DNA of 64,000 nt, taken from positions 1 through 64,000 of the forward strand of contig JASAMV010001180.1 in assembly GCA_030248065.1 (NCBI GenBank). The letters run 5' to 3'. Positions 1 to 64,000 of the stretch are shown here, piece after piece. The position numbers and the translations under genes were made by a program. Position 1 is the stretch's first letter, and each line of letters begins with the position of its first letter. Origin of the DNA: Rhynchonema sp. JSB1_4. Its lineage: Eukaryota > Nematoda > Chromadorea > Monhysterida > Xyalidae. The notes under the pieces were generated by a model. The model worked only from the letters and a program-made list of their open reading frames with translations. It was not told where the DNA came from and did no database searches.

Positions 1-997
1 AACAACGGCACAACGATGTGGGGTTCACGTAGAGATGTTGGGTACTTTCGACGAGAGTTCAGCCTTGGCTTTTCGTGTACTCGGCCGGCGCTCGTTTCGT
101 TTACGCTCGTCGTTCGCTGGGGGATTCGAAGATTCGACGAAGATTCAACCTGCAAACGTGATTGATTGCCTTGCACGATCAGGCAACCGAGCACAAGAAA
201 TCACGCGTCCTAGCGGCTGCCTATTCTGGTCGAAATTTTCCGATTTCCGAGCCCAAATCGCGTTGATGCTGGGTTATTCGCCACAAATTAGTGCTCGCGT
301 GCACTAAGACACTGCCGAAATAGCTGAACGCAGATGATTTGTGGGCCTGTTTTCGCCAACAGACCACTAAAATGCCGAAATGTTTCCACTTGTCTTTCCG
401 TCAACCAGGCCGGCGCTTGTTCGTCGTTGTCGTTAGCTCGACTTCCACTGGAAGATTCGCAAATTCGGCCTGAAATTGTGTCCAGCGGCCTCTCACTTGG
501 ACGAAATTCACAGCTTTTTGTCAACAAGCCGCGAATGCACGATCACAGCGCCTGTTGTAGACCGTAGGAGAGCTGAGCTGATTTACTGCGCGTAGTGCTG
601 AACTCGATAGTGATGACGTGTACCTGCGCTGCGCGCTGATTGGCTGTTGTGCGCACTAACAACCAATGAGAATGCTGATCGGGCTGGTCAAGTGGAGGCG
701 AAGCGACGATAATCGATGATTTATCAGCGGATAAACCATGATTTCTGCAGCGATTCGGCGGCGAAAAGATGTCGACACGTTGTTGGATACCACGGCTGAT
801 ACTGTTTCAGCCTGAACTCGCTTCCCTGACGAAGTGCGTCCGTGAAAATGTCGAAAACAGCCGTTAGTGCGCGTACAAGGTATACATGTATACCTTGTTT
901 GTGGGTATTTCTCAGCGGATATACGTCCGATCGAGTCGCTTTCGATTCGACCGAGCTTGGTTCGTCAGCACCTATCTGGTGATGGGTCGATGAGGCT
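1..997. other. Outer left flank, no gene recognised
   Basis: No similarity to the right side of the window was found and no protein family recognised. Small frames at 35-307, 334-567 and 288-527 (minus) have no supporting features. A short palindrome, ggtatacatgtatacc, lies at about 881-896. Confidence 0.5.
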
Positions 998-1122
998 CCT
1001 CAATCCTCCTGGGAAAGTGGTCGCACGCGATCAACTATATTATTCCAGCTTTAGAGTGCATAATGGAGGAAAGTGCACGACCATGCACTTCTTATCAGCT
1101 GATAAGGACGCTAATAGGATAA

Positions 1123-1261
1123 TCACGCAAATGACACCACCCAAGGGACGTACTTTTATGTGGACTTGTTCAGACATGACCAGTGGGCAACAGTGCCAGA
1201 TGTGAAGATTTTCAACACCATGGGCGACCCGTTCGCGGCTGCTATTTGGCCAAAAATTTAA
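1123..1261 (+). pseudogene. Kelch gene remnant: terminal exon fragment only
   Basis: The last roughly 45 codons of the Kelch gene that is complete on the right arm (56725-59345) survive here, ending in the same residues (PFAAAIWPKI then stop at 1259-1261). Immediately upstream, 998-1109 matches the region just 5' of that gene's start on the right (about 59490-59607), including the palindrome cttatcagctgataag. Everything between has been lost, and about 13 bases at 1110-1122 match neither side. So a promoter-proximal piece now abuts the last exon. The signal peptide, the Cys-rich domain and most of the propeller are gone, so a functional product is unlikely. Confidence 0.8.
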
Positions 1262-1301
1262 TTGAAAACTATTCACATTGCTGGTTTAAAATTGTCCACC
1301 T

Positions 1302-1559
1302 TCAATAATATTTAAAGCGGCCTACAAGTATGTGACAAACTTCACCACGCATATTGTTTGAACGGTGTTCTTCTTTGCGGGGGAAGATATTTTTGTAATT
1401 TATCCGCGGATTCGGTTTTATCAAGTTTTGGGCTGATTGCCAGATCTCCAAGTCACGTTGTGATGTCACAGTATTTTTCAAATTTAGTGCCATAGCACGC
1501 TTTGTTTGCGTCCTTATTGGCACAACAACACGGCTTTTTGCCTCATTCGCAATACTCAT
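1302..1559 (-). CDS. 85-codon ORF, unknown (left copy)
   Basis: ATG-to-stop frame of 85 codons beginning MSIANEAKSRVVVPIRTQ. Its nucleotide sequence appears identical to 56427-56684. It converges on the Kelch remnant, ending about 40 bases from that stop. Composition is basic (Lys/Arg/Asn rich) with no signal peptide or recognised domain. Identity is uninformative about selection because the whole surrounding tract is near-identical between arms. It could be a small gene, a first exon or chance. Confidence 0.3.
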   Translation of the reverse strand: MSIANEAKSRVVVPIRTQTKRAMALNLKNTVTSQRDLEIWQSAQNLIKPNPRINYKNIFPRKEEHRSNNMRGEVCHILVGRFKYY

Positions 1560-2090
1560 ATTGAAGACACGCAGACCAAGTTTCGATAAAGTTTCACAAT
1601 TTCAGGACTGTTATCAATTTTTCAAACGATGACACTAATTTGCACTAATCACATCTGTAGTACCCGTTCTTGTGTAACCTGTGCGTCATATACCGGAAAT
1701 ATTTCGCAACCTTGCTGTCAATTACAATTAAGCTGCGCTGTTTAAACGATTTTGTGCGTCCATGAGAAAGAGAAGAAATGAGTCACACCAGCGCGTGTTT
1801 CGCTAAAATGGGTTGCACGCAATACGAAATTTTTCTCCACGAAACTCAAAGCAGGAGTTTTTTATAACCATTGCACTATCACTTAAAAACCAGTACCCAA
1901 CCAAACAGTTGCACATTTGTGTTCTGACATCGTTTAAAGGTGCTCTGCTTTTTGAGTATAAACGATAACCTCAATCTGGTGCTTTTGCAGCTCACGAACC
2001 CTGACCAAATTCACAATTAATGACGCATTACCTTCTCATCACGTGTGTTGCTGCGTTTTGCTGCTGCACGCAGACCAACGCTCAGGTTGT

Positions 2091-2268
2091 GGGCTAATAT
2101 TACAGTGGTCAACTCAAATATGGTCAAATCACTTCGTCAACTCACAGCAGCCCCGAGTGAGCGCGAGAAAATTAATAATACGTGGCATTCGGGGATGAAT
2201 GCACGCACGACCCTAATGTGAGCTGAGAGCGATTTGACCACCTATGTTGACCACTGCAATATTAGCCC
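2091..2268. mobile_element. MITE with GGGCTAATATT termini (left copy)
   Basis: Terminal inverted repeats: GGGCTAATATTACAGTGGTC at the left end matches the reverse complement of the right end with one mismatch, and similarity runs about 45 bases inward (the GGTCAAATC block near both ends). A short direct repeat, GGTTG, flanks it. The same insertion is at 55718-55895 on the right arm, so it predates the split of the arms. No coding capacity. Confidence 0.75.
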
Positions 2269-2639
2269 AGGTTGGTTATGAAATTATTGCGCGACTAATT
2301 TTATGATTTCGTGACATGCCTGATTTCAGTTTCGAAGCGACGTTGACCCATGCGAGTCACTGCGCGACGCTTGCCGCTCGGAACGCAGTCGTTTCTTGTG
2401 CAACGAGCACTCGCGATGCGTTCAGAACCCGAGCTCGATGGATCTGAAAGGTGCGCACGCAAAAGGGAAGGCCGAGGTCAATCCGTATGATCAAAGAATC
2501 CAATGACTTCGGTTGGCTTGAGGCCTGCATTGAAGCAAAAATACATAATCCAACCAAACGGCCAAACGATAAGGTGCACTTTGAGGGCGCAAGACCGGTG
2601 ACACGTTGCTGTTTCGGCCCCGTGTGACGCCAAGAATCC

Positions 2640-2850
2640 ATTTACAGAGCTGGTTCCACGAGGTCAACCCTTTCTGTCTGACGACATGACGTCACGTTTG
2701 TTGTAATTGGAGAGAGAACAGAGGCAGCAGGAGGAGGGACCCGATGGACGGGTGCATGCTGCTGAACGTCGACCGTCAGCGCTGTGGCCGAACGCTACGG
2801 TGCCGTACATGATACAATTCGCGATCGAGGCGTTAGTTTTGAGTTGAGGT
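2640..2850 (+). pseudogene. Astacin-like metalloprotease fragment with premature stop (left copy)
   Basis: On the right arm this exon reads through a propeptide-like segment into RRPSALWPNATVPYKI, which resembles the junction where astacin propeptides end and the mature protease begins (typically R-R-WPN-G-x-VPY). On the left, a CAA glutamine codon is TAA at 2704-2706, stopping the frame about 30 codons before that motif. A plausible splice acceptor lies just before ELVP. The zinc-binding HExxH exon was not found nearby, so even the right copy may be a remnant. Confidence 0.4.
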
Positions 2851-3590
2851 ATTATTACTCTGGAATGCCAAATACGGTAAGTCCTCTGGAGAGGCTAGTA
2901 TTTGGTGCATACACCGGATTTGAGATTTCAGAACAAAATAACGTCCCGAATAAGCCCCCGCTATGTACATACAAGCACATGAAGCATCGCTGAAAATGAG
3001 CATGGATGCATCAAAATCTTCCGAATAAGCCCCACTGGGACCTACTGTACATATGTACTGTATTTGGGGGAGGGATTCTCGGTACGGTAGAGTGACCTCT
3101 ACCTACGCTACACAGGACAACTGGACTTTCACAATCTAGTATACATAACCTGAATCTAATTGACACTTTGCCGTCGACCACTTCCGCTCATATCGACAAG
3201 ATCGGAGTTGAAATGATATCAATAGAATAAGATCGGAGCCGACGGAATTCGATGAATAGGAACATGTCAAGAGGCTCGAACGCAAGCTTTGCTAACAGTT
3301 TTGTCGTAAAATCATGTCGGCAAATAAAGTCGTCGAACAAGCAATAATACATGAACCGGAAATGAGCGCGAAAATAATACATGTGATTTGACGCGACAAA
3401 ATGAGGGGACATGATTTGACGACATTACTATAAGCCTGTAAACTGCTACCGACCATCGACGACAAACTGCTGCAGCAGCGTCACGGCCCCGAACTGGAGA
3501 TGCTGTCAATCAGCGCCTTTTATTATCCGAGACGCGTATTCAGCACCATTTTGAACAATTCAAACTTACACGTAAAAATATATGCCATTG
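2851..3590. other. Lectin-block outer flank, no gene
   Basis: No gene recognised. Homology with the right arm ends near 3095. About 3300-3430 is a degenerate relative of the foldback element at 15636-15747: both contain AAAGTCGTCGAACA, GAAATGAGCGCGAAAA and a following ACATTACTATAAGCC. Confidence 0.5.
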
Positions 3591-3814
3591 GGTGATATTT
3601 TCGAAACGGTGTAAAGGTCAGTTGGGTGTCAAGGTCGGTGGAAAGCTCGGTCGACAGCTCAGTGTGATCGGCCTCGGTGTAAACCTGAAACATTCCACGT
3701 TAACAACAGGCAATGTTTCACGTTTACACCGAGCTACGCCGACCGAGCTTTCGACCGAACTTTACACTGACCTTTACGCCCAACTGACCTTTACACCGTT
3801 TCGAAAATTCCACC
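3591..3814. mobile_element. 224-bp foldback MITE (GGTGATATTTTCG family), copy 1
   Basis: Almost the whole element is an inverted repeat: GGTGATATTTTCGAAACGG at one end and the reverse complement of GGTGGAATTTTCGAAACGG at the other, with a short loop near 3700. It is flanked by a perfect 5-bp target duplication CATTG (3586-3590 and 3815-3819). Other copies are at 6556-6778 and 42735-42958. The apparent reading frames through it are by-products of the repeat. Confidence 0.9.
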
Positions 3815-3844
3815 CATTGTTACAGATTCACTTTACCAAGAATA

Positions 3845-4150
3845 ATTTAGTGTCAATACACGGTACACGAACCAATAAACACAGCTTTCGGATGTTGATT
3901 TTGATTTGTGCTTTATTTTGCACCGTCAAACGCCCGAAGGCTGTGCATGTGGGAAATCCTGTTTAAAAACAATAAAACATATTGTTTATATGCTTATTAT
4001 TTAAAAACAAATAAAACAATGATTAAGATAACAGTTTCACGATAACAATGAAACACCATAGGACTGTCCAACAACATGAATACGTTGGATAGATAGAAAA
4101 TGACGACTTGACAATAATCCGTCGATTGGAGGAGGGATTGGAAGCGTCTC
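3845..4150. repeat. Lectin 3'-flank repeat unit, copy 1
   Basis: Similar to 10490-11290, 11556-12370 and the right-arm stretch 53315-54125. Shared markers are the AGTGTCAATACRCGGTACA motif, GTGGGAAATCCTG, AACAACATGAATACGTTGGA and CAATAATCCGTC. In each case a lectin last exon follows directly, so this is the flanking part of a duplicated lectin unit. Copy 1 is the most diverged. Confidence 0.75.
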
Positions 4151-4158
4151 AAGCCATC

Positions 4159-7100
4159 TCAGTAAATTTGACATATTGAAGCGTGGGGCTTGTCACATGA
4201 CCAGTCGTCGAGTCCGATGGCACCGCTGGCATAAAACACACCGCCGCAATCACCGCCATCGGGTTTCCCTGGTATGGTTTATGGGAAATCGGCCGAAATG
4301 GGGAATGGGGTATGGGAAATTTTTCGTTTTGGGAACATGCACCCCCTAATAAATAACCTTTTGATCTCGAGAAGCACACAAGCGTAGACCACGCTGCGCT
4401 TGAAATTGTCAAAAATCGCTTTTTTCTATAATTTTTAGACTATTTTTTGCACTTTTCGAAAATTTTTTAGGTCCCTTTTTCAGGGCCGCCTCGAGTATGG
4501 GAAATTTTTGAATTTTTGGAGCAACATTGGCTGGGTATGGCAAATTTTCGATTGCTCAACGGCACCACTTGGTGCTATACCTACATACGTAATAGTATTT
4601 CCTTTTTATGCAAGGCAAAGGAAACAGACGACCCCATGTTATAACTCAACTCCAGTTTGGGGTCGAGGTTTCAGAAAACTAATGAAAGAGATTAAGAATG
4701 TGTCCTTGTTAATCCAAGCACGACACACAGCAGCAAACATAGTGAAATGTTTCACTGACATGCTGGCAGCGCACACGTAGAAACATTGCTGCTGTTAGAT
4801 TCCACAGGCCAACCTTGACACGTTTTTGCCAGCTACATGTGATTGAGTGGATTTGTAATCTCGACCTCAACTAGAAGTTCAGTTATAACACGAGGCTTGT
4901 TTCTTTGGACCAAGAAAAACAGGAAACACTATATCTACTGTATATACCTGCGTGCCACGGCAAATACGTCGCAATGTGATCCAAGGACCCATCTCCTCTG
5001 AACCAGGCCCAAGAACCGCTGTATTTCTTCAAGCCAACATAAAACCAGGACTGCAATGGTTAGTAAGTGACACATTAGATTAAAACCTTACCTGAGAGGT
5101 TGAAAAAGATCAAAAATAAAACTGTTGGCGAGACCAACTCCCTCGCCCAAGGGCCGGTAAGCGCCATTGAGCCAGTCCAGGATCGCCAGCATCGTCTGCG
5201 AGTTTTCGATCCAGGCCAGGCGTCCGTTGTAATGCCTGATAAATCAAGGAAAATATTTGGGCGCATGAGAAATCATGGAAAATATTTGGGTTGCATGTAA
5301 TATACAGGGTTGGATTAAAAAAAATTTTTATTATCGAACTTTTTTTTAACTTTTTTGAATTCTTAAATTTTTTTTAAGATTTGCTTTTTTTATTCCGGAC
5401 CACAAAAATTTCGGTTCTCAATGTGAAAAATTTTCGAAATTTTTTGTAGGTATATTTGATTGTACTTGACAATATAGGAATAGTTGACACCGACCAGTTG
5501 CGTTCACAAACGGGCAGTAGCGAGGTGATAACGATGCGATGAGCGATGAGCCAGATAACGTGACAATTCGCGTTGGGGATAGTCTGTCCACCATACATAT
5601 GTACCCACATAATGTGGATTGTAGTATACAAAGTGAAGGCGTGTTACGGGAAAGGTAAAGGATTGGCGCATTTTTTAAGCAAAGTTACATGAAAACAGCT
5701 GCATAACCCGCGGTTTTGGAACGATAATTGTAGATTTCAAGCAGATTTGCTTGCTGGAAGAACTGAATGCGCACAAAATGACGGCTGCTTAGGTAGTTTA
5801 GTAGGGCCACGGACTGTCTAACGTTGTAATGACATTGTGCCGATACGAAATACAAGCGCCACAGGCGATTTTTTGAGAGAAACAAGCAGAAACATGCATA
5901 AAAACATGCATTTCGCAACAAAAAAAGGAGAAAATAATAAAAAAAAGTTGTGAAATAATAAAAAAAGTGAACTTACTTTTCAAATTTTTAAAAACCAAAA
6001 AAGTGGCGAACTTTTTTAAAATTTTTTTTTACTTTTTTTAACCCAATCCTGGTAATATAATGTTGAAAAATGTTTGCTCTCGCAAACAAACCAGTGGAAA
6101 ATGGCTCTCTCCGCTCATATAAAAGTTGAATACAAGAGGCAAACAAGTTTCTCAAGTCTAGTCGTGACAGTTTGCCTGGCTGAAATTCATTTCAAGTTGA
6201 AGATTCAGACGCAAGCCATATTTGTGGTGATGATTACCACTTTCCATTTTCAACTGGTTTGTTTGCGAGAGCAAACATTTTTCAACTTGTATCTCAATTT
6301 TATATCGAGTTCGCAAAAATCACTTTATTATCAAGTAATCTCAGTTTCATGATGACAGTAAGGCAGTCTACGGTTGGGAGGTTGTCTGGCAGCCCCCGAA
6401 TACCCGTGATACGCAAAGATCGTTGCGAGACCAATGCTCATCGCTGCTTATCGACACGTGTATTAGCGGCGCAAGCTGGAAATTGTCACCGTGCGCGTCG
6501 ATCACCAAAACTTGGAAACGTTGGGGTGGTGCTGATGCTAACACATAAGACATAGGGTGGAATTTTCGAAACGGTGTAAAGGTCAGTTGGGCGTAAAGGT
6601 CGGTGTAAAGTTCGGTCGAAAGCTCGGTCGGCGTAGACGGTGTAAACGTGAAACATTGCCTGTTATTAACGCGGAATGTTTCAAGTTTACACCGAGGTCT
6701 ATCACACTGAGCTGTCGACCGAGCTTTCCACCGACCTTTGCACCCAACTGACCTTTCCACCGTTTCGAAAATATCACCGATTCTGTAGATAAAAAAACAA
6801 ACATGGTCTCGGCACTATCCCTGCACATCAAAATTACTGTGGGTTACGGTATTCAGGGGCTGCCTGCAACCTCCCGCAGACTGCCTTTACCATTGGGCAG
6901 TGCACAGTCCAACCCCGACGAACCCAAAAATATGTCCTTGTTTATGTATACTCTGACAATACTTTTGGGAGAAACTTTTCAAACGCGTTACCTGATCCGT
7001 GAAGCACACGCAGCTCGCGCAGCCAGCTGAGTTTCGTTGCATTTCGCAAATCACTACGTAGACTTGTGTGTTGAGTGGTTGTGACTGCTGCAACTAATGC

Positions 7101-8847
7101 ATGCATAATGCGCTTTACGGATCAGGCAGCGCGTTTGAAAAGTTTCTCTCAAAAGAATTGTCATAGTATATTTCGTTGCCTGATTAATGAAGGCGTCCCG
7201 TGTGCAGCGCCTACAGCACAGCATACAGCCAGGCAGTGTAGTTCCTGGGGGGCCCCCCCTCGGGTACGCTATCTCCCCCTCGGGTGGTACACTATCCCCC
7301 TATCTCCCCCTCCGGGTACACTATCTCCCCCAATTTTTGCTACAATGGCCATTTTTAGGCCTAAAATGGGCATTTTTAGGCCTAAAATGTGTGATTTTCA
7401 GGTCAATGTTCTCAAAAGTCGCCAAAATACCCTTTTTATGAAGAATTTTTTCCAAAAGGGGCAAAAATAGGTCAAATTTTCAACCTCAAAAAGTGACTTT
7501 TTCCCGAATTTGGGTCTTCCCCCATCTTCCCCCCTAGGGGGTACACTATCTCCCCCTCCGAAAAAAACGGGGGGTCCGCTATCTCCCCCTCCGGACCGAA
7601 CTAGACTGCAGCCAGGCAACAGACACACGTATAAGTACAGCGTGAGATGACGTCATGCGGTGTGTATGTCAACGCAATTAGCAACACACAACGCAGAAAC
7701 GTGAGTGAGACCACATACATAATCTGAAACTTGATGTTTCATGCCATATCGAGCTAAAAGAATCTCAAATTTGAATTCAGTGTGGTCGAAAACATCTGTG
7801 TGCAAGTTTTCATTACAATTGGAGCATTTTTCAACATTGACCTCTGGTCTCGATCCAGGTTTCCGGGCTCAGATCATGACCTACAACGAAACGGTTGACA
7901 CCATTATATTTATCGATCCCAAAAACCCCATACCGCACATATTATTTGTGGCGTCAGATGCCTCTATTTATCAGGGACCAAGTTTTGATAGAAGCAGAAG
8001 GAGAAAATGAAGAAGAGACTTTATGGACCCTGTACTGATTGAGCCCAAATTTACCACACACATGCGGCTTAAATGGATATAACTAGCGTAGGAGTTATTT
8101 ATCAATTGAAGCTTCCTAGGTATTTTTACGAGCGAAAGAATATTTCACACCCGGCACTAATTCACTCGAGCCATATTTGAGACATGCGCTACCGCGCATG
8201 CCTCGATGAGAACTGAACGCCAAAATATGCCTGTGGGCACATAGCACATTTATATATTATGACCAGAATATTGTTTACAATGCTGTTATCTTGGGGGCAC
8301 ATATGTATACATATGCGTATGTACAACGTATACATAGGTACGGGATTAGTAACTAAATATGACACACAAAACACAGTTGGCCCGTGATCCATCCCAGTCG
8401 CGATATTGGCCGCCCCAATGAAGATCCACCAAAACGTAGCAATGGCCATTATAGTCGAGTGCTGGCGATCCTTTGGCGGCGTCCCCGCAGTCTACAAGCA
8501 GATGAGCAATGAATGAGCAATGCATGGCGGGGCCAAACGGTTGCACAGCCACATAAATGCTGCAGTGCCCGATGTGTTTAACCCCGGAATGGTCCAGCTG
8601 TTCACGGTTAACCCTGTTCACAACTGAACACTTCAACCTTACACACAAATAATGTGACTGCTGAATCATTCAAAATTTAGAAGCAAAAGCGAATTTAAGG
8701 AAAATCACAACACTCACTCAACGGCTTTGTCGTGTTGCGTCTGTTGGTTGGTGGTGCGCCGCCCTCGTGCGCATGGTCACTGGTGGCGGCGACGACCACG
8801 ACGCAGGCCAATGTTAGGGGCGACAACACGAACAGGGTTCTGAACAT
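4159..8847 (-). CDS. Secreted C-type lectin A (five exons, left arm only)
   Basis: Exon 1 (about 8720-8847) encodes a signal peptide, MFRTLFVLSPLTLACVVVVA. Exon 2 (about 8380-8500) gives DYNGHCYVLVD and DWDGSRANC. Exon 3 (about 5125-5235) gives GRLAWIENSQTMLAILDWLN. Exon 4 (about 4955-5057) gives WAWFRGDGS with a WLP-like YLPWH. Exon 5 (4159-4270) gives GGDCGGVFYASGAIGLDD, CDKPHASICQIY and stop. The WIE, WLP/YLP, GDC and final C-QIY pattern with four conserved Cys is a C-type lectin-like fold. The EPN/WND calcium-sugar signature reads KPD and LDD, so sugar specificity is uncertain. Intron 2 is enlarged to about 3.1 kb by transposons and an inverted duplicate. All recognised exons are open. 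It is a paralogue of lectin B and absent from the right arm. Confidence 0.8.
5305..6051. mobile_element. hAT-like non-autonomous element, copy 1 (in lectin A intron)
   Basis: Ends CAGGGTTGGATTAAAAAA and its inverted counterpart (TAACCCAATCCTG). It is flanked by a perfect 8-bp target duplication GTAATATA (5297-5304 and 6052-6059). An 8-bp duplication with CAGGG-type ends indicates the hAT superfamily. The interior is A/T-homopolymer rich and has no transposase frame. It lies inside intron 2 of lectin A. Confidence 0.85.
6061..6287. mobile_element. Foldback element (TTGAAAAATGTTTGCTC family), shortened copy
   Basis: Inverted termini TTGAAAAATGTTTGCTCTCG and its reverse complement, with the AAACAAACCAG block inside both. 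It is a shorter relative of 14609-14978 and 50081-50449 and lacks most of one interior arm. It begins one base after the target duplication of the hAT-like element at 5305-6051. Confidence 0.75.
6556..6778. mobile_element. Foldback MITE (GGTGATATTTTCG family), copy 2
   Basis: Same near-complete inverted repeat as 3591-3814. The ends are GGTGGAATTTTCGAAACGG and the complement of GGTGATATTTTCGAAACGG, in reversed orientation. The flanking 5-mers do not match, so the target duplication has decayed or been lost. Confidence 0.85.
6951..7166. mobile_element. TA-flanked MITE (CTCTGACAAT family), copy 1
   Basis: Ends CTCTGACAATACTTTTGGGA and inverted TTTCTCTCAAAAGAATTGTC, then TACGGATCAGGCA-type subterminal repeats. 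It is bounded by TA dinucleotides (6949-6950, 7167-7168), as for Tc1/mariner-type insertions. The second copy is at 41994-42165. Confidence 0.8.
7240..7610. repeat. CTATCTCCCCCTC-bounded A/T-core repeat
   Basis: Both ends carry repeated GTACACTATCTCCCCCTC motifs, in direct orientation at the left and again at the right. The core contains two copies of ATTTTTAGGCCTAAAATG. A related C-rich, TTTTTAG-containing element is at about 30745-30960. I cannot assign a superfamily. Confidence 0.4.
7741..8010 (+). CDS. Repeat-borne ORF 'MPYRAKRISNLNSV', diverged copy
   Basis: Open for 89 codons. It aligns over about 70 residues with the 100-codon frames at 14105-14407 (minus) and 50651-50953 (plus), sharing MPYRAKRISNLNSV, KTSVCKFS, QLEHFST and DPKNP. 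Substitutions between copies are often conservative (I/V, L/I), which hints at past coding constraint. The end has shifted frame relative to the other copies. The family is unknown; it lies within the duplicated lectin flank. Confidence 0.35.
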   Translation: MPYRAKRISNLNSVWSKTSVCKFSLQLEHFSTLTSGLDPGFRAQIMTYNETVDTIIFIDPKNPIPHILFVASDASIYQGPSFDRSRRRK

Positions 8848-8969
8848 TCTATCCACCAGTTAAAAGTATTATTGCTAAATCGCAACTAAGGCCTCAAAGG
8901 ATGATCAGAATAGAGCAAATGAAGTTGCTATCATTGTGCTTCGCGATTTTATGCAACTGGTTTCGCACG

Positions 8970-10485
<1,516 letters not shown>

Positions 10486-10489
10486 CACT

Positions 10490-11290
10490 TAACGAAGATG
10501 ACTTAGTGTCAATACGCGGTACATGAACCAATAAAACACGTCTTTCGGATTTTGATCTCGATTTGTGTTTTTGCGCCTTCATTGCCAGGTGTCAATGCAA
10601 ACGCGCTATGCATGTGGGAAATCCTGCTAAACAAAATAAGATAATAATGAAACACCAGGACTGTCCAACAACATGCATACGTTGGATGGATGGAAAGTGT
10701 CCACAAATATAATTTAATAATTATGATAGTGATTGATGCCTCCTTGATCTTATAACTATTCAGATATACAGATTTGATCAAATCAAAACGAAACCATCAC
10801 CAAAGTCAAGCAGCCTTTATGAGCGCGAGGAACATGTATATGTATACAGCAGGCGGCCGTTTTTCTTGAAAATTTTTTACCTAAATATAGCCCTCGGCGC
10901 TCTATTCGGAAACGTGCCTGCAGGAAGGTTTTTGAAAGTTCCTGAACTGATTGCCAACATCACCGATTGTTATCACGCAACTACTTTATTGGCATTCCAA
11001 TGCATGTTTTCATGAAACATTTGAACATTCTTGATGAGAAAAAGACCGATATGAGGCCACTTTTAATATTGAAAATCAATGATCACAGGATCAATTTTTT
11101 CAAACTTTTTGCCCCAAATACAGACCCCAAGGGCTCTGTTCGGAAACGTTTCCGAATAAAACCCTCGGAGGCTCTATTCGGTGGGGTTTATATGGAAAAC
11201 TACGGTAGGGAATGACACTGCGGCTGGGTTAACGACATGACAATAATCCGTCAATTGGAAGAGGGATTGGAAGCGCTCAAACCATCTCAG
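10490..11290. repeat. Lectin 3'-flank tandem repeat unit, copy 2
   Basis: Near-identical to 11556-12370 with an offset of 1066 bases: ACTTAGTGTCAATACGCGG starts at 10501 and again at 11567, and both units run to CAATAATCCGTCAATTGG. Each leads into a lectin last exon. The right arm has one unit (53315-54125), so one copy is a left-arm duplication. Confidence 0.9.
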
Positions 11291-11403
11291 TAAATTTGAC
11301 ATATTGAAGCGTGGAAGTCGACACAATTGCTGTCGTCGAGTCCGAGGGCACCGTAGGAATACCACACACCACCGCAATCACCGCCCTTGGGTTCACCTGG
11401 TAT
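11290..11403 (-). pseudogene. Orphan C-type lectin last exon
   Basis: Encodes GEPKGGDCGGVWYSYGALGL, DDSNCVDFHASICQIY and stop, clearly a lectin exon 5 with a CAG acceptor just before it. No exons 1-4 of its own lie between it and the second tail unit; the next sequence upstream in its reading direction is the duplicated 3'-flank of lectin B. It carries EPK where lectin B has EPS. It could be an alternative terminal exon of lectin B or simply a broken copy. Confidence 0.75.
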
Positions 11404-11555
11404 GGAGTATGGGGATTTAATTCGAAAAGTAACCCTCAATATTTCGCGATTTAGCGAGCTAGAAGACGCGGTTTTTTGCACTCGGCGGCCTGTCGAGGTC
11501 ATCTTTCGATTGCACCCAATAAAACATGGGGTTAAGAGACGTTAGACACACCCTT

Positions 11556-12370
11556 TAACGAAGATGACTTAGTGTCAATACGCGGTACATGAACCAATAA
11601 AACACGTCTTTCGGATTTTGATCTCGATTTGTGTTTTTGCGCCTTCATTGCCAGGTGTCAATGCAAACGCGCTATGCATGTGGGAAATCCTGCTAAACAA
11701 AATAAAATAATGATTAAGGTAACAGTTTTACGATAATAATGAAACACCAGGACAGCCAACAACATGAATACGTTGGATGGATGGAAAGTGTCCACAAATA
11801 TAATTTAATAATTATGATAGTGATTGATGCCTCCTTGATCTTATAACTATTCAGATATACAGATTTGATCAAATCAAAACGAAACCATCACCAAACTCAA
11901 GCAGCCTTTATGAGCGCGAGGAACGTATGCATACAGCAGGCGGCCGTTTTTATTGAAAATTTTTTACCTAAATATAGCCCTCGGCGCTCTATTCGGAAAC
12001 GTGCCTGCAGGAAGGTTTTTTGAAAGTTCTTGAACTGATTGCCAACATCACCGATTGTTATCACGCAACTACTTTATAGGCATTCCAATGCATGTTTTAA
12101 TGAAACATTTGAACAGTCTTGATGAGAAAAAGACCGATATGAGGCCACTTTTAATGGTGAAAAATCAATGATCACAGGATCAATTTTTTCAAACTTTTTG
12201 CCCCAAATACAGACCCCAAGGGCTCTGTTCGGAAACGTTTCCGAATAAAACCCTCGGAGGCTCTATTCGGTGGGGTTTATATGGAAAACTACGGTAGGGA
12301 ATGACACTGCGGCTGAGTCAACGACATGACAATAATCCGTCAATTGGAGGAGGGATTGGAAGCGCTCAAA
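11556..12370. repeat. Lectin 3'-flank tandem repeat unit, copy 3
   Basis: Tandem partner of 10490-11290. It differs by point changes and small indels and is the copy adjoining the intact lectin B gene. Confidence 0.9.
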
Positions 12371-12375
12371 CCATC

Positions 12376-13803
12376 TCAGTAAATTTGACATATTGAACCG
12401 TGGAGCGGGTCACATTTGTTGTCGTCCAGTCCGAGGGCACCGCCGTAATACCACAGACCACCGCAATCACCGCCCGAGGGTTCCCCTGGTGTAGAATGTG
12501 GGAAATTTTTCGTTTCGGGAACAAACACCCTTAATAAACAACTTTTTGATCTCGAGAAGCTCAGAGATTGGACCATGCTTCGCTTATGAAATGTCAAAAA
12601 TCGCTTGCTTGCGTAAGAAACGCTGGTTTCTTTCATTTTTAGACAATCTATGGCACTTTCAAAAATTTTGAGGTCACTTTTTCAGAACCCCCTCGGGTAT
12701 GGGGGACATTTTTGAATTTTTGGAGCAACGCGCCTCCTGGTTATGGGACATTTTTGATTTTTAGGTGTATATGTATGGAAGATGTGCCCAAATTTGGGCT
12801 GGGTACGGGAAATTTTCGATTGTTCAACGACACCACTGGTGCCATACCTATATATACATTATTTATGTACTGTACATACCTGGGTGCCACGGCAACCACG
12901 TCGCAAAGTGATCCACGGACCCATCTCCTCTGAACCAGGCCCAAGCACCGAGGTAGCTCCTCAAGCCAACATAAGCCCAGAACTGCAAGGGTCAGTTGTT
13001 AAGTGACACATTAATGAGGAAAGATTAAAAGATTGCCTGAGAGGTGTTGAAAAGGATCAAAGATAAAGACCAACTCCCTCGCCCAACGGCCGCCAAGCGT
13101 AATTGAGCCAGTCCAGAATCGCCACCATGGTCTGCGAGTCCTCGATCCAAGCCAGGCGTCCGTTGTATTGCCTGATATATCAAGGAAAACATTTGGGTGC
13201 ATGAGAAATCAAGGAAAATAGTTCGGTTGCATGTGTACGTGAGAAATGACTGCCATAGTATGCCTGTAGGCGCGCAGAACATTATGTACACTGTTAGGTA
13301 CGGGAATAGTAACTAAAGATGACACACAAAACACAGTTTTCCCGCGATCCATCCCAGCTGTGAAATTGCTGGCCGGCCCATCTCGGATCCACCATGACGT
13401 AGCAATGGCCATTATAGTCGAGTGCTGGCGATCCTTTGGCGGCGTCCGCGCAGTCTACAAGCAGGTGAGCAATGATGCATGGCCGGGCCAAACGGTTGCA
13501 CAGTGTACGAATCAGTTCGTTCATGAAGCAAATGCTATATGTTGCACTGCCAGATGTGTTTAAGCTCAGTAGTCCAGCTCTTCACAACTGAACACTTCAA
13601 CCTTACGCACAAATAATGTCACTGCTAAAATCGTTCAAAATTTAGAAGCAAAAGAGAATTTAAAGGAAACCATAACACTCACTCAACGACTTTGTGGTGT
13701 TGAGTCCGGGTGATGCGCTGCCCTCATGTGTATGGTCACTTGTGGCTACGACCACGACGCAGGCCAATGCCAGGGGCAACAACACGGGCAGGGTGTTGAA
13801 CAT
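12376..13803 (-). CDS. Secreted C-type lectin B (five exons, left copy)
   Basis: Exon 1 begins at 13803 with a hydrophobic signal peptide (MFNTLPVLLPLALACVVVVA). Exon 2 (about 13332-13460) has SPALDYNGHCYVMVD and SWDGSRENC. Exon 3 has GRLAWIEDSQTMVAILDWLN. Exon 4 (about 12883-12990) has WAWFRGDGSVDHFATWLPWH. Exon 5 (12376-12490) has GEPSGGDCGGLWYYGGALGL, LDDNKCDPLHGSICQIY and stop. The Cys pattern, WIE, WLPWHPGEP and GDC motifs mark a C-type lectin-like domain of normal size with little else after the signal, suggesting a small secreted lectin. The EPN-equivalent is EPS and WND is LDD, so calcium-dependent mannose binding is not assured. Exon 2 is identical in protein to the right-arm copy. 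Confidence 0.85.
12490..12840. mobile_element. hAT-type MITE (CAGTGGTGTCGTTG family) in lectin B intron 4, left copy
   Basis: Repeated TATGGGAAATTTTTGA blocks and an end CAACGACACCACTGG match the intact element at 40815-41230. The opposite end has no CAGTGG terminus; instead the MITE-like ACCAGGGGAACCC runs straight into lectin exon 5. Similar tracts occupy the same intron of lectin A (4262-4570) and of the right copy (52855-53200). Confidence 0.65.
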
Positions 13804-14104
13804 TCTATCCACTGGTCAAAAGTATTAATTGCTTAATGTCAACTCGCAACTAAAACGTCAAAAGATGATCAAATCAGTATAGAGCAAAATGAAGTTGGTA
13901 TCATTGTGCTTCGCGATTTTATCGGGGCATGTGCGGTAGCGCATGTCCCAAACATGGCTCGAGTGAATTGTAAAATTTTCTTTAGCTCGTAAAAATTCCT
14001 AGGAAGCTTCAATTGATCAATACCTTACATACAGTTATATCCGCTTATGCTACATGGTGTGTGCAAAACTTGGGTGTTTAAACATCAGTAAAGGGAGTCT
14101 AATG

Positions 14105-14407
14105 TTACGAGACCAAACGTTGCGAAAAAAGTGCGCAGAATTCTTCTTCTGCTTCTATCAAAACTTTGGTCCCTGATAAATAGAAGCATCTTGATGGTAC
14201 CAATAACATGTGCGGTACGGGGTTTTTGGGGTCGACAAATTTAATGGTGTCAAGCGTTTTATTGTAGGTCATGATTAGAGCCCGGAAACCTTGATCGAGT
14301 CCAGAACTGAATGTTGAAAAATGCTCCAATTGTGGTGAAAACTTGCACACGGATGTTTTCAACAACACTGAATTCAAATTTGAGATTCGTTTAGCTCGAT
14401 ATGGCAT
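14105..14407 (-). CDS. Repeat-borne ORF 'MPYRAKRISNLNSV' (left arm)
   Basis: 100 codons from ATG to stop, almost identical to 50651-50953 and related to 7741-8010. It contains LDQGFRALIMTYNKTLDTIK and DPKNPVPHMLL and ends in an acidic then hydrophobic stretch. It lies about 300 bases upstream of lectin B, in the same strand direction. No known domain is recognised. Confidence 0.35.
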   Translation of the reverse strand: MPYRAKRISNLNSVLLKTSVCKFSPQLEHFSTFSSGLDQGFRALIMTYNKTLDTIKFVDPKNPVPHMLLVPSRCFYLSGTKVLIEAEEEFCALFSQRLVS

Positions 14408-14608
14408 GAAACATTAAGTTTTTCTGCGTTGTGTGTTGCAAATGCGTTGGCACAGGCGACGCCTTAATTACTCAGGCAACGACATAACTAAGGACATATT
14501 TTTGGGTTCGTCGAGGTCGGACTGCGGAATACCCATTCGTACTGTCATATGGCACTGAGATTACTTGATCAAGTGATTTTTGCCAACTCGATGTAAAAAT
14601 GAGATACC

Positions 14609-14978
14609 CTTTGAAAAACGTTTGCTCTGGCAAAGAAACCAGCGGAAATGTGGCTCTCACCGTTCATACACAGGTTGAACACAAGAGGCAAACAAGTTTC
14701 TCAAGTCAAATCGAGACAGTTTGCCTGACTGAAGTTTAATTAATGTTGAAGATTCAGACCCAAGCCATATTTGTGGTAATCCAAGGATTTCACACTTGCA
14801 GATGATTACCACAAATATCGCTTGGGTCCGAATCTTTAACTTGAAATGAAGTTCAGTCAGGCATAAACTGTCTCGATTAGACTTGAGAAACTTCTTTGCC
14901 TCTTGTATTAAACTTTTATGTGAATGGTGAGAGCCATATTTCCACTGGTTTGTTTGCCGGAGCAAAGATTTTTCAAGT
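14609..14978. mobile_element. Long foldback element (left arm copy)
   Basis: A 370-base near-complete inverted repeat. TTTGAAAAACGTTTGCTCTG at the start pairs with the end, and interior blocks AAGAGGCAAACAAGTTTCTC and AGATTCAGACCCAAGCCATA recur inverted around a loop near 14790. The right-arm equivalent is 50081-50449. Non-coding. Confidence 0.85.
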
Positions 14979-15635
14979 TGTACAAACTTCCTTAACGTGA
15001 TAAGTGTGTGTGTGCGCCGTAGCAGCTGACGGGCGTCCAAGATAGCAAATCAGCCGATAAGATTCAACCGATGAACAGCGCGACGCCAAAATAATTCAAG
15101 ACAACGAAGAACGTCGACTATGACTCTAATCGGTTTTACTTGCTATTTCCGGCGCGCGTCAGCTGTTTCAAAGCACACGAACATGCGGCGTAAAAAGTGG
15201 GCGATAACCCACGTGCCCAGTCTTCCACGCCACGTCAGAGCAACATATGGCACGATAATGCAGTTTGAGGGATTGGTGGTGCCGGGTGAGCTGATAGTTC
15301 GTACACTTACCAATTCAACATCAATGCAGATTCGCTGATTTTTCTTCGTGTGCACGCCCGCATGAATGTGTTTGATTCGATCTTTTAAGCATCAGGGCAT
15401 GTCAACCGAGCAGCAAACAACGCACACCACAGACCAATTACACAGGTATCTACTATAGGACCAGTTTGAGGCAGCCTCATGTGAATCAGATCTTGTTCTT
15501 CTTTTCTCTCTGCGGCGCAAGGAAGTTGCCAGCCCAATATTGGGATAATTATGCAATACCAATCACTGCACAAATAAATAAAACTGGTGAGCAAGTGCAA
15601 AATCGATAGTACGGCTAACGGTTTTCTGCTCGTCA

Positions 15636-15747
15636 AATCATCTCGTCAAAGAAAGTCGTCGAACACATGAGTCCCAAATGAGCGCGAAAACTAAGTATAC
15701 ATACTGTACAGTACATGTGTTCGACAACTTTACTTGACGAGATGATT
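15636..15747. mobile_element. Small foldback element AATCATCTCGTCAA (left copy)
   Basis: Inverted ends AATCATCTCGTCAAAGAAAG and the complement of AATCATCTCGTCAAGTAAAG, with TCGTCGAACACATG inside both. The same element is at 49306-49414 on the right arm. Confidence 0.75.
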
Positions 15748-15770
15748 AGACCACATTACTATAAGCCCCG

Positions 15771-15974
15771 ATGGCAGCAGCAGCTATTAGCGAGTCGACA
15801 GCGAACATTGCTCCATATACGGGTCCAATGGAAACGGCCAGCCTGAATCCAACAGGATACAACGCACAAGTGAGACCGATGGGCGATAAGTGCATCTATG
15901 GAAAAAATCGAAATTTTGGCATCGACCAGCCAGTGGTGGAGCTCTCGAGTTTTTTGGCATCAGGCCAGGCCTGA
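15771..15974 (+). CDS. Possible small ORF, intact only on the left arm
   Basis: 67 codons starting MAAAAISESTANIAPYTGPM and containing YNAQVRPMGDKCIYGKNRNF. No domain recognised. On the right arm the same frame (minus strand, from about 49283) is cut after GYNAQ by the hAT-like element at 48481-49182. If this is a gene, the right copy is knocked out; if not, it is a harmless insertion in spacer. Confidence 0.25.
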   Translation: MAAAAISESTANIAPYTGPMETASLNPTGYNAQVRPMGDKCIYGKNRNFGIDQPVVELSSFLASGQA

Positions 15975-16401
15975 GTGGACGACAAGAACTGATATGACGA
16001 CGCATATGAGTTGACAATATGACAGTGCGAACGCTGCATTATACTACTATTTTGCACTTCGTCCAAAGCCACCTGGAAGGTGTTGACCGAGAACGCGCGA
16101 TGCTGCCGGTTCTAACCGCGACCAGCTGAGTGCCCCGGTTATATCCGCGACACCCAAACATGATTTGACATTCGACGCACTGCTGTGCACCCTCATGATT
16201 TTGCGTGCCCTCTCTGCTGAACCGTTCGATAGAGTGACCGACACTAGAGTAAGAATATCACGCGTGATCCTCTTGTATTCTACATCCATTCTGGTATTTG
16301 ATACGGATAAACCTTAGTGGTTTAATTGGCGGACGTCTGCGAGGTACGATCCTCGTGGCTCCGCGCCTGCCAAGCGCGTTACTGTTTGCGGCCCAAGAAA
16401 G

Positions 16402-17079
16402 ATGAAGGATTATTCGTGGCGTGAGAAAGTGGCCGAGGCCAAGAAAAAAAATTGGAAAAGAATTTATTTGGATGGGCAAGACAGTTATGAATTGTTCAAG
16501 GCATCTGAAGAGTGGAGCAAGTCAATGCCATACGATGATGACTTGTGCAAAGAGTGGGTCTGCGCGATGTACGATGCGGCCAATTATGGAGCGTGGCAAC
16601 TTCTGGACCGTGTCGTTTATTTGATTGAAATGGAGGAGAGAAAGAAAGAAAGAGAAGAATGGGTGAAAGAAGTGAAGAGATTGATGGAACCGGCGCCGAA
16701 AGTTGCGAAGTTTTTGACCGGCAAACCGTTGGTGCCTGTCAGGTTGTGGCAGATAAAAGAAGAAAAGGTTGAGTCCACCCAGATGACATCGGCTGAGGTA
16801 CCTGAAGAAACCACCCCTGTGTCCCCAATTCCCAACGCCACCCCTGACCCATGTGTCGTGTTGTTCGATGTCGCCTGTGAAGAGCAGATGTCGGACACGA
16901 CACCGACGTTGCGGCCGATGAAGTATGAAGAGGAGGAAATTCAATGGATTGTATGGCCGAGCGTCGACAAGGCAAAGAAAATGAAGTTGAAGGGAAAGAG
17001 GAAGGAAACGAAAAAGACGGAGGTAAAGAAAAAGAAGAAGAAAAGAAAAGGAAGAATAGCAAGGGACCAGAGTAGGTGA
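16402..17079 (+). CDS. Lys/Glu-rich 225-codon ORF, left-arm specific
   Basis: The longest uninterrupted frame in the window. The N-terminal part is MKDYSWREKVAEAKKKNWKR followed by a Trp-containing acidic segment. The middle is Pro/Thr-rich, and the C-terminus is a strongly basic Lys-rich tail. No known domain is recognised. It lies in a 1.1-kb left-only block (about 16265-17330) bounded by homologous sequence, so it arrived by insertion or was lost from the right. The stop overlaps a possible GTG-initiated frame by four bases (GTGA at 17076-17079); that frame is open to 17273 and is also very basic. A gag-like or other ORF1 fragment of a mobile element is one possibility. Confidence 0.4.
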   Translation: MKDYSWREKVAEAKKKNWKRIYLDGQDSYELFKASEEWSKSMPYDDDLCKEWVCAMYDAANYGAWQLLDRVVYLIEMEERKKEREEWVKEVKRLMEPAPKVAKFLTGKPLVPVRLWQIKEEKVESTQMTSAEVPEETTPVSPIPNATPDPCVVLFDVACEEQMSDTTPTLRPMKYEEEEIQWIVWPSVDKAKKMKLKGKRKETKKTEVKKKKKKRKGRIARDQSR

Positions 17080-17981
17080 AACCGAAGAAACCAGCGACCG
17101 ATCCGACAAAAACGAAGAAACGTGTGCGACGTGGCGCCACAACGACAACCAACCACGAAAACAAACTGACGACGTTGCTGATTGAATGCGCCACGTCGAA
17201 TGCAGGCGATGTGAAGAAAGAAATTGTGGCGCGAGGTCGAGGTGTAAAAAAGAAGAGAGAAAAGTTATTTTGAGCTCTGGTTTCGGTTGTATTTAGGCTG
17301 ATTTTAGGAATCGAAAGGAAGTGATAAAGTGACACCGGGTGATTTCCGCCAATTTCATCTGTGTTTACCCCCACACGACCATGGAACTCGTGGTTGAATG
17401 GACCAGGCATCCAAGGATCAAAAAGGGAAACCATGATGTATGTGTGATTTGACATATACATACATGTACCTGTAGTACAGCTGGTGAAGCAAGTTGTGAT
17501 AATGTAACAGCAGTGAGTTTTGCCCGTTTCGGCCTGTTTTCACAGATGGGCGCGACTATCCGGTACTGTATCTGTATTCATTTTCTCCTTCAGGCTTGGG
17601 CTGAACCCGTTCTGCTGATTTATGCGTATGTTGCTTGGAGGATTCGACTAATTGAAATTCTCAGTTTCCAGTCAACTTTATTGACCAACTTTATTGTCAC
17701 ACAATAAACATTTGAGCGGACTAATCGTGACAACACAAAAAATGAAGACACATTTATCAAGAAGAGTATAAAAAATCATACAGCAGTAGCCCCGCTTGGA
17801 ACAACGTGAGTGTCAGAGAATATAAAGTGCACAATACGTGGCAGGTTGGCGTTTCGAAAGGATGCAAAGTAGAACGTGCTCAACCTGTGTAATGAGACCG
17901 ACTTTGGTTACAATAATGTCACCACGTTCCAAAATTCATACAGTATTCCGGTTTGTGGAGATCACGTGTAACTGCAACGTT

Positions 17982-20565
17982 CTATAATTCATCTTTTCCT
18001 TTTGCGTTCGGGTTGGGCATCTTTTTGGGTCCTTTCTCGAGCACTTCAGGTGCTTCATCGAATTCCTCCGGCGTAACAACACCGTCGTTGTTGAAGTCAA
18101 TAATCCACGCCACACCGGGATCGCGTTTTCGACCTTTCGGTGTCTTGGACGCATCAACTGTTGACATGATATCGGTGTCCCGTTGCATTATCGTTTTGAA
18201 TTCGTCCAACGACACCTGGAATGTACGATGGGTACTTTGCGCCTTCATGACCCAAAAACTACCGACATGTAAAGCTGGTGGTCTGTCCGGCACGAATTCT
18301 TGGGGACACGTTAGTTTTTGCATGTGATCACATACTTTGACATTCACTGATCCTGTGTCACTGGTCAGCTCGCACAAAAGCTATGTATTTGTCTGTCTAG
18401 GAGCAACTACAAATCTCATGTGACCGGGAAAGCGACACCCGACGGAATGGATCACGCACGAAGTTCTATACAGTGCACAAAATTTCGTCAGACAAAAACT
18501 ACAATCACACCTTTTTATCACCATCCGCATCGAAATACGCAATATAATAATCAGCGGCGTGTTTGTTGTCGATGTCCTCGTTGTGCCAGTGCTTGCCGAA
18601 CTCTTTTCTCATCTTCTCTGACCATCTGACGAGCTATAATTTCAAACTGTAATGTGCATCCCGTGTCACTTGCGGCTAAAGTTAACGAGCATACCTTGAC
18701 AAGATCGTGCTTTGACAATTTAGGTTTCGTTTCACATTTCGCAGTGCACCAGCGGTGCATCGGGACAGCTTCAAGAACGCCCAAAAGGAACCAACCTCTG
18801 CTGACGTGAGCATTGTGTCATTGTTGAGATCCATGAACTGGAATTGCAGTTCGGGTGTCCACGCTTCAACAGTGAGCATTTCAATGTCGAACGTCAGCCA
18901 GTGCTCTTCGTTCGGGATGTGTTTCCAGACTGTAATGGGTAGCTGGCTGATGTTTCAAAGCGCAATGGTTTAGTGGCGCAGCACAACTGGATGAAGCTCA
19001 ACAGGTGTTGGGTGTGCACATACTGTATGTTGAGCAATGACCCGTGTCAAGAGTTCTTGATATAATCGGATCGGATTCGTCTATGGTAATACATACGTGA
19101 TGTGATATGTATTTTGAATGAAGGAGCTTTGTCGATTTACGGATGACACTGATTTCGATCAGTAAATAAAAGTCCTCAACTGCCCTTGGAATAAAAAATT
19201 GCTCCGGTCGAAATTGGCCACATCATGAAATCTCACAATCCCAATAGTTTATCAGTGCAAGAAGATTGCTTGGGCAACGTTAGATCCGATCAGATGATCC
19301 CAACTTTGATACGGACGACGTTATGTAGACTCAAGAAAATTGTGAACCCAGGTCACAAATCACCGCTAGGGCCAAAGTGCACATGGCAAATTGCAATCCC
19401 TCATTCAAAACTCACCCTTGCTCTTTCGCTTCCTGCTGAGTCGATAGGGCACCTGAATCTTCCTCAGCTCCGTGTCACACATTCCCTTCAATCCCTTGTC
19501 CAAGCCAGGGATCACCATGTTTACACCGAGCTGCATTCGGATCGGGCCACGGCCGTAACTATAAATATCAACTTCAACTTTTTATATTGACGCTCCCTCA
19601 AAAGCCTAAACACAGACTAGGAATTTCGAAAATTGTGATTGAAAAGAAATGAAACCGAAACATCAAGTGAACCGGCACGAGACGACCAGATACGCGAACA
19701 TGAACAAAATTGGCTAACCTAGGCAATTTTCAAAATATCATTCGAAATTTTGAAGAAAATATTCGGAAACAGGAAAAATTCTGAAAGCTAAGTTCTGATT
19801 TTCTTCCAAAACTTTTTAAAACATCTCTGTCGAAAACACAAACGTTTGATCGAATTTCTTGCCATCCTCCAGGAAGCCCTTGTATTGGAATGTAATGAAA
19901 TCTTTTCTCTTTGCGGCTCTCGGGCATTCGTGCGGTCGCCAGGTGTTTTTCACCTAAAAACACAAATGTTGTTGGGAAAACAATTTTGACAAAACTCAGG
20001 ATAAAATTTTCGGATAATTCACTTTTATGTCAGCTGGCCCACTGGCTTCCTCTTCCAGCGCTCTGATTTGTGCCGCGCTCATTGGCTTGCCTGAAATATC
20101 AGGATTAGATGGGGCTTGAAAATTTGCCATTCGGCCGCTTGAGTTGATGACAGAACATTGGTCGTGCGTACCTTCGCCTTTGATTTCGATCACCGGGATC
20201 TGATCTTCGGCCGATTTGCCCTTTGTCGGCTTGATTGGCGCTAGTTCTTCGTCCTTTTTCATCTGAAAGTTCTGGCAGATTTAAATAATTATGTAATTGC
20301 AACTCGAGTTGCATAGAATGGGAAAGGATTTTGGAAAGTCTATGTGGGCAAAGTGCGGATACGGATCCCCCAGTCGCTGCGTACAAAGAGCATTCATTGC
20401 TTGTTGTGGTGGTCACTAAACCAAAATTGTGGGCAAGATTATCTCCAACCTAACCTTAGCATTCAACTCCATATCCGCTTGTACATGTTGTTCACTGATT
20501 TCGGCGTAACTCCTCAGAATTAATAAGAAGGATAAATAAACGACTGCGGTCATTGGTCGTAACAT
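17982..20565 (-). CDS. ER-lumenal FKBP with three EF-hands and KDEL end (left copy)
   Basis: Multi-exon gene read from 20565 down. Exon 1 encodes a signal peptide (MLRPMTAVVYLSFLLILRSY). An acidic/basic linker follows. The FK506-binding domain spans KRKDFITFQYKGFLEDGKKF and GVNMVIPGLDKGLKGMC. Three EF-hand loops follow: DLNNDTMLTSAE (about 18805), DADGDKK/V and DFNNDGVVTPEE (about 18050). The protein ends GKDEL, an ER retrieval signal. The layout resembles FKBP7/FKBP14-type ER peptidyl-prolyl isomerases, which normally have two EF-hands. The pocket is altered: the usual GWD Trp is Leu (PGLDKG), and the IPPxLxYG strand reads VPYRLSRKRKSKG, so isomerase activity may be weak. Intron phases are the same in both arms. 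Confidence 0.9.
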
Positions 20566-20920
20566 GGTTGCGGCTAAGTTTCGCTGAAAAAGTTGGGCAA
20601 ATTTCTTGGTTAATGCATAACTGGATTCGATACATGTTGCTTATTTTAGGTGAATAAGTCAATTAGCTCCACTAAAAAACAATGTTATCAATATAACAAA
20701 AACGGCTGCGTCTGCAGAAGAAAAAAACCTGCAGACTGATACAAAAAGTGCTTGGACATGAAAGAATGCAATTGTTTGTGCCCATGTGCATGCACAAATC
20801 GATAAAATTGCACAATATTTTGATATGTTTCCAAAATATTCAAGCCAACACAGGTTAAACCGCACATCCTTTTGCATGAAATGTTGAACTTGCGTGTTTG
20901 TGCACATGTGCAGTCTAGGC

Positions 20921-21715
20921 CAGGGTTGGATTAAAAAATTTTTTTATTATCGAACTTTTTTTTTTTAAAAAAAAAAACTTTTTAAAATTTTTTTTTTAAA
21001 AATCACTTTTCTTTATTCCGGACCCCCAAAAAATTGGCTTCTTGAAGAATGAAATTTCTGAAATCATGTTACTTAGGTATGTTTTGAGGGACACTAAAGA
21101 GAACTTTTCCACTGACTTGCATGTTGACGTAATCACGTGCGATCTAATCCCCTTGGTCATAACTTTGAGAAATTCGAAGGTAACCGTGGGTGTACATACT
21201 GTATGTATGACAAAGGGAAGACCAACCTCCTGTTTGTGAATTTGGAGATAGATTTGAAGATTGATAAAGACTCACACCATACTCACTTTGTGTCACAAGA
21301 GCAACAAATAGCTAATCCGCACAACTGCAAACAGGCGAGCAACGTCGAGTCTGTCGATAGCTTACGACACGCTCAATAGTAACTGTACATTATACGGTAT
21401 GGGGTGTCCTATATTATACATGCAGCTGTTGTTGGGAATTCTGGGAACTGTATGAGTCCATCACAACACCATTTCAAACTGAAATACAAGCGCCGCATGC
21501 AATTTTTTGAGAATCATTATCAAGAAAACACATGAAAATATGCCTTTTTACCTTAAAAAAGTCAGAAAATTACGAAAAAAAGTGAAAAAATAATAAAAAA
21601 AAGTGGACTTACTTTTTAAAATTTTAAAATAAAAAAAGTGGCCAACTTTTTTTTTTAAAAAAAAACATTTTTTTTTTACAAAAAAATTTTTACTTTTTTT
21701 TTTAATCCAACCCTG
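20921..21715. mobile_element. hAT-like non-autonomous element, copy 2 (left arm only)
   Basis: Ends CAGGGTTGGATTAAAAAA and its inverted counterpart TTTAATCCAACCCTG, with a perfect 8-bp target duplication GTCTAGGC (20913-20920 and 21716-21723). The right arm has one unoccupied copy of the site at about 44005-44012, differing by one base (GTCCAGGC sense). The 795-base interior is A/T rich with no transposase frame. Confidence 0.93.
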
Positions 21716-21723
21716 GTCTAGGC

Positions 21724-23110
21724 GTGCCAGCAATCGAAAATTGATGGGCACCATTGTTTATAAATACGTTGGAAGAGCACAGCCGGACCCACTTTAAGCA
21801 GATCCATGGAAATAAAACCAAAGCCCAAAATGTGCACATGCACACACAATAATCAAGGACACGTGTACTAAACCAAACCTTATGCCGAACAGTGTAAAAT
21901 CCACTGCACAATGCACTTGCAGTGGTGCACACGTGTGTTGTTGTAACACGTTGCACTAAAATATATCCATACGCAGCCACACCCTTCGGCAGTGTATCCC
22001 CGGACCAACACATGGGCTTGATTAGACTCGGACTTGAAATATACAGTGGATCAAACAGCGTTGTTCCTTCCCCGCATCGCATGAAGCATCTCTCAACTTC
22101 TAACCAATAAGCGGATACAGTCTCCTGAATGCAGTCTCTTCGTGATAAAGACTGATGTTTTATTCAGCCACACTAAGAGAAAAGTTCTAACCTCCACCAA
22201 CCAAATATCTCTGAAACAATACAATAAAGTCACTTCATCACACAACGGCTAGGTCATGGTTTGTGAGACTGCAACAATACAGAATAGTGCGTTTCAACGA
22301 TTGGTTTTTGTCACCGCGCCGAAAAGAAAGAAAGAGAAAATCGGAAAATTTTCGCACTTCGCGCGAGACACAGGCCTCGTGTTCGATTTTGATCGTTGAT
22401 ACCCATGATCCAAACGGAGATTATAACGTGTTGATAAAGGTGACGATTTTTTTATCACTCAGACGCAATCGGACAGTTATTGTTTGTTGTGAATTTTGTC
22501 AGACGTGTTTTGATTTTTTGCAGTGCAATTTTTTTCACAACAAATACAATATAACACAAAACAGGTTACAGTAAAATGAAAACGTTCCGTGGTCATTCGC
22601 TTGGAATTCTTAAAGCTCTCCAGACCAATGTCAAAATAACTGAAAAGGGAAACAAAAGCCCCATCAAATATCAGCTGTCAAAAACTTGCGCCTGGGACAC
22701 CAACGGTTTGGTGCCGGCAGTAAACTTCATAATGCGCATTCCGTGCTTCTGAAGCGCGGACACACCCAGTTCATTATCGGGCTCAAATATTGGGTATTAT
22801 TTCTTTCATTCGAAGTTGCAGGTATAATACTGATGCGGACCACCGATCGTTTCTGCCAACTCATTGAAGCGGGCCTATCGCGAGTGCAACATCAACCGGC
22901 CTGACGTCTCCAGCACTTTTAACTGCGACGATCTCTTTTCATATGTAGACCGGTTATTTTTTCGTGTCAGTGTGTTACCGAAACACAATGTGCACACACG
23001 TGTTTTGAATTGCACAACACAGCGGTAATGGGAGGCAGCTGGTTGGCTGGGTCAGAGACAGTTTCTGTCTGTTTAGGTTGAAATAATACGCTTAGACCGC
23101 CAAACCAGCT
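21724..23110. other. Spacer between FKBP and tRNA-Glu (left), weak coding hints
   Basis: Two frames recur in both arms. One, at about 22259-22400, starts MVCETATIQNSAFQRLVFVT, but its ends differ between arms by small indels. The second, near 22800-22970, holds YRECNIN and CDDLFSY. Neither gives a complete conserved product. On the right the same interval is split by the MITE at 42735-42958. There is no confident gene. Confidence 0.35.
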
Positions 23111-23182
23111 TCCCACATGGTCTAGTGGTTAGGATTCGCGGCTTTCACCCGCGCGGCCCGGGTTCGATTCCCGGTGTGGGAA
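23111..23182 (+). tRNA. tRNA-Glu(UUC), left copy
   Basis: 72 bases, no intron. The acceptor stem TCCCACA pairs with TGTGGGA, with discriminator A at 23182. The D-arm GGTCTAGTGGTTAGGAT and T-arm GGGTTCGATTCCC are canonical A and B boxes. The anticodon stem CGCGG/CCGCG encloses CTTTCAC, giving anticodon TTC (23144-23146). A short T run just downstream can end pol III transcription. Identical to 42281-42352. Confidence 0.97.
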
Positions 23183-24737
23183 CTGGACTTTTGGCTTTTT
23201 GCAATCGTAATCAAATGACCTCCCACATGTGGAACCCAAAAATAAGCTTGACTTAGATTTTTTTGCGTGCAACCAGCGGAAGAAGCATTTTAGATATTAT
23301 ACGTTTTTATCTTTTGATTATGCATAATAATTCATTTTGTAATAGAAGTTGCCAACGTAATATTTTTGCTCACATTAATTGCAAGAAGCTTGCGTTAAAA
23401 CAACTGAAATCGACAATACGGACCGGGCACAAAATGTTAACAACACACAACGAAATACGGAATAAAAACAAAGATTTTTTATGACAAGCGCTAGAGCCAA
23501 GCAACATAGACCGCGAAGTTATGTGGTACAGTTTTGGGGTATCTTCAGATTTTTTTGGGAAAATAATGCACCTTGTAACTTTCAGATCTACGTATTTATA
23601 CCACGTGACGATTTGGCCCAGCGTGGATACATTATCGTGAAAGTCTGATGGTTACCTTCCCTGATTTTTCACGGATCCAGGTAATCCATCCACGCCTTGG
23701 CGAGTATTGCTAAACAGCACAACAAGTACAAGTAGGGGAATGCAAAACGTAAAAAAGTAAATCAGAATACAATTCTGTCAATTCCTTGGCAAACTGACAA
23801 TTTTAAAAATAAAATATGTAAAAATTTATGACAATAAACTAAATACTAACAGGAATGATTTTCAAGTCTGGATTATCGTGAAAGTCTGATTTTATCATAA
23901 CAATTTTAAAAAAATGGAAAACGTTGTAACATCGTAGCTCAGAAAGGACAGTAATTAATTGTAATCGCACACTTTTGTGTTTTAATCTCCAATGAACAAT
24001 TTTAACAAACTACATTCTTTGAGAAAAATATTTCCAACAAACCACGGAGAAGAAACATTTTAAAGCAACCGATAAGCGATGTGTATATAAATAACATTGC
24101 ATAATGCCGCGTCGAAATGGTCAGGTCGGACAACGACCCAACAACATTTCAGTTATCATTAATTTGTATCGGAAATGGAAAAAAGCTATCAAAAAACGAA
24201 AATATTCGAAAAGAATGGTCACTTGATATACATTTAGTAATAGTACTGGTTTGCTTTTCTGCGGGCCCAAAATTTCCAACGGTTCTAGTTTTGGAGCGCA
24301 GAACAGTGTAGAAGCCGGATAAGCCCAGTTATTGAAACATCATGAAAATAAGTAACACGTGGCGCACGCCACTGGGAGCTAGCAGGCTGACTAGAACAAT
24401 AGGAGCGATAAGAACAAAATGTAAAACAGGACAACAAAGAACTGGAAAAGGAGCGTAGTCCACAAGTGATTGACGACAAAGAAATGCAATGAATTCCTTT
24501 TTAATCACCACAAGAAACCGGTTGTCTGACAATTCAGTTTCAGCAATTTTAAAAACAACAAAAACACACCAGCAAAACTGGCGGTCTGCTGACAAAAAAG
24601 TTTCGTAAATTTTGCAATTTAATCAAACCAGCGTTGATTTTTCTGCTGATGAGGTTCAATCACGAAACACCATGAATAAAAAAGAGCTGATTTTCGTCAA
24701 AGTAAAGTAACCACCTCAACATTCGATATTCAGCTGT
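23183..24737. other. Spacer between tRNA-Glu and endophilin (left), nothing recognised
   Basis: A/T-rich and colinear with 39153-42280 on the right, which carries four extra insertions. It shows the unoccupied sites for the right-arm elements at 39775-40539 (about 24135), 40815-41439 (about 23840) and 41994-42165 (about 23290). No gene recognised. Confidence 0.6.
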
Positions 24738-27700
24738 TTACTTGGGTAGCGGTGTCACCACTTGAACGTAGTTGACTGGGAAGAAGCCCGATTTGCCATT
24801 TGGGGCTTTGCCTTCGAACCTGAAACTAATCGGTTGAAAATTGGGAGGTTATCAAAAAGTGCTTAATTATTTTGCCATAAACTAATTGGTTCGTTTTACC
24901 TATAATTATTATATAATTATAAGTGTAATAAGTATTAGCCAGGTATCTGTGCCCGAAAAGATTCACCAGACAAAAATAGCTGACAAATGCGAAGCAAATT
25001 TGCTCTGAAATGTGTACCATCACTTTTAGTCGAACAAGCGACATTAACGTTTCGCACGAAAATCAAAGACAATGAAACGCACCAATTTTCATCGATCTGT
25101 GATATCAGCTGAATAATGTCGTTCTCTTTGAAGGACAGTTCACCGGGATTTTCGGCATCAAAATCGAACAGCGCCTTGCAGTGCGGACCGCTGGGTCGAG
25201 CTGCAACAAGAGATAAATGTACGCTGTGGGCGAGAAATCCATAAATTCATAACTCATGGCAGTCCGAAGACATTGCAATTTATGGTATTTTTTTGAAAAT
25301 ACACGATTGAATCACAGTTGCCATAATTGTGTACTTCCAGAGACGGACCAGGACCTTTGGGCAACGCGTAAACGTGTTCGATTCTAAACATAATCAATCA
25401 GCACTACACTGGCGGATGAAAAAAAACATTTTTTTCACGAAAAAGCCTAAACAAACACAAAAAGCCGGGTGCATCTTGGGACGGGAACAGCCACCGGAGA
25501 AACCTAGGTTTTTTCATGAAATTTTCCATTGTTTATTACCAAGGTTGGGAAAAATTTTTCAGAAAAACTTTGGTCAAGTCTGGACGATTTCAATGCGGCT
25601 TGTTTAAACGATTTTAGTCGCAGTGAGCACTAAAAACCTCCACACACACCACTACAGTGAACGGGCAAACATTCTTCAAAAATACCTTCCCTTATTCTCA
25701 TACACTGCGGTTCTTTATCGGTTTTTTTTTTCGTTTTTTTTTCACGAAACATAAAAAACCGGTTTTTCTGCCAATGTAATCAGCACTTTTTCGCAATAGG
25801 CAAGTGTTATCTCGTAATATGTACCGCAAGCATACCCGTTTCAAGACTGGAAGCACTTGTTTGGCTCAAGAATGCGCGGAAAAATTAACTCGCCTTCAGC
25901 AAAGGAAATTCCAGAATGACAATTGTGTTGAGCAACAGGTTCGGGAAAATTTTCTTTTTGTGCTCGAGCCAGTTTTTCACTAAAATCGAAAAACTCATCA
26001 GTTTTACATTACAATTTTTTGGCAAATTGGAACAAAGTACCAATGTTTTTCCGATAAAAAACCGAAAAAATACCAACGGAAAAATAAATGGAAAAGTATT
26101 CGGGTCTAGGAAAAAAGCGTTTTTTTTCGCCCGCCAGTATACACACAAAACATAAAATTAACCCACAAGTACTCGTCCCCCGAACATACATGAATTGCTG
26201 ACACTGTTGTTGTAATGCGTGCCACCACCACCCCACGAGTCTTTCGGTGCGCTCGGCGATTTCATGAACGGATTCGTGTTATCGAACGGCACTGGGGATC
26301 GACCTTGACAAATCAGGGGACATTTTATTCAATGACGCCCAATTTCTCGAGTCGCCACCCTGGTGCCACTTAAAAAAATTCCGAACAAATTCCCGTGCAG
26401 ATCTATTTGGGAAAATTTTCTTTGGTATCTCTTTTTTCTGGAAAGATGTTTTTTGTGACATTTTTTTGACTTGTCAGAATAATATCGACAGTTGAGAACA
26501 AAGCAGTGAAACCACGAGAACGGCCTCTCAGGTCATAAGTGCTTGGAACATAATCGAAAGTCAGTCGAGAAAATAAAAAACTAAGCTGTTCCTGCGACTG
26601 TTTCCATCGTAGCTTTGTACGAAAACAACAAATACGAGAAAACATCTATTTTGACACGAAAAAAAGGCGAAAAAGTTGCGAAAAACCAACCGCGCGACAC
26701 CGACTGTCGTTCATCGAGCACCGGTTTGGCTTCGTGCGCATTCCGTTCACGAACGGACGCCTCTTGTAGTCTGTGTGTGGCGAACAACGTTGTTGGTTGA
26801 ACACGGAAATATTTCCGATTCCGTCCTCCGTGACAAAATGTTAAAAATCACGCGGAACGCGGAAATATTTCCGTGTCATGGAAATATTTTCGTGTTCCGT
26901 GATTTTCATTTTTTCACAGAACCCAGAGCACGGAAATGAAAGAAATAATTTGTTATTAAAATATCTCCGTGTTCCGCAGTCTGCCCTAGGATAAACAGTG
27001 GCCACTCAAAGAGCTGCTTCGCTTTGGAGCTCTGAGCCAAATCGCAGGCCCAAGCAAAGCCCAATAATATAACAGCAGTGTGATTTGCTTTGCCCGTTTC
27101 CACCTGCTCTCACAGACGGGCGAGGGGCCCAGGCCTTGAACAAGCCTGACGTGCCAACATACGGCACTTATAAAAATACGAAAAAATACGTGAACCTTCA
27201 GTGTGATATCAATATCAGCGATTATCAGATTTGGATTTAGTTTGTTTGTCGGGTGATCAAAGCAGCTAACCACCAGACAAACAAACCTAAGCAATTATCG
27301 ATACCAGCGGTAGGCTTTGGCATCACCCACCTTTCATTCAACTGTGATCTGAGCCCGTCCAGTATGGCTGCGTTTTGTGTGTGAAATTCGAACATTGCGT
27401 TGACCAGTGCACAAAGTTGAGACACTTGTTCGGTCTGAAAATTATAGACCCTGTTTGTGCCTGTATTTTTTTTAGATAATTGCCACAAAAATCATCATTG
27501 ACACGCATTGTGTGAAAACGGTGAAAAATGCCCCCTGATATGCGGTCCACCCACTCTTTGTGGTGCCATCATCGCAATCCGGCAGTAACGGTCACGAAAA
27601 ATGCTATTCAGTAACAGAGTTCGTCACTATATGAAGGGTGGACTGTTGACGGACACCAGGCGTTTGCGTTTTGTCTATAGTATTTACGGTGTTGCATCGT

Positions 27701-29327
27701 TAATGAAAACAACGCTGTTGCTATTGTCAACGTACCATGCCGCATCGGTGTTGTGTGACCTGACTACATGTTTGTACATGCATGGTCAGTCAGGTCAGGC
27801 ACAAGTTCTAGGCGCCTAATCTACGAGAGAAGCCACAAAGTAACGTTTACGTCGCTCTCCAGCACATTCCACATGGCAGATTCGGCCAGTTTCTTCGATT
27901 CTTCCATTTTCTCCTCCGCCATCAGCATTTCGTCGTCTGAAATTAAATGGAGAAGAAAATGTTTAGATCCACGGGTAAGTTCAAATAGGGCGTGTCCTTG
28001 CGAATCCAACGGTGCATTCTAGTTTCAAGCTCAATAAAGATAAAAAATAACAAAAAGCAAAAAATGATTCTTGAACTAATTATCCGACTAATCATCTGAT
28101 TTGTCACAACTTGTGAATCGATTACAGAAACTCAACAATTAAAATACACTTACGACTGGCTTTCTGTCGTTTCTTGCAGTCGTAGTCCAAACGTCTGCCC
28201 TGAAAATTCAGGATTTCCGTGCATCATTTTACGTCTGTGTTTATTGCGTTAAATAAACGTAAAAAAACAAAACAAGCAACACAACACACCTGCAGTTTCT
28301 TTCTATGATGTGCCACCTCCTTGAAGTCCTTATTCTGCAGTTGCATTAGCGGATCAAGGAAATTCTGTTTGACGTTGTCCTCGAGTCCGTATTTGACATC
28401 GGCCATCTGATGGAAAGCCTCGCCGGCCTCGACCAGCGCACGGCCTTGAAACATCAGGCAACGCACTGTTATCACGAATTTTCAATACTCTGGCGTCGTG
28501 ATCGCCATACTTTTTGTTGGCACAAGGATTGTAACAAGTTTTCCTGATAAAGTGCTTTCATTTCGCGAAACCGGGTGAAAACAGTGAAGCCGCAAGAACC
28601 GATTCATGACGTACGTGCGCGAAACATAAGCAAACTGTCAGTCTGAATAATGAGCGCCATATCCAACGAGATCAGTTGTGTACGGAATGTTTTGCGAATC
28701 TCACATAAATGAGACGTTATTCTCTTCAGGAAGGAGCACTAACACTAGCGTCGACAACGTCGGAAAGAAAGTGCAACACGAATTGCCAATTATCTGGCGA
28801 ACGGCTCCTCACATGAGAACAGATTTGAGTCAAGCGATTTATCTTTCGTGACCGAAAAACTAGTCAATCCAAAAGCATTCTTCAAAGTCAAAGGTAGCAT
28901 CTGGTTCCACCTTCTCACACACCACCCAGTTTTGCAAACGGGCAAATTTACACAAAATTCACAATAAATCTGTCATTCGACGTACCCAGCGGTTCGCCCG
29001 GTCCCAACTGTCGGCCATATTTCGCCATTGCATCCGCAATCTCGCCCTCTGGCTGGGGGTACGGTGCGCCCCCTTTGGCCGAACCCTTGATCTTGCCCAG
29101 ATACGCAGTCGTGCCCATTTTGGCGCGCACAACTGAAGAAAAAACAGGCCGGTGTGTCTAAATTCTGCAAATGAAAAGTTACAGCACGAAATAGTTGACT
29201 GGGTTCACTCACTGACAAGAAAACGAGATATTCACGAGAAAATGTATCACACACCCGGATTTGGTTGTAAATATTCCAACGTCTTCGTGACTAGCGCGTC
29301 CACGAGTTCTGTCGTTGCGTCGCATTT
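24738..29327 (-). CDS. Endophilin A (left copy, 5' end not found)
   Basis: Exons read from 29327 down to the stop at 24738-24740. The N-BAR part begins [20 protein letters not shown] and continues through [68 protein letters not shown] and [19 protein letters not shown] variable linker with [15 protein letters not shown] follows. The C-terminal SH3 domain has [17 protein letters not shown] and [13 protein letters not shown]. Endophilins bend membranes and recruit dynamin and synaptojanin at endocytic sites. The family's opening exon, with the amphipathic helix and NKANQ-type motif, should lie between 29327 and the palindrome centre but was not recognised. A left-only insertion lies in the last-but-two intron (25409-26137). 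Confidence 0.9.
25409..26137. mobile_element. Left-only element with CTGGCGG termini
   Basis: Starts CTGGCGGATGAAAAAAAAC and ends with the approximate reverse complement (GTTTTTTTTCGCCCGCCAG). The flanks are only partly duplicated (CACTACAC against GTATACAC). The right-arm intron (about 38440-38690) lacks it. It has an A/T-rich interior with no credible protein and sits in an endophilin intron. Confidence 0.65.
26795..26960. repeat. Clustered GGAAATATTTCC palindromes (left)
   Basis: Several CACGGAAATATTTCCG-type palindromes, with inverted CGTGTTCCGTGATTTT arms, lie within an endophilin intron. The right-arm counterpart is 37720-37880. The structure is that of a foldback element with internal repeats. 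Confidence 0.5.
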
Positions 29328-31671
29328 CTGTAAATAAATTAGTGACTTTTGACTTATGAATCTCTTTTAGCATGTTCCGATGCGGGTTTTGATCCCTGGT
29401 TTTGACAATAATGGTTACAGTTGTCAATTGCAATGTGAGAATCCGTTTTGCTAATCTTTATCTGCCCCCTCCCAAAATTCAACAGCTTATCCAACCACCA
29501 TATTCATGTTCACTTCAAGCCAAGCCAAAGCCAAACTATGAAATGTTTAGCATCACAAATATGAGAGTAGCCCTTCAGTTCAGTAGAGGACAACAGACCC
29601 ATAAAAGCCCATTTGGAGCACTCTAAATTACACTTGTGTATGCTGCTCCGCGTTGCCATCCGGGTCAGCTTGACGACTGCAGAATTGCACTTTTATGACT
29701 TAGCGCGTAGAAGGCTCTAAACACGAGCGCAAAAGGTTTGAGTGAGCCGCGGTACAAGCTTGGAGTCACTAAGCACTTCCAGCTTTCACGTTCATGACAG
29801 AACAGTGTTCATCCAAACCACCGTAATCAGTTCGTTTGTTGAACTTCTTTCTTGCACGGGCGTTCATCAATCATTTCGCAGTTTCAGCAAACTCGAAAAA
29901 ACAAACGGCCTGGATGCCCTTTTTGAAATACACTGTCAACCAGAGAGTGCCCTTCAGAAAGCCCTCCGGCATCCCATCGGTCGAAAACGGGTCAGCTTGA
30001 AATTCGCATTCCATTTTCCAATGCAAGCACACACACATTCACCACTCAAAATATACAGACTGCGAAAGACGGCATGGGTTTAGTTCAGTTTCAGAAAGGC
30101 GTTCCCCATGTGCTTCTGCCGTTACTTTATGCACACAAGCAAGCTATACGCCATCCGAGGGACGAAAGTCCCAAAAAGTACTACACACATGCCTAAACAT
30201 GCAGTAGAGCACGTTGGCCCAAAGTCTATACCCACAGTTCGCGTGTGCGGTAAGTGCGCAGCAGTGACTGTACACATACACGTGGCTGGTTCCATGTGCA
30301 AATAGTAACATAGCTCAAACTTTTTTCGGGAACCTAAACAGTATGTCCACACGCGAGAACAAACAACAGCCACGGTGGGCCCCACCAACTCGAAATCTAT
30401 GCCAAAAAGTGGGGCGCCATGCTCACGTTTGGTTCACGCGTGTGCATGAGCATGTACAGCAGAAGCCCTGGCACGTAACGTAGCACAGCTCATATATGCA
30501 TGATCAATATAACTATTTGAACAACAACAACAGCGCCACGACACATGCTCCAGCGAGACTTGGACCACACATGTCCAATTCACAGGCACCAACCGTGTTT
30601 GTGGGCCAAGAGAACCACTGGGATCCATATCGGTGCCCAATAACCCGATAAATTCAATATTTTTTCTTTAGCCGCAAGCGTGAACGCGCTCAACTACACG
30701 TCATTCTCTGAGAGCTCCTTCCTTCTCCACTTGATACCAGGGTCTGCCCCCCCCCAGCATATCCCACACTCCCCATTTTTCTAGTTTTACCTATTTTTAG
30801 CCTAAAATAGTATTTTTAGTCAATGATGTCAAAGTCCATATACCTTTTTATAGATTTTTTCAAAAAAAAATCGGTAATTTTCTACCCAAAGGCTTTTTCT
30901 TTTCTTCCCCCCCCCCCCCCCCCAGGACCCAAGAGCATCCCCCCAACTCACTGCATACTCTCCCCTAGCCTACGCATTTTCTCAACGCTCATACATCGAG
31001 CAACCTTAATCGCTCGGAGCAGTCAGAGCTCAAAAGTTGAAACAGTAACCCCCTCGTCAACTCATACATTCGGGTTTGCCTCATAATGTCTCGGGCTGGG
31101 TAAACATTTCGCAACTCAATTCATGCTTGGAAATAAACAACACAGAAGCGGTCAACACCAAACTTAGCTTAATTTTGTGAATTTTGCACGTTTTTACATT
31201 GGTCCGAAGTTCAACTAGACTACAAACAGAAAGTACGATGAGGCAGGAAAGACAAAACACTTTTCGAGCCGGCGTTTTATGTGAGGAACGTCCCCGTTTT
31301 CCGTTTGTGACTTAACCAGAACGCTACTGTGCGCCTGAGTCGACACTGACATATGCGTCAGATTATGAATGTTTTGGTACCGAGCGTGTTCTGAATGCAG
31401 CAAAATAAATTTCGTAACGCAGCTGCAAGTGAAACGCACCATTCTGATTGCACCCACCAAAATGTACTGATCGTCACAGCAACGTCCGAGACGTAGTATC
31501 ATGTATATCATGTAACCTTCGAGTATTTTTCAAAGCACACGCAAACGCACCGCCATTGTCCATCGCTGTATTCCCTAGCACATAACAAAATAGACCAATA
31601 CACTGTGCGTCGTTCACCAATAATTTATCTGTGACTGTCTTCCTCACTCATTTTGCTGTGATAATCGTGCA
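29328..31671. other. Upstream of endophilin exons to palindrome centre (left)
   Basis: Colinear with 33130-35366. No endophilin first exon was recognised. Small frames here have no supporting features. 30745-30960 is a left-only C-rich insertion containing a run of about 18 C, and resembles the repeat at 7240-7610. Confidence 0.5.
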
Positions 31672-33129
31672 CCAAAAACAAAAACATTTTAACCAAACTT
31701 AAAATTCTTAATAGCTGATGTCCGTTTGTAATTTTGTACGTGCGTTGAGCAAAATAGGGCTTCGCTTGGTGTGAAACACAAAGTGTCTCTCACAGCTGAG
31801 CGGGGATTCACGCAAACTGCGCCGCCAGTGCATTGCTAAAACTGTTTATCTGGCCATTTGTCTTTGCCTGAGATTGCGTCAAAAAAAAAAAAAAAAAAAA
31901 AATAACACAAAAACAACAGAGGGTCTGGTTGCGTGGGAGTTACTTTACTTTGACCTGAGGTTGCCGCGCAAAATCTTTCAAAAAAACAAACATCCATTAG
32001 TGTATTGTGTGCATTTTTGGTCCGCAGACCCAGCCGCATGTCGTCGGTAATCGTACGCTATCGTTGACGCTGTATGTATGTGTATTTGACTGGCTTGCGA
32101 GTTTTGAAAAAAAAAAAAAAAAAAAAAAATAAAAAAAAAAACAAAAAAAAAAACAACACAAAGTTTGGTGATGGACTGAATAGTGATGTCGGATTGCGGT
32201 TGTTCAGGAAGTTTGATCTCGAGTTTCTCAACAGCACATGGTTCAAACAGCCACACATGCAACGCGACCGCGGTGGTGTCATTCAGTGGCTCGGAATGAT
32301 GCTACTAATGATGCTCCTCTCGTTTGGTACCAAAACCGATCGAAACACCTAGTTTATCATCTAAAAATCGTTCAGTCTTCTTCCTATGTACCCAAGTAAC
32401 CCAACACAAATACATACCTAACTAGCCATCAAACCATCAGCGTGAGTGACTGTCATACCACACGACCACCATTACTAGCCTACAAGCCTAGCCGGAGAAA
32501 CCATTTCCTGCACCTTAGCCTGAAACATAGTTGCGCGCTGGCTTTCTTGATCGAAAATGTGCCCTTTCTCAGCTGAACGTGAGCAATATTTGAAATGGTG
32601 TCCAGCCCATGCTTGCGTTTTCTTCGCCTTGACGCAAGGTATGGCACGATGCGCAATGCAAAGGTTAGGAAGCTCGCAGAGGTGCATAAAGGGTTGTACG
32701 AACGAGTAGTAACTGCCACGTGGATTGAAAATTGAGAGAAACTGGAAGGTTCCCATGGTTCTGGGGCACCGAACAAAAAAAGGTTGGCGAGGCGAATGGT
32801 GATACTTCATTCCGGACACCTGATAAAAATATTCCGCGTCACAAAATGCAATCTTCGTTGCAACATAGAACGTATGCGCTGGTATTTGATGTGCCTCTAA
32901 GCGCTTGCGCATTTTTTCGTAAGCAATGTGCATAAAAAACGGGACCGTGTTTTTTTGCAAAAGAGGAACTGGTGCTGTGCCTATGGATGTATGTACGTCG
33001 CACCAAAGAGTCGAGAACTCAGCTGCGGTCGCGTTGAGTTGCTGTTTTTCCGCACATTGCGTGTGTGAGTGTCGCGTTTCGATAATTTTGATATCTTGCG
33101 GTGTTCTGGTTCCGTGACAAATATTCCAC
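31672..33129. other. Central unique spacer of the palindrome
   Basis: No partner for this stretch is visible in the other arm. It holds two long A-rich tracts, a pure A run around 31881-31902 and a longer interrupted one around 32107-32155, and otherwise no recognisable gene. The longest reading frame is 32475-32960 on the minus strand. The A tracts could be tails of retroposed sequences, but no target duplication or recognisable source was found. Confidence 0.7.
32475..32960 (-). CDS. Unrecognised 161-codon ORF in palindrome spacer
   Basis: Open from an ATG to a stop for 161 codons, the longest frame in the spacer. The protein begins MQKNTVPFFMHIAYEKMRKR and is fairly rich in His, Cys and Phe. 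I recognise no domain, signal peptide or transmembrane pattern. It is single copy in the window. It may be a chance frame or a fragment of a mobile element. Confidence 0.2.
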   Translation of the reverse strand: MQKNTVPFFMHIAYEKMRKRLEAHQIPAHTFYVATKIAFCDAEYFYQVSGMKYHHSPRQPFFVRCPRTMGTFQFLSIFNPRGSYYSFVQPFMHLCELPNLCIAHRAIPCVKAKKTQAWAGHHFKYCSRSAEKGHIFDQESQRATMFQAKVQEMVSPARLVG

Positions 33130-35366
33130 GATTATCACCACGCAGTCAAAATGAGTGAGCGCACAGCTCACAGCATGAATTATTGGTGACACGACGTAAT
33201 AGAGTATTGGTCTGTTGGGGGAATGCAGCGATGGACCCAATAAGCGGTGCGTTTGCGTGTGCTTTGAAAAATACTCAAAGATTACATGATGCTGCGTCTC
33301 GGACGTTGCTGCGACGTATCAGTACATTTGGTGGGTGAAATGAGAATGGTCTTGTGCTATTCATTTGCAGCAGCGTTACCGAAAATTTATTCTGATTCAA
33401 TTCACACACACACACACTCGGTACCCAACAGCATTCATAATCTGCCCACGCATATGTTCCAGTGTCACGACTCAGTGCGTCACAGTTCAATCGTTCTGGT
33501 TACAGTCACAAACGGGAAACGGTCGGACGCCTTGCCTCACATAAAACGTCGGCTCGAAAAGTGTTTTGTCTTTCCTGCCTAATCCTACTTTGTGTTTGTA
33601 GTCTAGTTGAACTTCGGACCAATCGTAAAAACGTGCAAAATCCACAAAATTAGGCTAAGCTTGGTGATGACCGCTTCTGTGTTGTTTATTTCCCAGCGTG
33701 AATTGAGTTGCGAAACGTTTACCCAGCCCGAGACATTATGAGCCAAACCCGAGGTGCCCGTGGAGCTTGACGAGGGGGTTACTGTTTCAACTTTTGAGCT
33801 CTGACTGCTTCCGAGCGCATTAAGGTTCGCTCGATGTATGAGCGTTGAGAAAATGCATTGGGCTCAGCCCGGCAGAGAGTATCCCAGGTATCCTCCAGGC
33901 ACAGCCTTCATTGAGTACGCACGGCACAGTGCGGGACGGACAGGCACAAGGCAGCTCTCAGAGAATGACACCCGTTCACGCTTGCGGCTAAAGAAAAAAT
34001 ATTGAATTTATCGGGTTATTGGGCCCCGATATGGATCCCGGTGGTTCTCTTGGCCCACAAACACGGTTGGTGCCTGTGAATTGGACATGTGTGGTCTAGA
34101 AGTCTGTCTGGAGCATGTGTCGTGGCGCTGTTGTTGTTGTTCAAATAGTTATATTGATCATGCATACATGTGCCGTGCTACGTTACGTGCCAGGGCTTCT
34201 GCTACACATTCTCATGCACACGCGTGAACCAAACGTGAGCCTGGCGCTCCACTTTTTGGCATAGTTTTCGAGTTGGTGGGGCCTGCCGTGGCTGTTGTTT
34301 GTTCTCGCGTGTGGACACGCTGGTTAGGTTCCCGAAAAAAAGTTTGGGCTATGTTTCTATTTGCACATGGAACCAGCCACGTGTATGTGTACAGTCACTG
34401 CTGCGCACTTACGGCTTATGCGAACTATGGGTATACGTATACGTTGGGGAGCCAATGTACTGCACTGCATGTTTCGGCATGTTTGTAGTACTTTTTGGGA
34501 CTTTCGTCCCTCGGCTTGGCGTGTATGCTTGCTTGTATGCATAAAGTAACGGCAGAAGCATATGGGGAACGCTTTTCTGAAACTAAACCCGTGCCGCCTT
34601 TCGCAGTCTGTATATTTTGAGTGCTGAATGTGTGTGTGTGCTTGTACTGGGGTGAGGAATGGAATGCGAATTTCAAGCTGACCCGTTTTCGACCGATGGG
34701 ATGCCGGAGGGCTTTCTGAAGGGCACTCTCTGGTTGACAGTGTATTTCAAGAAGGGCATATCCAGGCTGTTTGTTTTTTCGAGTTTGCTTGAAAATGACT
34801 GATGAAAGCCCGTGCAAGAAAGAAGTTCTACAAACGAACTGATTACGGTGGTTTGGATGAACACTTTTTTGTCATGAACGTGAAAGCTGGAAGTGCTTGA
34901 TGACTCCAAGGTTGTGCCGCGGCTCACTCAAACCTTTTGCGCCCGTGTTTAGAGCCTTCGACGCGCTAAGTCATAAAAGTGCAATTCTGCAGTCGTCAAG
35001 CTAACCCGGATAGCAACGCGGAGCAGCATACGCAAGTGTAATTTAGAGTGCTCCAAATGGGCTTTTATGGGTCTGTTGTCCTCTCTCTGCGTTGAAATGA
35101 ACGGACTCACTGAACTGAAGGGCTACTCTCATATTTGTGATGCTAAACATTTGATTAGTTTGGCTTTGGCTTGGCTTGAAGTGAACATGAACATGATGGT
35201 TGGATAAGCTGTTGAATTTTGGGAGGGGGCAGATAAAGAGAAACAAAACGGATTCTTACATTGCAATTGACCACTGTAATCATTATTGTCAAAACCAGGG
35301 ACCAAAACCCGCATCGGAACATGCTAAAAGAGATTCATAAGTCAAAAGTCACTAATTTATTTACAG
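33130..35366. other. Palindrome centre to endophilin (right), no gene
   Basis: Colinear with the left flank. 33130-33243 pairs with about 31554-31671 at visibly lower identity than the rest. No endophilin start exon recognised. Confidence 0.5.
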
Positions 35367-38300
35367 AAATGCGACGCAACGACAGAACTCGTGGACGCGC
35401 TAGTCACGAAGACGTTGGAATATTTACAACCAAATCCGGGTGTGTGATACATTTTCTCGTGAATATCTCGTTTTCTTGTCAGTGAGTAAACCCAGTCAAC
35501 TATTTCGTGCTGTAACTTTTCATTTGCAGAATTTAGACACACCGGCTTGTTTTTTCTTCAGTTGTGCGCGCCAAAATGGGCACGACTGCGTATCTGGGCA
35601 AGATCAAGGGTTCGGCCAAAGGGGGCGCACCGTACCCCCAGCCAGAGGGCGAGATTGCGGATGCAATGGCGAAATATGGCCGACAGTTGGGACCGGGCGA
35701 ACCGCTGGGTACGTCGAATGACAGATTTATTGTGAATTTTGTGTAAATTTGCCCGGTTGCAAAACTGGGTGGTGTGTGAGTAGGTGGAACCAGATGCTAC
35801 CTTTGACTTTGAAGAATGCTTTTGGATTTACTAGTTTTTCGGTCACGGAAGATAAATCGCTTGACTCAAATCTGTTCTCAGTGAGGAGCCGTTCGCCAGA
35901 TAATTGGCAATTCGTGTTGCATTTTCTTTCCATCGTTGTCGACGCTAGTGTTAGTGCTCCTTCCTGAAGAGAATAACGTCTCATTTATGTGAGATTCGCA
36001 AAACATTTCGTATACAACTGGCTGATCTCGTTGGATATGGTGCTCATTATTCAGACTGACAGTTTGCTTATGTTTCGCGCGCGTACGTCATGAATCGGTT
36101 CTTGCGGCTTCACTGTTTTCACCCCGGTTTCGCGAAATGAACGTACTCTTTATCAGGAAAACTTCTTACAATCCTTGTGCCAACCAAAAATATGGCGATC
36201 ACGACGCCAGAGTATTGAAAATTCGTGATAACAGTGCGTTGCCTGATGTTTCAAGGCCGTGCGCTGGTCGAGGCCGGCGAGGCTTTCCATCAGATGGCCG
36301 ATGTCAAATACGGACTCGAAGACAACGTCAAACAGAATTTCCTTGATCCGCTAATGCAACTGCAGAATAAGGACTTCAAGGAGGTGGCACATCATAGAAA
36401 GAAACTGCAGGTGTGTTGTGTTGCTTGTTTTGTTTTTTTACGTTTATTTAACGCAATAAACACCGACGTAAAATGATGCACGGACATCCTGAATTTTCAG
36501 GGCAGACGTTTGGACTACGACTGCAAGAAACGACAGAAAGCCAGTCGTAAGTGTATTTTAGTTGTTGGGTTTCTGTAATCGATTCACAAGTTGTGACAAA
36601 TCAGATGATTAGTCGGATAATTAGTTCAAGAATCATTTTTTTTTGCTTTTTGTTATTTTTTATCTTTATTGAGCTTGACACTAGAATGCACCGCTGGATT
36701 CGCAAGGACACGCCCTATTTGAACTTACCCGTGGATCTAAACATTTTCTTCTCCATTTAATTTCAGACGACGAAATGCTGATGGCGGAGGAGAAAATGGA
36801 GGAATCGAAGAAGCTGGCTGAATCTGCCATGTGGAATGTGCTGGAGAGCGACGTAAACGTTACTTTGTGGCTTCTCTCGTAGATTAGGCGCCTAGAACTG
36901 ACCTGACTGATCATGCCTGTACAAACATGTAGTCAGGTTACACAACACCGATGCGGCATGGTACGGTGACAATAGCAACAGCGTTGTTTTCATCAACGAT
37001 GCAACACCGTAAATACTATAGACAAAACGCAAACGCCTGGTGTCCGTCAACAGTCCACCCTTCATATAGTGACGAACTCTGTTACTGAATAGCATTTTTC
37101 GTGACCGTTACTGCCGGATTCCGATGATGGCACCACAAAGAGTGGGTGGACCGCATATCAGGGGCATTTTTCACCGTTTTCACACAATGCGTGTCAATGA
37201 TGATTTTTGTGGCAATTATCTAAAAAAAATACAGGCACAAACAGGGTCTATAATTTTCAGACCGAACAAGTGTCTCAACTTTGTGCACTGGTCAACGCAA
37301 TGTTCGAATTTCACACGCAAAACGCAGCCATACTGGACGGGCTCAGATCACAGTTGAATGAAAGGTGGGTGATGCCAAAGCCGACCGTTGGTATCGATAA
37401 TTGCTTAGGTTTGTTTGGCTGGTGGTTAGCTGCTTTGATCACCCGACAAACAAACTAAATCCAAATCTGATAATCGCTGATATTGATATCACACTGAAAA
37501 TTCACGTATTTTTTTCGTATTTTTATAAGTGCCGTATGTTGGCACGTCAGGCTTGTTCAAGGCCTGGCCCCCTCGCCCGTCTGTGAGAACAGGTGGAAAC
37601 GGACAAAGCAAATCACACTGCTGTTATATTATTGGGCTTTGCTTGGGCCTGCGATTTGGCTCAGAGCTCCAAAGCGAAGCCGCTTTTTGGGTGGCCACTG
37701 TTTTATCCTGGGTCAGACCACAGAACACGGAGATATTTTAACACCAAGTTATCTTTTCCATTTCCGTGTTCCATGTTCCGTTAAAAAAAATTGAAACTTG
37801 TGACACGGAAATATTTCCGCGTTCCATGATTTTTAACATTTTGTCACGGAGGACGAAACCGGAAATATTTCCGTGTTCAACGAATAACATTGTTCGCCAC
37901 ACACAGACTGCAAGAGGCGTCCGTTCGTGAACGAAATGCGCACGAATCCAAACCGGTGCTCGATGAACGACAGTCGGTGTCGCGCGGTTGGTTTTTCGCA
38001 ACTTTTTCGCCTTTTTTCGTGTCAAAATAGATGTTTTCTCGTATTTGTTGTTTTCGCACAAAGGTATGACGAAAACAGTCGCAGGAACAGCTTGGTTTTT
38101 TATTCTCTCGACTGACTTTCGATTATGTTTCAAGCACTTATGACCTGAGAGGCCGTTCTCGTTTCACTGCTTAATCTTCATTCCCGTCGGTATTGTTCTG
38201 ACAACCCAAAAATATCGCAAGAAACATCTTACCGGGAGAAAAGAGATAACTGTGGCACTATGGTGGCGACTCAAGAAATTGAGCACATACGTCATTGAAT

Positions 38301-39152
38301 AAAATGTCCCCTGATTTGTCAAGGTCGATCCCCAGTGCCGTTCGATAACACGAATCCGTTTATGAAATCGCCGAGCGCACCGAAGGACTCGTGGGGCGGT
38401 GGTGGCACGCATTACAACAACAGTGTCAGCAATTCATGTATGTTCGGCGGATGAGTATAATACTTTTGGGGTAATTTTACGTTTTTGTGTGTGGTGTAGT
38501 TTTGGTCCAGTCATTGTTGTACAGAACCTCTGATCCTTCGCGAGTTACTCACGCCTCCTTTTAGGTCTCTTTTTATAAGCATTTACGGTACTGTTTCTTG
38601 ATTATTGAAAAGCGACAATTTACAAATTTCTGTCAATAATAAATTTATGGACTTCTCGCTGACACCATACATTTGTATTTTTTTGCAGCTCGACCCAGCG
38701 GTCCGCACTGCAAGGCGCTGTTCGATTTTGATGCCGAAAATCCCGGTGAACTGTCCTTCAAAGAGAACGACATTATTCAGCTGATATCACAGATCGATGA
38801 AAATTGGTGCGTTTCATTGTCTTTGTTTTTCGTGCGAAAAGTTCGCATCCCTTGTGCAACTAAAAATGATGGCACACATTACAGAGCAAATTTGCTTCGC
38901 ATTTGTCTGCTATTTTTGTCTGGTGGATCTTTTCGGGCACAGATACCTGTGGCTAATACTTATTATAATTATAATTAAATACTAATTATAGTTTAAGACA
39001 CCAATTAGTTTGTGGCAAAATAATTAAGCACTTTTTAATAACCTCCCAATTTTCAACCGATTATTTTCAGGTTCGAAGGCAAAGCCCCAAATGGCAAATC
39101 GGGCTTCTTCCCAGTTAACTACGTTCAAGTGGTGACACCGCTACCCAAGTAA
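35367..39152 (+). CDS. Endophilin A (right copy, 5' end not found)
   Basis: Exons inferred from frame and GT-AG sites: 35367-35439, 35562-35708, 36256-36410, 36501-36546, 36767-36852, 37261-37364, 37907 to about 37978, about 38318-38437, 38689-38806 and 39071-39152. Phases join cleanly, for example LQPNP into VVRAKMG, and NW into [12 protein letters not shown]. The product has the BAR core and C-terminal SH3 of endophilin A, ending VVTPLPK. The SH3 domain holds the ALFDFD, ENPGEL and NYVQV motifs that line the Pro-rich-ligand groove. The N-terminal exon was not found in 33130-35366 or in the spacer. Exon sequences match the left copy almost perfectly. Confidence 0.92.
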
Positions 39153-39774
39153 ATTGCTGAATATCGAATGTTGAGGTGGTTACTTTACTTTGACGAAAAT
39201 CAGCTCTTTTTTATTTATGGTGTTTCGTGATTGAACCTCATCAGCAGAAAAATCAACGCTGGTTGGATTAAATGGCAAAATTTACGAAACTTTTTTGTCA
39301 GCAGACCGCCAGTTTTGCTGGTGTGTTTTTGTTGTTTTTAAAATTGCTGAAACTGAATTGTCAGACAACCGGTTTCTTGTGGTGATTAAAAAGGAATTCA
39401 TTGCATTTCTTTGTCATCAATCACTTGTGGACTACGCTCCTTTTCCAGTTCTTTGTTGTCCTGTTTTACATTTTGTTCTTATCGCTCCTATTGTTCTAGT
39501 CAGCCTGCTAGCTCCCAGTGGCGTGCGCCATGTGTTACATATTTTCATCATGTTTATATAACTGGGCTTATCCGGCTTCTACACTGTTCTGCGCTCCAAA
39601 ACTAGAAGCGTTGGAAGATTTTGGGCCCGCAGAAAAGCAAACCAATACTATTACTAAATGTATATCAAGTGACCATTCTTTTCGAATGTTTTCGTTTTTC
39701 AAATGTTTTTTTCCATTTTCGATACAAATTTATGACAAATGGAACATTCTGTTGTTGGGTCTTTGTCCGACCTG

Positions 39775-40539
39775 GGAGCACTTTCTATTTCATACAAATT
39801 CTTACAAAAAAAAACGCTACAATTTGTGCCCAGGTACAAAAGTCACTTCACAGAGATAGATATAGGGGGGGGGGCAAGAGTGTCAATATTGACAGCTCAA
39901 TACGCGTGACTTCGAATTGATAGATCGAGTATTGCGCTTTGCCCATTGAAAAGAGTTGACGATTGAACTGACTGAAAAGAGAAGGGATGGAAGTTTTGGA
40001 TACCGCGGTTCGCGCTGTTAGTAACTGAGATAGTGAGGCTGGGGCATTGAGTACTTGATTATTACACAGATGAGTCTAAAGTTCCAATCTGGTAGTTCCT
40101 TTGATGAACGCAATAAGGTACGACAATTTGGTATTGCGAATGTCTTCATGAGTTAATGTTTCACCGCCAAGCTCCAACCTTCGGTTGGACCGGTGAGACC
40201 TACAGTACAACAAGAAGTGCTCGGCGGTTTCCTAAGAAAGTCACTTCACGCAGTCACACAATTTGATTGGTTATCCATTATTTGATCCGGGCCCGATTTT
40301 TTAAATAATGTTTATCATCTCTAGAAGCAATTTATTGAAAACTAATTTTATCAAACATGCGTTTTCATGGTTGCCTAAGCGAAAGAAAATCGTGCCGTTG
40401 AAACGTTTTCCGCTCCATTGTATCCAGCTACAAAAAATTGTAACTGGATACAAAATTATGGTGGAAAGTGGATTTACAATTGCTTGTAACTTTTGGCGAC
40501 AATTTGTAAGTTTTTATTGTATGAAATAGAAAGTGCTCC
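39775..40539. mobile_element. Right-only TIR element, GGAGCACTTTCTATTTC ends
   Basis: About 35-base terminal repeats, GGAGCACTTTCTATTTCATA and its reverse complement, with a 3-bp direct repeat CTG at each side. The left arm has the empty site (about 24135). It is 765 bases long with no transposase frame. The 3-bp duplication is compatible with a PIF/Harbinger-like origin, but this is not proven. Confidence 0.8.
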
Positions 40540-40814
40540 CTGACAGTTTCGACGCGGCATTATGCAATGTTATTTATATACACATCGCTTATCGGTTGCT
40601 TTAAAATGTTTCTTCTCCATGGTTTGTTTGAAATATTTTTCTCAAATAATATAGTTTGTTAAAATTGTTCATTGGAGATTAAAACACAAAAGTGTGCGAT
40701 TACAATTAATTACTGTCCTTTCTGAGCTGCGATGTTACAACGTTTTCCATTTTTTAAAAAATTGTTGTTATAAATTCTACCAGACTTGAAAATCATTCCT
40801 GTTAGTATTTAGGG

Positions 40815-41230
40815 CAGTGGTGTCGTTGGGGGGGGGTTACCCCCCTGGTATGGGGTATGGGAAATCGGCCCGGGGTATAGGGGTATGAGGTATGGGAAAT
40901 TTTTCACTTTTGGAACAAGCACCCCTAAGAAATGACTTTTTGACCCCGAGAAGTGCCAAAATTGGCCATTTTTTCGTCCAAAAATGTCAAAAATCGCTTA
41001 CTACCGCAAGAAAACTCTGTTTTAAGCACTTTTTAGACCAATTGTGGCCCTTTTAGAAGATTTGTGGGGTCATTTTTTTCAAAACCCCCACCCTCGGGTA
41101 TGGGAAATTTTGAGTTTTTGGAAACCCCCTGGTATGGGAAATTTTTGATTTTTGGGGGTGTGTATGGGAAATTTCCCGAAAATTGGGCTGGGTATGGGAA
41201 AATTTCGATTTAGATTCAACGACACCACTG
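40815..41230. mobile_element. hAT-type MITE (CAGTGGTGTCGTTG), nested, right only
   Basis: Perfect 14-base inverted ends CAGTGGTGTCGTTG and CAACGACACCACTG, and a perfect 8-bp target duplication ATTTAGGG (40807-40814, 41231-41238). The interior has repeated GTATGGGAAATTTTTGA blocks as in the lectin introns. It inserted into the left edge of the element at 41237-41439. Confidence 0.93.
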
Positions 41231-41236
41231 ATTTAG

Positions 41237-41439
41237 GGCTCCACCAGATAGACCCGAAACAAATTTTTTCTATGTCCGTATTTCGGGTTTCGGATTTTGA
41301 AAAAAAACCCGAAACACGATGCATGATAATCGAAAATGTGTTTCGGTTTTGTCAGTTTAGCTCACGTAAACAATTTGTGCTGTCAGTCGAAACATTTTCG
41401 ATTATCATGCCTTGTGTTTCGGGTTTCAGGTTTTAGCCC
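41237..41439. mobile_element. Foldback element with GGCT/AGCC ends, right only
   Basis: Inverted blocks GCATGATAATCGAAAATG and CCCGAAAC occur on both sides of a loop near 41350. A TTAG direct repeat flanks it (41233-41236, 41440-41443). The left arm reads straight through the empty TTAG site near 23840. It was invaded afterwards by the element at 40815-41230. Confidence 0.75.
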
Positions 41440-41993
41440 TTAGTTTATTGTTATGAAATTTTTTAACATATTTTATTTTTAAAATTGTCCGGTTTGCCAA
41501 GGAATCGACAGAATTGTGTTATGATTTGCTATTTTGCGTTTTGCATTCCCCTACTTGTATTTGTTCTGCTGTTTAGCAATACTCGCCAAGGCGTGGATGG
41601 ATTACCTGGATCCCTGAAGAATCAGGGAAAATAACCATCAAACTTTCACGATAATGTATCTACGCTGGGCCAAATCGTTACGTGGTATAAATACGTAGAT
41701 CTGAAAGTTATAAGTTGCATTATTTTCCCAAAAAATCTGAAGATACCCCAAAACTGTACCACATAACTTCGCGGTCTACATATGTTGCTTGGCTCTAGCG
41801 CTTGTCATAAAAAATCATTGTTTTTATTCCATGTATTTCGTTCTGTGTTGTTAACATTTTGTGCCCGGTCCGTATTGTCGATTTCAGTTGTTTTAACGCA
41901 AGCGTCTTGCAATTAATGTGAGCAAAAATATTACGTTGGCAATTTTTATTACAAATTGAATTATTATGCATAATCAAAAGATAAAAACGTATA

Positions 41994-42165
41994 CTCTGGC
42001 AATTCTTTTGGGAGAAACTTTTCTACCGCGTTGCCTGATCCGTAAAGCGCATTATGCGTGCACTGGCTACAGAAGTCACGTGACCGCTATAGCCAGTGCA
42101 CGCATGATGAGCTTTACGGATCAGGCAACGCGTTTGAAAAGTTTCTCCCAAAAGAATTGTCAGAG
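41994..42165. mobile_element. TA-flanked MITE (CTCTGACAAT family), right only
   Basis: Ends CTCTGGCAATTCTTTTGGGA and the complement of CTCTGACAATTCTTTTGGGA, with TA on each side. It is almost entirely a foldback (GCCAGTGCACGCAT inverted at the centre). The left arm has an empty TA near 23290. It lies about 115 bases from the tRNA gene. Relative of 6951-7166. Confidence 0.9.
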
Positions 42166-42280
42166 TATATATAAAATATTTTTTCCGCTGGTTGCACGCA
42201 GAAAATCGAAGTCAAGTTTATTTTTGTGTCCCACGTGTGAGAGGTCATTTGATTACGATTGCAAAAAGCCAAAAATCGAG

Positions 42281-42352
42281 TTCCCACACCGGGAATCGAA
42301 CCCGGGCCGCGCGGGTGAAAGCCGCGAATCCTAACCACTAGACCATGTGGGA
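42281..42352 (-). tRNA. tRNA-Glu(UUC), right copy
   Basis: Reverse complement of a 72-base tRNA identical to 23111-23182: same acceptor stem, A and B boxes, and TTC anticodon. It is transcribed in the mirror orientation, as expected for palindrome arms. Confidence 0.97.
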
Positions 42353-42734
42353 AGTTACGATGCCGGCCCTAAGCGTATTATTTCAAACTAAGCAGACAGA
42401 AACTGTGTCTGACCCAGCCAACCAGCTGCCGCCTCCCATTACCGCTGTGTCGTGCAATTCAAAACACGTGTGTGCACATTGTGTCTCGGTAACACACTGA
42501 CACGAAAAATAACCTGTTTGAATATGAAAAGAGATCGTCGCAGTTTGAAAGCACTGAGACGTCAGGCTGGTTGATGTTGCACTCACGATAGATCCTGCTG
42601 CAAAGAGTTGACAGAAACGATTCGTAATCTACGTACACCTCAAATGAAGGAAATAAAACCCAATGTTGGAACAAAGAAAAACTACTATTTGGGGACGGGG
42701 TCGGTAAGAACCGGGTGCGTCCGCGCTTTCGAAG

Positions 42735-42958
42735 GCTGGAATTTTCGAAACGGTGTAAAGGTCAGTTGGGCGTAAAGGTCGGTGTAAAGTTCGGTCGAAA
42801 GCTCGGTCGGCGTAGCTCGGTGTAAACGTGAAACATTGCCTGTTATTAACGTGGAATGTTTCAAGTTTACACCGAGGTCTATCACACTGAGCTGTCGACC
42901 GAGCTTTCCACCGAAGTTTACACCCAACTGACCGTTACACCGTTTCAAAAATATCACC
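42735..42958. mobile_element. Foldback MITE (GGTGATATTTTCG family), copy 3, right only
   Basis: The 224-base inverted repeat is identical in design to 3591-3814, with a perfect 5-bp target duplication CGAAG (42730-42734, 42959-42963). The left arm has the empty site near 22750. Confidence 0.93.
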
Positions 42959-44362
42959 CGAAGCACGGAATGCACAACTTCAATGTCGACCGGCACCAAA
43001 CCAGTGGTGCCCCAGGCCATCGTTAGTGCGCAACCTTTTGACAGCTGTTATTTGGTGATGTTTTTGTTTCCCTTTCCAATTATTTTGACAGTGGACTGGA
43101 GAACAGCATTCCAAGCGAATAACCACGGAACGTTTTCATTTTTTGCTCAAATCTGTTTATCTGAGTATTATTGTGTTATATTTGTTGTCGAAAAATTGCA
43201 ATGCAAAATCAAAACATCACACAAAATCCACAACAAACAATAACTGTCCGATTGCGTCTGAGTGATAAAAAAATCGTCACCTTTATCAACACGTTATAAT
43301 CTCCGTTTGGATCATGGGTATCAACGATCAAAATCGAACACGAGGCGTGTCTCGTGTCTGTGTCTCGCGCGAAGTGCGAAAATTTTCCGATTTTCTCTTT
43401 CTTTCTTTTCGGCGCGGTGACAAAAACCAATCGTTGAAACGCACTATTCTGTATTGTTGCAGTCTCACAAACCATGACCTAGCCGTTGTGTGATGAAGTG
43501 ACTTTATTGTATTGTTTCAGAGATATTTGGTGGAGGTTAGAACTTTTCTCTGGTGTGGCTGAATAAAACATCAGTCTTTATCACGAAGAGACTGCATTCA
43601 GGAGACTGTATCCGCTTATTGGTTAGAAGTTGAGAGATGCTTCATGCGATGCGGGGAAGGAACAACGCTGTTTGATCTACTGTATATTTCAAGTCCGAGT
43701 CTAATCAAGCCCATGTGTTGGTCCGGGGATACACTGCCGAAGGGTGGCTGCGTATGGATATATTTTAGTGAAACGTGTTACAACAACACACGTGTGCACC
43801 ACTGCAAGTGCATTGTGCAGTGGATTTTACACTGTTCGGCATAAGGTTTGGTTTAGTACACGTGTCCTTGATTATTGTGTGTGCATGTGCACATTTTGGG
43901 CTTTGGTTTTATTTCCATGGATCTGCTTAAAGTGGGTCCGGCTGTGCTCTTTCTGTCTTTCAACGTATTTGTAAATAATGGTGCCCATCAATTTTCGATT
44001 GCAGGCACGCCTGGACTGCACATGTACACAAACACGCAAGTTCAACATTTCATGCAAAAGGATGTGCGGTTTACCTGTGTTGGCTTGAATATTTTGGAAA
44101 CATATCAAAAGATTGTGCAATTTTATCGATTTGTGCATGCACATGGGCACAAACAATTGCATTGTTTCATGTCCAAGCACTTTTTGTATCAGTCTGCAGG
44201 TTTTTTTCTTCTGCAGACGCAGCCGTTTTTGTTATATTGATAACATTGTTTTTTAGTGGAGTTAATTGACTTATTCACCTAAAATAAGCAACATGTATCG
44301 AATCCAGTTATGCATTAACCAAGAAATTTGCCCAACTTTTTCAGCGAAACTTAGCCGCAACC

Positions 44363-46997
44363 ATGTTGCGACCAATGACCGCAGTCGTTTATTTATCCTT
44401 CTTATTAATTCTGAGGAGTTACGCCGAAATCAGTGAACAACATGTACAAGCGGATATGGAGTTGAATGCTGAGGTTAGATTGGAGATAATCTTGCCCACA
44501 ATTTAGGTTTAGTGACCACCACAACAAGCAATGCTCTTTGTACACAGCGACTAGGGCTTCCGTATCCGCACTTTGCCCGCACATAAGACTTTCGAAAATC
44601 CTTTCCCATTCTATACAAATCGAGTTGCAATTACATAATTATTTGAATCTGCCAGAACTTTCAGATGAAAAAGGACGAAGAACTAGCGCCGATCAAGCCG
44701 ACAAAGGGCAAATCGGCCGAAGATCAGATCCCGGTGATCGAAATCAAAGGCGAAGGTAAGCACGACCAATTGTTCTGTCATCAACTCAAGCGGCCCGAAC
44801 GGCAAATTTTCAAGCCCCATCTAATCCTGATATTTCAGGCAAGCCAATGAGCGCGGCACAAATCAGAGCGCTGGAAGAGGAAGCCAGTGGGCCAGCTGAC
44901 ATAAAAGTGAATTATCCGAAAATTTTATCCTAAGTTTTGTCAAAATTCTTTTCCCAACAACTTTTGCGTTTTCAGGTGAAAAACACCTGGCGACCGCACG
45001 AATGCCCGAGAGCTGCAAAGAGAAAAGATTTCATCACATTCCAATACAAGGGCTTCCTGGAGGATGGCAAGAAATTCGATCAAACGTTTGTATTTCGAAC
45101 TGAGATGTTTCAAAAACTTTTGGAAGAAACTTAGAACTTATAGCTTTCAAATTTTTTTGTGTTTCTGAATTTTTTTTTTAAATTTGGACTGATATTTCCA
45201 GTTACGGCCGAGGCCCAATCCGAATGCAGCTCGGTGTCAACATGGTAATCCCCGGTCTGGACAAGGGATTGAAGGGGATGTGTGACACGGAGCTGAGGAA
45301 GATTCAGGTGCCATACCGACTCAGCAGGAAGCGAAAGAGCAAGGGTGGGTCTTGAATGAGGGAGTGCAATTTGCGATGTGCACTTTGGCCCTAGCGGAGA
45401 TATGGGACCGCGGTTCGCGATTTTCTTCGGTCTTCACGCTCATATCACATTATTGGAAACGTCTCTATCAAGCTTGGGGATCGTCTGATCGGATTTAACT
45501 GTACTCAAGTGATCTTATGGCAATGATTAACTATTGGAATTGTGAGATTTCATGCCAAGTTCGACCGGAGCAATGGTCTATTCCAAGGGCAGTTGACGAC
45601 TTTTATTTACTGATCGAAATCAGTGTTATCCATAAATCGCGAAAGGTCCTTCATTCAAAATGCATCTATCACATCACGTACCATAAACTAATCCGATCCA
45701 GTTATATCAAGAACTTTTGACACGGATCATTGCTCAACATACAGTATGTGCACACCCAACACCTGTTGAGCTTCATCCAGTTGTGCTGCGCAACTACACC
45801 ATTGCGCTTTGAAACATCAGCCCGCTACCCATTACAGTCTGGAAACACATCCCGAACGAAGAGCACTGGTTGACATTCGACATTGAAATGCTCACCGTTG
45901 AAGCGTGGACACCCGAACTGCAGTTCCAGTTCATGGATCTCAACAATGACACAATGCTCACGTCAGCAGAGGTCGGTTTTTTGGGCGTTTTTTTTGCAGT
46001 TCTGAAGATGTCCCGATGCACCTGGTGCACTGCGAAATGCGAAACAAAACCTAAATATTGTTGCTCAGCCCACGATTCTGTCAAAGTGGTCGCTAATTTT
46101 AGTCGCAAAGGTTTCACATATCACAATTTGAAATTTTAGCTCGTCCGATGGTCAGAGAAGATGAGAAAGGAGTTCGGCAAGCACTGGCACAACGAGGACA
46201 TCGACAACAAACACGCCGCTGATTATTATATTGCGTATTTCGATGCTGATGGCGATAAAAAGGTTTGATCACCTAAGCTGTCAGGCGTTACGGGCCGAAA
46301 CAGCAACGTGTCACTGGTCTTACGCAAAGGCGTGCCCTCAAAGCACCTTACCGCCTGACCAATAACATTGGTATTTTTTGCTTCAATGCAGCCCTCAAGG
46401 CAACCCAGTCAAAAGCTTTGATTTACATACCTGACGCAATTTAGTGCACTATATAAAACTTCGTGATCGATTCCATGGGGTGTCGCTTTCCCGGCCGGTC
46501 ACGTGAGGTTTGTATGTAGTTGCTCCTCGACAGACAAATATGTAGCTTTTGTGCGAGCGCTGAGATTAGTGACACAGGATCATAGTGAATGTCAAAGTAC
46601 AAGGTATTAAGTGATCACACATGCAAAAGCTGCTAACGTGTCCCCAAGAATTCGTGCCGAACAGACCACCAGCTTTACATGGACTGGTCGGTAGTTTTTG
46701 GGTTATGAAGGCGCTAAGTACAGTGCACGCATCGTATAACTGCCACGGCCACGTGCATTCCAGGTGACGTTACACGAATTCAAAACGATAATGCAACGGG
46801 ACACCGATATCATGTCAACAGTTGATGCGTCCAAGACACCGAAAGGTCGAAAACGCGATCCCGGTGTGGCGTGGATTATTGACTTCAACAACGACGGTGT
46901 TGTTACGCCGGAGGAATTCGATGAAGCACCTGAAGTGCTCGAGAAAGGACCTAAGAAGATGCCCAACCCGAACGCAAAAGGAAAAGATGAATTATAA
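44363..46997 (+). CDS. ER-lumenal FKBP with three EF-hands and KDEL end (right copy)
   Basis: Start ATG at 44363 with a signal peptide. Exon joints include IEIKGE to GKPMSAAQIRALEEE, ADIK to VKNTWRPHECPRAAK, FDQ to TYGRGPIRMQLG, and KSK to a new exon beginning VWKHIPNEEHW. EF-hand loops are DLNNDTMLTSAE (about 45940), DADGDKKVTLHE (split by the intron at about 46263) and DFNNDGVVTPEE (about 46885). The C-terminus is KGKDEL and stop at 46995-46997. Role: calcium-binding peptidyl-prolyl isomerase or chaperone in the ER lumen, by family. The FKBP pocket has Leu for the central Trp and a basic RKRKSK tail in place of the usual IPPxLxYG strand. Its EF-hand intron carries a right-only insertion (46280-46450). 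Confidence 0.92.
46280..46450. mobile_element. Dispersed repeat with CGGGCCGAAACAGCAACG, right only
   Basis: Contains CGGGCCGAAACAGCAACGTG and TCACTGGTCTTAC, which also occur at 55376-55420 and, inverted, at 2575-2625. The left FKBP intron lacks it. Possible short inverted ends GTCAGGC and CCTGAC. Classification is unknown. Confidence 0.45.
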
Positions 46998-48480
46998 AAC
47001 GTTGCAATTACATTGGATCTCCACAAACCGGAACACTTTATGAATTTTGGAATGTGGTCACATTGTTGTAACCAAAGTCGGTCTCATTGCACACAGGTTG
47101 AGCACGTTTCATCCTTTCCAAGCGCAAAGCCTGCCACGTATTGTGCACTTTATATTCTCTGACACTCACGTTGTTCCAAGCGGGGCTACTGCTGTACTGT
47201 ATGATTTTTTATACTCTTCTTGATAAATGTGTCTTCATTTTTTGTGTTGTCACGATTAGTCCGCTCAAATGTTTATTGTGAGACAATAAAGTTGGTCAAT
47301 AAAGTTGACTGGAAACTGAGAATTTCAATTAGTCGAATCCTCCAAGCAACATATGCATAAATCAGCAGAACGGGTTCAGCCCAAGCCTGAAGGAGAAATG
47401 AATACAGATACAGTGCCGGATAGTCGCGCCCATCTGTGAAAACAGGCCGAAAGGGCAAAACTCACTGCTGTTACATTATCACAACTTGCTTCACCAGCTG
47501 TACTACAGGTACGTATATATATCAAATCACACAAAGTCCATCATGATTACCCTTTTTGATCCTCGGATGTCTGGTCCCTTCAACCACGAGTTCCATGGTC
47601 GTGTGCTGATCACTGTCCACATCACCGCCGACGTCCCCTTGATCAATCAGGTCAAGTATTCTGTCGTAGTGACAATCGTCAAACGAGCGAGAACTGTCGA
47701 AATCAGTTTTTGTCAGTCGTTGTGGTGGATGATTGTTAGACATGGTGCTTATAATGGGCGCCCAATGCAGGAAGGAGCTGATTTTGACAGCACCACCCAG
47801 CTTTTGACGCTGTGATGTAGCAGCAGCAGTTTGCCAATGGTCGGGGTAGCGCTTTGCGTTCCAGCTGCTTGACCTGTTCATCTTCACATCGGACCCTGCC
47901 GGCTCGCAAGGTCCATGTAGCTGCAGTCCGATTCCATTGATGCGGGCGAAAGTGGTCGACAGCAGAACGTGCATTTGATTCAGGTGATGTAGGTACCAGA
48001 TTGTGAATGTCCAGTTGTCCTGTGTAGCCGTACCTAGGTGGAGGTTACTCTTTTTTAGATATCAGGCATTTTCGGTCTTAAAAAATATTCAATAAATACA
48101 GTCAAACTAGTGTCGGTAACACTATCGAACGGTTCAGCAGAGAGGGCACGCAAAATAATGAGTAGTGCGTCGAATGTCAAATCATGTTTGGGTGTCGCGG
48201 ATATAACCGGGGCACTCAGCTGGTCGCGGTTGGAACCGGCAACATCGCGCGTTCGCGGTCAACACCCTCCAGGTGGCTTTGGACGAAGTGCAAAATAGTA
48301 GTATAATGCAGCGTTTGCACTGTCATATCGTCAACTCATGCGTCGTCATATCAGTTCTTGTCGTCCACTCAGGCCTGGCCTGATGCCAAAAAACTCGAGA
48401 GCTCCACCACTGGCTGGTCGATGCCAAAATTTCGATTTTTTCCATAGATGCACTTATCGCCCATCGGTCTCACTTGTGCG
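46998..48480. other. FKBP 3' side to MAAAAIS region (right), no firm gene
   Basis: Mostly colinear with 15980-17980. A 150-codon minus-strand frame at 47522-47974 partly overlaps shared sequence, but I recognise no domain. The 225-codon left-arm ORF is absent here. Confidence 0.4.
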
Positions 48481-49182
48481 CAGGGTTGTTTCAAAAAAAA
48501 AGTGGTTAATTAAAAAATTTCTTTTTTAAAAAAAATTTTTTTTTAAAACTCAGATTTTGCTTTTTTTAATAAAAAAAGTTGCCCAAAAAGGGCTGAAATG
48601 TCCAAAAATGGCCTTTTTCGAGGCCAAAAATTGGCACTTTTTTCCTGTGGACGGGACAATTTTTCCAAAATCGCGCCTGCGGCTCCCTGTATTGTCCCCA
48701 AATCCGTACAGGGATGCGCGGGGCTGGTCTTTTATAGTGATGTGGCACCGATAATGTACTACTGCATGCTACTACACATGTATATACATAGGTCTGGTGC
48801 AAAACCGGGCGCGCAAAGTCGATCTGACACGCAAGATTTGGGCTGTAATCGATATTTTGATGGTCGTATGTCAGATATACGGCATTAGATGCATTAAAAT
48901 ACGTTGTACGGCATGCTACAATACATCAGAGTAACATCGTTAGTCAACATCAACCTCAGACTGGTAGAAGACCATAGAATCTGCACAATACTACCGGGTG
49001 TCACCGCACAAGTTGGGTCACAGGCGAAAATTTTTCAATTTTTGAAAAATATGTTGGATCGATTTCATTTCTCCTGAAACGTCGTTTGCAACCTAATAAA
49101 AAAAAATTTCGTCAAAAAAAAATCAAAAAAAAATTTTTTTTTAAAAAGCTCGTTAATAAAAAAAATTTTTTTTTCAGCCCTG
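48481..49182. mobile_element. hAT-like non-autonomous element, copy 3 (right only)
   Basis: Starts CAGGGTTGTTTCAAAAAA and ends with TTTTTTTTTCAGCCCTG, with a perfect 8-bp target duplication CTTGTGCG (48473-48480, 49183-49190). The left arm has the single empty site at about 15866-15873. The interior differs from copies 1 and 2 apart from A/T-rich ends, so it is a separate subfamily. It interrupts the MAAAAISES frame. Confidence 0.93.
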
Positions 49183-49305
49183 CTTGTGCGTTGTATCCTG
49201 TTGGATTCAGGCTGGCCGTTTCCATTGGACCCGTATATGGAGCAATGTTCGCTGTCGACTCGCTAATAGCTGCTGCTGCCATCGGGGCTTATAGTAATGT
49301 GGTCT

Positions 49306-49414
49306 AATCATCTCGTCAAATAAAGTTGTCGAACACTACTGTACAGTATGTATACTTAGTTTTCGCGCTCATTTGGGACTCATGTGTTCGACGACTTTCT
49401 TTGACGAGATGATT
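49306..49414. mobile_element. Small foldback element AATCATCTCGTCAA (right copy)
   Basis: Mirror copy of 15636-15747 with inverted AATCATCTCGTCAA ends and internal TCGAACAC blocks. Confidence 0.75.
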
Positions 49415-50080
49415 TGACGAGCAGAAAACCGTTAGCCGTACTATCGATTTTGCACTTGCTCACCAGTTTTATTTATTTGTGCAGTGATTGGTATTGTATA
49501 ATTATCCCAATAGTGGGCTGGCAACTTCCTTGCGCCGCAGAGAGAAAAGAAGAACAAGATCTGATTCACATGAGGCTGCCTCAAACTGGTCCTATAGTAG
49601 ATACCTGTGTAATTGGTCTGTGGTGTGCGTTGTTTGCTGCTCGGTTGACATGCCCTGATGCTTAAAAGATCGAATCAAACACATTCAGGCGGGCGTGCAC
49701 ACGAAGAAAAATCAGCGAATCTGCATTGATGTTGAATTGCTAAGTGTACGAACTATCAGCTCACCCGGCACCACCAATCCCTCAAACTGCATTATCGTGC
49801 CATATGTTGCTCTGACGTGGCGTGGAAGACTGGGTACGTGGGTTATCGCCCACTTTTTATGCCGCATGTTCGTGTGCTTTGAAACAGCTGACGCGCGCCG
49901 GAAATAGCAAGTAAAACCGATTAGAATCATAGTCGACGGTCTTCGTTGTCTTGAATTATTTTGGCGTCGCGCTGTTCAATGATTAAAAACTTATCGGCTG
50001 ATTTGCTATCTTGGACGACCGTCAGCTGCTACGGCGCACACACACACACACTTATCACGTTAAGGAATAAGTTTGTACAA

Positions 50081-50449
50081 GTTGAAAAATCTTTGCTCCG
50101 GCAAACAAACCAGTGGAAATATGGCTCTCACCATTTATATAAAAGTTTAATACAAGAGGCAAAGAAGTTTCTCAAGTCTAATCGAGACAGTTTATGCCTG
50201 ACTGAACTTCATTTCAAGTTAAAGATTCGGACCCAAGCGATATTTGTGGTAATCATCTGCAAGTGTGAAATCCTTGGATTGCCACAAATATGGCTTGGGT
50301 CTGAATCTTCAACATTAATTAAACTTCAGTCAGGCAAACTGTCTCGATTTGACTTGAGAAACTTGTTTGCCTCTTATGTTCAACCTGTGTATGAACGGTG
50401 AGAGCCACATTTCCGCTGGTTTCTTTGCCAGAGCAAACGTTTTTCAAAG
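50081..50449. mobile_element. Long foldback element (right arm copy)
   Basis: Mirror of 14609-14978 with the same inverted structure and interior blocks. Confidence 0.85.
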
Positions 50450-50650
50450 GGTATCTCATTTTTACATCGAGTTGGCAAAAATCACTTGATCAAGTAATCT
50501 CAGTGCCATATGACAGTACCAATGGGTATTCCGCAGTCCGACCTCGACGAACCCAAAAATATGTCCTTAGTTATGTCGTTGCCTGAGTAATTAAGGCGTC
50601 GCCTGTGCCAACGCATTTGCAACACACAACGCAGAAAAACTTAATGTTTC

Positions 50651-50953
50651 ATGCCATATCGAGCTAAACGAATCTCAAATTTGAATTCAGTGTTGTTGAA
50701 AACATCTGTGTGCAAGTTTTCACCACAATTGGAGCATTTTTCAACATTCAGTTCTGGACTCGATCAAGGTTTCCGGGCTCTAATCATGACCTACAATAAA
50801 ACGCTTGACACCATTAAATTTGTCGACCCCAAAAACCCCGTACCGCACATGTTATTGGTACCATCAAGATGGTTCTATTTATCAGGGACCAAAGTTTTGA
50901 TAGAAGCAGAAGAAGAATTCTGCGCACTTTTTTCGCAACGTTTGGTCTCGTAA
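50651..50953 (+). CDS. Repeat-borne ORF 'MPYRAKRISNLNSV' (right arm)
   Basis: 100 codons, one residue different from 14105-14407 (Trp for Cys in the SRxFYLSG segment). It lies upstream of lectin B on the same strand. No domain recognised. Confidence 0.35.
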   Translation: MPYRAKRISNLNSVLLKTSVCKFSPQLEHFSTFSSGLDQGFRALIMTYNKTLDTIKFVDPKNPVPHMLLVPSRWFYLSGTKVLIEAEEEFCALFSQRLVS

Positions 50954-51159
50954 CATTAGACTCCCTTTACTGATGTTTAAACACCCAAGTTTTGCACACA
51001 CCATGTAGCATAAGCGGATATAACTGTATGTAAGGTATTGATCAATTGAAGCTTCCTAGGAATTTTTACGAGCTAAAGAAAATTTTACAATTCACTCGAG
51101 CCATGTTTGGGACATGCGCTACCGCACATGCCCCGATAAAATCGCGAAGCACAATGATA

Positions 51160-51433
51160 TTGGTCGCACAATAACTTTATAAGAATTGGTCAAATTTTTT
51201 TCCTGAATCGCAAAGAGGGAAAGTGACGGGGCAGTGACGTTGCGTTGCGCGATCGCACACAAAACACGTTGTAAAGAGAATGTTTCAGACCTGCGGCAAC
51301 GTGGTTGATCTGCTGGATTATTTTCAGGTGAAAATGTTTTGTGAGAATCACAAATAGCACAGTGGTTAAGAGTGACTGAACGTGAAAATCAGGATTGATT
51401 TGATGAATTCTTATCTAGTCATTGTGCGACCAA
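51160..51433. mobile_element. TA-flanked MITE with TTGGTCGCACAAT ends, right only
   Basis: Ends TTGGTCGCACAATAACTTTA and inverted CATTGTGCGACCAA, with TA target duplications (51158-51159, 51434-51435). The left arm shows the empty TA at about 13900. It is 274 bases, non-coding, and inserted about 100 bases upstream of the lectin B start. Confidence 0.92.
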
Positions 51434-51528
51434 TACCAACTTCATTTTGCTCTATACTGATTTGATCATCTTTTGACGTTTTAGTTGCGAGTTGACATAG
51501 CAATTAATACTTTTAATCAGTGGATAGA

Positions 51529-53313
51529 ATGTTCAACACCCTGCCCGTGTTGTTGCCCCTGGCATTGGCCTGCGTCGTGGTCGTAGCCACAAGTGACCAT
51601 ACACATGAGGGCAGCGCATCACCCGGACTCAACACCACAAAGTCGTTGAGTGAGTGTTATGGTTTCCTTTAAATTCTCTTTTGCTTCTAAATTTTGAACG
51701 ATTTTAGCAGTGACATTATTTGTGCGTAAGGTTGAAGTGTTCAGTTGTGAAGAGCTGGACTACTGAGCTTAAACACATCTGGCAGTGCAACATATAGCAT
51801 TTGCTTCATGAACGAACTGATTCGTACACTGTGCAACCGTTTGGCCCGGCCATGCATCATTGCTCATCTGCTTGTAGACTGCGCGGACGCCGCCAAAGGA
51901 TCGCCAGCACTCGACTATAATGGCCATTGCTACGTCATGGTGGATCCGAGATGGGCCGGCCAGCAATTTCACAGCTGGGATGGATCGCGGGAAAACTGTG
52001 TTTTGTGTGTCATCTTTAGTTACTATTCCCGTACCTAACATTGTACATAATGTTCTGCGCGCCTACAGGCATACTATGGCAGTCATTTCTCACGTACACA
52101 TGCAACCGAACTATTTTCCTTGATTTCTCATGCGCCCAAATGTTTTCCTTGATATATCAGGCAATACAACGGACGCCTGGCTTGGATCGAGGACTCGCAG
52201 ACCATGGTGGCGATTCTGGACTGGCTCAATTACGCTTGGCGGCCGTTGGGCGAGGGAGTTGGTCCATATCTTTGATCCTTTTCAACACCTCTCAGGCAAT
52301 CTTTTAATCTTTCCTCATTAATGTGTCACTTAACTGACCCTTGCAGTTCTGGGCTTATGTTGGCTTGAGGAGCTACCTCGGTGCTTGGGCCTGGTTCAGA
52401 GGAGATGGGTCCGTGGATCACTTTGCAACGTGGTTGCCGTGGCACCCAGGTATGTATAGTCCAGCCACGAACTCATGAGATGACTTATTTTGAAGTTGAC
52501 TTGTGCGGATCCAATAATGTTCCGGTTCCACGTGTTTCGGAAATGAAAGAAAGAGAAACGTATGTATTTTTTAAAGTACGCTCTCCACCTCGGTGCGTAA
52601 ATTCCCTTTTGACTCCCAAAACATTTGTGTGTTGAACAACGCTGCTGTTCGCGTAAGCACGCAACAAATTGAGGTCAGCCAGCTGGAAGTTGTCATCATG
52701 TCTCTCAGCCCGATCTCTTTCTTTTGTTTGCGAAAACCCGTGTAACCGGTGCATTTTTGAGTCCGGCCAGGCAAGCTTTGAAAAAAGTCGTCTCATGAGC
52801 TGGTGGTTTGACTATACAGTACATAAATAATGAATATACAGTAGGTATGGCACCAGAGGTGTCGTTGAAAAATCGAAAATTTCCCGTACCCAGCCCAAAT
52901 TTGGGCACATCTTCCATACATACCCCTAAAAATCAAAAATGTCCCATAACCAGGAGGCGCGTTGCTCCAAAAATTCAAAAATTTCCCATACCCGAGGGGG
53001 TTCTGAAAAAGTGACCTCAAAATTTTTGAAAGTGCCATAGATTGTCTAAAAATGAAAGAAACCAGCGTTTCTTACGCAAGCAAGCGATTTTTGACATTTT
53101 CATAAGCGAAGCATGGTCCAATCTCTGAGCTTCTCGAGATCAAAAAGTTATTTATTAAGGGTGTTTGTTCCCGAAACGAAAAATTTCCCATATTCTATAC
53201 CAGGGGAACCCTCGGGCGGTGATTGCGGTGGTCTGTGGTATTACGGCGGTGCCCTCGGACTGGACGACAACAAATGTGACCCGCTCCACGGTTCAATATG
53301 TCAAATTTACTGA
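51529..53313 (+). CDS. Secreted C-type lectin B (five exons, right copy)
   Basis: Start at 51529 with the signal MFNTLPVLLPLALACVVVVA. Exon 2 (about 51877-51999) ends SWDGSRENC. Exon 3 (about 52161-52261) has GRLAWIEDSQTMVAILDWLN. Exon 4 (about 52346-52449) has WAWFRGDGSVDHFATWLPWH. Exon 5 (about 53203-53313) has GEPSGGDCGGLWYYGGALGL and ends CQIY. One C-type lectin-like domain follows the signal. It is the only lectin on this arm. Its proximal upstream region differs from the left copy by the TA-MITE at 51160-51433. The acceptor of exon 5 (ATACCAG) falls in sequence resembling the CAGTGGTGTCGTTG MITE. Confidence 0.87.
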
Positions 53314-55148
53314 GATGGTTTGAGCGCTTCCAATCCCTCCTCCAATTGACGGATTATTGTCATGTCGTTAACCCAGCCGCAGTGTCATTCCCTACCGTAG
53401 TTTTCCATATAAACCCCACCGAATAGAGCCTCCGAGGGTTTTATTCGGAAACGTTTCCGAACAGAGCCCTTGGGGTCTGTATTTGGGGCAAAAAGTTTGA
53501 AAAAATTGATCCTGTGATCATTGATTTTCAATATTAAAAGTGGCCACATATCGGTCTTTTTCCTCATCAAGACTGTTCAAATGTTTCATGAAAACATGCA
53601 TTGGAATGCCTATAAAGTAGTTGCGTGATAACAATCGGTGATGTTGGCAATCAGTTCAAGAACTTTCAAAAAACCTTCCTGCAGGCACGTTTCCGAATAG
53701 AGCGCCGAGGGCTATATTTAGGTAAAAAATTTTCAAGAAAAACGGCCGCCTGCTGTATACATACGTTCCTCGCGCTCATAAAGGCTGCTTGACTTTGGTG
53801 ATGGTTTCGTTTTGATTTGATCAAATCTGTATATCTGAATAGTTATAAGATCAAGGAGGCATCAATCACTATCATAATTATTAAATTATATTTGTGGACA
53901 CTTTCCATCCATCCAACGTATTCATGTTGTTGGCTATCCTGGTGTTTCATTATTATCGTAAAACTGTTACCTTAATCATTATTTTATTTTGTTTAACATG
54001 ATTTCCCACATGCATAGCGCGTTTGCATTGACACCTGGCAATGAAGGTGCAAAAACACAAATCAAGATCAAAATCCGAAAAATGTGTTTTATTGGTTCAT
54101 GTACCGCGTATTGACACTATTAAGTGAAATGAAGTAAGTGAATTATGTTCTTCGTTAAGTGAAGCGGTAATAATGGCACTACGTGTAAGTTGCACAGCAC
54201 ACGCAGGATCCCAGAGACAAGAGATCACACACAGCTCATTGTATGAGTATTCGTCACTGTTGATAATCACTTTCACGGTCGTCTGCTGATTGATGTCGAC
54301 TCCCCCCGTTCACTGCTTGCGTCTTCAATCGATCGATCGGTTGGACTATTTGCTCATAACCAGGGTTGAAAAAAATATTTAGAGCACTGTTTAAAAAAAA
54401 CAACAAAAAAATCACTTTTTTTGAAAGTAATTTTTAATTAGAAAAAGTAGCGCAAACGCCGTTTCAGGTGAAATGGGTGTTCTGTGTTGTACGTTGTTTG
54501 CTGCTCGGTTGACATGCCCTGATGTGTGACATTGGACACGCCTTCTTCAATGTGCTGATCAACGAACTGGATGCTGTGTGTGCGGAGTGCGTTGAGCATT
54601 GTTGAACATGAAAATTCAAACGGACTGGCTCAACGCTGATCATTATCGCCGTTTCTCTTTCTCCTGTAAATCGTAAATTGAATCTCTCTCGTAAATCAGT
54701 TGTTGCCGAGTAGAAGTGGAGAACGTTTGGGCGTCGCGATATTTTAGTTTAGTGGCTTTCTTTATGCTCAAACTCTTTATACGTGAGGACCACTGTAACG
54801 CTATTTTGGTAAAATACACGCTCAGCTACTGTAGTGAACCAGTAATAGTGAATAAATAATAATTTCGGGTATGCCATTGTAAAAGGGGGCAGACTGTCAG
54901 TGACATACCGTACCGAGAATCCCTCCCCCCAATACGAATGTAGGTCCCAGTGGGGGCTTATTCGGAAGATTTTGATGCATCCATGCTCATTTTCAGCGAT
55001 GCTTCATGTGCTTGTATCTGTATGTACATAGCGGGGGCGTATTCGGGAAATTACATATTTTGTTCAAAAATCTCAAATCCGGTGTATGCACCAAATACTA
55101 GCCTCTCCAGAGGACTTACCGTATTTGGCATTCTAGAGTAATTATACC
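53314..55148. other. Lectin 3' flank and junction region (right), no gene
   Basis: 53315-54125 is the single right-arm copy of the lectin tail unit. 54361-54470 is a degenerate CAGGGTTG element shared with the left. 54753-54904 is unique to the right and marks where about 6.8 kb of left-arm sequence (3095-9925) has no counterpart. Confidence 0.55.
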
Positions 55149-55397
55149 TCAACTCAAAACTAACGCCTCGATCGCGAATTGTATCTTGTACGGCACCGTA
55201 GCGTTCGGCCACAGCGCTGACGGTCGACGTTCAGCAGCATGCACACGTCCATTGGGTCCCTCCGCTTCCTTCCTCCGTTCACTCTCCAATTGCAACAAAC
55301 GTGACGTCATGTCGTCAGTCAGAAAGGGTTGATCTCGTGGAACCAGCTCTACAAATGGAATCTTGGCGTCACACGGGCCGAAACAGCAACGCGTCAC
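55149..55397 (-). CDS. Astacin-like exon (right copy, open)
   Basis: Open frame containing FVELVPRDQPFLTDDMTSRL, then a charged segment and RRPSALWPNATVPYKI. The last motif resembles the first residues of mature astacin-family zinc metalloproteases, preceded by a propeptide-like stretch with a possible acceptor (TTTGTAG). The catalytic HExxHxxGxxH exon was not seen. The frame ends soon after VPYKIQFAIEALVLS, so either the donor lies before this or the gene is a remnant. Confidence 0.4.
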   Translation of the reverse strand: MTRCCFGPCDAKIPFVELVPRDQPFLTDDMTSRLLQLESERRKEAEGPNGRVHAAERRPSALWPNATVPYKIQFAIEALVLS

Positions 55398-55717
55398 TGG
55401 TCTTGCACCCTCACCTTATCGCTTGGCTATTTGATTGGATTATATTTTTTCTGCAAGGCAGGCCTCAACCCAACGCAAGTCATTGGATTCTTTGATCATA
55501 CGGATTGACCTCGGCCTTCCCTTTTGCGTACGCACCTTTCAGATCCACCGAGCTCGGGTTCTGAACGCATCGCGAGTGCTCGTTGCACAAGAAACGACTG
55601 CGTTCCGAGCGGCAAGCGTCGCGCAGTGACTCGCATGGGTCAACGTCGCTTCGAAACTGAAATCAGGCATGTCACGAAATCATAAAATTAGTCGCGCAAT
55701 AATTTCATAACCAACCT

Positions 55718-55895
55718 GGGCTAATATTGCAGTGGTCAACATAGGTGGTCAAATCGCTCTCAGCTCACATTAGGGTCGTGCGTGCATTCATCCCCGAATG
55801 CCACGTATTATTAATTTTCTCGCGCTCACTCGGGGCTGCTGTGAGTTGACGAAGTGATTTGACCATATTTGAGTTGACCACTGTAATATTAGCCC
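55718..55895. mobile_element. MITE with GGGCTAATATT termini (right copy)
   Basis: Mirror of 2091-2268, essentially identical in sequence. Confidence 0.75.
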
Positions 55896-56426
55896 ACAAC
55901 CTGAGCGTTGGTCTGCGTGCAGCAGCAAAACGCAGCAACACACGTGATGAGAAGGTAATGCGTCATTAATTGTGAATTTGGTCAGGGTTCGTGAGCTGCA
56001 AAAGCACCAGATTGAGGTTATCGTTTATACTCAAAAAGCAGAGCACCTTTAAACGATGTCAGAATACAAATGTGCAACTGTTTGGTTGGGTACTGGTTTT
56101 TAAGTGATAGTGCAATGGTTATAAAAAACTCCTGCTTTGAGTTTCGTGGAGAAAAATTTCGTATTGCGTGCAACCCATTTTAGCGAAACACGCGCTGGTG
56201 TGACTCATTTCTTCTCTTTCTCATGGACGCACAAAATCGTTTAAACAGCGCAGCTTAATTGTAATTGACAGCAAGGTTGCGAAATATTTCCGGTATATGA
56301 CGCACAGGTTACACAAGAACGGGTACTACAGATGTGATTAGTGCAAATTAGTGTCATCGTTTGAAAAATTGATAACAGTCCTGAAATTGTGAAACTTTAT
56401 CGAAACTTGGTCTGCGTGTCTTCAAT

Positions 56427-56684
56427 ATGAGTATTGCGAATGAGGCAAAAAGCCGTGTTGTTGTGCCAATAAGGACGCAAACAAAGCGTGCTATGGCACT
56501 AAATTTGAAAAATACTGTGACATCACAACGTGACTTGGAGATCTGGCAATCAGCCCAAAACTTGATAAAACCGAATCCGCGGATAAATTACAAAAATATC
56601 TTCCCCCGCAAAGAAGAACACCGTTCAAACAATATGCGTGGTGAAGTTTGTCACATACTTGTAGGCCGCTTTAAATATTATTGA
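56427..56684 (+). CDS. 85-codon ORF, unknown (right copy)
   Basis: Same 85-residue product as 1302-1559 and apparently the same nucleotides. It converges on the Kelch gene, whose stop is at 56725-56727. No domain recognised. Confidence 0.3.
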   Translation: MSIANEAKSRVVVPIRTQTKRAMALNLKNTVTSQRDLEIWQSAQNLIKPNPRINYKNIFPRKEEHRSNNMRGEVCHILVGRFKYY

Positions 56685-56724
56685 AGGTGGACAATTTTAA
56701 ACCAGCAATCTGAATAGTTTTCAA

Positions 56725-59345
56725 TTAAATTTTTGGCCAAATAGCAGCCGCGAACGGGTCGCCCATGGTGTTGAAAATCTTCACATCTGGCACTGTTGCC
56801 CACTGGTCATGTCTGAACAAGTCCACATAAAAGTACGTCCCTTGGGTGGTGTCATTTGCGTGAATGTAGCCCATGCCACCAAACATCACCAACTGATCGC
56901 CGGGCGCCACAAACATGTTGAAGTTGATCAAGCGATGGGTCATGGGTGCCATGGCGTGCCAAGCGTTGTCTTTGATTGAGTACCGCTCGCACGATGCAAG
57001 AATGTTGTTGACTGACCCGACGCTCATGCCACCGCAGACCTGAAGCAGAAAATACATATAACAAAAAAACTAACACTGATAATATTTTTCGCCCTGCAAT
57101 TTTTACGTGAACGACGAACGACACGGTTTGAGCACCGAATACGGCCGTTCATCTGCTCAACGCTGTGTAACTCTGCATGGTCAATATTAGTGACTAAAAA
57201 CGGCTTTTTGACACCAGCACCACAAACAAGGTGGTCGACTGTGTACCACATCCCACAATTCGACATACCACAAACGTGTCTGCGTGTCGCACCATGGCGT
57301 GCGACCGACGTGGCTGGCGCATTGCTGCCGAATCCGACCAATTGTCCTTCTCGTACGAGTACACCATCAAACGATTCGATATGGCGCCGTTGCAGTTCAG
57401 GCCGCCGCTGATGTAGATCGAACCCTGATGAAAGTGACATTCACGCGCATGAACATCTGTTTGTGTGGCTGACACAATGTTGAATGGTACGCCAATGTGC
57501 TTATTGGCTGCCCGTTTCGATCGATTCCTGCGCTTTCGCAGACGGTCGGTGCACCAGGACATCGTCAGTGCGAATACACCAGGTGGCCACGTTATCCCAA
57601 GTGTTGCATAGAATGGACACGAACAATTGCACTCTTGTTGCAAAGCGTTTTGCTGGCGTTGTGTCACAAGTCAACAACACAAACGTGTGTACCGACCCCA
57701 TATTCCACGCCGGCTGCGGCAACAATACAGTAATCCGTTGGCAGTGGACGCAGATTCCACGTGGCATTCGGCTCAAGCGTGCTGATGAATTCACAACTTG
57801 TTGAACAAGGCTGCTGTACTTGCGAGTCACATCCACAAGTGTACAATAGATTGTAACCATGGGTACTGGTAAAGTTGAGGTATCCGACGATGGCTGCAAT
57901 TTAAAACAGGTCTGGATAGTTTTTGCATAATTTTTGTTGATATTCAAAAGCTTTCTGCTGATTCCAACTACTAACACAGATAGCGCCAGGCGGCCGTCGG
58001 GCTCATTTCTTGCCAACTGTTTTTGGATAGTAGCTCGACACCGCGACCTGCATAAGATTAGACGACACTGTGACATCATCGGTGTCTGTAATTGGCCGCA
58101 ATGATTCGACCAATCAACGGTCAGCTGGACCGTCCCAAAACAGTGTTGTGGAATCCAGGGGGATACTGTAATATCATTGCTCGTTGCACTTTACACAGTA
58201 TCGTAAATTTCTAGTTTCGTTGCCTCATGCATTCTTACAGACGCAGGGAAACTCCCGTTTGAAGTCGAAGCAGCCCGTTTGAAGTCGAAGCAGGCAACAA
58301 GCTCAACACAATCCACGCAGCTGGCTCGTTTGCGTTTCGGATGTTTCAGTCGCACAAGCTGTGTGTGTCAGTTGCGTGGCTTCTTGACTGTGTGCCTGCT
58401 TCGACTTCAAACGGGAGTTCCTGCGTCTGCAAAAATGCATGAGGCAGCGAAATTAGATGATTTAACGCCAAGATACCCGGAATCGCTCTTTGTTGATCTG
58501 TGAAATCAAATCACTTTTTTCCTGAACGATTTGACGTCAATTTAAAAATGCAAAGCGTGTGCTTCCCCTGACCCTGATGACACGTTGAAAACACAAGATT
58601 ATCTGCAGCTGGACAGACTAGCCATCAACGCTATTTTGGCTCGCTGTATTGAGATTTAGTGATATACTTCCAAGACTTTCAAGACTTTGAGATTTGGAGA
58701 TAAACATTTCCAAGATTTTGCAATTTGGAGATAAATCATTGAAATCTATACTACTAAAACAGGAAGACGTAAGTCTGTCTGTGTGTGGCCCCCTCCCTCG
58801 GAGGGGCGGACGGGTCAATTTTGACGGGCAGCTTTGGGTATGCTAACGGGTCTTCGGGGGGGGGGGGGTAGGTGGCCCGGCACGGGCGCGGCGCTGTAGC
58901 CGGGCCGTAGGCACGGGTCCCGGCTAGTGAAATATATAAGCTGCGCAAAAAGTTTGCCGTCGAAATCCGCACGCATACCATTGCTGTCATAAGCCCCGAT
59001 TGAATAGATGTCTTCACCAACGACAAGCATTTGTGGCTGGAAAGCCCCATCCGGCAGGGGAATGCTGGCATCCTTCTTCAGGCTGACGTGACCTTGGTTG
59101 TTCACTGATAGCACTTGAGCGATCGAACGAAGTTCGAAGAACATGATGTCAACTGAAGAAGACATGGGGTTTTCGAAAGAAAAAAGTGTCGAGTGTTACG
59201 ATCACACACAACGGGCAGAATAAGAATCTTTACCTGACTCTGTTTCTTCGTTAGTTTGGTTTAGCATTGGCGATGGCAGACAATTGGCAATAACAGTCAA
59301 CGAAAATAGCAATTCGAATATGATGAGACCGCGCCGGAAAATCAT
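56725..59345 (-). CDS. Secreted Kelch-repeat protein 1 (complete)
   Basis: Start at 59345 with a signal-like N-terminus (MIFRRGLIIFELLFSLTVIA). Exon 2 (from about 59152 down) has VDIMFFELRSIAQVL and QPQMLVVGEDIYSIGAYDSN. A Cys-rich exon (about 57905 to 57700) has CGCDSQVQQPCSTSCEF and DYCIVAAAGVEYG. A Kelch exon follows with GSIYISGGLNCNGAISNRLM, YSYEKDNW and RRSHAMV. The last exon (57041-56725) has VCGGMSVGSVNNILASCERY and GDQLVMFGGMGYI and ends AAIWPKI. The repeated GG, YxxxxxxW and VMFGG patterns indicate Kelch beta-propeller blades. A secreted Kelch with a Cys cluster is unlike the usual cytosolic BTB-Kelch adaptors. Exon order and split sites match the paralogue at 60349-62237. Confidence 0.8.
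58205..58455. mobile_element. Foldback element in Kelch 1 intron
   Basis: TTTCGTTGCCTCATGCAT at the left and ATGCATGAGGCAGCGAAA at the right are inverted partners, followed inward by CAGACGCAGG and CCCGTTTGAAGTCGAAGCAG on both sides. The CCCGTTTGAAGTCGAAGCAG block is also duplicated in tandem on the left side. Confidence 0.75.
58745..58927. mobile_element. Helitron-like non-autonomous element in Kelch 1 intron
   Basis: Begins TCTATACTACTAAAACAGG after an A and ends GTCCCGGCTAG before a T, fitting the Helitron rules (5' TC, 3' CTRR, insertion between A and T). The last 40 bases can form GC-rich hairpins. It contains a run of about 15 G. It has no terminal inverted repeat. The element lies directly after exon 2, so it may set or disturb that exon's splice donor. 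Confidence 0.45.
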
Positions 59346-60348
59346 TTTGTATCCAGAATCGTTTTTTTTATATCCAGTCGAGGTGTGAAACGTTCAAAGG
59401 TGATCTGCGGTTGACTTTCTCTTTGTGTCAATATGAAGCAAAGTGCATAAAAACCGACACGCGAAGTTTTAAAACATCAACAACCGCAAAATGGAGGTCC
59501 TTATCAGCTGATAAGAAGTGCATGGTCGTGCACTTTCCTCCATTATGCACTCTAAAGCTGGAATAATATAGTTGATCGCGTGCGACCACTTTCCCAGGAG
59601 GATTGCACGCTGCTGCACTGCTCTTTGTTTTTGCAGTGTCCGGGCGTTTACATGACAGGTCCCCACTTATTGAATAAAATAGGAGGGAAAAAGTCCACCT
59701 TTGTCAAGAAACGTGAAGAAACCAAACTGGCTCTATCTTGGGCGCGACCAGAAAGAACCGCGACCACCTTGTCCGCATGAAGATAACAGTAGTTCATGTG
59801 TAGCGTGTGGAAGTTAAACAACGTGAATTAATAATAGCCTTTTATGTACTTCTTTATGGGTTTCTGGGCGTCGTTCAAATACCATTTGTGATCAAAACTG
59901 AAACTTTGAAATTTTACCAAAAAAGTTCAGCTGTTTCAAATTTTGGGCGCAACGACCATTTTTTGGGCGCGGCGACCACACTCGAATACATACTTACGGA
60001 TCATCCCTACTAATTTGAAAGTGCGGTTTTCGGATTGTTCTAAACGTGTTGCGTCTATTGGTATAAACAGGCCTCGATTGTTTCACACGTCCTGTAGGTA
60101 ATACGTGCAAACATGCGCTGGTCGCCGGTAGTGGTCGCCAGTCCCACTATAATCCCACCCTAATGGTGGCTTTTCGCGCATGTGCATTGTTCTTCCCACG
60201 GATGATGACTTTGATGCCGACCCGCATGTGCTTTTGGTACATGTAAGCTTTGTAACACTATTATCGTTCAACGCACTGCTTTTTTGATCGGTGTTTGATA
60301 ACGTATTCGTTTCATAGACACCCTAAATAGGCGTTTCGTCTCAGAAAT
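59346..60348. promoter_or_regulatory. Shared upstream region of divergent Kelch pair
   Basis: Separates the starts of two Kelch genes transcribed away from each other. It contains the 16-base palindrome cttatcagctgataag (about 59501-59516) and, adjacent, an inverted GTGCATGGTCGTGCAC. The part to 59607 is conserved on the left arm (998-1109), where it abuts the Kelch remnant. Regulatory function is inferred from position only. Confidence 0.4.
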
Positions 60349-62237
60349 ATGATAAAGATGGTCGCAGTGTTGCTGGTAATTGTCGCCATTTTCCGCACGG
60401 TTGAGAGCAGCGATGCAAGCAGACAATCATCAGACGAAGGTAAAATTCTTCTCACTGAATTGCTCCGAAGACACAGCACCGATTCATGTGATGTTTCAGT
60501 GACCATTCTCCTCATCCAGTCATCCCCAGATGCAGCCATACAAACCCTGACAGTTACCAACACCAGTGTCACCGTCAACAACAGTCCGAATGTGCCAACA
60601 CCGAAATCCATTGATCGGCCTCGAATGCTGACAGTGAATCAAAGGATCTATGCGATTGCGGCGTTCGATAGTGATGGTTGGCGATGGTGTTCAATATATG
60701 GGGATTGTTTGAATTGCAAAGCGATGAGGAAGGCAGCGTTGAGAGATGGTGTGCGCGTACTGTATAATCTTGTGATGCTCCCGAATCTGTAAACTACATA
60801 ATGTGCCGTGAACCACTCGATGTGTATGGTAAAGCGGCGTGGAAAAGATTCATTTCAACATAATGGCAAGAAACCATGTCCACAAGAGCATCGGTGTGTG
60901 CAGATACTACATGTATGAATCTGACTCGATGGTCTGTTCCTGCGGTAATTATATGTCGGTATACAACAACTTGGTTTCCATTGCAGACGAAAAAGGAGTG
61001 GAAATGCTCACCAATAACCGATGGACGCAACAGTCGCCCACGAATCACAAAAGATCAGGCGGTAAGAAAGCAGTTTGCTGGCGCAAAATACGTATAACAA
61101 CCTAAACTGTTGAGATTTCACCATTTCCAGCTGTTGTCGGCTTTTTGCCCATTGCCGGCTTAATTTTCGCGTGCGGCTGTTTCCATCAGAATGACCCATG
61201 TGCCAAATCGTGTGAATTCCGCCCAGAAGCTACCGATTCCACGTGGATCGTTCGTCAGATGCGTCCAACTGAATGCGTCGTCTACGCACAGGGAGTGGAA
61301 TACCAGGTCCGCCCTGAAAATTTTGTGAAACATCACAAGGGCAATGTATACTGTCGTTTATGAATAAGGGCATCATCTACGTCAGCGGTGGCAAGGACTG
61401 TGACGGGTATCGCATCGCTCGTCTTGTGTCCTACTCGTACACCAAAGGCGAGTGGCGTACATTGGCACCGATGAATGGAGCTCGTTATGAACATGCAATG
61501 ACTGTGGATGGGAACTCGTTCGTGGTGTGTTTGATGTGTATTTGTGTCTTTCATTTTTTGCCTCAAGATTGTAACTAAAGAGTTGATGTTCCACCGGCGG
61601 ACGGGCAATTGAGCAAAGCACGTTTGAGCAAGACCACTTTGAGCAAGTGAAAAAGAGCAGATGCCAAAAGAGCAGAATCTAAACACAAATAGGCCTAAGA
61701 TTAAGCCAAAGCCCAAACACACAATAGTAAGCCTAAGTGTACGCCTAAGCCTAAGCCAAAGCCTGATATATACATACCTCAGCCCAGGCCTGAGCCATTT
61801 GGACAAAATGAGAGCTCTGCTCTTTTGGCTCTGCCCTTTATAGTTTAGGTGTACGTCTTGCTCAAATGTGCTTTGCTCAATTGCCCGGCCACCGTTCTAC
61901 CACATGGAACGATATTTTATCTCGCGATTTCCAGGTATGCGGCGGTTGGGACAGCAGTCTGATTGCGTCCTGCGAGCGGTACACCCCGATTGACAACACT
62001 TGGCGCACAATGACCCCATTGAACTACCGTCTCTTGTATCTCAGTCTCTTTACCGTAATCCCCAATCAGTTGATCATGTTTGGCGGTTACGGTAGCGTGA
62101 ATGGGTCCTACCGTCATTACCAACATGTTGACGTATACCTAAAGGGGCAGTGGAATACCTTGACAGTGGTCAACATTGAGAATGTAGCTGGAGCACCTTT
62201 CGGGGCCACTGTGTTGCCCAAACGTAGGGCGGAGTAG
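60349..62237 (+). CDS. Secreted Kelch-repeat protein 2
   Basis: Exon 1 (60349-60439) starts MIKMVAVLLVIVAIFRTVES, a signal peptide. Exon 2 (from about 60500) has TVTNTSVTVNN and RPRMLTVNQRIYAIAAFDSD. Exon 3 (about 60986-61061) has EKGVEMLTNNRWTQQSPTN. Exon 4 (from about 61131) has AVVGFLPIAGLIFACGCFHQ and CAKSCEFRPEATD. Exon 5 (about 61355-61525) has GIIYVSGGKDCDGYRIARLV and EWRTLAPMNGARYEHAM. Exon 6 (about 61934-62237) has VCGGWDSSLIASCERY and NQLIMFGGYGSVNG and ends KRRAE. It is the divergent paralogue of Kelch 1, with matching domain order: signal, N-terminal blade, Cys-rich region, Kelch blades. It lies outside the palindrome arm. Confidence 0.8.
61603..61886. mobile_element. TIR element with degenerate GCCTAA repeats in Kelch 2 intron
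   Basis: Perfect inverted ends GGGCAATTGAGCAAAGCA and TGCTTTGCTCAATTGCCC, with CTTGCTCAAA-type subterminal repeats. The interior (about 61690-61800) carries several GCCTAA/GCCAAA units, the complement of the TTAGGC telomere repeat known from nematodes. CCACCG occurs on both flanks. No coding capacity. Confidence 0.75.
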
Positions 62238-64000
62238 CGACTTTGTTGATGTTCTATTGTACATGCCGTAAGTCTTCAATGATACCCATGAGCATCACAT
62301 ATGTACCTATGTATATGTACACGCAGCTTAACATAGTAAACTTTCTGCATATTTTATAACGAAATCCACTTTTAATAGTTTAAACATTAACGTTTTGTGC
62401 TCACGCGCTGTTCAAAACAGATCCCGGATTTTGGACAGACACACAGCAACGAAACAAAACTCAGTCGTTGTTGTAACTGACACCCACTTTCCAGTGGCCC
62501 GCTTGTGTGCGCTGCTCTGAAAGGTCAGTGCGGTGTTTCAGAGAACATGCGAAACACACACGTCTGCATTGTACGCATGTGTACAGCACACGTTGTCGCT
62601 TTTTGAGTGAAAATCACCGGCTAATGGAACAGTCGTGAACGCAAGTGGTCGACTCTCTTCGTCAACTCAAGCGGCCCTAAATTAAGCACGAGAAATTATA
62701 CATGCGGGCATAGTTGAGGATCAGAGTTGGGTTGACGACAGTACGATAAGCCAAAATCAGCTGTGTGCCTGGAGTTATGTAGGTATACACACACGTACAC
62801 TATTGTGTTTCAGCAAATATGAACATGATAAGCCCACCATCATGACATTATAACCAGAATAGTATATGCACACATTGTGACCAACCCAGCTGCCTAACCT
62901 ATGATAAATGGCCATAGTCCTTATGTAAACCATCTCGTACGCTGTGCTAATCCTGTCATAAACACGGGATCTCGACCATGTATGTATTATACATATGCAA
63001 GCATATTATAGTGGTCTGCCGGCTGGAAAAGTTTGTGTTGCGCAGACACAAGTTGACTATACCTATAGTTGTCGGATAATATGTCATGTTTCTGGCCTTT
63101 TGGCTATAGTTTTCGCTGAAACATGAGACAAAACTGAAAGCATGGCGCAAGCATGCTGTCCTATGTATATATATGTAATTCATAATATCCTGTCCATTAT
63201 CTCTGTATAAAGTTTGTTTCGACACGCTTTCTCGCCAAAAGTCGCAGACTGTTTTCATGGTCATTTTGCTTGTGCCTTGTGCATGGTGCAGCGGTTGCAT
63301 TACCCTTCACATGCGCGCATGATTTTGCAGACAACGTTTCGTAATGTTGTGTTAATATATGTAAAGCAACGCCGGAGTATTTTTTGGTTTGTGGGTATAC
63401 AATGCCAGATTGACACTCAATTTAAAACCAAAAGACCCAAAACCTTCCACAAAAGTCCGCCATGAGCAACGCAGACTGATAGGCACAGATCTGTTTTGTA
63501 TGCGCCGCATCAAAACATAGTGCGTGCAGTGCACTACTGCTGCAACAGTATTGCTGTGAGACTCTGGAATAGAAGTTTGAATTTACCTGGTGGTTTTAGT
63601 TTGGTGTGACAAGCGCTGACAACATTTTTCAGAGTTGACTTTTCTCAACTAAACGCCCTTTTGCTCGTACTTCGTTTTTTTTTCATTGCGTTGCCTCTCG
63701 CAATACACGCACAGTATTGTTTCGCGTGGGAATTTTGCAACGTTGCATTGCGCTGTTTTCGACAACAACTTTCAATTTTTCCTCTTGTTCGCAGATATAG
63801 TGTATACCTCGGCAAGGGTGCAATTCGATTCCCCTCTCGATGTTAGGCTCTGAGAAAAATATGAATAAGAATATGACAAAATGTCGCTTTCACCATGAAT
63901 GTATAAGTATGGCATAACCATTGATAACAATAATTGCTATTGACAGATTGGAGTGCGCAATGGTCACTCCATGATGCATGTGTGTACCTCATAATACGTT
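62238..64000. other. Outer right flank, nothing recognised
   Basis: No gene, RNA or mobile element could be supported. Short frames at 62956-63300 (minus) and 63214-63465 lack features. There is no counterpart in the left part of the window. Confidence 0.5.

Follow-up and report, generated by a model that had tools for sequence, protein, structure and literature searches.

The inverted arrangement of the contig

Does the long inverted arrangement of genes in this contig exist in a chromosome, or did it arise during assembly? The window (the whole stretch of 64,000 nucleotides analysed here) is contig C743 (64,023 bp) minus 23 bases. When it was compared with its own minus strand by blastn, 17 inverted blocks of 82.8-100% identity were returned, most of them at E = 0, far exceeding chance. 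They extend from an outermost pair at 1001-1109/59605-59497 to an innermost pair at 30974-31669/33856-33127 and together cover about 20.4 kb in a left arm of 30.7 kb. The left arm (1001-31669, minus strand) measures 30,669 bp and the right arm (33127-59605, plus strand) 26,479 bp, with a spacer of 1,457 bp (31670-33126) between them. A preliminary description had reported a giant palindrome with arms of about 27-31 kb and a 1.46-kb spacer, and an inverted arrangement of those dimensions is indeed present in the contig. The remaining evidence in the assembly speaks against its presence in the chromosome.

The order of the blocks is conserved with one exception. A local tandem copy in the left arm makes two neighbouring blocks there, 9916-11413 and 11570-12874, align to overlapping parts of the right arm. 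The outermost block is an identical piece of 109 bp, and the main left-arm homology begins at 1123. Positions 1-1000, the left end of the contig, are unmatched to the right flank and contain no inverted block at E <= 1e-10 in the self-comparison. In 500-bp bins across 26.2-30.7 kb, substitutions between the arms amount to 1.4-8.5%, and there are large insertions besides. Such differences had been taken to argue against a hairpin artefact. The argument holds for a plain hairpin read, which gives identical arms, but arms derived from two haplotypes differ too. Very probably, the palindrome is a misassembly that linked the two haplotypes of a single ordinary locus head to head, inside intron 2 of an endophilin gene.

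Neighbouring contigs and the linear order of the locus

A second contig, C309, carries other sequence (X), followed by the spacer and then the arm in right-arm orientation; the left arm is absent from it. A head-to-head joining of haplotypes had been named beforehand as the alternative to a real palindrome, recognisable where sequence at the centre continues elsewhere than into the opposite arm. The contigs support that alternative: at 31710, C309 continues into X and not into the left arm. The single-copy part of the spacer (31710-33126, plus strand) matches C309:32401-33724, and the C309 end agrees with window positions 33857-35108 at 1,206 of 1,211 ungapped columns. Near the centre C309 groups with the left-arm type at 26 sites against 15, and beyond 34,350 it is of the right-arm type (89 sites against 4), so two sequence types suffice. 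Another 10 sites, at the very edge, place C309 with the right arm rather than the left, and the inner 700 bp of the left arm differ from C309 by 3.4-12% substitutions, besides indels; we count these values, with the 15 inner and 10 edge sites, against a mis-join. Across the spacer from left to right, the divergence of clean columns from C309 is 7.4, 10.4 and 13.0%. A haplotype switch within the spacer was considered, and this divergence does not decide it.

At the outer end, the right flank (59689-64000, plus strand) has a second copy that begins at the first base of contig C819 and keeps the same orientation (C819:1-4269, 96%). C819 is likely to be the continuation of the left-arm haplotype. 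The main left-arm homology stops opposite 56863 and just the 109-bp piece reaches 59605, leaving a gap of about 2.8 kb in haplotype B ahead of C819; this gap, too, we count against a mis-join. Apart from that interval, the contig neighbours of one arm, C309 and C819, lie in ordinary linear order.

Each haplotype would probably run from X through endophilin exons 1-2, the spacer and the arm to the flank. In C743, haplotype A would be represented from the spacer through the right arm to the right flank; haplotype B would pass from C309 into the reversed left arm and on into C819. Of the sequence X that adjoins the spacer, the only copy found was that on C309 (two of the two candidates scored), and the X of haplotype A is therefore either unseen or collapsed.

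Endophilin and the other genes

Both arms contain an endophilin gene that lacks its beginning. By tblastn with a check of the exons, eight exons (called 3-10) were found in the left copy (24741-29327, minus strand) and eight, called likewise, in the right copy (35367-39149, plus strand). BAR and SH3 exons are present in each arm, the right-arm SH3 being detected by Pfam. Exons 1-2 occur on C309 only (C309:31853-32081), within X. With the first exons in X and only the later ones on the arms, the centre of the palindrome must lie within an intron, which leaves each copy headless. The splice sites fit, and exon 2 on C309 continues into exon 3 in frame; given the order X, spacer, arm, we read the spacer as part of intron 2. 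The arms differ at six sites in the eight exons and all six differences are synonymous, an outcome with a chance of about 1e-4 in the absence of constraint.

These observations bear on a different history, in which one chromosome truly carries the arms as an inverted duplication: fold-back repair would have duplicated the arm about a loop of 1.3 kb, divergence and patchy gene conversion would have followed, and C309 would be the unduplicated haplotype. The diverged arms are contiguous in the contig, which speaks for that history, but it leaves both endophilin copies without exons 1-2 and yet differing only synonymously. Nor does it sit well with the near-identity of the C309 end to the right arm, where no third sequence type appears, or with the second copy of the right flank on C819. 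We regard it as highly improbable. The least probable of the readings is a true nematode fold-back chromosome: in a genome where fold-backs are common, one homologue would have shed all sequence past endophilin intron 2 and been mirrored round the 1.3-kb loop; it would imply two headless endophilin bodies that are still conserved.

The preliminary description also held that all genes of the left arm are repeated in inverted order on the right, and this is borne out in part. It stands for endophilin and for tRNA-Glu, of which one copy was seen in each arm. On the right side, where they were looked for, Kelch repeats were detected in the distal right arm and, under the Pfam cut-off, in the right flank, and the FKBP candidate gave only EF-hand signals under the cut-off together with a KDEL end. 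No Pfam family was found in six of the ten ORFs tested, and neither lectin B nor astacin could be confirmed. The best named matches of the endophilin are nematode proteins (Romanomermis 62%, Plectus 60% and Ascaris 59% identity) and (TTAGGC)n arrays are present, which makes it likely that the DNA comes from a nematode without close named kin among those matches.

Copy number in the assembly

Three stretches of the arms had no further full copy among the matches listed. Of three control pieces from other contigs, two were single copy apart from repeats (for one, among the best 40 of 1,199 candidates) and the third had a partner in three pieces at 81-97% (among the best 40 of 326 candidates). 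Since the controls are mostly single copy, we take the assembly to be largely collapsed; two copies of a stretch may then reflect a real duplication, and the twofold presence of the arm fits the real-duplication history in this respect. The argument that an arm found exactly twice represents two alleles is weakened by these controls and we keep it as support only. The largely collapsed assembly and the lack of a second copy of X we also count against a mis-join.

Noise at the join

The join of the two arms is a run of AT-rich filler (31670-31709) that aligns to neither arm nor C309. Over it lies a patch of about 1.3 kb (30907-32190, approximate limits) that resembles raw reads, with homopolymers, one-sided deletions and A-rich insertions; of the four homopolymers of at least 12 in the window, it holds three. 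Relative to C309, the inner 700 bp of the left arm have 14 small deletions against 1 insertion and the right arm has 1 small deletion against 3 insertions. Insertions of 36 and 56 bases, both A-rich, occur in the spacer. The pattern of noise does not separate PacBio from Nanopore reads, and read quality may also be lowered at the centre of a genuine palindrome. A join within noise is a further point against a real duplication.

Other contigs of the assembly are inverted as well. C743, C309, C2208 and C3445 are inverted contigs that were met through matches to the window and are not a random draw. Their recurrence would suit a real duplication. In the palindromes of C309 and C2208, small indels near the centre are mostly one-sided, and that at C309:1-11385 is free of a spacer.

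In the mis-join that we favour, the join was probably seeded by a single inverted chimeric or fold-back long read. Following the arm towards the centre, the read would have changed to the opposite strand, resumed at a point about 1.3 kb deeper and headed back out; such a switch would leave a loop present once, which is the spacer. We infer diploidy, the chimeric read and its cause, be it whole-genome amplification or a fold-back in the library. A mis-join might have come about with no chimeric read if an inverted repeat shared by the haplotypes, or an ambiguous node in the graph, led the assembler or a scaffolder from one to the other. Self-inverted repeats are frequent here, and C309 changes sequence type near its own end, a sign of tangled haplotypes; however, the join consists of 40 bases of filler in a noisy patch and no shared repeat, and two more palindromes are marked by mostly one-sided indels, making this route very unlikely. 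The earlier leaning towards a real palindrome thus gives way: the order of C309 and C819, the headless endophilin copies and the noisy join favour a mis-join of haplotypes.

Comparison with known palindromes and artefacts

Palindromes on sex chromosomes exist as genuine structures, with gene conversion holding their arms close to identity. C743 resembles them in its long, gene-bearing inverted arms and short spacer, but near-identity is not what its arms display, with blocks at 82.8-100% and large insertions. Gene conversion is also stated in PMC7953838. The 2013 assembly of Adineta vaga is described in PMC5916493 and PMC7953838 as carrying homologous blocks of genes on a single scaffold, one inverted relative to the other. 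Like those blocks as so described, C743 is open to being read as an allelic palindrome; unlike them, it has neighbouring contigs that give an ordinary linear order at both ends of one arm, and the order of C309 and C819 speaks against both arms lying on one chromosome.

Lasken and Stockwell (2007, PMC1855051) found 406 of 475 chimeras formed in multiple displacement amplification (MDA) to be inverted, and in 337 of those the distance between the joined segments was under 10 kb; amplified animals have also yielded palindromic reads (PMC13265396). C743 shares with such chimeras the opposite orientation of its segments and the closeness of the joined ends, which C309 places about 1.3 kb from each other. 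MDA-type junctions have 2-21 nt of complementarity, and here the junction is hidden by the 40-base filler. Unlike a plain MDA chimera, C743 has arms that are, as we read them, two haplotypes, which would need an added assembly step; such an origin would also presuppose DNA amplified by phi29 polymerase. Fold-back artefact reads turn back on their own opposite strand and can tangle the assembly graph, according to PMC12870357. Their closer likeness is the spacer-free palindrome of C309; a symmetric fold-back would put the spacer on both sides, but in C743 it is present once.

Two diverged haplotypes can mimic a gene-bearing palindrome whose arms look plausibly aged, and the case is better read as a caution for reports of palindromes than as a biological novelty. 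Three checks need no reads: a search for the first exons of the central gene, for contigs that continue each arm end, and for a pile-up of small indels to one side of the centre. If the cause is common to the other inverted contigs here, gene counts and claims of duplication would be inflated.

Structure of the inverted repeat

The palindrome fills nearly all of contig C743, since the window is this contig (64,023 bp, in an assembly of 203.9 Mb and 5,747 contigs). Comparison of the window with its own reverse strand by blastn found 17 inverted blocks, 82.8-100% identical, from the outermost (1001-1109 paired with 59605-59497) to the innermost (30974-31669 paired with 33856-33127), bearing out the inverted arms around a spacer of the preliminary description. 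Together the blocks account for about 20.4 kb of the left arm's 30.7 kb, the remainder being insertions or unalignable sequence, and the centre (31670-33126) is single within the contig. The same comparison found no match between the first 1,000 bases of C743 and either arm or the right flank. The tRNA-Glu pair is present as described. The 109-bp piece at the start of the arm is identical in both arms and is flanked by unrelated stretches.

The left arm has several features of its own. The region 3090-9915 is without a collinear right-arm match and contains same-orientation copies, 68-85% diverged, of parts of 10.5-15.4 kb, as an ancient tandem duplication observed in just one of the arms might leave. 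A younger tandem copy (10489-11413 and 11555-12502, 93% identical) is single in the right arm. The insertion of about 800 bp at 20921-21715 is confined to the left arm and recurs at dozens of other places in the assembly, with 89-99% identity among the matches listed; it is therefore a young dispersed repeat. An element of about 226 bp, its own near-inverted repeat, occurs in three copies at about 95% (3590-3815, 6555-6778 and 42734-42959). A 253-codon open frame (16318-17076) lies in a left-arm stretch lacking a right-arm match, and no Pfam family was found for it.

Counterparts of the spacer, arm and flank in other contigs

One A-rich stretch has matches on many contigs; otherwise the centre and the arm's innermost 2 kb are matched at a single further place in the assembly, on contig C309 (35,698 bp). 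There, 32.4 kb of sequence that is unlike the window except for repeats is followed by the spacer and then by the arm in right-arm orientation, up to the contig end; no second place was found in the assembly for the part adjoining the spacer (C309:30001-32400). Past the outer end, a second copy of the right flank (59689-64000), 96% identical and in the same orientation, lies at C819:1-4269, beginning at the first base of that contig. Thus one contig precedes the arm and another follows it, which supports the alternative already raised for this palindrome, a head-to-head mis-join of two haplotypes. The outermost left-arm homology is 109 identical bases ending opposite 59605, 84 bp before the start of the flank copy; the main homology stops at 1123, opposite 56863, and an assembly search found no second copy, besides repeats, of the right-arm piece 56864-59496. 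About 2.8 kb of the haplotype that would run from C309 through the reversed left arm to C819 is unaccounted for between the main homology and C819.

C309 and the two arms were aligned three ways, and sites were counted in the clean columns. Within C309 33750-34349, 26 sites are shared with the left arm alone and 15 with the right arm alone; 10 more, at the innermost margin of the arm, side with the right arm in a place where the left is noisy. Past 34350, 89 sites are shared with the right arm alone and 4 with the left. The C309 stretch opposite window 33857-35108 differs from the right arm by 5 mismatches in 1,211 ungapped columns, with three longer indels and one small one. This pattern is best explained by two sequence types rather than three, with C309 beginning as the left-arm type and finishing as the right-arm type.

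The join itself looks like unpolished single-read sequence. For forty AT-rich bases (31670-31709) there is no alignment to C309 or to either arm. Against C309, the inner 700 bp of the left arm has 14 small deletions and one small insertion in 696 columns, as well as six longer deletions, and its substitutions amount to 3.4-12%; over 718 columns the right arm has one small deletion, three small insertions, three longer deletions and two longer insertions. Insertions 36 and 56 bases long, composed mainly of A, lie in the spacer's left part; three of the window's four homopolymer runs of at least 12 fall within 30907-32129, and its sole 60-mer with at least 42 A or T of one kind is at 32101. This noise is support and not proof, because read quality might also drop at the centre of a real palindrome.

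Endophilin is divided at the centre

Using a human endophilin sequence as the tblastn query, we located exon 1 at C309:31853-31897 and exon 2 at C309:32013-32081 (limits from splice sites), so that this first part of the gene lies to the left of the spacer at a distance of about 320 bp. Later exons, placed by tblastn and exon comparison, lie in the right arm (35367-39149, plus strand) and the left (29327-24741, minus strand), in accord with the endophilin copy described for each arm, and the reading frame is kept across the junction of exons 2 and 3. The centre of the palindrome therefore lies inside intron 2, leaving a headless endophilin in each arm. In a comparison of eight exons (numbered 3-10, with 173.7 synonymous and 618.3 nonsynonymous sites) the arms differ at six sites, all synonymous, an outcome with a chance of about 1e-4 without constraint. 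Such clean coding sequence would be expected of two alleles, each with its head, rather than of headless copies.

Twofold presence is by itself no proof of two alleles, since control pieces were mostly single copy. The controls were three pieces of 1.5 kb, taken from other contigs and compared with the assembly: those from C3939 and C2072 gave no second copy besides repeat matches (in one search, the best 40 of 1,199 candidates), and that from C1271 had a partner in C1589 in three pieces at 81-97% (best 40 of 326). The assembly is largely collapsed at these places. Among the best 40 candidates, arm stretches 1100-3100, 17372-22750 and 26000-31700 gave no further full copy besides repeats; 11570-15870 has relatives at 88-89% on C2208 and C2528.

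Origin of the palindrome

Large inverted copies, about 97-99% identical, also occur on C309, C2208 and C3445, with small indels mostly one-sided near the centre in the first two. C309:1-11385 is a palindrome without a spacer, with 23 small deletions against four small insertions over the inner 2 kb of one arm, compared with nine against five over the outer 3.7 kb. In C2208:29501-39262 a spacer of 1,353 bp separates arms that are 98.5% identical; the inner 2 kb of one arm shows ten small insertions against one deletion, and the following 2.2 kb is free of small indels. C3445 (33,119 bp) carries inverted copies, 97% identical, at 999-4191 and 29392-32587. These contigs came to light because they match the window and are not a random sample, so they show that the form recurs and not how often. 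Arrays of (TTAGGC)n lie within contigs such as C2608, C1578 and C1860; five TTAGGC repeats gave 227 forward and 148 reverse matches across the assembly, some contigs having both orientations.

The haplotype mis-join was probably seeded by an inverted chimeric or fold-back read, which may have arisen in amplification or in library preparation. A displaced 3' end would re-prime on the opposite strand slightly further along, giving an inverted join in which the loop is retained once. Of 475 chimeras in amplified DNA from one E. coli cell, 406 were reported as inverted (PMC1855051). Among matched mitochondrial reads of five amplified tardigrade samples, 25.6-38.5% are given as palindromic, and for two of the five individuals Flye produced a circular mitogenome (PMC13265396); fold-back reads, which arise in long-read libraries, reportedly cause tangles in assembly graphs (PMC12870357).

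In the 2013 assembly of Adineta vaga, palindromes of homologous blocks were taken as a mark of asexuality; by the account of a later study, 23 were recovered in that assembly and none was detected in A. ricciae (PMC5916493). A survey of parthenogens warns that artificial palindromes can arise from erroneous scaffolding (PMC7953838), and it is with this warning that we place the C743 palindrome. The giant gene-bearing palindrome first described is present as a pattern in the contig and is very likely absent from the chromosome.
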